Source: Branchiostoma floridae (Eukaryota > Chordata > Leptocardii > Amphioxiformes > Branchiostomatidae). From it: 64,000 nucleotides of DNA. A model generated the notes under the pieces. That model did not search any database. It was not told where the DNA came from and saw only the letters and a program-made list of their open reading frames with translations. A program made the position numbers and the translations under genes. The DNA is taken from positions 17,190,532 through 17,254,531 of the forward strand of contig NC_049990.1 of assembly GCF_000003815.2 (NCBI RefSeq), in the 5' to 3' direction. Positions 1-64,000 of this stretch are shown here, in pieces (position 1 is the first letter of the stretch; every line of letters starts with the position of its first letter).

Positions 1-531
1 GGTACTGCAGTGCAACTTCCGGTTTTGCTATTTCGGTGTTCTGAACATGCTATGGTCACGATTTTTGAGTATTATTTTAGATAGCTCTTGTGCTCAGGAA
101 GAAGTGACATAAGTTTTGGCCCCCTAGCGTCTAGTTTTGGGATAGCAGGGGCATTTCTGTCAAAAACTTCTGAAGAGGATAACTGAAGAAGGGAACAATG
201 GATTTTCATGATTTTTGGTATGTAGGTACCTCAGACAATGTTGTACAAAATGAAATACTAATTATGCAAAATAGGAGCAAATTTGCATAATTAATGACAA
301 CATTCAATCATAGCAGTTTTTTCTATGTATCTCTTGTTTTGGACGTGATATGGTCTTGAAATTTGGGTGGTAGATAGCTTTCAGTGTCATGACAAAGTGG
401 GGCAAGTTTCAGCCCCCTAACATTTTATTTGGGAACTGCAGGGGTATTTTTGTCAAGACATTCCAAAGAGGATAACTGCAGACAGGATTGACGGATTGGT
501 ATCATATTAGGCATGCGAGTACCTTAGGCAA
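1..531. other. Intergenic repeat-rich DNA, no gene seen
   Basis: No coding exon is visible. The stretch starts inside a dispersed repeat whose relative lies near 38085-38330: both share phrases such as gtactgcag, gttctgaac and cagccccctagcg. It probably lies in the intron between the transmembrane exon and the NHL exon of unit A, since that NHL exon is not in the window and should lie to the left. Confidence 0.5.
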
Positions 532-964
532 TAGGGCTGGGTACCGGTACAGAATATTCAGGTCCAGGTCCGGTTCAGGTCCAGAGGATCAGGTCCAGGT
601 CCGGACCTGAACCTGGACCTGATTCAGTATGACTCATACCAATGGTCCATTTCACTACAAAGAAATCTGTTTGGTGGAGTATTAGACTTAAACTGGCGTT
701 TTAAAATCCTACAACGCTAACTGCACCTGTACGATTGACTGTAGACCTTGATAGAAATTACTATAAACTCTAGTCTACTTCACTCTTGTCATTTTCTTCC
801 ACCTGCAATCACCAAAACGTGTGAATGCCTGATAAAATAATATGTTAATTTTCTAATCGGTCCAACATCCGGTCCACCTAACTTTTTCAGGTCCGGTTTT
901 TCTGGACCGGTCCAATAAGAAAAACCGGTTTTGTACCGGTACGCTGTACCGATACCCAGCCCTA
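532..964 (+). mobile_element. hAT-like MITE, copy 1
   Basis: The 433-bp element begins TAGGGCTGGGTACCGG and ends with the inverted form CCCAGCCCTA. It is flanked on both sides by the perfect 8-bp direct repeat ttaggcaa (524-531 and 965-972). An 8-bp target duplication and a YAGGG terminus are typical of hAT transposons. There is no reading frame, so it is non-autonomous. The termini are rich in ggtccagg and ccggtacc palindromes. Two more copies lie at 21925 and 49407. Confidence 0.9.
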
Positions 965-1661
965 TTAGGCAAAATGTTCATAATGATATACATGTTATGC
1001 AAGTGAGGACTTAATTTGCATAATAAATGAGGAAATTGTATAATTCCATTGTTTTTAATAACTGGACTTCAATAAATGTAACACATGTTAATTATGATAG
1101 GTGGAATATAAGCAGATACCAAATATGGTAATGAGGAACTTATTTGCATAATTTATGTAAAAATTGCAAAACCGCTTTATGATCAATAATGGGAATTTTA
1201 TAATTGTGACATGTGTATGTTTGTCAATGATGAACAACACCATGCATAAATTATGTTAATGTCTTAGTCAATTGCATGAAATTTACGAAAGCTCTAAATT
1301 TTCATGGAGGTATGAGGTCGCCGAACTCTAGTTGGAGATTCAGTCTTAAGACCAGACAAATGAAGCAGCAAGAAAATTAGGTTTGCTGTACATGTTCTCT
1401 TGAGGGGCGAAATGGTAAAGAAAGAAACGATAGCGTGATGTACTGTTAGTGTAAAACAAATTACCTCTGATCTTCTATTTCATTAAGTATGATAATCAAC
1501 TATAACAATTTAGACCTAAGTTTTGCCAAACATTTGCCTGACATTGACGATACAATGTATTTACAGTGATCCCTCAGAAAATGTAAGAAATCAATAATGA
1601 CCTAGTTTGTGCCAAAATTGTTAGATTTTAATGGTTATTAATACAATAAGCAAAAGTGATA
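965..1661. other. Intergenic or intronic A/T-rich DNA
   Basis: No exon or RNA gene is seen. It contains repeated phrases such as 'acttatttgcataat' and 'gcaagtgagga' that also occur at 240-300, so it appears to be old repeat sequence. Confidence 0.4.
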
Positions 1662-2123
1662 CAGTCAAACCTGTCTATAGCGATCACTCAAAAGACTGCA
1701 GAAATATGGCTACTATAGACAGGTGGCCACTATGGAGAAAATGTTGATCAATTGACCATGATCAAGCTACACATGATTTCAGTTCCCACTAATCTTTCTC
1801 ACCAAGTAACATTGTCTCGATCGGTAACTTCAACGACAAAGACTTGCACTTTATTGCTACCGCCAAAATGACCCTGTCAGGAACTCCAAATCCTCGTAAA
1901 CTACTATTTTAAAGTCAGTGAAGGACGACATAAGGCTGCAGTATGGTTGCATAAGCAGTGTTTCTGTATCAACGGGACCGGAAATCGTGTGGCCGTGGCC
2001 GCGTTGGACAGGTGGCCGCTAAGCCTATTTCTTAATCATTACGAATCCAAGGGACCGACAAAAAGTGGCCACTATGGCCAGGTGGCTGCTATGCAAAGGT
2101 GGCCGCTAATACAGGTTTGACTG
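1662..2123 (+). mobile_element. pogo/Tigger-like MITE, copy 1
   Basis: The 462-bp element starts CAGTCAAACCTGTCTATAG and ends with the inverted ACAGGTTTGACTG. It is flanked by TA dinucleotides (1660-1661 and 2124-2125). TA target sites and CAGT termini are characteristic of the pogo branch of Tc1/mariner. It has no transposase. Internal, repeated 'ggtggccgcta' and 'ggtggccactat' phrases make the subterminal parts self-complementary. A truncated relative lies at 48440-48893. Confidence 0.8.
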
Positions 2124-2170
2124 TATATGTTTCACGCCAGGGAAGGAAGAACCTTTAGAAAGGAGTTTAC

Positions 2171-3558
2171 CTTGATATGCCTATTTGGTGTTGTAGGATA
2201 TGAATAGTTGGACGGGCGGGATTCCAGAGGCCCGGCGATGAAGATTCCTGACAGGATCATTGCTACTGCAACGGATGCCGTGATGACTGCACAAACTAGC
2301 TGTGCGCATGTGCGGGAAGGGCGTATCGGGCCACGGGGTGCAGGTCCCTTGTCTGTGTCTGTGGGAACTGATTATTTAGATTATAGTTAAACATTAATCA
2401 TTATCATCATTAGTCAATCTCTGTGCAGCAAGTAAAGTTCGACTTCCAGAACAGTCTGTCTTTCATCGCTGTGTAGTAAGTATTTTAGTATTACATTGTA
2501 GTAAGTGTATATATTGTCATTGTCATTGTCATATATTTTAACTATCTCTTAACAATCGGAATGTAATAAAAAAAATCAAAGTTACATCAAACCATGTTAT
2601 TTAACAATCAAACCGTTTATTAACCATTTGTTAAATTTCTCAAATATGTCAGGGAGAGACCAGTTCTCATGGAAACAACGATAGGCATAGTTGATTTTCT
2701 GGCGTTGCAATTTCTTTTTAAGAAACTAAGAGGAGAGCCTTTTCTGAATTCAAGCAAAGCAACCCACTAATTAGATTACTTCAGAACTTAAGTATATCTA
2801 TTTGCAAATATTTACATTGGAAATAGTTCTTAATGGAAAAAATAGACATGCACAGAATTATAGCTGATGAAAAGTAAGTCAAATTCTTTGTTTACTTAAA
2901 AAGGTGCACAACATTTGGCTTACCTGGTTGGAGGGTTGGCACTTTCGACTGGTTCATCAAGATCCTGGTACAGATGTCCATCATCATCTACATTGTCATT
3001 TTCATATACATCTTCAGCCAAAACTTTGTCATTTTCATATACATCTTCAGCTACAACTTCATCATTTTCAGATCCATTGTTAGCCAAATCATCATCATTT
3101 TCATATACATTCTCAGCCACATGTTCATCACTTTCATATACATCTGCAGCCACATATGCATCGTCATCATTTTCATATACATCTTCAGCAACAACTTCGT
3201 CATTTTCATATACAACTTCAGCTACATCTTCATCATTTTCATAAACATTTTCAGCCATATCATGATCGTTTTTATATACATCATCAGTAATATAATTCTC
3301 ATCATTTTTATATACATTTTCAGCCACATCATTGTCATCATTTTGATATACATTTTCAACAACAATTCCACCATCATCCCCATATACATATTGTACATTT
3401 TCAGCCATGACGGTATCTGTCCCAGGTGTATGATCAACGTCCCAGAGCTCTGTCCTTATAGACCGTACCTCTACAGTTAAACTAGACGTCACTCCTCTTT
3501 GAATTGTCTTAATGGTTTGGACGTCACTTTGCTGTTGTTTGTAGTTCTTTTGAGATAC
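2171..3558 (-). pseudogene. Unit A: NHL-type membrane protein gene, 3' end outside window, probably damaged
   Basis: Two exons of the tandem family are present. The acidic exon (3558-2924) encodes about 9 Y-x-N repeats of the VYENDE type and ends in donor AG|GTAAGC. The transmembrane exon (2358-2171) encodes a segment ending SRTCAQLVCAVITASVAVAM and onward, with donor AAG|GTAAAC. The NHL exon would lie left of base 1. Two defects are visible. The ATG used by paralogues C and D is ATC here. The acidic exon is one base longer before its donor than in B, C and D, so its phase (2) no longer fits the phase-1 transmembrane exon; joining them shifts frame and loses the membrane segment. The exon is otherwise open throughout. 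A decayed gene or an unseen alternative splice are both possible; decay is favoured. Confidence 0.65.
2970..3400 (-). repeat. Coding minisatellite of unit A
   Basis: Imperfect repeats of roughly 30-36 bp (plus-strand phrase tcattttcatatacatc) encode Val-Tyr-Glu-Asn-Asp motifs. Nine keep Y-x-N; one has VYESD. Confidence 0.85.
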
Positions 3559-4235
3559 CTAAAGGTGTAGAGCAACAGAAAACGTCTAAATCAAAAACAA
3601 ACACTGTATGCCATCTGTTTCTGTTTAGATGTTCAATTATTATGCCTACTTTAAATTTACCCATTCTCCATTATGCTGCATTTGATATTTTTCTGAATTC
3701 ACTGATATTTGACATGCCACTATATTTAAGTTATTGTTCGTTAATATTAATACCGGCAGAGCAATCCCCCAAAGCTACTAGTAGGGCACTCACCCAGAGC
3801 TACTAGCAGGAAATCACCCCAAGTGTTCTTCATACATTCTAATAAAATCAAGACGAGACAACTGATTCAGACTTAAACGGGGCAATAGCCCCGACATGTC
3901 AGTTTGATTTTGATACAATTTTTCACAACTTTTTCTGATTATCAAGTTATAAAAAGTGGAATAAAACGGATTTTCCCTCAACATTTATTAATCTGGTGCT
4001 AACGTTATTTGATTCCTTTTCTTCGTGCCAATGAACTCTGAACACGTTACCTTCTGAAAAACAAAATTTATTAACTATTGTTGTTAATATTTCAAAAAAA
4101 TGGTTTGTTACTGAGTTACTGTAGATTTTCTATTATTCATCTGTATGGAAAAAATAGTACTTGGCAATTAGTTATCAGTATGGAAAAAAGAATAATTGAC
4201 AATGCTCAATTCCTAAAATAACGATTTTTACCTAC
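3559..4235. other. Intron 1 of unit A
   Basis: Lies between the putative 5' noncoding exon donor (4236) and the acidic exon acceptor (tttag|GTATC, 3558). No other gene is seen. Confidence 0.4.
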
Positions 4236-4320
4236 CTTATGCGTATGTGTCACTGATACAACGTTTTGCTGTGTGGAGGTAATTTCTCTGCTGTTGAAAC
4301 TGAAGTGAAGCTAGACTAAT
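4236..4320 (-). other. Putative 5' noncoding exon, unit A
   Basis: The minus strand reads ...CATACGCATAAG|GTAGG, a good donor at 4236. The same sequence and donor occur at 13530 upstream of unit B. The frame leading into the acidic exon has no ATG and a TAG upstream, so the exon is most likely 5' UTR. The left boundary is approximate. Confidence 0.4.
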
Positions 4321-4440
4321 TGTCTAGCCATTAAAAAAAATGTTGCCAGCTTATTGGACAGAAATGATTGGAAATGGTTGGAATCAAATTTTGAAAAAAA
4401 AATTATTATAACTATTGTCTCTTAACGCTCGGACCTATAT
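4312..4440 (-). promoter_or_regulatory. Upstream module A1 (AATTGTCTAG family)
   Basis: Contains CTAGACTAATTGTCTAGCC, then 'gccagcttattggacagaaatgattgg' in split phrases, then 'attgtctct...ctcggacc'. It is one of seven related modules in the window, each in the 5' flank of a tandem NHL unit. It may hold the promoter; this is inference from position and conservation. Confidence 0.45.
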
Positions 4441-5468
4441 AATCACGTTTAAATTTCATTTCATTTGTGAGCCATCCACATCCAAATTACATGAATTAGC
4501 AAAATTACGGGATTTGAAAGCAGAAACCTCTATAAGTCATAAAAATGTTTTTTTTTTTTGTATATATTACATACGACTAGCTTTCCCACTTATTGCAACA
4601 GAACGTTTTATATTGTATTTGGGGCAATCAATTGTCACAGATTTTGGACTGGAATTTCTAATAAATAGCTCTTGTACTCGGGAAGATAAAATAAAAGTTA
4701 GGATCCTCTACCAGCTTTCTTTGTAACTAGAGGCACATTCGAGGGGCAGAATTCAAGAGCATAAAGAAGAATATTTGAATGAATAAATGGATAGAATGTC
4801 TATGTGAATGTGTATAAAATAAAATAAAGAGACTGTACATTGAAACATTCACATGCTGGTATATGTTTATTTTGACCGGCCAGCACAAAACACTTGTCTA
4901 TGTCAAACTTTAAAAAAAAACTTCAACAACGATTTAATAACCTAAATTGCTTGCGTTTTGTAAATAGAGTAATTTCCAAATGTGGCGGCCATCTTGTTTT
5001 TGTTTTGGCTCATGTCTTAAAACGAGGCTCCTACAACTTGAAATACTGCAGGTGACCTAGAACATTTAGCACCAGCATTTATATAATTAATTGACATCCG
5101 TATCTGTGGTATAACAGCTTTTATTGGGTAATGAAAATCTAGGTAGAGAGTTAAAAGACGGTTGGTTAAAAGTCGATGGTTGTTCAATCGACATATGAAA
5201 GCCAAGATCCCTTCTGCAAAGTAAAGCTAAATTCCGTGGTGAAGGCGGAGTACGTGTCGGATGTGTTGTTAATTGCACAATGGATTACCGCACACTCTCT
5301 TAATTGCACGGGATCCCAAAATTCCAAACCGGTGCTGTCTACCTGGATACCTTTGTATTGTTGTAACACACAGATAAATGCACGAAATTCGCTGTAGATG
5401 TGGTGTGCAATTAATCGGCTTCTACTGTATATCAATATAAGCCATGGTTTTAGAAACATAACCCCCCT

Positions 5469-5490
5469 CACACACACACACACACACACA
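5469..5490. repeat. (CA)n microsatellite
   Basis: Eleven CA units, read directly. Confidence 0.9.
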
Positions 5491-5681
5491 AGTTGTATTT
5501 AGATCATTGTGGGATGATTTGTGGCACATTTAGATCTGCTATTTTGACGTTTTTTAGTGCTAATCGTCGTCGATGGTTGGTGGGGGGATTGACCCGCACA
5601 TGCACGCATCTATACCCCACAAAAATCTAGAAGCTCATTTGAGATCAGTGTAAATTGAAATCTTTAAAATCTGTAGAAATG

Positions 5682-5830
5682 TAAACTAATTGTCTAGACC
5701 TTTTCACAGGAAAATAGGTTGGCGTATTGGACAGTATTGATTGAAAATAAATCTAATTGGATTTTTGAAAAACCTTGATTACCACCTTACCGCTCTCAGA
5801 CGAATCGAATCGTATTTAATTAATTGTTTT
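5682..5830 (-). promoter_or_regulatory. Upstream module A2
   Basis: Contains TAATTGTCTAGACCTTTTC, 'ggaaaataggttggc', 'tattgattgaaaataaatc' and 'cgctctcagacgaat', matching 23310-23450 most closely. Function unknown. Confidence 0.45.
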
Positions 5831-7044
5831 TTTTTCACTGCACCATTTTTCTGACTAATCACATTAAAACCAGTGAAATCAAACTTAGGAGAATTGTTTT
5901 CATAGTGATAAAATTATGTGTCTATTTTTCTTACAATTGATGGTCAAATGTGTCCAAAAAACTATATTTTCCGAAAAAAATAACATCTAAGTAATACTTT
6001 TATTTTGTTGTTGTTTTCACTCTCCTTCGAATAAGCTTGTGTCACGTCCATGGGCTAGCCAGTTATTTCAGCTTTTGTGTTAAGGCAAAAAGTGTTGCAA
6101 CGGAGCACCAACATGACTTTATGATTATCTCCTTTTATTTCTGCATGTAACAACATAAAAACAATTTTTTGCCATCTGGCCATTTTTTCTTAAAATGCCT
6201 TACATTTGTTTATATCAAGCCAGGTGTTGTATCTTTTTAACATAATTCTATTATATTGAATACACATCTAGTCTCGGTGATAAAAGTCACTGTAAATGTC
6301 ATTAAGCAAAGAAATTCTGGTAAAAAGGTCACCATATCCATAGCTCTGAACATTATCGTCGATAAATATCATAGTGTGGAAATGTAACATTTATATGTTA
6401 ATTTTATTTCACAGCACGTTTTTAATCCAAAAGATAAGCTTAAAAATCGTTAAGGGTTCAGACATCATCGTCAAGTTTTATTAACAAGTAGACACGTGAT
6501 GTGATTGAATCTCACATTTGTCTAAAATGAATGTAAAAACTATGCCCTCAGCTGTGGTCTATAAAACATGTATATGCTGTAGCATGACAATACACCACAA
6601 GAAGGTTACAAATTGCTGTCCTTCTTTTGTGTCCAATAGAATACGAATATCTAAGTCGTGTCCAAAGTCTACTACATGTAACAACACATTCTAGGGACCA
6701 TACTAGGGACCATAGCTGGTGTGTTACGCCGAACGGCTGTTATACCGGCTATATAGATACAGATACAGATACAGATACGACGTATAGAATAAAAATAAAT
6801 ACCGGACAAGTCGCACCATGCCTAGGACGATTTCTAGATAGTTTGCTGTCAAGAAGATTCTTAATAATTATTATAACTTTATCACTAACTCTAAATCACC
6901 CCCAAGTCCCTAGCCTGTTTGTCGTTCTGGGCATGTTGCTGAGTGGACCTGAGATATCTTGGTAGATTTCATGTAGATTTTGAAAATAATGTTTTGTTTA
7001 TATTTGCACCTATGTTGTCCAGCTGTCCGCTGCTACTGTCCACA

Positions 7045-10000
7045 TTAGTAAGTCTTGTAGATAGTCACCGTGTTATCCCCAACATCAGTAACTACCAACT
7101 GGCCTTCTTTACCAACTGCAATATGATTTATCATCCCCAGCCCAGTAACAACATGGCGAACGAACAGTCCGCGACTTGTAAACATGGACACCCGACCATT
7201 TCCACGCACCCCACCACGATCTGTCACTAAGATATGGCCTGACATGTCAGTACATACGCCGTGGACAAAAATAAACTGTCCATCACCGCTGCCATAGCCG
7301 CCAAAACTGAACAAAAGATTTCCGGTCTGGTTATAAACGCAAACCATGTGATTTCCTGCAGTAAGAATGTTTCCATCCCTTGTTACCACGATGGATTCTG
7401 AAAATGAATCAAGATAAAACTTCCTAACAAACGACCCGTTTGGCTGGTATATGTTGAGCTCATTTCCAAACCAGTCACCTTTTGTGAGGAAAATGTGATT
7501 ACTTTGTGGATCCCTTGCAATCCTTTTGACCTGCCTACTGCGTTGCACCTCAAACTTGCTCAAAGCTATACCATCCTTGGTGTATTGTACAACATAAGAG
7601 CCAGCAACTCTAACATTCCCCACTGCCCACAGGTTGTCATTTTCGTCAATATAAATGTTTCCAGGAAACATGGCATTTGTTCTTTCACCTTTCCCGGGTA
7701 CAGTTGTCAAGAAATGACGAATGTAAACACCCTTCATGTTGAATACTTGGACTCGATGATTGTCAAGATCAGCCACAAATATCTCGTTTCTAGAAGAAAC
7801 AACAACTCCACTTAGACGAGCGAACTTCCCCAGTGTCGATCCCCGCCCGCCAAACGTGATGACGTGGCGTTTTCCACTAGCTTCCATTGTCCCTATAATG
7901 ATGTAACACAAATATAATAAGTACGGAACAGAATAGAAGTCGTATAACACTCGTTCTTATTCAAATATAAAAAGGGCACTTTTTTGTTCGTAAAAATGAT
8001 CGGCTTTTTTTCAGTGAAACCAACCTGTTTACTAGGAAAATCCCTACTGTAACCATAGCCAAAAAATGGCAACTTATTAATATTTTCTTAACTATCGGTT
8101 ATGTATTACAGGGCAGGTAACAAACATTACCGGTGACGTTTGTTACACACACAGTAACCTTTACCCTCTTTTCTTTGAGAGGATTAAAATTACAGGCTAC
8201 ATCATTTAGATATAAGTGGACATCCCTAGGGACATTCAAAAAGGAGGCAGCATTTTTACACGAGGTCATATAGAAGCTTAAGAAGCATCGAAGAACGGTA
8301 ACGTTTGTTACAGTCATTTCTGTACAACATTTTGTTAAGCAAGGTGAGATATAAGTGGCAATCAATGACTCTTTCTTGTTTCTTTAGAAAACCAGATAAA
8401 CTGTAAAGCGTCACAAAAACGGCGATTTCTAATCGTTTACGCGGATGGTATAACCATGTCAAACATGTACTTGTTCTGGTAACGTTTGTTACCGAATCTG
8501 GTGACAAGTATAAACAACCTCACACAGCCCCCAAGATCAGTGACAGGAGCGATCTGACGTGATCGGTCAGAGGGCCTCACCAGGGTAGCTGGTTTCACCT
8601 GCCGAACAATCATTCTGGGACCTGAATTGTTGAATGTTTGGCTGCTATTTGAATTCTTCCTTTCTTCTCAGGCGACAGCCATTTTTCGGGTGGTGAAATC
8701 GTTTTCGTGCAGTGCAACCCGTGTTATAATAATCTTCCAAGCCATCAATCAATATAAATGTAGTGGTATATTTTTAAAACATGAAAGGGGCTGTGGAAAA
8801 ATGAAGAGACCAGTGATGTTGTCTATAATTTGCTGCATATCAAGTCGTAAAGGCAGGCGACATCATTTTTTTTACATTGGCATAACAAGACATAAATCCT
8901 TTGTAAGGTGGATTATTAACTCTTAATACAGAAGAAGCAAATTCTTTTAGCCAAATATTATTTTGAAAAAAAGTGTCTCAAATGTGCTTCGATTGTACGA
9001 AGGTATGGTATTCTTAAACACTGGTTTTGATCGCAGTATGATGTTGCTAAAATCTAGTTTGAAATCTTGTTGAACTCTAGTTTTAAAATCGACGAATGAG
9101 GATATCTAACTAGTTTTTGATGGTTGTTCTGCTGTTCTCATAATTCTGCTGGACTCTAGTTTTGGATTATGTATCATGCTGCAAAACTCTAGGTTTTAAT
9201 TGAGGTATGATTTTATTCAATTCTATGATTTTATTCAATTCTATTCTATTTATGGATGTATGATGTTGTTGTTGAACTCTAATTAGAAATGGAGCTAGTT
9301 TTGACTTACTCCGTATGTAAATGGAGGTACGCATGTTGTCTAATGCTGTAGTAGTTTTAACAGTTCTCATCTTGGTTTTTGGGTTTCCTTCGGTGGACAA
9401 CAAAACCTGAGAAATAAATAAACAGTTTACATAAGTATCTATACTTATAGAATATTGCAGCAACGACATACTTGCCGTTGGTCTAGTGCCAATCAAACGA
9501 CATCAAGCTACAGGGATAAATCTTAACCATATTCAGACCGGGGGTGGGGGGTGGTTGCTTTTGAGGTCCACGCCAAATTTGATGTCGTATAACGCCAGAA
9601 CGACTTATGATAGAGCCACCAAATTTAATGAGTTTTCCTAAAATATTGTTAGCAACAATATTACGAAGTTTGACAAATTTTCCAGTTTTTCTTGTCCCAT
9701 TTGTTGACAGGCAGTTTTGCCAAAAATCGCTAATTTTGGTTCTAACAATGTATTTTTTTACGTTTATTTGCTATATTACTGCTTTTTTCTTACATAAATA
9801 AAATCTTAGAATATCTTTCATAATAAGATATACATAAATTCTGCTAATTTGATGACGTCATTAGCCCAAATCCTAGATGGCGGACCGTATGGCCAGATCA
9901 AGAATAAGTAGCTTATTATCTCTCAGAACTTGTAACTACCTGGTATTTTTTCATCAAAAACCATCTTAATGAATGTATTTAGTCTATTTCCATTGCCTTT

Positions 10001-13000
10001 TGTGCTTATTTGTTTGAAAAAAAGTATTTTTGAAAATTCAAGGTTTTGGATATAATATGGGGAGTCCAACTGTTATCTTAGATGTGCATAACGTCATTTT
10101 ATGACGTCATTTTGACGTCATTGATGTTGCTATTGGCAACACAAGTCGTAACAAACATTATCTTTCTGTTATCAGCACATGCTGTTACAATTTTGTAGCA
10201 AAAAGTTTTCTGAAAAAAAAACTTTTTTCATGGGTCCGGCCAGTACATTGAAATTGATGACGTCATAATTACGTCATAATCCGTCATCGTAACGTCAAAC
10301 TTCTTACAGTTGTTAGACATTATGTGTATATCATGTCCTAAAAATGTCCTAGTGGCTATACAACACGTCGTTTAAGAGTTATAGGACTTAGAAGTGGAGG
10401 GCCTCAAAAGCCCCCCCCCCCCCTTCAAGGGATGAGCAAAAAAGCCCGGTCTGAAAAGGGTTACGTTTACTGTCCCAAAGACCAAGAGAAAGCACAAGAA
10501 GTTGGGGTTACTCTTGTATATTCTATGCCTTATCATTTATCAATGTGTTAATGGTATGTTTTTAATTGATTAGAAATCTGGTATCACGCTATAGCAATTC
10601 CAAGTGTAATACATATGGTTTTCTTTCTCTGCTTCTGATGGCTTGTTATCTGTAATAATATCTTTTATTAATTTGTCTCATTTCTTATGTAGGCTCAAAG
10701 TCACAAAATCAACCAGAGGCGATTCGACAATAATTATACAAGAAGGTCACTTTCTGTGCTGAATGTTTGTAAACTTGATAATTAATCATTGTTCTCTTAC
10801 AAGGGAATATATATTCCAAACCGAATATGCCCATCAAGATCAACTGGTATGTCAATACTTGATTATCATATGTATTCCTGGCACTAGATCGCCGTAATTA
10901 CGAAGTATGTGCACTCCACTCTATGTATCAATAATACTCACACTATTGGTATATCCGTATGTTGTGGATGGATACTTAACCGTAGTGTGATCTGCTTGAA
11001 GCGTTGTCGTCTGAAACAGAGATTACATTTTCTTTATTATTATCTTAAATGACAAGCCGCACAGTAAAACATACGCATCACATTTTTCGATATTAAATCA
11101 GCAGTCCTGACAAATGAAATGACACATCCGTTTGCTGGACACGTTTCTCGGTAGAAGGCGATTGGAACATACAGTACAGCTATGTATCAATGATACTCAC
11201 TGTATTGGTATATTCGTATGTTGTGGATGGATATTTAACCGTGGTGTGATCTGCTTGAAGCGTTGTCGTCTGAAAAAGAGGTTACATTTTCTTAATTTAG
11301 GATAACAGAGAAAATTGGCAAAGAAGATGTAGCCAAACAGAAAATTGGCAACTGTCTGCAAATGTTAGGGCTGTTTTGGGGTTTGTCTTTAATTAGCAAA
11401 TGCAATGTATATATGTAATACATAAAGCTTGGGGGGCTGCCAGACATTTACCTTGACAGTTGGTCGTGTAGGATACGGATAGTTCTGCCGATGAGTTTGC
11501 TGGGGCGAAACGATAAAGACTCCTGACAGGATCATTGCTACTGCAACGGATGCCGTGATGACTGCACAAACGAGCTGTGCGCATGAGCGGGTAGGACGCA
11601 TCGGGCAACGAGGTGCAGGTCTATTGTCTGTAACAAATGAAAAAGTTTAGACAGTCTAACATTACTTTCTCATATTATAATAGAATTTCACAGTAATAAA
11701 CTGTAACCACTACGTTAATAACAATAAATGTTCTATGAAAGCACTAAATATAAACTGTAAGCATTTCGTTGAGGACCATGCATGTACTATGAAAGCACTC
11801 AATACACTTGAATATTGTACTGAAGTGTAAACGCTCACTGCACAGTCTACATCTGGCACCCGCATTGTACACATGAACGGATGCTAGACTTGGCTTAGAA
11901 AATCAACCAAATAGCCAATAAGTTATGCATATTTGGCTGCGCATGGAAACAAAATGCCATATTCAATTAAATGAGATTGCATAAAGGCTGTGAACCACAA
12001 TGTCACACCGATAAGGGTCCTGTTCTCATGGAAACGACTTAGCTATTTATGTATGAAATTGTTGCAAACTGAATATTAGAAACAGCTAAACGTTTCATGA
12101 TTTTAACGTACGCCATTTAGACTAGTAGTTATGTGCATATAAAGGGTTACGAGTCTAAGAAGCTTTTCTTGGAGATCAACACATTAATTTTAAGGATATT
12201 GTCAGAAAATTCAGAGATAGGTGTGAAATATAGGACTATAAAATAAAAAAAGTGACTTTAAGTTCTTGTTTACTTCCTTTCGTTGTATTTGGCTCACCTG
12301 AAGGAGGTTTGGCCTTTCCTGTTGGTCCATCAAGATCCTGGTATTCATGTTCATCATTATCTATACTGTCATTTTCATATAAATCTACAGGCACATCATC
12401 ATTTTCATATGCGTTTTCAGCCACATCATCAACATTTTCATATGCGTTTTCAGCCACATCATCATTTTCATATACATTTTCAGGCACATCATCATCATTT
12501 TCAAATACATCTACAGCCACATCATTATCATTTTCAAATACAGCTACAGCCACACCATCATCATTTTCATGTGCATCTTCAACCACATCATCATTTCCAT
12601 ATACATCTTTAGCCACATCGTTATCATTTTCATATACAGCTACAGCCACATCATCATTTTCATATGCATCTTTAGCCACATCATCATTTTTATATACAGT
12701 TTTAGGCACACCATCATTATTTTCGCTTACATCATCATCTTTTATATCTGTATCTTTTGCCACATCATCATTTTTAGATACATCTTTAGGCACATCATCA
12801 TTATTATTTTTACATACATCTTCAGCCACGTTATCATCATTTTCATATAAAAGTACATCTTTAACCACATGATCATTACTTTTATATACATGTACATCTT
12901 CAGCCACAATATTATCATCATTTCCATATACACAATGTACATCTTCAGCCACGAAGGTATCTGTTCCAGGTGTAGGATCAACGGTGGCGTCCAAAAGCTG

Positions 13001-13087
13001 CGTCTGTATGGACTGTGGCTCTACAGCAGCACTAGAAGTTACTCCTCCTTGCGTTGTCTGAATGGTTGGGATGTCTCTTCGCTGCAT
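7045..13087 (-). CDS. Unit B: type II membrane protein with Y-x-N repeat tail and NHL propeller
   Basis: Six exons splice in frame to 682 codons plus stop: 13087-12298, 11627-11452, 11269-11201, 11010-10942, 9406-9310 and 7892-7045. The start is the ATG at 13087, because the ATG position used by paralogues reads ATC here. Residues 1-263 are an Asp/Asn-rich region with 10 Y-x-N motifs and degenerate AHEND and VFEND repeats. Residues about 282-303 (LVCAVITASVAVAMILSGVF) form a membrane segment preceded by Arg residues, suggesting a cytoplasmic N terminus. Residues 323-400 are a Thr-rich stalk, including two nearly identical 23-residue exons. Residues 401-682 form about six NHL blades (first blade IFVADLDNHRVQVF). 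N-glycosylation sequons (NQT, NGS) in the propeller support an extracellular C terminus. There is no signal peptide. Ligand and function are unknown; the SH2-docking role is inference. Confidence 0.8.
7960..8935. repeat. Dispersed repeat with GTAAC...GTTAC palindromes
   Basis: Lies in the last intron of unit B and matches 35895-36440 in unit D. Shared phrases are 'aaaaaatggcaacttatta', 'cattacagggcaggtaac' and 'tttctgtacaacattttg'. Near-palindromes GTAACGTTTGTTAC recur at about 8280 and 8480. The class is unknown; a mobile element is likely because the two copies sit in different introns. Confidence 0.5.
9527..10460. mobile_element. piggyBac-like non-autonomous element
   Basis: The left end reads TTAA|CCATATTCAGACCGGG and the right end CCGGTCTGAAAAGGG|TTAC. 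That gives an inverted terminus around TTCAGACCGGG and a TTAA target duplication with one altered base. A run of C lies near the right end (10411). Related left ends occur at 37673 (TTAA|CCTCATGCAGAC), 43713 and 50194 (TTAA|CCTTTGTCCAGAC). There is no transposase frame. It lies in the last intron of unit B. Confidence 0.6.
10930..11285 (-). repeat. Tandem duplication carrying two 69-bp stalk exons
   Basis: Exons 11269-11201 and 11010-10942 are 259 bp apart and encode almost the same 23 residues (TTTLQADHTTVKYPSTTY, then EYTNT or GYTNS). Flanking intron is also duplicated ('tatgtatcaatgatactca' against 'tatgtatcaataatactca'). Both exons have CAG acceptors and GTGAGT donors in phase 0, so one or both can be spliced without frame loss. 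Confidence 0.85.
12345..12965 (-). repeat. Coding minisatellite of unit B
   Basis: About twenty imperfect repeats encode D-V-Y-E-N-D-D-type motifs. Ten keep Y-x-N; some have His, Phe, Cys or Ser in place of Tyr. Confidence 0.85.
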
Positions 13088-13529
13088 CGTTACCGCAGTT
13101 AATTTGAGATACCTGATGGGATGCAGGGCAACAGAAAACATTGTAAATCAAAAACAAACACTGTTCAAATGTACAATCCTTTTGTCTATTCCATTCATGC
13201 ACCATTAATGCTCCATGTGATATTTTCTGATATCATGAGTATTTCACGTGCATTTGGTTTGTTTTTCATTGATACTGCTATATTCAAAGCTTTTCAGTCT
13301 TCCAGCCACCCTTGCACTTTTGCATTATTATGATTCATTTTATTTGTGCCAATAAACACGAACACTTTACTTACTGAAAAGCAATGTCTACAAAATTTCA
13401 TCGTTTATATTTGTCTTAAAACAGAAAAGATGGTTCGTTCCTATGCAGATTTTCTGTTATCTCTACAAAAAAAACTATAAAAAAAAACTTCCTAATAATT
13501 TGTAATGATCGACTATGATTCTAACCTAC

Positions 13530-13745
13530 CTTATGCGTGTGTATCGCTGGTAAAACGTTGTCTTCTCGTGTCTCTTTTTTCACTTTAGACTGATAAACGT
13601 CTCCTGATTTCTCTCCTGGTAGATAAACTCGAGTTTCTACGACGCAATATGGCAACCAGGGGCTGTGTTCATTGATACCAGGAGGTGTTCGCAAGTTGTG
13701 AAATATGCTGGATTTGAGTCCCGTTAGAAACGTAGACGAAAACAA
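13530..13745 (-). other. Putative 5' noncoding exon, unit B
   Basis: The minus strand ends ACACACGCATAAG|GTAGGTT, matching the unit A exon at 4236. The open frame here has no ATG and, when joined in phase to the acidic exon, meets a stop. It is therefore most likely 5' UTR. The upstream limit is not defined. Confidence 0.4.
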
Positions 13746-13764
13746 GAAACGTGGAGGTAAGCAG

Positions 13765-13910
13765 AGCTAGACTTATTGTCTAGACATTTAGCAAAATAAA
13801 AAAAAAGGTGCCAGCTTATTGTACAGAAATGATTAGAAATTTTGGGAATTACCTTTTGACAAAATGATTATAACTATTGTCTCTCAACTCTCAGACCATA
13901 TGGTTGCGAT
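13765..13910 (-). promoter_or_regulatory. Upstream module B1
   Basis: Contains CTAGACTTATTGTCTAGAC, 'gccagcttattgtacagaaatg' in parts, and 'ctctcaactctcagacca'. It directly abuts the 5' exon, like A1. Confidence 0.45.
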
Positions 13911-14114
13911 TTTTTTCAATTTCATTTTATTTGTGACTGCGCCATCCACATTGGAATTATATGTACCAACAAACTTACCAGGCTCGAAAGCAGAAACTTT
14001 TTTTTATTCATGGTAATCAATTGTCACAGATTTTTGGCTGTGATTACTAATAAATAGGTCTTGTACTTGGGAAGATTATATAAAAGTTAGGACCTTCCAC
14101 ACTGCATGAAAAGT

Positions 14115-14545
14115 CGAATTTACCCCATTGGTAAATGCGATGTATAGCCGGGTAAAGTTTAGATTTACCAGGGATTTATCGACATTTACCCGCCGGTAAA
14201 GGTGCAAATATACCAGGCATTTACCCGCATGGTATAGCGGGTAATGTTTGCCTGATTTACCCACATTTACCAGGTTCGTGTAAATATGCGTTTACCGAGA
14301 TTTACCGTACGAGGTATTTCTCATATATTTTGCGCATTTACCGACATTTACCATGCGGAGTATTTCTCATATAGCTGTATTTACCCATATTTACCTTGGA
14401 TTTATACATACCTTTACCAGAATATTCAATGCTATATTTATCCCTCTTTACCCACATTTAGCTGTATTTACCTTGGATTTATACAACCTTTACCAGAATA
14501 ATATCATATGCCCCCCTTTACCCATATTTAGCCGGTAGTTAACCG
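14115..14545. repeat. Left subterminal TTTACC repeats
   Basis: About 17 direct TTTACC hexamers plus some GGTAAA copies occur in 430 bp. A shorter set occurs in both orientations at 21587-21700 at the other end. In CACTA elements such subterminal repeats bind the transposase; that role here is inference. Confidence 0.75.
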
Positions 14546-14579
14546 ATTACTCCCCAGAATTACCCATGATTTTGAATCA

Positions 14580-17500
14580 TAACACGATTTGTGGCCAAAC
14601 TCAGCATTATTTATTGGATAAACATATCAACAATGACAGTTAGGATTTCTAAAGGGTAAACAGATAAATAACAGATATACAATTGTGGCCTTTTCTTATA
14701 AGCTATATAGCTAATGTTAATAGCATGATTGAACATTGGTCAACTGTCCTGTGTACAAGCTGATCAGTTACAAGCAGCTTTTATCATGGATGATATTTAA
14801 GAAAGTATTTTATCATCACACACTATCTAAACCTATCATCAGTCTCCGTCATTGTGCACTGACAAACAGGCTTTAGAAATTATATACAATATTTTTGCCA
14901 TACACTATTTGCCCATCACATTTCATCTGCAATTAGCCCAGTCTCTACCAGACTCTGGCTTGGTCAAATACTAATAGGGGACTTGAGTAATAGGAGTGAA
15001 CCAACTGGCAGGCAGATAACTGAATAGACTACAAAGGACAGAAATCCCATGGAAACTTATTTGTCCCTACTTGGACAAGCTGACATGTCTGCTTGGAAGT
15101 TGGAGACTACAATAAGCACTCAGTTAAGAATTTGCAATGTACTTACTGTGTACTGTAACAGTTGTATCATATATTGTGTGCAACATCCAAACTATGCTGT
15201 CACTGTTAACAAATGTAAAAAGCAAAATGTGCAACTATGATCAAGATGAATGAAAGAAACAGTAACATGACACTGAAATGCAGTGCATTAATGACCTATG
15301 AAAGACTTATGTAACATTCAATGGGGCCTGTATTGTTTTACACTTTGCCAACATGATCCTATTACTAGTATTAGCATCATGTGATGCTACATGTTTATTC
15401 AAGCAACAATTCATCATTTTCGAAACTTCATAGATTGGGGAATTAATAAGTTCATAACAGATTAAAAACAACCAAGTGATCTGGCTAAGAAATCCATTTC
15501 CTTTGGAGAAGGGTGAGGGTCAGATGCATGTCAGGGCTCAAAATACCACCTGTATATGCAGGTACAAGCATATTGTATGGGACCTGTGTAGGTACAATGT
15601 AATTCTGACAATTATGTAAAATGTATCATAATCACACGGTTCATACAATCACACAACAGTGAAACACAATTTGCTTCATACTGGAAGTCTTCAAAGCTAT
15701 GAAGATTTTAGTGGCCCTTAGGTTAACAGCAATCACATAAAAGAACAAAGTTGTTGTCAATAAAGATATTGAAATACAGATGAGTAAACTTTTAAAGTCC
15801 AGCCAAACTGTGAACACCTGAGTTACTAGTACATTCTGTGGAACTGCGTACAGACATCCTCTTGTCATCTATATTCAAGTCCACTGCTGCGAAGCACTCC
15901 GTGTAGGGTCCAAACAAGCACAGGCTGCCTTCTTCTGTGTCTGAATGCTGAACTTCTTGGCATGAGTTTGGAGTCCTTTGTGTGGTGAGTCAGTTCCTAC
16001 ATGATAAAACAAAAGTATCACAGAATATAAATCTATGTGTGGAAATCTAGCCTATTTAAATTTGCAACTGAAGGGTAGTCCCCATGTGTACTGAAAATTG
16101 ATAAATATAGAATACAACAACATGGTGTACCAGCCTGACTGGGTCAAGCGATCCGACCCGTGGGAGGGCTGGGACTGAGAGTAATGCCGAATACATTGTG
16201 TTGTATTTTTCATGTAAATTTCGTGTCGTCATACCTGGGCCACGATATTGGTCGATACGGGTTTTCTGGACCGGGCAATGAAAAGCTGTATCACACAGGC
16301 TTCCATCGAACACTTCAAACATACTCTACCCACACCGAGGGCGGCGTGGTCTAAAATTCGAATACCTGATTCAGACGTTAAAATTGCTGCTGTAACTGTT
16401 TTTTTGTTCGAGGACACCAAATTTTTTTTAACTTCTGGCGCGTTTTGCATCGAAACTTGTGTTTTCTCAGGTAGGTATGTTACAAATAAAATAAAACATG
16501 GTGTATTGAAATACATCATCCTCGGTCCCACCCCTCCTACGGGTCGGATCACCCTCCGGCCTTCAGGTGATCCTGGTACCTTAGGTGATACAGAATACTC
16601 CGCCGTGTTGTATTCTATACATGTATATCATATCCAGGTCGGAAAACTCTCAATTTAATTGCTAAACTACTCATAAAAAGGATAAAACTCGCTACATTGT
16701 TTCAACCTGCACGGTGCAAACAACTCTATTCTTTAAATAACATCAATTCGAGAAAAATTCGAACAAAAGAACTCCATTCGCTTGAGTTGAGTATGTTCTA
16801 TTCAATTGATGGAAACCTGTCTAATACAAATAAAAAGCCTGTGTGATACGGAAAATCATCATCCGGTCTGGAACACCCCTATCAAATGTTATCAGGTATG
16901 ACACAAATAAAAAATATATACACAGCAATCAAGGAACATGTCACACGATTTTGACATAACTGGGGTAGTTGTGCTTCGTCCCATCACAACAACTAACTAA
17001 AACCAGACTAAGCAGAATCATGATAACGGCATGCCTCGGTAAACACTGAAGTACATGCCAATGATGATATTGGTCATGCAGGACTGTAGTTTTGAGGCTT
17101 ACCTATGGAGTGTGTAGCAGCATTGAAGTACTCAGCAGCTAAACTTCTGGCTGATGCTTGCTTTACTTCTGGCTATCCACCCTCACAACTTGTGCTGCAT
17201 GTCTGAAGGAGGTATCTACTGCAGCTGTACTGGAGGCATATAAAAAGGGAAATAATGACACAATCAGATCCAGCCATCCCTGAATTTAATACATACACAC
17301 CGTGACTTAAATCCATACCTTAAATATAATAGTCATCAAATTAGTGACCAAACAACTGTCAGTTACTGAACAGTGTTCAAATTGTTAAAGGTTAGCCCTT
17401 GATAATAATAGTCACAACTTGATCGACAGCCTTGGCTGTGTGATGCCAGCCATGATTTGAACGAATACATGAATAAATATATTTAAATATGTATAGTACT

Positions 17501-18650
17501 AGTATAATCTATAAAATATAAATAATCATTTGGAAGCATTAATTTAATCCTACTGGTTTCAAGTTTAACAGTATGTATGTGACTACAAATTAATTCTCTT
17601 ATCAACGCACAATTATTCACCCATCAAGTGCTGTTGCTGTTTTGTATCATAAAACCAGATACGAAATGCCTGTTGTCCAATACATTTTCCTATTAAATGG
17701 GGGAGGGGGTAGGTTAGTTGGAGACAAATTTGTTTCTAACGATTACATGTCAATAACAAAACAAGTGGGAAAAGCAAAAGCGAACCTACTTTTTGCTTAA
17801 AAAACGAAGCACACTGAAAGGCAAGCACAGTCTATATATTTTCTACTCACCGAAGTACACGTTGGATCCTGCGGGGAGGAGTGCGCCGCCCAGGGTGGGA
17901 GGGGGGCGGCCGCCAAACGTACAACTAAAACATCATTCACGATAATTTTCCGTCCGTTTGAGCTTACACCATATTCCCCCTACACTCACAAGCCTCTCCC
18001 AAATTGCTGACCGACCATAGCAGACTCCTTGTGCCATTTGTAGCGTAGAAAACGATACGTAAAACCCCGTAGTCATGTCTGATCTCATATCTCGTAACGA
18101 CTTTTTGTAATCGTCCCGCCCGCATGGTGCGCATGCGTTTCCGACGGTCCAATCAGATCGTAGTATTTCTGTGGCCTTTAGGATGTTGACCCTGAGGTCA
18201 GAAGTTGACCTTTTAGGACCCAATACAGCAAGAAGGCCATGGGGGACATTTGTGACACAATGTGTAAAGCTTATCTTCCTTGGTTAGATTCAAGTTTGCT
18301 TTACAGCATCTGTTTAAAGATTGACCTGTTATCTTTTGGATTTTTCACTGTAGATTTTAGAGTTGTTTTAACTAAAAGCTGTGACCTTTGTTATTTATCA
18401 CAAACTGTGTAGCATATAAATACATAAGATCTGTGATTGTGAACTGTCTTGAGTTTTAACTGAAGCATTTTTCTTCATAAATATATAAGGGGCCCGTTAT
18501 GTAATTCTAAGTATGGTAAACAATCATGGTAAAATACTTATTAATAGAGACTCATTCATGAATGAACTACACCTACAATTTCACTCAAGGCCTAAAAAGC
18601 TAGTCGACTGGTAATGATGACTGTGTTCAACTTTTATGCTTTGTCCCCAA
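14580..18650. other. Low-copy interior of the CACTA-like element
   Basis: No transposase was recognised. The best candidate for coding is a pair of minus-strand exon-like segments (17229-17103 and 15996-15875). A short G/C-rich stretch at 17870-17930 could be a promoter or captured CpG-rich DNA. The rest is A/T-rich with no convincing frame. Confidence 0.45.
15875..17229 (-). pseudogene. Possible captured or decayed spliced gene fragment
   Basis: Two segments have plausible splice signals: acceptor CCTCCAG|TACAG at 17229, donor CATAG|GTAAGC at 17103, acceptor ATGTAG|GAACTG at 15996, and TGA at 15875. Joining them gives a frame reading ...ARSLAAEYFNAATHSIG then TDSPHKGLQTHAKKF and onward to the stop. 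The frame is closed by a TAG within the first segment and no start is found. It may be an exon captured by the transposon, a remnant of its own gene, or chance. No family is recognised. Confidence 0.25.
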
Positions 18651-18654
18651 TACT

Positions 18655-21013
18655 ATTATCTCAGGGCGGTGAGGTGTTCTATACCCTTTGGGTGCCCCCA
18701 TCCTGACATAACTCTTATCTCAAGGCAGTGAGGTGTTCTGTACACTGTGGGTACCCTCGCCCTGGGATAACTCTTATCTCAGGGCGGTGAGGTGTTCTGT
18801 ACACTGTGGGACCGTGTGGTGTTCTGTACACTGTGGGTACCCTCGCCCTGGGATAACTCTTATCTCAGGGCAGTGTGGTGTTCTGTACACTGTGGGTACC
18901 CTCGCCCTGGGATAACTCTTATCTCAGGGCGGTGTGGTGTTCTGTACACTGTGGGTACCCTCGCCCTGGGATAACTCTTATCTCAGGGCGGTGTGGTGTT
19001 CTGTACACTGTGGGTACCCTCGCCCTGGGATAACTCTTATCTCAGGGCGGTGTGGTGTTCTGTACACTGTGGGTACCCTCGCCCTGGGATAACTCTTATC
19101 TCAGGGCGGTGTGGTGTTCTGTACACTGTGGGTACCCTCGCCCTGGGATAACTCTTATCTCAGGGCGGTGTGGTGTTCTGTACACTGTGGGTACCCTCGC
19201 CCTGGGATAACTCTTATCTCAGGGCGGTGTGGTGTTCTGTACACTGTGGGTACCCTCGCCCTGGGATAACTCTTATCTCAGGGCGGTGTGGTGTTCTGTA
19301 CACTGTGGGTACCCTCGCCCTGGGATAACTCTTATCTCAGGGCGGTGTGGTGTTCTGTACACTGTGGGTACCCTCGCCCTGGGATAACTCTTATCTCAGG
19401 GCGGTGTGGTGTTCTGTACACTGTGGGTACCCTCGCCCTGGGATAACTCTTATCTCAGGGCGGTGAGGTGTTCTATACCCTTTGGGTGCCCCCATCCTGA
19501 CATAACTCTTATCTCAGGGCAGTGAGGTGTTCTGTACACTGTGGGTACCCTCGCCCTGGGATAACTCTTATCTCAGGGCGGTGTGGTGTTCTGTACACTG
19601 TGGGTACCCTCGCCCTGGGATAACTCTTATCTCAGGGCGGTGAGGTGTTCTGTACACTGTGGGTACCCTCGCCCTGGGATAACTCTTATCTCAGGGCGGT
19701 GTGGTGTTCTGTACACTGTGGGTACCCTCGCCCTGGGATAACTCTTATCTCAGGGCGGTGTGGTGTTCTGTACACTGTGGGTACCCTCGCCCTGGGATAA
19801 CTCTTATCTCAGGGCGGTGAGGTGTTCTATACCCTGTGGGTGCCCCCATCCTGACATAACTCTTATCTCAGGGCAGTGAGGTGTTCTGTACACTGTGGGT
19901 ACCCTCGCCCTGGGATAACTCTTATCTCAGGGCGGTGTGGTGTTCTGTACACTTTGGGTACCCTCGCCCTGGGATAACTCTTATCTCAGGGCGGTGAGGT
20001 GTTCTGTACACTGTGGGTACCCTCGCCCTGGGATAACTCTTATCTCAGGGCAGTGTGGTGTTCTGTACACTGTGGGTACCCTCGCCCTGGGATAACTCTT
20101 ATCTCAGGGCGGTGTGGTGTTCTGTACACTGTGGGTACCCTCGCCCTGGGATAACTCTTATCTCAGGGCGGTGTGGTGTTCTGTACACTGTGGGTACCCT
20201 CGCCCTGGGATAACTCTTATCTCAGGGCGGTGTGGTGTTCTGTACACTGTGGGTACCCTCGCCCTGGGATAACTCTCATCTCAGGGCGGTGTGGTGTTCT
20301 GTACACTGTGGGTACCCTCGCCCTGGGATAACTCTTATCTCAGGGCGGTGTGGTGTTCTGTACACTGTGGGTACCCTCGCCCTGGGATAACTCTTATCTC
20401 AGGGCGGTGTGGTGTTCTGTACACTGTGGGTACCCTCGCCCTGGGATAACTCTTATCTCAGGGCGGTGTGGTGTTCTGTACACTGTGGGTACCCTCGCCC
20501 TGGGATAACTCTTATCTCAGCGGTGTGGTGTCTGTACCTGTGGGTACCTCGCCCTGGGATAACTCTTATCTCAGGCGGTGTGGTGTCTGTCACTGTGGGT
20601 ACCCTCGCCCTGGGATAACTCTTATCTCAGGGCGGTGTGGTGTCTGTACACTGTGGGTACCCTCGCCCTGGGATAACTCTTATCTCAGGGCGGTGTGGTG
20701 TTCTGTACACTGTGGGTACCCTCGCCCTGGGATAACTCTTATCTCAGGGCGGTGTGGTGTTCTGTACACTGTGGGTACCCTCGCCCTGGGATAACTCTTA
20801 TCTCAGGGCGGTGTGGTGTTCTGTACACTGTGGGTACCCTCGCCCTGGGATAACTCTTATCTCAGGGCGGTGTGGTGTTCTGTACACTGTGGGTACCCTC
20901 GCCCTGGGATAACTCTTATCTCAGGGCGGTGGTGTGTTGTACTGCGAGTACCCTCGCCCTGACATAACTCTTATCTCAGGGCGGTGGGGTGTTATGTACA
21001 CTGTGGGTACCAC
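18655..21013. repeat. 59-bp satellite array of hairpin units (about 40 copies)
   Basis: Each unit holds GCCCTGGGATAA-CTC-TTATCTCAGGGC (written here as arm, loop, arm): a 12-bp inverted repeat with one mismatch and a 3-base loop. Most copies are nearly identical. A diverged variant (ctataccctttgggtgccc) recurs at about 18670, 19465 and 19820, indicating amplification of multi-unit blocks. Units at 20520-20640 carry small deletions. It lies inside the CACTA-like element. Confidence 0.95.
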
Positions 21014-21015
21014 CG

Positions 21016-21585
21016 CACCCCTATATAAGGCCTTATACCAGGATCCATCCCTGACAATGTAATACACGCACCCCTATAGAAGGCCTTATACCAGGGTCCA
21101 TCCCTGACAATGTAATACATGCACCCCTATATAAGGCCTTATACTAGGGTCCATCCCTGACAATGTAATACATGCACCCCTATATAAGGCCTTATACCAG
21201 GGTCCATCCCTGGCAATGTAATACATGCACCCTTATATAAGGCCTTATACCATGGTCCATCCCTGACAATGTAATACATGCACCCCTATATAAGGCCTTA
21301 TACCAGGGTCCATCCCTGACAATGTAATACATGCACCCCTATATAAGGCCTTATACCAGGGTCCATCCCTGACAATGTAATACATGCACCCCTATATAAG
21401 GCCTTATACCAGGGTCCATCCCTGACAATGTAATACATGCACCCCTATATTAGGCCTTATACCGGGGTCCATCCCTAACAATGTAACACATGTACCCCTA
21501 TATAAGGCCATAAAAGAGGGCCCATCCCTGACAATGCAATAAATGTACCCCTGTTTAAGGCCTTATATCAGGGTGCATTACCAGC
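21016..21585. repeat. 53-bp satellite array (about 11 copies)
   Basis: Units start cacccctatataagg and contain the perfect 14-bp palindrome TATAAGGCCTTATA. They diverge towards the right end of the array. It directly follows the 59-bp array inside the CACTA-like element. Confidence 0.95.
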
Positions 21586-21924
21586 ATTTACCCGTATTTA
21601 TCCAAATTTACTGGGTAAATATGTGCTAAATTTGGGTAAATATTGTACATCAGATTTACCAGGTATTTACACACCAATGGTAAGTTTGGTAAATCCGATA
21701 TTTCATGCAGTGCCAGCAGCTTTCTTTGGAAATAAAGAAAATATTTGAATGGATAGATGGTTGGATAAATTTTGTAAATGTGTATAAGATAAATTAAAAA
21801 AAGAGACTGTATATTCACATGCTGGTATATGTTTATTGTCACAAAACGCCTGCCTTTGTCATAATTTTAAAAAACTTCAACAACGATTTTACTAGCCTAA
21901 ATTGCCTGCGTTTTGTCACTAGAG

Positions 21925-22384
21925 TAGGGCTGGGTACCGGTACAGAAGATTCAGGTCCAGGTCCGGTTCAGGTCCAGACGATCAGGTCCAGGTCCGGACC
22001 TGAACCTGGTTCAGTTTGTGCAAACTTGTGAATAGACGATGCTCGAAACATTGGTCCATTTTGCAACAAAGAAATCTGTTTCATGGAGTATTGGACTCCC
22101 AATGGCGTTATAAAATCCCACAAAGCTAACTGCCTCTGTACGATTGATGGTAAAACTTGGTAGAAATGACTATAGACTCTATTCTACTTCGCTCTTGTTA
22201 TTTTCTTCGACCGGTAAGCCTCCCCAAAAAATTAAAACATGTGAATGCCTTATCACATAATCTGTTCATTTTCCAATAGGTCCAACATCCGGTTCACCGA
22301 ATTTTTTCAGGTCCGGTTTTTCTGGACCGGTCCAATAAGAAAAACCGGTTTTGTACCGGTACACTGTACCGGTACCCAGCCCTA
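21925..22384 (+). mobile_element. hAT-like MITE, copy 2
   Basis: 460 bp with the same TAGGGCTGGGTACC and GGTACCCAGCCCTA ends as copy 1. It is flanked by cactagag and cacaagag, an 8-bp duplication with one change. Unit A keeps an uninterrupted version of this site near 4968 (gtaaatagagtaatttcc), so insertion followed the tandem duplication or was absent from that copy. Confidence 0.9.
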
Positions 22385-23309
22385 CACAAGAGTAAATTCC
22401 AGATGTGGCGGTCATCTTGGATTTTTCCGGCTCTCGCATAAAACGAGGCTGGATATAGGAGAGTTCCTAGTTGAAAGCATGTATCAGAGAATAGGTAGGC
22501 CATTTTCAATGGTACGTTCTGCTCCTCTAACGTGAAATACTGCGGAATATGTGCCTGCCATGCATAGAAAATATTGATTTGGACAATTGAAGTCGATTTC
22601 GGCTAAATTTTTATTTAATTTTCACAGTTTCTTACAGGTGACCTGAGAACATTTAGCATCAGTATTTATATCATTAATTATCAATAATGTTATCAGTAGC
22701 TGTGGTATAGTTGGTATAAATGGCTTTTATTAGGTCATTAAAGCCTACAAAAACATGAAAATGTCGGGTTGACATCTTTGTGGGTAAAGTGTCAGAAGAC
22801 ATTTGGTGGTTGTTTCATCTATTTATGAAAGCCAAGATCCGTTTTGAAAAGTAAAGCTGAATTCCGTGGATACGGATAGGATGTGTTCTTTGCTTATTTA
22901 CCGGACAATTTCACACTGGATTACTGCACACTACTTTTCTTGCACGGAATCCCAAAATTCCAAACTGATGCTGTGTAGCTGCATAACTGTGCATTGTTGC
23001 ACCACACGGATAAATGCGCGAAATTCGCTGGAAATGAGGTGTGCAATTAATCGGCTTCCACTGTGTATCAGTATTAGCCATGGGTTTCCTTTCATCTACA
23101 TTTTAGAAACAAAACGCCCCACATGTTGTGTTCAGATCTGGACTGAACTCAGATTGAGACTTGCCATTTTGACGATTTTTCAGTGCTAAGATCGGTACGA
23201 AAAAGAAAAATCGTCGACGATGGGGAGGGATTGACCCGCACATGCATACGCCTCAAAAATCTAGAAGCTTATTTGAGATCAGCCTGTGGGAATTGAAATC
23301 TTTAAAAAT

Positions 23310-23450
23310 GTAAACTGATTGTCGAGACCTTTTCACAAGAAAATAGGTCGGCTTATTTGATAGAATTGATTGAAAATGAATCGAATTGGATTTAAAAATA
23401 TCTTAATTGCCACCTCTCTGCTCTCAGACCAATATGTATGTAATTGATTG
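23310..23450 (-). promoter_or_regulatory. Upstream module B2
   Basis: Contains ACTGATTGTCGAGACCTTTTC, 'agaaaataggtcggc' and 'ctctgctctcagaccaat'. The central CTAG is mutated to CGAG. Partner of module A2. Confidence 0.45.
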
Positions 23451-25205
23451 TTTTTTCCAATGCACTGTTTTCTGACTGATCACATCAAAACCAGTGAAAT
23501 CAAAACTCGTAAAATTATTTTCATGCAAAAGCAAGCAAGAGTGAAAAAATGATGTGCTATTTCTTCTTACAAATGTTTCTAAAAGTGTACTTTTGCCGAA
23601 ACAAAATACATATATTGCATGCTAGCAATACTTGTGATCGTATGTAAACTTTCACCTTCCTTCGAATAAACCTCTGCCACATCCATTGGCTAGCCACCTA
23701 CTTCTGCTTCTGTGTGCTAAGCCAATAAGTATTTCATCGGGACACAAACACGACTTTATCATCTGAATATCTCAGGACAAGCCTTTTATTTCTGCAACAT
23801 AATGAATAATCCTTTCGTCATTAACCATGTCTCTACCTTTAAAGAACATACATTCGTTGCTATTACTTCATTGGTATCTTTTTGTACAGAATTCTATCAT
23901 TTTGAAAACACATCTATATAATATATGATAAAAGTCGCCATACATGTCATTAGGCCAAGAAATGCTGGTGCCATATCCATAGTTTTGAACATTACCGTAA
24001 ATGAATGTAATAGTGTAAAAATGTAAGATCTCTATAATTTTCTCTCGAAACGCATGGTACATGCAACAACACATTCTAGGGCACATATGACCTATTCGAA
24101 TGAAAATAAACGTCGGACAAGTCGGCACCATGCCTAGGGCGATTTCTAGACAGTTTGCTGTCAAGAAGACTCTTAATTATAACCTTATCACTAATTCTAA
24201 ATTAACCCCAAGTCCCTAGCCTGTTTGTCGTTCTAGGCATGTTGCTGAGTTGACCTGATATATCTTGGTAGATTTCATGTAGATTTTGAAAATGATGTTT
24301 TGTTTATATTTGCTTCTACCTGTGTCCAGCTGTCCGCTGCTACTGTCCGCATTAGTAAAATGTTGTAGATAGTCACCGTGTTATCCCTTACTTCAGTCAC
24401 TACCAACTGTCCTTTACTAACTGCAATATGATTTATCCTCCTCAGCCCAGTAGTAACAACATGACGAACGAAAAGTCCGCGACTTGTAAACATGGACACC
24501 CGACCAATTCCAAGTACCTCACTACCACGATCTGCCACGAAAATACGGCCTAAAATGTCAGTACAAATGCTTTGGACAAAAGTAAACTTTTCAGTACCAC
24601 TAACATAGCCGCCAAAACTAAACAGAAGATGTCCGGGCGTGACTAGCACGTTGCACCTCGTACATGTTTAAAGCTAGACCACTGTTGTTGTATTGCACAA
24701 CATAGGAGCCAAAAAAAATTCATACTCCCCACCACCCACAGGTCGTCTTTGTCGTCAATAGAAATGCTTTCAAGAAACATTTGACCTCTGGCTTTTCCGG
24801 GTACAGTGGTCAAGAAATGACGCATGTAAACGCCTTTCGTGTTGAATACTTGGACTCGGCTATTGTCGTGATCAGCTACAAATACTTCGTTCCTAGCAGA
24901 AACAGCAAGTCCAGTTAGGCGAGAGAACTTGCCCAGTGTCGATCCTCGCCCACCAAACGCGATGACGTGACGTTTTCCATCATCTTCTGTTGTCCCTATA
25001 AAGATGCAACATGCATAAAATAAGTACAAAACATGACATATATATTATAAAATCCTTTGCAAGGGGAATTTTTAAGTACACAATACAGAAAAAACGCATT
25101 CTTTCTGGTAAAAAAATGGTTCGCAATACGTGTTAGTAATGTCCTTCGATTGTTCGTAGGTATTTTGTTAAGTCGGTGAAGATTAGACATCAAGGTAATA
25201 AGATA

Positions 25206-25705
25206 TGCCAAAAAAAGCAATTACTCAAGAAACTGGATATGATTTTGGAAAGGGCCAGACGTTTCAGAAATTATCACTATCCTTCGTCAGTGACACCGAA
25301 GTGATCTGGAAGAACCTGGACTTTTATACCCTATTATGAATGAAGATAATTTCAGATGTCCAATAGGAGACATTATTTGACAAAGTCAAGCTGGAGACAA
25401 TGGGAGAGTGTCCCAAGTGCCGAAAGGTTCCATACGAGAGAACATACAATCCCACCCTCTGCAGGCCTAGGAAATTTTTTGGCACTTTGGACATAGCCCC
25501 CCCCCCCTCCGAAAAAAGTTAAGCTCCTGTAACTAAAACAACAGGAGCTAATTGACTCCATTGAAATCCAAAATTGTCTTTAGCTCGACTTTGTCTAACA
25601 ACGTCTCCTATTTGATATCTAAATTATCTTCATTCACTCATATCTATCTAAAACGTCTTACCGTTTCCAAATCCATAACCATTTGCTTATAACTGCTTTT
25701 TGGCA
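25206..25705. mobile_element. 500-bp TIR element (TGCCAAA family), copy 1
   Basis: The left end TGCCAAAAAAAGCAATTACT is mirrored at the right end by ...AACTGCTTTTTGGCA, flanked by TA on both sides. The inverted repeat extends about 50 bp (GGATATGATTTTGGAAA and its partner). It lies between stalk and NHL exons of pseudogene C. A shorter relative is at 39600-39811. Confidence 0.65.
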
Positions 25706-26424
25706 TAAATGTTAGACTTTAATTATTACGACTTATGAAATGTTCAGTGAATGGAGTGAACATTAAAATAGTTAGAATTATTCACGTCATCATGACACGA
25801 TGAACCGTCATTATGACGTTATTTATGTGCCTTTATTGGCTGAAACTCGTCACATATTACAAATTACAGGCTGGGGTCTGGTAACTTGGAATTTCAAAAA
25901 TACTTTGTTAGCAAATAAATCGTAAAAAAACCAAATAGACTAAAACATTCATTTAAACGGCGTTGGATTAAAAAAGCAAGAGGTAGTTATGAATTTCAAG
26001 GCATAATAACCTAGTCATTCTTGACCTTGTAATGTGGCCCGCCATCTTATGTTTTGGTTAATGGCGTCGTAATTGTAGCTTATTCTTTGCCTACAATATC
26101 ATTTTATTAGTGTTGGCTCTTAGTGGAGGCATGATGCTGCTCAACTCTAGGTTTAATTTTAGCCTCACCCCGCTAGTTTTACTTACCCCGTATGTTAATT
26201 GAGGTATGTACTAGTATGTTATCCAAAGCTGTAGTAGCTTGGATAGTTCTCATCTTGGTTTTTGAGTTTCCTTCGGTGGACAATACCTGAGGCATAAAAA
26301 ACAGTGAAAAAGATATTTCTGAATGATCATTTCTTATGTAGACTCAACATCATATTATATCAACCAATGTGTCAAAACCTAGGACCAATGCAGAAAGGAT
26401 CGCTTCCTTTACCGTATGGCTTGC

Positions 26425-26617
26425 CACTGGAACACAGTCACTAAATGAACTTGTTTTTCTCTCAGTTTTATAGTTTGCAATGTACATATTATGTTTTATA
26501 TGTATGTAATGTTGTGCGTGTATCAATGTATTTTATGTAGACCACTGGAAGAATAGCTGGCAACATAATGTTGTAATAGCTAAAAGTGGATCTGAATAAA
26601 GTCAAGTCAAGTCAAGG
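26425..26617 (+). mobile_element. Possible LINE 3' end
   Basis: 'gaagaatagctgg', 'tggatctgaataaa' and a tail of gtcaa repeats (26603-26617) look like the 3' end of a LINE with a short tandem tail. Judged by pattern only. Confidence 0.35.
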
Positions 26618-27799
26618 GTTAGTCACTGTCCTCGAGCCTCTCACTAGAGTAAAAATATTTGAAGCCCACTGTGCAAAGGTCTAACAACTAGTATTCTATC
26701 TAATACTCTATTTTCTTAATATGCTCTTTGTTTGTCATTACAAAATCATGTGTACTCCATTCCATGTACAGGATTGGTATTTTCCAAGGAAATGTCGTGC
26801 GTTTTGAAAAAAAAAAAAACATTTACCCTGACAGTCGGTCCTGTAGGATACGAATAGTTTGACTGGTGCGTTTCCTGGGGCGAAACGATGAAGACTCCTA
26901 TCAGGATTATCGCTATTCCAGTGGATGCCGTAAGGACTGCACAAACCGGTTGTGCGCATGAGCGGGATGGACGTATCGGACCACGAGACTTAGGTACTCC
27001 GTCTGTAGCAACATTTAAAAAGTCTGATATTATACTGTTTGTATGAAGTAAACTGTAACCATAATTGAACTTTAAAGGCTCACTCAGACTGGTCAATTTG
27101 TATCTTGCAATCACACTGTACACAGGCATGGTTATAGGCTTGGCTTAGAAAGGTTAGCGAATGTCACTCTTCAATACACGAACGACTCAAAGATTTGGCT
27201 GCGCATAAAAAAGTAAAACAGCAAGGGTTAAGGTTCAGAATGCTGGACAGGAAAACCAAAAGGAATGACAAATTTTCAAACTCACAGCTGATTTAGCCGT
27301 AAGTAAGATGGTTGTACTTAATAAATCTTAAACCATTCGCCAAGTTAGCAAAATAAAGCTTTACCCATCAAATAATAACACATGCAAACTGCAATGTCTA
27401 ACCGAAGAAAATTATAATTTGTAAAAGTATGGCTGCCTGGATCTTGTTTTCATGGAAAACATGATACGCCGTTTTAAGTCATTTTGTATAAAGTTGATGC
27501 AAATTGCATTTTGAAAACAGATAGATGGCTCCAATATATACAATTGAGACGTTTCATGTCGTAAACTGGGCTCAGTGCTTAGAAGTCATGCTATTTGAGG
27601 ACACAATCACATAATTTCAATAACTAAAGATTTTAAGGATCTTGGTTGTGAAAACGTTGCATCTAGTAAAACGCTAAGGATTCCATATGGTCAGAAATTT
27701 CCTAATTGCATAGAATGATACTTGTGACTAATTCTTATTTACTTCCAAACGCTGCATCAGGCTTACCTGATGGGAGGTTGCCACTTCCAGCTACTTCAT

Positions 27800-28600
27800 C
27801 AAGATCCTAGTACACTTGTTCATCATCATCTACACTGTCATTTCCATATGAATCTTCATCCACATCATCATTTTCATACACATCCCTAGGCATATCATCA
27901 TTTTACATACATCTACAGCCACATTATCGTCATTTCCATATACGTATTTAGCCACATCATCTTCATTTTCATATGCATTTTCAGTCTCACCAAGATCATT
28001 TTCATATATATCTTTATCCAAATCATGATCATTTTCATAGGCATACCTAGCCACATCCTCTTCATTTTCATATACATCTTTAGCCACATCAACATCATTT
28101 TCATGTGCATTTTTAGCCACATCATCATCATTTTCATATGTATTTTGAGCCACACCATCATCATTTCCATATACATCTTCAGCCACATCATTATCATTGC
28201 CATATACATATTTAGTAACATAAACACTGTTTTCATATAAATCTTTAGCCACGTCATCATTTCCATATACATCTGCAGCCACATCATCATTTACATCTTC
28301 AGCCACATCAGCGTCATTTTTACACACACCTTTATTAACATAAACATCATTTCCATATACATCTGCAGCCACATCATCATTTACACCTTCAGCCATATCA
28401 TCGTCATTTTTACACACATCTTCATTGACATAAACATCATTTTCATATACATAGTTAGCCTTATCTTCGTCATTATTATATGCAAGGGCATCTTCAGCTA
28501 CATTGGCATCATTTTCATATACATCCTCAGGTACATCAACATCATTTCCATATGCATCTTCTGCGACATCATCATTTTCATATACACCTTCAGCTACAAG
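27800..28600 (-). repeat. Coding minisatellite of unit C
   Basis: About 22 imperfect repeats with VYGND, VYEND, AYEND and TYEND cores. A larger block (plus-strand phrase 'tttccatatacatctgcagcc') is itself duplicated at about 28260 and 28350. Confidence 0.85.
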
Positions 28601-28684
28601 GTCAGACGCTACTTCTCCATGAGTTGTCCGGATGGAAGAGACGTTTCTTTGCTGCATCGCTTTTGTCTGCACTTCTTTAGACAT

Positions 28685-29320
28685 ACCTCTAAATTAATAT
28701 TATATTGATCAATATATGTTATGTTTTATTTCGTTCTATTTCATTATGTATAAACAAATTATTTTGCAACCTAGTCTCTGCGAGGAGGCCAGCGAAAAGC
28801 CTTTATGGCTTCTGCCTACCCCTGCATGTTATTTTTATATTATCATATAGCCAGGCGGCGCGGACCAATCAGAATGCCCCGTTTCACGTTGGTTATGACG
28901 CCGTAACACAAAGATTCCGGCCAGGTCGGTGTGTATCCCCTTTCTGATTGCATCGACACTGGTGCCGGTGTCGATTCATTCTGACCAATCAGAAGGAGCG
29001 ATACACACAAGAAAGTAAGGGATATGCAGGCATTGGCCAATATAAAGGAGCGAAACATATGCCAGAGCAGAGGGTATAAGTAACTGCAATGGGAGAATGG
29101 AGTTTTGTTGTTCTAAAAAGCCAAAGACTGCAATGTTTTGAATATTTTCTGTGGAAATTTTGGTTTCCAAATTGCAATCTGTTATCTCCTCACAAATGTG
29201 TGTACCATAGAACAAATGTGAATTTTCAGAAATTCGACATAGACGTTCACACGTATAGTACCAAGGGATCTATGCGTCATACAGGAGTTTGCAAGTTTGG
29301 GTAGGCTATATGATAATAAC
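28685..29320. other. 5' flank or first intron of pseudogene C
   Basis: No coding exon is seen. Several overlapping open frames are short, lack homologues among the tandem units and have no splice support. Confidence 0.35.
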
Positions 29321-29471
29321 GTTAATGACCCGCCTGTTCCTCGGTGTACATGGTGTCATAACGCCTGGTCCTTGCTATAACCCACCTCATAAAACCACTT
29401 CTTTTCTTCGGTGGTTATAGCAAAGGACCAGGCGTTATGACACCACATACACCTCGGGGCGGGTCATTAAC
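29321..29471. mobile_element. 151-bp near-perfect palindrome (hairpin MITE)
   Basis: The ends are GTTAATGACCCGCC and GGCGGGTCATTAAC. The inner arms carry GGTGTCATAACGCCTGGTCC and its inverted form. The central loop is about 20 bases. It would fold into one long hairpin. It is probably a tiny foldback transposon, though no target duplication beyond TTAA-like ends is clear. Confidence 0.7.
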
Positions 29472-29987
29472 TCTTAATCAATGTGTTTTCATTTGTGTGA
29501 TATATGTGAAGAAACAAACAACCGAAAGAACCTAAAGACGTCAACCCCGCAACATTTTGTATCATAGACTATCGAGTTTGTGCCAGTGAACAATAAGCCC
29601 GTCATTTTTTAACATAAGATGCTAATTACTGTTAAATTATGTAAGATATGGTTGTTCCTGATGGATTTACCTATATCCCTACTGGAAATGTCCCAATAGT
29701 TGGCGTAATATAAACGTTACAATAAGTTGCTGCTTACCTGTTTTGTTTGCGCTTATATCTTCTTGTCTACGTCTTTAAAGGTTTGCTCTGTCACTTAAGT
29801 CAGGTAGACAATTCCCTAATATTTGCTGGTGAATGAATTCGAATTTGCAATAGGCAAGTCAGTACTCATATAATGCCAATGGCTTTTTTGTTCTGTATAG
29901 AGGGCAGGTGGACTAGATTGCTGTTAAAAATGTTGCAGAGAACAAGAAATCTTAGAAATATAAAGGCGATTGCTCTTAAAAATAGTA

Positions 29988-30118
29988 GTACAAATTGTCT
30001 AGACCGTTATGCAAGCATATCAGGCAAAATAATTGGAGATGGTTGGAATGGATTTTTTCTAAGAATTATTAAAATATGGCCACTCAACTCCCAGACTAAT
30101 ATGCATGTGACCAACTGC
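29988..30118 (-). promoter_or_regulatory. Upstream module C1
   Basis: Contains CAAATTGTCTAGACCGTTA, 'ggagatggttggaatgg' and 'caactcccagactaatatgc'. It lies just upstream of the putative 5' exon of C. Confidence 0.4.
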
Positions 30119-31009
30119 TTGTAAATTATGTAATTTGACAGATAACTGCCCGCGCATGCGCAGATTATGATCCTTTGGAGGGGAATTACTTGGGAAAGGG
30201 TTGTATTTAGGAGCATGTTGAAATATGGATGACATCTTCTAGAAACCCGAAAACTGATCGGACCACGCGAATAAAAAACGTCTGGCATAAAAGTTATATT
30301 CATTGTGAAATCTAAGCGGTGGGTAAGTTTGAACATATAACTAAACACTTAAGTATGGTATAGTACCAACAATTAGGTGTAGGGACCAGCACATCGTGCT
30401 AGTCTTTTCTTCTTGGCAGTTTTGAAAATTTACAAAAACATGCCTTTTTAAACGTCTGCTTCACCTCACTACAAAAACATTTTCAGCATAGCTATATATA
30501 ATTTTTCCTATTAGAATATGTGAAATAACATTCGTGGTAATCAATTAAATACCTGTTGATTTGGGGGGGGGTTACAGGAGTCCAAAGATGGTCTTTTTTG
30601 ACGAGACTAAGGTCTTCCCTATGTGAAGATCTGCCATTTTAAAAAAATGGACACTACCATGGCAACCAGTGACCACAGACCAAAAACCTGCCATTTTAAT
30701 TTGTATGTTTGGGGCAAGGCCCTACCGTCACACAAAATTTAAGGAGGATTGATTTTGTTTTTAGTTTTGCCATCTTTATTTTTATTTATTCTTCTAGCCA
30801 AGATTGCTGTCAAAGTTCTCTGTACATCCTTTCAGGCGGGTATATTTTTATAGACTTAGTCACTGGTCATGGTCTTAGACTCAAAAGCTGTTCACATGGT
30901 TTTAAGGAGCGGTATACAGGCGTCGGGCCCGTTAGAAAGGCAAGGGAAGGATAGAAATGGGGGCACATGGTGATAATATCGCAGCTGTTAAAACGGTACG
31001 CTGTAACAA

Positions 31010-31172
31010 CGATTAATTGTCTAGACCTTTCGCAAGAAAATAGGCCAATCTTTAGGGTGGATATGATTAGAATTGGTTGCTTTCAATCATTTCGAGAAAG
31101 CTTTTGAAGTCGAAATTAGCAATATATTTCTCTGCTCTCAGACCAATATACATGAGATTAATTTCTTGTCAT
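31010..31172 (-). promoter_or_regulatory. Upstream module C2
   Basis: Contains GATTAATTGTCTAGACCTTT, 'caagaaaataggcc' and 'ctctgctctcagaccaat'. About 1.0 kb from C1. Confidence 0.4.
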
Positions 31173-32429
31173 TTCGTTTTATTTCATTGGTCTTTGAATG
31201 AGCCGACCAATTCGAAAACGCTATGAAGACAAATATCTATTAAAGCATTTGGATGAATGCATTCATTATATCTATTATCTTTTAGCTTATCGGAGAGCGT
31301 CAAACGTCCAGATGTCTCTTAAAGCATTTTCATAAGAAAATTCGATATTTACAAAATATAGGATGTTTCTTAGATATTACACCCATATACTAACAGAATT
31401 GGACATTTTTTGATCCACTCAACCGAACCTGCAGTAAACAGATCAGATACACAGTGACAATCATAGTACTAACATAATAATAATCGGGCAATTGATGTAA
31501 AATTGTTTAAACGTAATGGAAGCTTTTGATCGCAGTATAATATTTTTTAATGTCTGACAGAGCAGACGTCTTAGCCCTTGGCCTGCAGGGACCCAGGTTT
31601 CGGTGTATTTCTTAGCAGGATTTTAAACTCCAAAAGTGGCTAATATTTTTCAATAAGTTGTTTATCAATCAGTACATTATTAGCTAATTTTTAGTATTCT
31701 AGGTATGGTAAATTACGCGCATTGTGTTTTGTTAAATAATTTGAGACTCGCAAACATTTGTAACCTGAGATTTTATTTGAAAATCCATTACATTTATTAG
31801 TGATGGGCCAATGGCACGCTACAAATCTTCCTGGACTTTACGACAAACAAAATCATAAAACGTCAATATTTACATCGTGCGGAGAAACAAGCATGCCAAG
31901 AAGGCCAACATTTGCTCAGATATTAAATAACACAAGAAATATATTACCCCACCATGTTCAATATTACTAGACTGTAGAAACACTACTTAATATGTGACAA
32001 ATGTTGTTGTTGTCTTTAATTAAAAGGGGCAGAGGGGGGTTGACGGGTCAAAGCTAGGAGTTTTGTACTTGCCGGAGTGAAGTGCACAAAATGACATAGT
32101 AATACTTTAACTGCATGCAAGTCTTTTATTACTGCATGTCAATACACTGTAACGTACGTTTGTTTTTGACACATGTAAATCTACTATAAGTATTTTGTAA
32201 CCCTCATGTTGGATTTATTCTAATACTATCATTAGTATCCCGATATAGCTCACATAATTATGCAGCTTAACAGTGTTGTCTTTTCTTACATTAAATCTAA
32301 TTTATTATCAGATTAAATGCATGTTTTAATAACAATACAAATTGAGACTTAGAATAGGTTAGTTAATCTACCAGTAACTCTTGATTACACCATGCATCTT
32401 GTTGGGCAAAGCTTTCTATTGAAATCAAT

Positions 32430-35400
32430 TTAGTAAGTGCTGTAGATAGTTACAGTGTTATCTCTTTTATCAGTCACTACCAGCTGTCCTTCTTGTCCTA
32501 CAGCAATACGATGTACCATCCTATGTCCAGTAGCTACTTTGCGAACAAATTTTCCTCGACTTGTAAACATGGAAACCCAGCCCTTCTCATGCCAGTTTCC
32601 TTGATCGGCCACCAAGATTTGACCAGAAATGTCAGAACAGACACACTGAGGATATACCAGCCCACCATTACCCCTGCCTTCGCCCCCAAAACTAAACAGA
32701 AGCTGTCCTGTCTGGTTATACGCATGAACAATGTTATGTTCAAGCGTAAAAATCACCCCATCCCTGTTAACGGCAATCGATTCTGCACATAAAATCTCTA
32801 ACTGAAGCTTCCTTACAATCCTGCCGTTGGAATGATATATGGAAACCTCACAGCTATCTGTGTCACGTTTTGTGATAAGAATCTGGTCACTTTGTACATT
32901 CACAGCAATCCCACTAGCGACACTGCTGTTTGGAACCCCAAATTTAGCCATAGCTTCACCACCCCTATTGTACTGTACAGCATAGGAGCCATCAAATATC
33001 AACTTGCCCACTACCCACAAATTATCATTGCCGTCAATTGAAATATCCTCTGGAATCATGCTACTGTCAGGTTTCCCGGGAACAGTTGTCAAGAAATGAC
33101 GAATGTAAACACCATTCATGTTAAATACTTGGACTCGCCTGTTGTCATGATCAGCTACGAACATCTCGTTTCGAGAGGAAACAACAACTCCACTTAGACG
33201 AGCGAACTTCCCCAGTGTCGATCCCCGCCCACCAAACGCGATGACGTGACGTTTTCCATCATCTTTTTTCGTCCCTAAAACGACAAAAACAACAAAGACA
33301 CCATTTACAAAATGCTTTAAAAGTTTAGGTCGTAATACCAAATTGAATCCTTAAGAATGGAGTTCCCCTTCAAAATACATGGTCAACTGAAAATCAGGTT
33401 GACAATTCTCTTTAAGTCAGGAAATTTCTTTCTCATACATGTCCTTTAAATTTTTTTCCATAAATAACGAAAGTCATTGTTTATTTCAATGCATTATTAA
33501 ATGTTTACCTTTGTCTTTCTGGCTGATAGAGGTGAGTACGTTATTTCCCAGAGTTGTGACATAGTCAGCAGTTGTCTTGATTGTGTTGGTGTATGCTGTC
33601 GATGGGAAAACCTGTCAAAGCAATACGTTAATTATTAATTTTATTGCCAGGGCATTTGAAGCTGAGGCACACACCATCTAATACGTAGATCGTAGCCATC
33701 AAATGATATAAGCGATATTTTTACATTAACATCTAGATAGTTTTATGTGCAATCATTTCTAGTTACTGTTCCGTTAACATTCATTTTTGAACGCAACATA
33801 TACTATTTTTATAATTGCAATTAATACTTTACTTTGAAGTTTTTGACAAGAGCATTGCTGTCGTTCCTTGCGTTATTACTTAAGGGCAAAACATAAAAGT
33901 TATTGAGGATTCATCTTTTTAAATTAAGGCTAAATTCGCGATTGTTGTCATAAGCAGAAACGTATCCTTTTTTTATTTTTTGATCGGGTTTTCAATATTA
34001 ACAAAAACAAAGAAAAGTTTGGGAACCATTTACCAACAAAATGAAATGTTTCCTTTTTAATTGAAGAAAACTGCATTGAATTGACAAACATGTAATCCCG
34101 ACGTTTCAAAAAGCCATTATACAATGAAGTTGTATTTTTTTGGGATTGGCTACTTCATTCGTTTTGTTGTACCTGTCAATTTCCACTCACAACCTGATTC
34201 ATTCGTAATTTTTTATCTACATCAAGAACCTCCTCGGTCCAAATTGCTCGTAAATGTAATTAAATTCGCGATGGTTTAATGTTCGCGGTTTTCGCGGTGG
34301 CCGTTTCACCGGGAACTTAAAACAACCGCGGGCATTTTTCTATGGCAGTAAGAGACTACGGAGCACCGCGAAAAGTCCTTTTCACGCTACCGAGAAATTA
34401 AATCCCCGCGAACTTAAATACATTTACAGTAATATCTCGAACCATTTACAATTGTTTACAATTGTTGACGGCCACATCTAGGGTACCACCGTGAATAAGG
34501 TAAATAAATGTGAAAAATCATGTAAACATTTACCTCGATATTCCTAATCTGCGTTGTAGGATACGGATGGCTGCTTAACGGAACGGATTTCAGGAGTCTG
34601 GCGTAGAAGATTCCAGACAGGATCATTGCTACTGCAGCGGATGCCGTGATGACTGCACAAACCAGCTGTGTACATGAGCAGGAGAGACACGACAGGACTC
34701 GAGGAGCAGGTCCCCAAACTGTAGCAACTGATAGCATTCATGAAAATCATCACACGATAGCAGATTTTTGTCTGATACATCTTGTAATCCCTATCACTGT
34801 AAACACAACAGCAAAATTTATAATTGTTAGCCTTCTTTAGAAAAAAATTACTCTATCTTTGGAATGTATGCTACTAAAAGTTTGTTTTCCTTGTATGTCG
34901 GTCGAAAGTTAATTATGACTCACCTGATGGAGGATTGCTGCTCTCAGGTGGTTCTTTTAAACCCAGGTCATCATCAACATCGCCATTTTCATATATATCT
35001 AAATCCACACCATCATCATTTTCATATACATCTTCAGCCACACCATCATCATTTTCATATACATCTTTAGCCTCATCATCATTATCGTATACAACTTTAG
35101 GCACATCATCATCATTTTCATATGCATTTTCAGTCCCACCATCGTCATTTCCATATACATCTTCAGCCACATCATTATCATTACTATATATATGTTCAGC
35201 CACATTATCATTTTTATATACATCTTCATCCACATCATCATTTTCATAGGCATATTCAGCCAAACCATTACCATGTTTCAATACATCTTCAGTCACATCG
35301 TCATTTTCATATACATTTTCAGCTACATAACCATTGTTATCTTCATCTTCAGCAACATCATCATCATTTTCATATATATCTTCAGCCACATCATCATTTT

Positions 35401-35767
35401 CAGTTATATATACATCATTTTCACATACATCTTTAGCCTCATCGTCGTTGCTATACAATAGTACGTCTTCAGCATCGTTTTCATGCGTATCTTCTGATAC
35501 ATAAACATCATTTCCATTACATACATATTCAGCTTTCTCATCATCATCATTTTCATATACATCTCTACCCACATCATTAGTATCTCCATATACATCTTCA
35601 GACACGGCAGTATCTGTTACAGCTGTGAGATCAATGGTAACGTCCCCCGACAGAGTCGGTACGAACCGTGACTCTACACTAAGGCCAGACGCTACTGCTC
35701 CATGAGTTGTCGGAGTGGTCGGGACGTTTCTTTGCTGCTTCTTTATCGTCTGTAGTTCCTTAGACAT
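32430..35767 (-). CDS. Unit D: type II membrane protein with Y-x-N repeat tail and NHL propeller
   Basis: The best-preserved unit. Four exons (35767-34924, 34718-34534, 33611-33509, 33274-32430) join in frame to 658 codons plus stop. The start ATGTCTAAGGAACTAC is shared with C. Residues 1-281 contain 13 Y-x-N motifs (VYEND, IYSND, AYEND) in acidic repeats. Residues about 300-322 (QLVCAVITASAAVAMILSGI) form a membrane helix; Arg lies on its N-terminal side. A 34-residue Ser/Thr-rich stalk follows (VFPSTAYTNTIKTTADYVTT), then about six NHL blades (IRHFLTTVPG, LFSFGGEGRGNGG, ILVADQGNW, QLVVTDKRDNTVTIY). Sequons NSS and NQT in the propeller fit an extracellular location. Exon phases 1-0-1 match unit B, which has two extra stalk exons. 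Ligand unknown. Confidence 0.85.
34250..34434. mobile_element. Short inverted-repeat element with TTCGCGG motifs
   Basis: The left end TAAATGTAATTAAATTCGCG is mirrored by CCGCGAACTTAAATACATTTA at the right (two parts). The interior is rich in CGCGG. It lies in the intron after the transmembrane exon of unit D. A MITE is likely; class not determined. Confidence 0.6.
34975..35610 (-). repeat. Coding minisatellite of unit D
   Basis: About 20 repeats of roughly 30-36 bp. Thirteen encode Y-x-N; the others are decayed at Tyr or Asn (THEND, VCEND, GYVAEN). Confidence 0.85.
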
Positions 35768-37137
35768 ACCTAATGGTGCAAAGTAGTGGGAAATTTCCAA
35801 AAATAAAACAAGAGCTTCATGTCAGGATACCAGGAAATGTTTTTGTCAGCTTCACTAAAAAGGACAGCTGTACCATGAAACCACACATTATCGCCTTACA
35901 TAAACTAGCTATTAGCACTCGTTCTCATTGAATTGTAAAGAAAGAACAATTTTTTTATTCAAAAAATAAATCGGCTTATTATTTAGTAAAACCAACCTGA
36001 CTGTATAGGAATATTCCTTTTTTAACCTTAGCCAAAAAAATGGCAACTTATTATTTTCTCATCCATTGGTTATTCATTACAGGGCAGGTAACGAACGTTA
36101 CCGGTAACAGTTGTTATAACAGTAATCTTTACCCTTTTTTCATTGAAATAATTCATATAAGTGGACGTCCCTAGCGACATTTAAAAAGGGGGCAGTATTT
36201 TTACACCAGGTCAGATAGAAAGCTTCAACAATGGTAACGTTTGTTGCAGTCGTTTCTGTACAACATTTTGCCAAGCAAGGTGGGATACAAATGGCGGTCA
36301 GTGGTGCATCTTTTGTAAAACATTACACAATACAGGGGTTGTGTAAAAACAAATTTAAGGGACCAGTGATGCTGTCTATAATTTTACTCCATATCAATTG
36401 ATAAAGGCAATCGACAGCATTTTTGACATTTCAATGAGAACGAGCCTTAGACCTTAGTCTTCTGTAGACTGTAATGGTTCACGCATTGGTGAGGGCTGGC
36501 TGAGACAACTTAGCAACACAAGTATCTTTTCAATTCACATTCAAAATTAAGATACAACAGGCAAGGAGTTGAAGTATCATAATATATATTAATATTAAGA
36601 AAGTTTAGCTTCACTTAACCTGGAATATGCGTGTTTCTTTCTCCTTTCTCCCTTAAACTGCTGGGACGGCCACAGTAGAGAGTGCTTTATTGAGCACTTT
36701 ACCCAGGAAACAACAAAAACCTTGTTTAGAAATCATTCGTAATTATGCTTATTTCGTTAAATTTTGTGCTTTTTCTAATATATAGGTATTCCAGATACTA
36801 CTTCATTAGATTTAATATCCCCTTTTACATCTTCTAGTTACTCATGTTCGCATGTCCCCATTGGAATCCAGTATAAGAGGCAATGAAACAAGACCCTGTA
36901 AAAGTACTTACCTTTATTTCAATCTTAACAATTCTTCTCCGCCTGGAAGTCACAAACTAAGTAAGTTATAATAGAGAAACATACCAATTTGAAAACAACT
37001 GGTGGATTTGAATGCCTAGGGTAGTCAACGTAGGCTAGTCAGTGGCCATGTCCATAAATGCCGATAGCTGCAATACGAAGGAGTGTTTGGATTACCACCC
37101 TGTTACGTTTGCGCCGCTGTTAAAACTGTACTAGTTG
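35768..37137. other. First intron or 5' flank of unit D
   Basis: Holds a second copy (35895-36440) of the GTAAC-palindrome repeat found at 7960-8935. Possible 5' UTR exon donors are AAAG|GTAAGTAC at 36912 and CCAG|GTTAAG at 36618 (minus). No other coding sequence seen. Confidence 0.4.
35895..36440. repeat. Dispersed repeat, second copy of 7960-8935 family
   Basis: Shares 'atggcaacttatta', 'attacagggcaggtaacg', 'accggtaac' and 'ggtaacgtttgttgcagtcg' with the copy in unit B. Confidence 0.5.
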
Positions 37138-37275
37138 CAGTAAACTAATTGTCTAGACCGTTCCACAAGAAAAGAGGCCGAATTATCAGACATAATTGAT
37201 TGCAAAAAAAATAGTTAAAAAGTAGATAGATTATCGCCCGTCTACTCTCATTCCTAAATGCATGTAGTTAATTGT
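37135..37275 (-). promoter_or_regulatory. Upstream module D1
   Basis: Contains ACTAATTGTCTAGACCGTTC, 'aagaaaagaggccg' and 'tctactctcattcctaaatgc'. It is the most 5' module of the tandem cluster and abuts the putative 5' exon of D. Confidence 0.4.
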
Positions 37276-39260
37276 TTTTTCTTACTGCACTGCTTTTTGA
37301 ATAATTCCATCAAAAACATTGGAATGAAAATTTGTAAAGTAATTTTTATCACCAAAGAAGCAGAGCGAAAAAAAATTATATTTTTTTTTTATTACAAATG
37401 ATGGTCAGATGCATATGTGTCTAAAAAATAATAGTTGCCGGGGAAAACTGCATGGATTTACATCTTAGTAATGCTTGTAATCATATATGGGCTTTTACTC
37501 AGCCTTCGCGACATCCATAGGCCAGCCATTTTCTTTTGTTTTTCTGTTATTTGGTATGTAGTACTATCTACATTCACTTTTTTATTACTAAGTCAAGAAT
37601 ATATTTATGTCCCATTTGTAACAAATGGATTTGATATATTTTGAAACTCAATACATAACCCATATATATTAACCTCATGCAGACTGGGGGTGGGGATGAG
37701 TCTTGCGCTAACTTTCATGTCGCATAACGCCGGCGGCTTATGATAGTGCCAAAACATTTTTCCTGGTCATGTAATAAGCCGCATGGGAGCTACATGAGTC
37801 AGCAGGAGCGGGCCTCAAAAAACTCAATCGTCCGAGATTGAAATAAAAACGTACTGAATATGTTTGATAAGCGTATCTCTGCGAACACAAGGATTCACCC
37901 CAAAATATCAACCTTGTACGCTCTAGTTACCTCAAGGAATACTCATGTTTTCATTTTCACTTTCTTTTCTTTGTGTGTATGTATGTGTCACGTGTATGTA
38001 AGAACGACTGGATGGATTGGTTTTGTACATGTGGTGTTCGTTGATAGTAAAGAAAGCTGGAAATGGTTAGATTTTGCCCCCAACCCCGCGCCGTCCCTTT
38101 GTACTGCAGCAGATCTTTCAGTTTTGATTTTCTCGTTCTGAACGGGCGATGTCATTAAGAAGTGAAATGAGTTTCAGCCCCCTAGCGACTATGTTTGGAA
38201 AAGCAGGAGCATTTTGGGAAAAAATTGAAAAGTATAACTTAAGATAGGATTAACGGATGATCATGATTTTTATTTTTTGGTATCGGGGTAGCTTTCAAAA
38301 TAGAATGGAAATTATGCAAATTAAGGGACCACTTGCTGATGGACTGTTGTGTATCTCTGGAACCTCTCACTGTTTTCACGATTAGGGTACATGATCTATA
38401 TGTTATGGTCGGGTCCCGTATTGATGTTAACTGCGACTTTGAAAATCGGGGAGGGGGGGGGTGTTGTAGGGAGCAGATATTGACCTTGGTCTATTGAATC
38501 AGAATAGTGATTTGAAACACTTTGCATACACAATTGTTTGTATCGTCTTTTGTTAAGTAAGCATTTAATCATTCGTTACTTAAATGTTTTCCAATTCAAG
38601 CATAAAACATTGTTGGAAGAAAAACTTCAAAATCTATTAACTGAATTAATTCAAAAATACACCACATCACCAATATCAGCATTTCCAACCACTACGACAC
38701 ATCATAAAACTTGCAACAAACATTAGGTCGAAAAATTAAAAACCTACACAAATCTCTACACGTTAAATTAATGTAACCTGAAGCACATTACTTAAAACAA
38801 ATATCAAATCAGTGCAACCAACCAAGAAGCTCGCACACACACACACACACACACACATATTGTACTACACTGTGCGTTTATCAAATGTGCAATTAACTGA
38901 CTTCTACTGTACAAGAACATGTCACCTTACTGCTTACACCATAAGTTCCCCTTCCTTTAACCTATTTTGTAAACCTTTTGCTTTTCTCATCTTTCTCCAT
39001 ACACAGTACTTAACAGGAATTTCTAAAATATTGTTCACTTTGAATGGCATTTCTACGAGTAATGTAGTATCTAGTACGCCCCTAGTTAGCCCAAGTAGGC
39101 TATGCCAAGTGCTTTATTCCACATACAACTTCCTCAGGGCAATTCTGACCAGTTTACAATGCACTGCAACATGGAATGCAACATTTTGAATGCGGCCTCA
39201 TGCGCAAAGGAGTGTACTTCATGCATAGATGTTCTAAGGCAATTCTGCCATTCTAACGTT
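37276..39260. other. Spacer between unit D and the GGT gene
   Basis: No coding exon is seen. It contains a piggyBac-like left end (TTAA|CCTCATGCAGACTGGG at 37669), a repeat shared with 1-400 (38085-38330), an AC run (38834-38857) and the 3' flank of GGT. Confidence 0.45.
38834..38857. repeat. (AC)n microsatellite
   Basis: About twelve AC units, read directly. Confidence 0.85.
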
Positions 39261-47522
<8,262 letters not shown>

Positions 47523-47539
47523 GTCTCTGTTTTTGTGAT

Positions 47540-49406
47540 CTGCAAGAAAATAAAAGCACGTATTATAAGTAGTTGTAGATACAATACTAGCCGTTGACAC
47601 CGTGACTATCTCAAGTACATTTTACCGTGTCTTTTTAAGTATTATTACGTCTTGGGGAGACCTTCTTGGAGGTACCCACAACAAGCGAATCATTGTCATT
47701 TAATAGTGTTTTGTACCACCATCGTACTTGTCCTTTGCATTCACCTGGAAGGTTGTAATTTCGGTCAATTCTATCATATTGTGTCATAATGCAGACATAT
47801 TACTTACAATGCTCATATTTTCTCTGTAAATTTGTTGGCCATATAAAATGCCGTTTGGGGTTATAGAAGTTTCAAACGCAAGCCTCAAAATCCCCGCCAC
47901 ATATCGACAAAAAAATAAGGTACGAATAGGGTTAAGCCTGTTGTAAAAAGACTATAATTTTACTCTGTTTTATTGTTGACGGCAGATGTCTGCGATGGTC
48001 TAAATGCAGCTCTTAGATCGAGTGTGCAAACAAGGAGGGCAAAGCGAGCGTGAGTCGAAATAGAAGACGCTACGGAAAATGATTGACACATGGATTTATA
48101 TCAATACTAAGCTGCCATGAATGTAGGACGCCCCAGGTGTTTTTCTTCACAAGTCTGTACAACCGTTAAACGTTAACGAGCTTAACTTCCCTCTCATGTT
48201 GCATTTGATGTAACTGAATCTCGATGCATTGTATGCTGCCAACTTTCCCCTGTCACGGTGTACATGTATGTAAACACAAGGTAGGCCATGCGTGACGCCT
48301 TTAGTTTTCCACTCCGGTCAAAACTCAACTACATCGTACTTCAGCCAACTACGATGTAGTTTCACAAGGCATAATGTAAGTTTGAAAACTACGACGTAAT
48401 TCACTCAACTCGCTCCGATTCGACTTAAGTTCACAAGTACAGTCAAACCTGTCTATAGCGGCCAATCAAGGGACTGGAGAAATGTGGCCACTATAGACAG
48501 GTAGCTACTATGTGTGGTCAATTGACCACGAGCAACACATGATTTCAGAACCCACAAATATCTCTCTCACCAAGTAGTTATAACATTGTCTCGATGGTCT
48601 CAGAATTTAACTTACCCTGCAAGTCACATATACCGAACATGATTGATATTGCAATACAGAATGTTGGTAAATTAGGCGACAAAGACTTGCACGCTAACGT
48701 TCAACGCACGCTTACCTTGCGCTACCGCTGAAATAACCCTGTCATGAACTCCAAATCCTCGAAAACTACAATTTCAAACCCGGCACAGGGTGACATACGG
48801 CCGCTGTATGACCACAATATGCCGTGTTTCTGTATCTATGGGATCGGAAATCGTGTGGCCGTGGCTGCGTTGGGCAGGTGGCCGCTATATAGACTAGTGA
48901 TTAATGCTTAGGTCAATGGGATTCGACTGTTTATCGTCAGATATCAAATAATATAGAAATACTTGTAGTGACTGATTTGCATAATTGACGAAAAAATACC
49001 ATATTGCCATATTGGAACATAGCGGGAATTTCATACTTGTGATAGTTAAAAAAGATAAACATTTTAGAGAAGAAACATGCATGTTTTTACACCGAGAACA
49101 AGATAAACATTCGAGCGTTTCGCCATTTTGAAATCCACAAGAATTCCCAGAGGGTAGGGTTTTGGACTTTTTTTTTCAGGAGAGATTAGTGCATGGTTTT
49201 TCAAAGTAATAGCTACGATAACTTGCATGCTATGAGGTCTTCCAAACCCTGTTCACAGTGACAGGAGACACTTTGATTCCATCACTGAGAATCTGTACAG
49301 AAAATATGTTCCCACCTGTGAGACAAAGTTGGTAACAACGTTCGAGATCTTCAAGCTTGCAGTGCTAACCTGTCCGTGTCACACCCCGTCTGTGAATGCT
49401 GTCGAA
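47540..49406. other. Upstream region of GGT, no coding exon seen
   Basis: Holds the truncated pogo-like MITE (48440-48893) and a small hairpin near 48328-48362 (ACTACATCGTA and TACGATGTAGT). The GGT promoter and 5' UTR exon probably lie here or further right but could not be placed. Confidence 0.4.
48440..48893 (+). mobile_element. pogo/Tigger-like MITE, copy 2, right end lost
   Basis: Starts TA|CAGTCAAACCTGTCTATAG and follows copy 1 (1662-2123) through 'caggtggccgct', after which similarity stops. The right terminus is missing, and the internal part carries an extra roughly 70-bp segment near 48600-48680. Confidence 0.75.
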
Positions 49407-49840
49407 TAGGGCTGGGTATCGGTACAGCGGACCGGTACAAAACCGGTTTTTCTTATTGGACCGGTCCAGAAAAACCGGACCTGAAAAAATTAGGTGGACC
49501 GGATGTTGGACCGATTAGAAAATTAACAGATCATCTTATCAGGCATTCACACGTTTTGACGCTTGCAGGTGGAAGAAAATAACAAGAGTGAAGTAGAGTA
49601 GAGTTTATAGTCATTTCTACCAAGTTTTACAGTCAATCGTAAATGGTGCAGTTAGCTTTGTATGATTTTAAAACGTCAGTGTAAGTCTAATACTCCACCA
49701 AACAGATTTCTTTGTAGTGAAATGGACCATTGGTATGAGTCATACTGAATCAGGTCCAGGTTCAGGTCCGGACCTGGACCTAATCCTCTGGACCTGAACA
49801 GGACCTGGACCTGAATTTTATGTACCGGTACCCAGCCATA
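49407..49840 (-). mobile_element. hAT-like MITE, copy 3, reversed
   Basis: 434 bp, opposite orientation to copies 1 and 2. Ends TAGGGCTGGGTATCGG and GTACCGGTACCCAGCCATA. The flanking 8-bp duplication ctgtcgaa is perfect (49399-49406 and 49841-49848). Confidence 0.9.
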
Positions 49841-49848
49841 CTGTCGAA

Positions 49849-51410
49849 CCAGTTAACATGTCTCTTCACTTGACTGGAGGCAAAATGTCAGAGTTCGAAC
49901 CCTGACGTGGAAACGTAGAAGCTCATTGTACAAATCAGTATGTAACTTGCACAATGAAATTAAATCGCACCATATTCCATGAAATGACACTTAAACATGT
50001 GACATTTGTAACTGAGAAAGGGAGGTATATTGTTAGACATCATTTATACAAATACATGACTGATTTACATAATTGATTAGAAAAAAATACTGCAATTCCA
50101 TATAGGTACATGGCTGAAATTTCATACTTGTGGCATTCAAAAATAAGTGAACTTTATTATAGAAGGAACATGCGAGTCAAGGCCTCATAACTTAACCTTT
50201 GTCCAGACGGGGGGAGGGGGGCAATGGAAGCGTAAACCGTAGCTATTTGAAAGTTTTATGCTTCCAATTACCGGTTACAACATAAAGTTCAACAGATTCT
50301 TTCTTGATTTTGTAACTTTTAATTGTTATCATTAAACTCAGTTTCTTCGAAACTTATCGGTTTGTAAATAGCCTTTGCTGCTGTCGTACCAGTCAACGCG
50401 ATATTTGGATACAAAGTACAAAGCAGGGTTGGGGGGTCTTGCTTTCGACTGTATTAACCTCGTTAAGAATTTGCTACAAAACTGCACTTGTCATGTTTAC
50501 ATTATGACCAAGTTCACGTCTATGCATGTGTTACGTAATTAAACTGTGTTCCGTCAAACATGATACCTCTTTCACGTCGTATTTTGCGTCCTACTATTCA
50601 GCTAGGATTTTACAAAGTGTATAAAATCCATTCCAAGTCGCATTTCGTGTCCTATCATTACGCTGGGATTCCACAGAGTGTAAAACGCTTTTTGCCGGAA
50701 GGCAAAACAATTCGTCCTAAAAAAGCCTGATGGAAAAGGAGGCCAATTTCACTTACCGAATGTCCGTTACTTTTCTTGACGGTTGGTTTTGACGGCAGGT
50801 AACGGTCTCTCCTGTGATTCCTACAGGGAATACAAATGACGAAAACAAACTGAGTGTGCTTCAATTAACGCTATCTAAAATGACACGTGGACTTCATGTC
50901 TATTTTGAGCTGCTATTGGTTGCATGACGCGTTTGTTAATACGGTCACGGCCATTTTCACACAGGCGCAGTGACAAAAGGCACAATGTGTAAATCAAGTG
51001 TACAGCTGCTTTGTTGATAACACGTTTTATTTGTTTAGTAAAGTTGTACAACGCCAACGCTAAACCATGTTAGCGTCAAGGTAATGGAAATGAATGGCTA
51101 CAAATGGAACTGGGCTTTTCATAACTCTGACACCATTGCGACCCCACAGGAAATAATTTTAGACAGCTTGTTTCATTGAACAAATAGGCTAATGTCACTC
51201 CTGTTTTTTCGTGTTTCGCTTGACTTGGCTGAACAACTTATACGTGACTCAGCGTCGTGTGTTCAGGATCATTCAAGAAACCACGGGTTATGGACATGCA
51301 CACCCGCATGATTTGAAGCTTGGGCTTCAAAACAACTGTTAACTTGCTTTGTAGGCGATTCAAATGCACTGATGGCGTCGATGTTACAATTTTAAGACTT
51401 AATATCTGGG
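49849..51410. other. No gene supported
   Basis: A piggyBac-like end lies at 50194 (TTAA|CCTTTGTCCAGACGGGG). A minus-strand frame at 50864-50658 has an ATG but no family resemblance and no clear splicing. The rest is A/T-rich. Confidence 0.4.
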
Positions 51411-51510
51411 NNNNNNNNNNNNNNNNNNNNNNNNNNNNNNNNNNNNNNNNNNNNNNNNNNNNNNNNNNNNNNNNNNNNNNNNNNNNNNNNNNNNNNNNNN
51501 NNNNNNNNNN
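51411..51510. other. Assembly gap (100 N)
   Basis: A run of exactly 100 N, a placeholder of unknown true length. Confidence 0.99.
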
Positions 51511-53250
51511 ATAAAGCGCTTACCAAAAGCTTTCGATCAGTCCTTTGATACTTCTCAACCCGTTGTTTCGACGTTTGTAAGCGCGGTTTAAAGCTGGATA
51601 TGATTAGAATTTGGGGCCCCTAGCTGCTTTCCTTGGTACTTAGTACAGATTTTAACTACCTGGTTATTTTTCGTCAAAAAAAAATTTACATGAACATTTT
51701 CATTCTATTTCAACTGCCTGTAGCGATAGCGATAACAAGTCGTTAAACAATGGTACGGTCCAAGATGGCAGCCGTTCTCACCTGAGCTTATATCTATACC
51801 TACCTCACATACTCCAATTTTATCTCCATAAACTTGCCATCGTCTGCAAATCGTATGCCTGTTGTGTGTGAGAAAATTCGACGATCGAAGTACCTGTACG
51901 GAGAAATTTACCGTAGAGACCTGGGGCCATAGCAACAACAAATGACGCTGTACCGGCGCCTAAGCAACAACAAAGGACGCTGTTGCATCTACTTTTCGGC
52001 GGCTCCAGGAATCGTCCAAAAACCTTACGAAAACTAGATATCCAGGATTCGTACTTCCGGTGCCGTCAATCATGGTGATTGACAGTACAGAAAACATTAT
52101 TATGCACGCCCATGTTTCCATATATGGGTCGACCTCGTGAGACCTCGACAGCCGGACTCAAGTTGCGAGAGATTAAAACCCGGAAGTGACCGCTGCCCTC
52201 CCCATGATAGGACGTCATCTGAATGCTACTAACACGTAAATAGAATGTGACGCTACACGAAAAACAACTTCAAACACACAACACATAATATAGTCGTGCG
52301 ACTGTTATTGTCTATCGTTGTGGACAACGGTTGTCTTTAGACATGCGTTCAGAGTATTACGGGGCACCCGCGGTGCAGGATACCATTGCGGTGCGTGCGT
52401 GACCCACAGTGACCGCTTGCTCGCAAATCAAAAATGGCGGGAGAATTCCTTATTTTCGTCAGGCGTTCTGGCCGTTTTCTGGATATCCAGGAATCGTCCT
52501 CCTGTTCAGGCCGTTTTCTGGATATCCAGGATTCGTCCTGAGCCTGTTCAAGCCGTTTTCTGGATATCCAGGAAGCGTCCTCCTGTTCAAGCCGTTTTCT
52601 GGATATCCAGGTTTCGTCCTGAGCCTGTTCAAGCCGTTTCCTGCTGGATATCCAGGATTCGTCCTGAGCCTGTTCAAGCCGTTTCCTGGATACCCAGGAT
52701 GTGGACCAGGCCTTGTGTGACAAAGGGACGCCATCTGGATGCTATTAACACGTTACCGTGAATGTGTCGCTATACGGAAAACAACAGTAACTTTATCCCA
52801 TCTTGACTGCCATTTGTTAATTCATTACGCAAAAAGCATTTTGGGCCTGATACGTAAGTAACATGTAAACATCAAAGTATCATTATCAACATTCGTTTAA
52901 GTTATGTAACACCAGGATCAACAGAATAAACTACACGATCTTCTTGCGGGGAGATACAAAGATGGCGGCTTTCTGACAAAAACAACATGCCCCCGCCCTC
53001 CGCATAGTCTCCTCCCTCGAAAACAGGAAGCTCCACCCCCACGTACACGTTCTGGATAAACACCGTCGTCTATCCAGGAAACGTCCTGTTTGCGACGATT
53101 TCTGGATATCCAGGAATCGTCCTTCTGCTCAGGACGATTCCTGGATATCCAGGATTCAGCATATTACGAAAGTTAGATACTGACGAAAGTTGGATACAAC
53201 AGACGCTACCCTCTCTCGAGCGTAATCACCGTCACCGCAGCGGGCTCCCT
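51511..53250. other. Repeat-rich, moderately G/C-rich DNA, no gene supported
   Basis: Contains the TGGATATCCAG minisatellite and related copies at 52040 and 53070-53155. Open frames here run through repeats on both strands and are not credible genes. Confidence 0.45.
52468..52702. repeat. Minisatellite built on CTGGATATCCAG
   Basis: Six copies of about 40 bp, each with the palindrome CTGGATATCCAG followed by GAATCGTCC-like sequence (the last copy reads CTGGATACCCAG). Scattered relatives occur at 52040 and 53070-53155, where GGACGATTCCTGGATATCC and its mirror form a longer palindrome. Confidence 0.85.
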
Positions 53251-54636
53251 TAGGCTTAGGTCACAATTCGAAAAAGGGGCCCTGCCGGGCAATTCACGGG
53301 CTGTTTTTTGGCACTTTCGGGCGTGACCCCTGCGTGGCCCTGTGGGACACCTCGCGGCTGCCGGGGTATTTTGAGGCCCGGCCGGGACCCTGGTTCAATT
53401 TAAGTCTGAGTTAAAATGAACCAGGGACCCGCTCGTACAACCACCCCGCGACCTAATCGTGACAACACCGAGAGGGACCCCTCCGGTTGCCGGCAGTCTG
53501 TCGGAATAAATTCGTTACGTCAAAGACCAGGTTTACGGAATAAAAGTGTGTAATTCGTAACACCGGGTCAAATATGTGACGTCACAGATCACGTGAAAGG
53601 ACAAAAGCCGTGAACTTACACGTATCACACAGTTCTCGTATTACAGTGGAGTTAAGTGCATAGCGCTATACCAAAGGAAAGGAGAAGACCAGGGGAAACA
53701 GCGCTTAGCCCACTAGGCAGGCGGAAGAATTCAGCAACAGAAACTTCTGCAGACAAGGGCTGAACAGAGGGGGATAGGACAACACAACACGCAACAGACC
53801 ACATAATAGGCTGCATCACTGAGAATTAAGCAGGACGAACAGATAGCCTCCTTCATAGAAAGCTTCTAATAGTATGTTTTTTTACGATATTACAACCCCA
53901 GACTATAGAAACAAGCTGAAGAAAGATGTTTGGCTGAAGAAGGACGTTTCCTCTGCAATTGGCCGACGGAACGCCAAACTTGCAGTCATTCGGACCCATA
54001 AGCCATTTTTTTTCGTTTTACAAATATAAAAATATAGGCCTCAACAGTTTGGCAAGTCATCCGCCGACATTAAAAATTCCAATAACATGTTTATTTAGTT
54101 TAGTTTAGAAACGTAACAGTGCCGCACGTCAGTGCGAGTGCGAGGAAAAGTTGGCGAAAAAAACCGTGCCGCAGTGAACGGACCCCGACGTACCGCACCA
54201 GTACTCCAAGTTCAATGATGTACTACCTTAAGTGAATGCAGGCAATGCTTGTTTTTATACCCCTTAAAGAGTGCCCACCAGGAGCCTGCCTGGTTCCCTG
54301 CCGTTCTTCGCAGGGCATGCGGCAGGGACCCTACAACTGCCCCACCGGGCTGTGAGAGACAAACGTTACCCTGTCGGACCCCGCAGGGGTGACTACAGGA
54401 CACCGTCAGAATATCTGACGGGTGTCTGCCGGAGACGAACCTAGGAAGGTGGAAATTTTTTAAAGAAAAATGACGGGGTGCCCGCCGGAACACTCCGGGA
54501 CCCCCATGGGGCAGCGCGAAGGCAACGTTTGATTGTGACCACGACAGCCGGTAAACAGCCGGTGTCCGCCCGACTTCAGAGCCCGGCCGGGGCTACATCC
54601 CTGACGGGCACCGGGCCAATTGTGACCCTAGCCTTA
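53251..54636. mobile_element. 1.4-kb inverted-repeat element with G/C-rich arms
   Basis: The left end TAGGCTTAGGTCACAATTCG is mirrored by CAATTGTGACCCTAGCCTTA at the right. Both arms continue in G/C-rich sequence with CCCGGCCGGG motifs. There is no transposase frame and no clear target duplication. A non-autonomous transposon is the best explanation. Confidence 0.6.
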
Positions 54637-56824
54637 GTGGAGCCCCGCCGGTAGGTCTCTCTCTGTGTAGAATTCACACTATTTTGGGCGACGCCTCAGG
54701 GGCGAGCCTAATGTTTATAGTGTGCGACCGTTTGACAAGAATTCTCGAAATTCCGCAAGCATGCGAGGAATTTTTCTACGGGTATTCCCTAGGGAATTTG
54801 TTTTTTTTTTCTGTGTGACCTTTAGTCTGCTTTGGGCAAGGCGTATAATACGATGACGAGATCGATGTTATAAACTAGGAATTCATGTGTTAGATACTCG
54901 TTTCACCATCAAGTATACAGCACATTACATTTTTAAACAAATTACCCGATATTATGTATCAATAGGGGAGAAAAGTGGGTCAGTCCTATTTTTGGCTTGA
55001 CCATTTGGCGTAAAGATGTCGTGTATGTATGAGGATTGTGTTGTTTCGTTTGAGGGTTTTTATTTCATATCTTTTTGTTATATCATTTTGTATGGTTGTG
55101 TGATTTTTCAATTTTTTCATATTGCTGTGATGTTCATTTGGTTTTTTTCTTCAGTGATATGGGCTCAGAGCCCAAACCATCACGACAAGGGGGTGTACTT
55201 GTCAGTCGATTCTTCCTGTAATCTGGGGGTTGTCATGCCGGCGTTCACCTGTGGGGACAGATTGTAAGAGAGGATTGATATGAAGAATTTTTTGCAATAG
55301 TGATACTAACTTAGCAACTTTTATATGTCTGGATCGGTAAAATGTTGTTTTCCGTCAGTTACAGACAGTCGGAAGTGATGTAAGGCATCAAAGTAATTCA
55401 GATATAATTTATAGCAAAAGTAATACATATTTTATTACAACGCTTATATAGTCATGTCAAGTCAAAGTCCTTCCCGCTCCATGGTGCATAGGGCGGCGCC
55501 CATGTTTGTGTCAGTAACCCTGGGCCAGACTACTGCAATTACTACAGCAGGGGGCTAGGACACTGGTTGTGGTGTGTGTTCAGCTTTCATACTCTTTCAC
55601 GAATGCTGAGTGCCAAGCTGAGAAATTAGCACGAATATTTAACACGCCATACCATATTCGGCCGGGGATCGAACTTACGACGTACCGAATGCATGGCGAA
55701 CACTCTACCCACTCTACCCTCTATTAATAAATATTGCACCGGCGATAACGCTTGTGTAGACAGACAACAATACTCGGGATGCTAACGTTTCGTTACTTTG
55801 ACCGATGAGGTCTATTTCTCTTATAACCAAAGGGCACAAAAGTGCATTATCATGTAACTTTTGGTGTAGCCCGAGTTTTGAAACATTAAAGAAGTAAAAG
55901 AAATAAAATGTACCGCCGTGAATAAGAAATAATGACACAACATATCCTTTCTCGGCTTGGCTTCGCACGAACGAAGGCACATCAAAATATCAATACACAT
56001 GTCTGCCTAAAAGCCACAAACGACGGCTATCGGGTCTAATATGCAGTGCACTGTTACGTCGGGTGGCGTAAACCAGTATACAGAATATTTCGCCCATCCA
56101 ACAAGTAAAACGGCTGCAATTGCAAGAGATATCCAACTTCTACGTGTGGAAGGGAGGTAAAGGTGATTGGAAAAGCATCCTGTATACAACGTTCATCACT
56201 AGCCTGTAATAACACAGAACGAAATAAGTCACATGTACGCTCACCGCTATTAAACTGCTTGGTGGACAATGGGTGATCAGATCACTGGTGCCGTTTTGGC
56301 TACAGTCAGAGTGATAAGACGGCGGGCGATCGGAGGACGGATGGGAGTATGGCAGTTCCGGCAATCGTCGGTTAATTCACGACTGCTCAGCAGTATTATT
56401 AAAGCACAGTGGATCCTTGTACACTGTACTAGTCCACAGACGATAAAGGGTGAGAGAACAAATCGTATCTTTGACTTTAAGACCACGGGAAACAGATGAA
56501 TATGACCACGAGAAACAGAAGCGTTTGTTGTTTGTGCGGCGGCAAGGTGGCGAAAGGCATTCCACAAGAGGGCCTCATGGAGCGCTGATATCTCCGGCCG
56601 ATCAGAGACAAAAGGGTTGTGCCTGGCTGTGCCGTAAACAACATGTGGTATGAGTAACAAACTGTATCCGTTTTTGTAGCTATTAGTCCACAATTTCTCG
56701 TCTGCTTGTCTGTTTGTTTAATGGATTGATTTTAAGTCAGAAATAATGTTTAATGCTTGGCTCTGATGGACTTTTCAATTTTCGTCCAAACATAATGGGT
56801 GTTCCAATTAACCAATTCATACAG
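54637..56824. other. Region upstream of the lectin exons, no exon supported
   Basis: Start and signal-peptide exons of the EGF/C-type-lectin gene may lie here but were not recognised. A hydrophobic plus-strand frame at 55016-55267 ends in a Cys-containing tail; it has no family match. The rest is A/T-rich with a SINE-like segment. Confidence 0.4.
55455..55728 (-). mobile_element. tRNA-derived SINE-like element
   Basis: On the minus strand, TAGAGTGTTCGCC resembles an A box and GTTCGATCCCCGGCC a B box of an RNA polymerase III promoter, about 30 bases apart. The body continues to a gtcaa-type end near 55455. It resembles a tRNA-derived SINE, not a functional tRNA. Confidence 0.5.
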
Positions 56825-58811
56825 ACATCAATGAGTGTTCCTTACATCCATGTCAACATGGACGCTGTGAGAATACAGCAGGTGGATACAGTTGCACCTG
56901 CTCGACTGGATGGACTGGACGGACCTGCCAGAATGGTAACCTTTTAAAGTCCATCTAAAGCTGTTGAATACATTTTTAGGTCAGTTTTCTTCTTTCTTCC
57001 AGCTACAATTCCACAATTTCTCGTCTATTAGTTAGTTTGATTGATTGATTTGAACTAAGCCAGAAATAGTGTTTGGATGCTAAGCAATGATAGAATGTAG
57101 CTCTTTTCTATTTTCATACATGAGTGTACCAGTCAACCATTTCATACAAACATTAATGATTGTTACAATCAACCTTTTCCTACAGACATAGATGAGTGTT
57201 CCAAAGATCCATGCCAACATGGACGCTGTGAGAACACAGCTGGTGGATACAGTTGCACCTGTTTCTCTGGGTGGACTGAGCATAACTGCCAACACGGTAA
57301 GGTCTTTTTTAAATTTACAAATGTACTTGTTAGAGAAATTTTGGTGTTTTTTTTGCAGCTAACTGTATTTAATTTCATCTTTAATTAAGAAAATGTAATT
57401 TCCATTGAATGTTTCATTGATTGATTAATTAATCGGTTAAATTATTGAATGAGTAAAGCGTTTACACTCCTGTTGACAACAAATTATTGCTAATCTTACC
57501 TATAACATGTGGCCTCTACAAACAAAATGGCGGCGCCCAGAATTCCATACCTCTCATCCGGTAATAGATACGAGATAATATCAGAAATAAGAGCGTTGTC
57601 ATTGAATATCAAACCAATTTAAGATTTTCACAAAAATGCAATTTCAGGCAACGATCTTCGCGACTTGATGGACACTGTTTTGCGAATTATTTTTGCAAAC
57701 AGTTACCAACAGGCGTGACAGCGTAAATAAAAAATGATTTTAGCTTACAATATTAATAATGCTGTTTTTTTTCTTTACAGCCCCGCCATGTCGGAGTGGA
57801 TGGAGAGAATATTATAGCAACTGCTACAAGTTTGTAAGAGACCAACTCTCCTGGGACAAAGCGCACGTAAAGTGCAAAGAACTTGATGCAGACCTAGCTT
57901 CTGTCACAAGCGCTGGCGAGAACGACTTCATTACACGTCTCATTGCCAATGGTGGGTGATGTAGTTGTTGCATCAAGACATTATCAGAATTTTATACTAT
58001 CATGAAAGTTAATCTGTTGATTTTGTTTTCATGATATATAATGCGTTCTTTTTGAAAATAACATCCGCTTCTATGATTAGGCATTGATTCATCTTGTTAA
58101 TTCCAGCTCCTAAAGGTCGTGTTCGACATCTCATCTGGTTTGGCCTGAACCGTCTAGATGGAGAATGGAAGTGGACTGATGGGTCAGCTCTATCCTACAA
58201 AAACTGGGCTCCGGGGAAACCAGGCTGGACCTGGACCGGCAAGAAATGCGCTAATCTGTACTCAAAGGTATTTTATTCTTATTTAAGTTTTAAATATGAA
58301 ATACTTAAATGAAAGAGACTTGTATTTATAATACGCCAATTGCCCAGGCGCGCTCACACACGCACACACACAGACACATGCAAAGAATTCTTATTACGTT
58401 TACAAGAGTAAACATAATATTAAATACATAAATACTATGCTAGATATTCTGAATAGAGCGATCCATTGCATTTGTCAAAGAATGCATAACTTCTGCTCCT
58501 CTCAACCGAACCCTTTTTGTTTCATGCTGAACTATTGACGGAAATTTGTCGAGGAGGCTTGATAATTTGCAACCATGAAACACTCAGCTTACTACACCTG
58601 GAAAATTATTCCCTTTTTTCAGATAGAAAAGCCTTCTGTTTGGATAGTTTAAAAGTTTTGTTTTATATATAAAAAATCTTGTCTTTTATTTTTGCAATGT
58701 TTTCAACAGGATTATCAGAATCTATGGCCAGGTGCGAAAGACAAGAAAGGGCAATGGAGAGACAGCTGGTGCAGGAATCAAATTTCCTTCGTTTGTAAGG
58801 CTCCGAAATGA
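56825..58811 (+). CDS. EGF-EGF-C-type-lectin protein, 3' part of gene
   Basis: Five exons join in frame to the stop at 58811: 56825-56935 and 57186-57296 (one EGF domain each, DINECS and DIDECS starts, six Cys each, 111 bp, phase 1-1), then 57781-57951, 58107-58267 and 58710-58811 for one lectin-like domain; 218 residues are visible. DIxEC starts suggest calcium-binding EGF domains. The lectin fold is supported by NCYKF, WFGL (the WIGL position), WTDGSALSYKNW, KKCANLY, WCRN and FVCK, with all canonical Cys present. The usual sugar-binding EPN/QPD motif is KPG here and WND is WRD, so calcium-dependent sugar binding is doubtful. The 5' end, including a signal peptide, was not found. A secreted or cell-surface recognition protein is likely; the ligand is unknown. 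Confidence 0.88.
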
Positions 58812-61800
58812 TACAACATATTGTTACTTAATAGTGTTAATGACAGCAATACCTTACAATGGAAAAGTCAAAATAGGAAGACAGCGTAGGACTAAACAAC
58901 GCGTAGTTTATAGGCCATAAGACCAATTGGTGCAAGTCATCTGTTCCATTAAATTACCTAAGATGCCCTTGTGTCTTAAGCCTCGTGATTCCAAGTTGTA
59001 TGCTTTAACCAGTGTTCCATGAACACATACATTCGTTAAATGATTAAGGCTTGTTATGGATAGTGCCTTCATTTGGGACTCTAAGGCTATGACTAAAAGA
59101 GTTCATAGCCAAAAAGTAAGCGACATATGAACGTGTGTTTTTAACGGTTTGTAAGTCTCTTTTATCCATAATTCCAAATGATGTCCAGCGTCAAACTAAG
59201 CAAAACTACGTTGGTCCCGCACAGTCCTGGGTTTTGAGTGGTACAGTACTGTAGGAAAACGCCAAGTAAACCGTTTTCGAACTTGGACTTCCCTTGGACA
59301 TCACAAATTTCCATCTACGATTTATACAGTTATATGCTGGTGACCTACATGTAGACCCACCACGCTATGGAATTTTCGAAAACAAATCCCTTTCGGCGAG
59401 GGCAAATATTTTGTTTTACCGTAGTCGATACTGCATTACCGAGAAAACAATGCAATGGAAACGGTGTACAAAAGTCAGATCTATTGGAAACTAGTTCGTT
59501 TATTGTCACGACTCTTACTTCATCAACGCTATGAGGGGGCATAAAGCCTAGTAATGAAACACTGGTATGATAATGCAACCCTGACATGCTTTGATGAATT
59601 TGGGAAGGCTCAATTCTTTAACTAAAACGTTGCTGCCTAAGATGCTTTCTTATATATTTTTTATGTTATCATATGCACATATTATATTATGGATATTACA
59701 ATATGAATGAAAACTTTAAACTAACAAGAGTTATTGGACATATAAAATCATAGAATGTTACAGTGAGAGGTGTTAGTTACTCATTCAAATACCAAATCAG
59801 AGATTTTTTCCAGTAGCTTCATCTTTATCATTACGTAGTATCATGAAAACATACAAGTTTAGCTTGCAGAAGCTTACGATTAGTAAAATATTGGTTGCTG
59901 AGGTGCAAAATGTCTCCTATGAGGTTGTATTGAGCCTTCTTTAGACGGGATTAGTAAAATGTTGGTGGTTAAAGTGTAAATGTCTTGGGTAATAGTTTTT
60001 TAATCTTCCTGAGTGGTGAAATTGAAATATAGAGCATGGAACACAAAAGAAAAATTTACTGTTTTCCTTTAAATTTGATGTAACATGTGAGGAGAAAATT
60101 TGATAATTCTCGGTTGCTTATTTGCGGTAGAAAAGAATCACCCAGTAAAATATGAGGTTAGCGATTTTATAACATATATTTTGTTGAAATGTAGACGTTC
60201 TGGTTACAGTTGCATTATTCAATATTTTACATTTATACTGGAATGGTGCAGTTTGCGAGATTACTATATGATGTCGTCCAATTCCTTGACCATAATTTTG
60301 AAAAAAAATGTAATTAAAAAAAAATCATTTATTTCAATGCAAAAGAAAAAAAAATGTATGTAATAGCTTGGGCCTATCTTGGTCATTTTTTGAGATTGTT
60401 GTGTATATGACGCACGTGTGAACACTGAAACCAGCAATTAAAAAAAATGCAGCCAGACTCTTCCACGTCTACGACAGCTCCACACTACCTCCTAAAATAT
60501 TTTCTCCCCTCCTAGAAATTTCGAACTTTTTGAAAACACGTCAACTACATAAAAACGTACCAAATATCAATACAGCTCAATCGGGTTTTCTCGAGTTATT
60601 CTGTCCATCCAAACACAAACACACACACACAGATACAAACACATACTTTCACATACATACAAACACACACCTGCATTTATACAAATGCGCAGAGAGAGAG
60701 AGAGAGAGAGAGAGACGTACGAAAACTTATGCTTCTTTGCGAATGTAATAAATGGAAAACGACCATGAACAAATCTCAAATTGGATTCATGCGAGGTCAT
60801 GATTTCCGCATGAAAAACAAAAACGAACATTATGACCGTGCCTAGTAGGAGTCACGTTAACAGTGTAAAATAAAAGCCAGCTCTTCATGATTAAAATCTT
60901 AACTGGCATTAATTTCACCTTCCCAAATCTCCCACGCTCTACACAGTTTCCTTTGAAACTGATGTTAACCATTTCGGAATATAAAGCTGACAACAAAAGA
61001 AAGCATCCGGTAGCCAAAGGTTTCAGTTTTTTCTTTGCGAAACAGAGGGGTTACACACAAAAGACCATTCATTCCTTTTGCAATAATAAAGATGAAAGAA
61101 CTGTTTACAGCGGCCGATTTCAATATGCTATGCATTCCGCAACGTTGGCTCCATGTAATCTTACTTTGTCAAAACATGCAGAAACATCAAGCAAAGGGCA
61201 ACTACAAGGGAGGCAACGTTTTGGGGATTAGGAAAATTGTCTACGGGAAGAGATTTTTGTTTTTTCTTTCAGCATCGCTTTAACATCCAGAAAATGTATC
61301 AAAGCATTCTAAAGTTATAGCGCAACGATTCCGAAATATTTAATAAAAAGAAAATAACGTTCAGCATTTGTTTTACGGATTGTGAAAATCGATCATTAAA
61401 TGATAATACATCACATATATCATAAAGTTGCTCAGATACAATCATTATTCAAATCAATGCACATTTCTCTGGCAAATTGAAGTCGAATCAATCAAAACAA
61501 AGATTACAACATGTACAGACAAACTTATTACATTCCATTGTTTTATTTTCTTATCACAGATCTCGATAATTTTTTTCTTGACATAACAGCATGGCCATTA
61601 TTAGTTATTTGGACCTTGACCTTTAGCGTCTATGTTATGTGACCCTAGTCGAAAAGGAAGTAGAAGTCAAATTGCAGCCGGCATTTTTATATGAAAAATA
61701 CAACTACAACCTCTCTTCGACACCTGTTGTGTCATTCCCAGTTGAAGTACAAACGTTTAGAATATATAAAAAAGCAGACATTTATCAACAAGTCAAGCTC

Positions 61801-62623
61801 AACACAATATATGTAACAACAGTCGTCTCCAACGTTAACCCCGGTTAGAATAACATCTAGAATAGAGTGATAACCCACGACCTGAATTGAATGCATAATG
61901 TACTGAAGGTAGACATATTCACAAATATTTCTGTTGATTTTAACACTGTTCCATTGATGGAGAATTGAAAAGTGGATCTCCATATAAACAATTTACATGT
62001 TTAGATAATATTCCTGTGTTATGTCTCTCAAACACAATTGACCTAACACAATTGACGCAGTTACGAAAAATAATTGGAAAATACTTTTATTCATATTCTT
62101 AGACACAAACCTTGCAGCCCGCATAAGGGAGCATTGTTGATGAAAAGAGACCTTACTTTGTGAATCTAAGATGCAAACAGACAATACAAAGTAACAAAAA
62201 AACATTGTACACTTATTCTCAAACATTACCTTCTTGGTGGCAGTTCAGATAGAAATAAAGCATCGGTGATCAAGTAAGTAACGCCCATTCATGATTTTAA
62301 AAACACAAGAAAGAAATTCAAAAGATTTTGCAATAGAGGGAAATTTCTTATTGATGACAAAAATATCTTCTTAAAACTTCGATTGAACAACATTAAAATC
62401 AGCCCTCCAAAAAATGGTAAAAAAACTAGCTTCAATTTACGAAAGTTATTCATCCTTGTTTTCTTGCCATATTTAGAGCAATTTACAAACAATATTCATA
62501 AACAGACGAAGGTGGAAAACTTGTTGATGGCATTGCTGCACCTACGGCCGGTGAGGCTATGGAACCGGTGAGGTGAGATTCACAATGAAGATAACAGAAA
62601 GAAATGTTTTTCCACATGAAAGC
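58812..62623. other. 3.8 kb with no gene seen
   Basis: A/T-rich, many short frames with no family resemblance. It contains an AG run (60691-60714) and CA-rich tracts at 60608-60670. It is bounded by the lectin stop and the stop of the downstream NHL exon. Confidence 0.5.
60691..60714. repeat. (AG)n microsatellite
   Basis: About twelve AG units, read directly. Confidence 0.9.
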
Positions 62624-63600
62624 TCACGGATATATCATCTGGCGTGGAACGATGGTCACAGAGTTTTCGTCCGTCACCACCAACTGACCATCCGGACCCA
62701 TAGCAATACCATACGGCTTAGGAATATTAACAACTGTACGAATGAACCCTCCATCGCGTTTAAACATGTCTACCCTTCTATTGCCGGTGTTTGCAACGAT
62801 AATATGACCCAAATCACTCGTGCAGATTCCACTTGGATGATTTAACTGACCTTCATGCCATCCCCATTTTCCAAATTTCCTAAAGCACTCTCCTTGGGAA
62901 TTGTACCCGTAAATAGTATGACCGTCTTGGTGCGAAAGATAAAAGTTCCCCTCCTTGTCATAAGTGACGTACCCTGTTAGATATGTTGCATTCTTTCCAA
63001 ACTGTTCACCCTGAGTGAAAGAACCATTTCCAGCTGCTGTAAAGACTAACATTTTATTCCAGGCAGCCAGGACAATCTTGCAATTGGGTACGTCGACGGC
63101 AATGCCCGAGCTCGGAACAAGTCCGGGAATGAGCCCCCATCCTGTTTCGAGCTTGGTTATTGGAAGCCCGCCAGGACTGTACTGTACTACGTAAGGACAC
63201 AGACCCATATACGTAGGCCTATCATTGTTATCACGATAAACATAAGCTTGCCCTAACACCCACAGATTACCGTTCACACCAATAGTAACATCTTGAGGCC
63301 CTATCAAAGTTTCCTTTTCAGAAGGAGATGTTGTTTCATTATCAGGAAGTAGAGTAAAGAAAAAGCGCAGATACGTCCCATCCAATCTGAAGACTAGGAT
63401 CCGTCTGTTCTTTTGATCAGTCACAAATATCTCCCTATCAGCAGACACAGCAACTCCCAAGTAGTTCATCGTAGGGTCACAGTTAAACATCTGCCTGTCA
63501 ACAGACACAGGCTTGGCCACTCCTAGATGATTCGGTCCTGGGCCTGGTCCAGACTCTGCAAAATCTATCCTCTTCAAAGTCGCCTGATGTTCGTACTTTC
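62624..63600 (-). CDS. Gene E: divergent NHL-propeller exon, 5' exons outside window
   Basis: One 977-bp exon begins after acceptor ACCGTAG|GAAAG at 63600 and ends at its stop at 62624. It encodes 325 residues in the same incoming phase (1) as the NHL exons of units B and D. Blades read as IFVTDQKNRRILVF, VNGNLWVLGQAYVY, LTGYVTYDKEGNFYLSHQ, LNHPSGICTSDLGHIIVAN and YGIAMGPDGQLVVTDENS. Sequons NET, NGS and NAT suggest an extracellular location. It is longer than B and D (about 282 residues) because of a Gly/Pro-rich start (ESGPGPGPNHLG) and an insertion in blade 2. Whether upstream exons encode the acidic repeat tail cannot be seen. A related but older family member is the best reading. Confidence 0.8.
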
Positions 63601-64000
63601 CTACGGTAAGCGACCAACATAATAAACGTAGATATTATATCTGTATTACAGTGTGCGTGTGCAAGTAGATAGTGGACATCACTAAACCTGCTCAAAGACT
63701 AACTACAGCGAGAGAGAGGCGAGCCTGGTGACAGTTTTAAACCACCACCCCCTACCCCTCCCATTTTTCAGGTAACGGAACTAGGTAGGAAGGCAAGGGG
63801 AGAGAAATAATTAAAAAATATCATCTTCACCTGTCTATCACATAAGAACGTGGCAAAGGAAATTCAGGCATATTTTTTAATCAATAATTACCCATACAAA
63901 ACTAAAAAAGGGCAACATCTGCGAGCAGTTACAGCACATTTTATGTATTTTCTCATAACAAAGACGGGCTGATTCAAAACTTCTTGCAAAATTGATCATT
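63601..64000. other. Intron of gene E, no exon seen
   Basis: Begins with the acceptor of the NHL exon. A short frame extends to 63695 but no donor or stalk exon is recognisable before the window ends. Confidence 0.45.

Follow-up and report, generated by a model that had tools for sequence, protein, structure and literature searches.

Gene units of the window

The stretch of Branchiostoma floridae DNA analysed here, referred to as the window (64,000 nucleotides of contig NC_049990.1, positions 17,190,532 to 17,254,531), carries on its minus strand a series of units built from an acidic tyrosine-repeat tail exon, a transmembrane (TM) exon, stalk exons and an NHL exon. In the gene models built from the window sequence, the frames of units D and B are complete, at 658 and 682 codons, and each is closed by a stop, with GT-AG boundaries at every internal junction and matching phases (acidic exon out, 1; TM exon out, 0; NHL exon in, 1), as the initial annotation had claimed for these two frames. 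Their exons are the following:

34924..35767, minus strand: unit D acidic Tyr-repeat tail exon, from the ATG; 281 codons, 13 YxN, phase 1 out
34534..34718, minus strand: unit D TM exon; phase 1 in, 0 out; N-flank Cys-rich
33509..33611, minus strand: unit D Thr/Ser-rich stalk exon; phase 1 out
32430..33274, minus strand: unit D NHL exon, single, with stop; six-bladed propeller model, pLDDT 87, pTM 0.88
12298..13087, minus strand: unit B acidic Tyr-repeat tail exon, from the ATG; 263 codons, 10 YxN, phase 1 out
11452..11627, minus strand: unit B TM exon
11201..11269, minus strand: unit B stalk exon 1, Thr-rich
10942..11010, minus strand: unit B stalk exon 2, a near copy of stalk exon 1
9310..9406, minus strand: unit B stalk exon 3; phase 1 out
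7045..7892, minus strand: unit B NHL exon, single, with stop

The same annotation had taken four units to be alike, which holds for D and B, while C is broken and A has a broken splice phase and an NHL exon outside the window. The exons of C and A, together with a divergent NHL exon (unit E), are as follows:

27767..28684, minus strand: unit C tail exon, broken; frameshift and in-frame TAG near the 3' end; ends read from sequence
26827..27002, minus strand: unit C TM exon
26187..26286, minus strand: unit C stalk exon; homologue of stalk exon 3 of B; ends read from sequence
24350..24995, minus strand: unit C NHL exon, broken; frameshift and internal loss; 3' end approximate
2924..3558, minus strand: unit A acidic tail exon; 9 YxN; donor phase 2
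2171..2358, minus strand: unit A TM exon
62624..63600, minus strand: unit E divergent NHL exon; 34% identical to D; phase 1 entry as read from sequence

Judged by the tail frameshift and stop and by the frameshift and internal loss of its NHL exon, unit C is a pseudogene. The tail exon of A has no ATG where D and C have theirs, and the phase 2 given by its donor puts it out of frame with the TM exon. Since C is a pseudogene and the frame of A does not join, two of the four units are intact. Only the acidic and TM exons of A lie in the window, its stalk and NHL exons being found just to the left (L010:9229-9164 and 8515-7682); a fifth unit, Z, also lies left of A, outside the window. Candidate TM and tail frames of E lie to the right of the window (L011:5773-5441 and 6928-6161).

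At the alignment settings used, the alignable DNA of D and B consisted of the tail, TM and NHL exons, with an overrun past the exons of at most 32 bp and with the tail and TM matches ending 6-73 bp inside some exon ends; in the same comparison the stalk exons did not align at the DNA level. The remaining D-B matches were two pieces (36424-35913 with 8870-7945) within an element that has 25-nt inverted ends in D. This DNA, common to the regions 5' of the tail exon of D and 5' of the NHL exon of B, was considered as a regulatory element and that reading was rejected: the shared element is more likely a transposon, because the inverted repeats frame the D copy; the B stretch searched showed no inverted ends. 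The closer pairs C-B and B-A have some non-exon DNA in common too. Rfam gave no match at gathering thresholds.

The family across the genome

The genome was searched separately with the NHL, tail and TM exons, and the matches converged on the same places, giving 24 core loci (B, D, A and Z included). In these whole-genome exon searches, 24 NHL exons reached an identity of 58% or more, and 23 of them had a TM exon and then a tail exon upstream on the same strand, the sole exception starting 3.6 kb from the end of its contig. The exon order first proposed from the window alone thus recurs collinearly at 23/24 core loci. In a tree of 40 NHL exons, a branch supported at 100/98 separated the core exons from the rest. 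The tail donor was in phase 1 at 19 of the 24 loci and in phase 2 in A, while four loci had none matching the donor pattern; lesions in the tail, the donor or the NHL exon were present at 6 or more of the 24. Moreover, at two sister loci the TM and NHL exons are related to the core ones and the tyrosine-repeat tail is different in sequence and less acidic (D+E 0.13-0.14, compared with 0.27-0.32 in the window tails). The architecture in which about two dozen predicted lancelet proteins, apparently of the cell surface, join an NHL propeller to a repeated-tyrosine tail is well supported by these searches. No relative of the D propeller was found in viral contigs.

The NHL propeller

The Pfam NHL profile scored 53.7, 58.3 and 52.5 bits in B, D and E, respectively (cut-off 20). 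The predicted propeller of D has 24 strands arranged as six blades of four (pLDDT 87.2, pTM 0.88), and the structures nearest to this model were TRIM2/3/71, Thin and Brat, TRIM2/3 being the best. The NHL exons of D and B gave an omega of 0.41 (bootstrap 0.29-0.56) and the median across the family was also 0.41 (253 pairs, 23 exons); by these ratios the NHL exons are under purifying selection.

Among paralogues, the BC and DA loops are more variable than the AB and CD loops (1.42 vs 0.85, p 1.3e-4), the face called the 'top' of the propeller being named by convention. One argument considered was that such variability marks a ligand face outside the cell; it was dropped: the 20 NHL exons of the C17 cluster, used as a control, show the same one-sided pattern more strongly (1.14 vs 0.23), and the one whole C17 frame examined (L006) has no hydrophobic segment, so loop variability is no argument for an extracellular site.

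The tail repeat and its tyrosines

The tails were initially annotated as acidic and Tyr-rich, which is correct; their specific content, a repeated YxN motif, had gone unrecognised. The repeat unit is VYENDD. The tail of D has 13 YxN (1.9 in shuffles) and that of B has 10 (1.3), while 23 of the 24 tail frames have 5-18 (0.5-3.3 in shuffles); the count is zero in the remaining core tail, L051, and in both sister tails seen. The tails of D and B contain no ITAM, ITIM or NPxY; counting ITIM only, one match occurred in 2/24 open frames, namely L060 and the frame of B with upstream sequence included. Among 368 repeat units 356 are in the main frame, the other 12 coming from three tails (L046, L061 and C). 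Over the 24 loci, the best kept residues of the unit are N (0.87) and then Y (0.77), with the acidic positions -3 and -2 kept at 0.69 and 0.56. Phosphorylated YxN is the binding motif of Grb2-family SH2 domains, which three sites of LAT fit, according to the parts consulted of PMC6669380 and PMC10968029.

The tail repeats evolve fast, since omega between units of one gene was 1.08 in D (0.52-2.31) and 2.85 in B (1.34-7.48). Purifying selection on the tail was sought within the window and not found (34 synonymous changes vs 37.6 expected; 66 units, four tails). Across the 24 loci the tail units had a modest synonymous excess (299 vs 228), due to V(-1), E(+1), D(+3) and, weakly, E(-3), and not to Y, with a deficit at A(-4) and D(-2). 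In the codon column test, whose null spectrum was drawn from the same data, the Y column had 11 synonymous changes vs 15.1 expected (p 0.31); the codon tests do not show constraint on the tyrosine itself.

Membrane segment and topology

D and B each have one strong hydrophobic segment, preceded by about 280-300 residues. No early hydrophobic segment was found in either (over the first 60 windows of 19 residues, the highest mean was 0.66 in D and 0.21 in B), in agreement with the initial annotation, which had seen no signal peptide. That annotation had also relied on Arg before the helix. Of 27 matched TM exons 10 were read, and in 8 of these the positive charge is indeed greater on the N flank than on the C flank. 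The charge rule holds for B, A, C and Z; it fails for D, an intact window gene (K+R 1 before and 2 after the helix), and L031, like D, goes against the positive-inside rule. On the propeller side, the stalk is rich in Thr/Ser/Pro (0.35-0.42).

N-glycosylation sequons, previously given as support for this topology, did not exceed the chance level in either intact gene (2 vs 2.9 in shuffles in D, 3 vs 4.2 in B) or across the family (1.35 per NHL vs 2.39), and were rejected as evidence for an extracellular propeller. A sequon at D position 186 occurs in 15 of 23 family members and in none of 20 controls, and may be shared by common descent. The type II topology, with the propeller probably outside the cell and the tail in the cytoplasm, is a prediction.

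A receptor-docking proposal and its alternatives

The sequence analysis shows the gene structure, the collinear exons across the genome, the homology and predicted fold of the propeller, a single hydrophobic segment, the repeated YxN and the grouping in one clade. That the genes are transcribed, how the protein lies in the membrane, whether the tail is phosphorylated and binds Grb2, ligand binding and any part in immunity are inferred. The chances seem evenly balanced that the family consists of type II receptors which dock several adaptors through the YxN tail. The units would then encode single-pass type II membrane receptors of a family expanded in this lineage, each holding a six-bladed NHL propeller outside the cell on a Thr/Ser-rich stalk and binding a ligand, probably through the BC and DA loop face, the most variable between paralogues. 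A single helix would cross the membrane, with Cys at its cytoplasmic edge and basic residues there too in most members read, and would be joined to a long, acidic and repetitive N-terminal tail with some 5-18 YxN in VYENDD-like units in nearly all members. On engagement, Src/Syk-type kinases would phosphorylate the tail tyrosines, and the pYxN sites would recruit several Grb2-family adaptors simultaneously, leading to Ras or actin responses, as with LAT and its three pYxN. In the parts consulted of the respective papers, amphioxus Grb2 was co-precipitated with a membrane LRR protein (PMC10199209) and, in Jurkat cells, amphioxus Lck supported the phosphorylation of a receptor from amphioxus (PMC8211107).

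A broader version, advanced tentatively, is that of a modular superfamily, in which a propeller-membrane module would be joined through phase-matched exons to various repeated-tyrosine tails, each with its own SH2 or PTB adaptor: YENDD (pYxN, Grb2-like) in the core clade, YSTxS/YEE in the sister clade and an IQPYAV/NPLY-like tail in the E type. The variable face of the propeller would diversify by birth and death into an expanded recognition repertoire, and the outputs would be tail-coded and many-fold multivalent, outside ITAM/ITIM logic.

A type II protein whose tail acts by charge or disorder, binding cations or basic partners or serving as a spacer with no SH2 docking, is a rather doubtful alternative. 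Its tyrosines would be a by-product of a repeat spread by slippage, and the unit omega of about 1 or more in D and B, the lack of a synonymous excess at Y, the core tail without YxN and the triplet-rich GATGAT arrays, which might expand easily in frame, are all in its favour. Nevertheless, Y and N are better kept across the 24 loci than the acidic positions -3 and -2, and the two sister loci retain repeated tyrosines in a less acidic tail of different sequence.

That the proteins serve in adhesion or recognition, the tail being an anchor and the propeller binding a like or unlike propeller on an adjacent cell in the manner of teneurins, with no Grb2-type signalling, is unlikely: 658-682 residues leave no room for an EGF, YD or RHS part, neither B nor D has a TEN_NHL match up to E 0.01, and an anchoring tail should not need repeated tyrosines. 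The opposite topology, which would place the acidic repeats outside the cell and the propeller in the cytosol, the site of action of TRIM-type NHL domains, is quite improbable. The nearest solved folds (several with PDB titles naming RNA complexes or E3 ligases), the charge flanks of D and L031, which do not favour an N-in orientation, and the lack of sequon enrichment speak for it; however, the N flank carries the greater positive charge in 8 of the 10 TM exons that were read, the Thr/Ser/Pro-rich stalk lies on the propeller side, and translocation of so long an N-tail with no signal peptide or early hydrophobic segment would be unusual. Although lancelet gene predictions have been questioned (in the part consulted of PMC4967905), an artefact joining exons of separate genes, or exons never co-spliced, is hardly credible, given the phases that join in two full models, the same exon order at 23/24 loci, the phase 1 tail donors at 19/24 and a D-B DNA conservation that stops near the splice sites.

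Meaning and comparison with known systems

With two intact window genes and defined loci elsewhere in the genome, the family is concrete enough for the receptor-docking proposal to be tested. NHL propellers are familiar chiefly as modules that bind RNA or substrates inside the cell. If the proposal is true, a non-vertebrate chordate uses them as a cell-surface repertoire, coupled to tails in which tandem pYxN sites outnumber the three found in LAT; the YxN tails would have a signalling role, the lancelet repertoire would gain one more receptor class, and the family would offer a natural test of how tail valency sets signalling and clustering.

Among the open-access papers searched, nothing was found pairing NHL repeat, or NHL and TRIM, with amphioxus, and NHL repeats combined with type II transmembrane and extracellular gave, judging by the entries listed, teneurin genes only. 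No paper among the matches listed was recognised as describing a lancelet tyrosine-repeat NHL family, nor is it described in the parts consulted of the lancelet or TRIM/NHL papers PMC4284660, PMC2575513, PMC3503706 and PMC3160408.

The difference from known NHL proteins, already suggested by the initial annotation, is sustained by Pfam, in which the window tail exons have no match and B and D no TEN_NHL match at E 0.01. From the TRIM-NHL proteins (TRIM2, TRIM3, TRIM71, Thin/Abba and Brat) the lancelet family differs by one strong membrane helix and by a single NHL exon that comes after the TM and stalk exons; as the tail exons of the window are without a Pfam match, no RING or B-box was found in them. 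Teneurins are type II single-pass proteins with an extracellular six-bladed NHL propeller (PMC6297184, in the part consulted), a plan that is predicted for the lancelet family as well. Unit E scored 16.5 bits with TEN_NHL (cut-off 27.1), and neither EGF repeats nor a YD/RHS shell were found, the D and B models consisting of tail, TM, stalk and NHL (the Pfam scan covered the NHL and tail exons). The propeller of mycobacterial PknD is only 14% identical to the lancelet one where aligned, and PknD has a kinase domain where the lancelet family has its putative docking tail. Amphioxus FrLRR and BbLcLRR are also membrane proteins of lancelets, and co-precipitation links them to Grb2 or Lck (parts consulted of PMC10199209 and PMC8211107). 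They differ in their LRR ectodomains and in their tails or anchors.

LAT has an acidic context and a juxtamembrane Cys, both resembling the lancelet tails, and no large ectodomain. LAT and other pYxN scaffolds also have, like the lancelet family, several YxN in a membrane-tethered tail. Nevertheless, LAT has three pYxN sites (PMC6669380, in the part consulted), whereas the lancelet tails mostly have 5-18 YxN; these form tandem repeats on the N-terminal side of the helix, and a propeller lies beyond it.

Gene models in the window

In the initial annotation, four minus-strand units (A to D, 2171..35767) join an acidic tyrosine-repeat tail exon, a transmembrane (TM) exon, stalk exon(s) and a single NHL exon. 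When spliced in silico, unit D (four exons) and unit B (six exons) gave 658 and 682 aa, exactly the numbers of codons that the initial annotation had assigned to two complete frames; every internal junction was GT-AG, the reading frame leaving the tail exon in phase 1 and the TM exon in phase 0 and entering the NHL exon in phase 1. Unit A, whose tail and TM exons lie inside the window, is missing the ATG present in D and C, and its tail donor gives phase 2; C carries one frameshift and one stop in its tail exon and a frameshift plus an internal loss in its NHL exon. Therefore, the proposed array of four units holds as intact genes for D and B, but A and C are decayed. The flanking DNA contains a stalk exon and an NHL exon belonging to A, as well as a fifth copy (unit Z) with tail, TM, stalk and NHL exons.

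With the settings used, the alignable DNA between D and B falls within or close to exons, apart from matches in one element of 527 bp that lies 5' of D and has inverted ends of 25 nt. The NHL exon aligns over its full length and 9 bp beyond; at the tail exon the alignment extends 9 bp (D) or 32 bp (B) past the ATG and stops 44-56 bp short of the other end; the TM exon is matched in part, and the stalk exons gave no alignment at the same settings. The closer pairs, C-B and B-A, have some non-exon DNA in common too. Omega for the D-B pair was 0.41 (0.29-0.56) in the NHL exon and about 0.6-0.8, with wide intervals, in the TM exon, being near or above 1 in the tail repeat units of D and B. Further elements of the window are as follows.

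Further elements in the window
35918-36444, 5' of D's tail exon: MITE-like element, 25-nt ends 88% complementary
8870-7945, within B's last intron: relative of the MITE-like element
29343-29453: 52-nt near-palindrome, arms 77% complementary, 7-nt loop
46316-47621, minus strand: Gamma-glutamyltranspeptidase exon (Pfam E 7e-26)
18652-21578 and 52471-52700: long minisatellites with units of 59 bp (~37 copies), 53 bp (~11 copies) and 42 bp

DNA upstream of A has matches both near B and farther upstream of it, and the 59-bp and 53-bp minisatellites lie between these; a hydrophobic stretch was seen by eye in the frame upstream of the Gamma-glutamyltranspeptidase exon.

A gene family in the genome

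The 513.4-Mb assembly (431 contigs, the window being C12:17190532-17254531) was searched with single exons. The D propeller gave at least 138 matches at E <= 1e-20 (138 scored out of 725 candidates), 24 of them at least 58% identical to D and the following ones at most 49%. The D tail found 48 matching pieces and the B TM exon 27 matches, in the same places as the propeller matches. In fact, the exon architecture, which the initial annotation had proposed looking for beyond the window, is collinear at 23 of these 24 core loci, with the TM and then the tail upstream of the NHL exon on the same strand; the sole exception, on contig C218, starts 3.6 kb from the contig end. One of the 27 TM matches, on C158, precedes a 49%-identical NHL exon and has no tail match. 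The left-over matches comprise unit C's own exons, two tail-plus-TM places with no core NHL listed there (C12:17.566 Mb and C8:6.50 Mb), and three tail places standing alone.

A tree was built from 40 NHL exons, namely 23 core exons (one other was left out because of a stop codon), six at 46-49% identity, 10 of the 20 fetched from contig C17, and the divergent exon of unit E, which lies at the window's right edge. The core lay on one side of a branch (support 100/98); a sister group consisted of the six exons (99/99), and a third group of those from C17 (100/98). At least 6 of the 24 loci bear a lesion in the tail, donor or NHL exon: out-of-frame repeat units (L046, L061, C), the phase-2 donor of A, an NHL-exon stop (L021), and a propeller match starting only at residue 60 (L027).

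The tyrosine repeats of the tail

The tail repeats a unit of 10-11 residues, V-A-E-D-V-Y-E-N-D-D. YxN occurs 13 times in D (1.9 in shuffles) and 10 times in B (1.3); the preceding residue is V, I, L or A in 23/23, and an acidic residue lies up to five positions upstream in 20/23. Neither tail contains ITAM, ITIM or NPxY motifs, and YxxPhi is found 0 times in D and twice in B. Twenty-four tails were compared (19 fetched by place, plus Z, D, B, A and C), taken as open frames in which some ends may be non-exonic. Between 5 and 18 YxN were present in 23 of them, the tail of L051 (C9) having none. Over all frames, 368 repeat units were counted, of which 356 were in the main frame and 12, from L046, L061 and C, were not.

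Retention in the 356 units was, in order, V.74, A.63, E.69, D.56, V.74, Y.77, E.73, N.87 and D.75. A synonymous excess was clear at V(-1), E(+1) and D(+3), weak at E(-3), reversed at A(-4) and D(-2), and absent at Y (11 vs 15.1 expected). Thus, the motif is preserved in nearly all members, while the codon test does not support individual constraint on the tyrosine; the Y codon pattern would be expected under neutrality as well as under redundancy of the many copies. Many of these open frames end, before the splice donor, in an EYxDLNEPxESxNPPSG-like segment, a YxxL-like site adjoining the membrane and distinct from the repeats, whose tyrosine is absent in D.

Topology and propeller

D and B each have one strong hydrophobic segment, near residues 280-320, and no early one. 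In the ten TM exons read (27 matched), K+R numbered 19 before the helix and 8 after, and D+E 0 and 8; the N flank was the more positive in 8 of the 10, D and L031 being the exceptions. The type II topology remains a prediction; it agrees with the lack of an early segment in D and B and with most flanks, but not with those of D and L031, and the N-glycosylation sequons formerly adduced give it no support. Between one and four Cys occur in the N flank plus the first five helix residues, and these could be lipid-modified.

The propeller scores above the Pfam NHL cut-off. An AlphaFold2 model from a three-row alignment (pLDDT 87.2, pTM 0.88) has 24 strands, read as six blades, its closest solved structures being TRIM2, TRIM3, TRIM71, Thin and Brat. 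Among 23 family members variation was concentrated in the BC and DA loops, at 1.42 bits vs 0.85 for AB and CD (p 1.3e-4), and the 20 C17 exons used as a control had the same pattern, stronger (1.14 vs 0.23), which makes a variable binding face plausible in either group. Loop variability was dropped as a pointer to the membrane side of the propeller, since the C17 control shows the pattern more strongly and L006, the single whole C17 frame examined, has no hydrophobic segment.

The C17 stretch itself (18.30-18.97 Mb; L006, L064-L083), with BC/DA variation 5 times that of AB/CD in 20 of its exons and more than 60 propeller-search rows counted by eye, is a large NHL repertoire deserving separate study; the L006 N-terminus appears coiled-coil-like by eye. 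Elsewhere, a single frame at L007 (C15:20698738-20701821) combines an NHL domain with a hydrophobic segment (KD 2.23) and an N-terminus that by eye resembles RING/B-box, making it a possible membrane TRIM-NHL.

Other tyrosine-bearing tails

At the sister loci L086 (C12:4.82 Mb) and L087 (C8:0.66 Mb) the TM exon can still be recognised (43-45% identity to that of B), and the tail repeats EDVYSTPSGIYEEAQ-like units, also describable as a VYSTPSGIYEEAQ-like tyrosine repeat, unlike the core tail. These tails contain no YxN; YE[ED] occurs 3 and 6 times and YxxP 3 times in each, which we take to be reminiscent of multi-YxxP substrates. The NHL exon of E (62624-63600, minus strand) is read with phase 1 entry; one frame upstream reads IQPYAVRYQ and IEPYAVC, and another contains a TM segment (KD 2.57).

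Candidate exons of unit E
L011:6928-6161 and 5773-5441: candidate tail and TM frames, each read separately

Two further places on C12 carry relatives of the E tail (E <= 1e-5). Beside the core tail, the L086/L087 tail and the E frames thus suggest that one membrane-propeller plan carries at least three tyrosine-bearing tails.

Proposed function and relation to known systems

PMC6669380 and PMC10968029 describe pYxN as bound by Grb2-family SH2 domains, three LAT sites fitting the motif, and lancelet homologues of Grb2 and Lck, each tied to a membrane receptor, figure in PMC10199209 and PMC8211107, respectively. Because of this binding, the LAT fit and these receptor ties, our preferred reading is a type II receptor that would dock several Grb2-type adaptors on its tail after phosphorylation, with the propeller probably on the outer side of the membrane meeting a putative ligand. 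The sequence shows the gene structure, the family and the motif, and from these the membrane side, phosphorylation, partner, ligand and biological role are inferred.

Lancelet gene sets may well already contain the family genes without a name. Nothing pairing NHL repeats, or NHL and TRIM, with amphioxus was found in the open-access papers searched, and those among them joining NHL repeats, type II transmembrane and extracellular concern teneurin genes. Neither the combination nor the repeat tail was found described in the papers searched, the fold and the docking logic being themselves already known.
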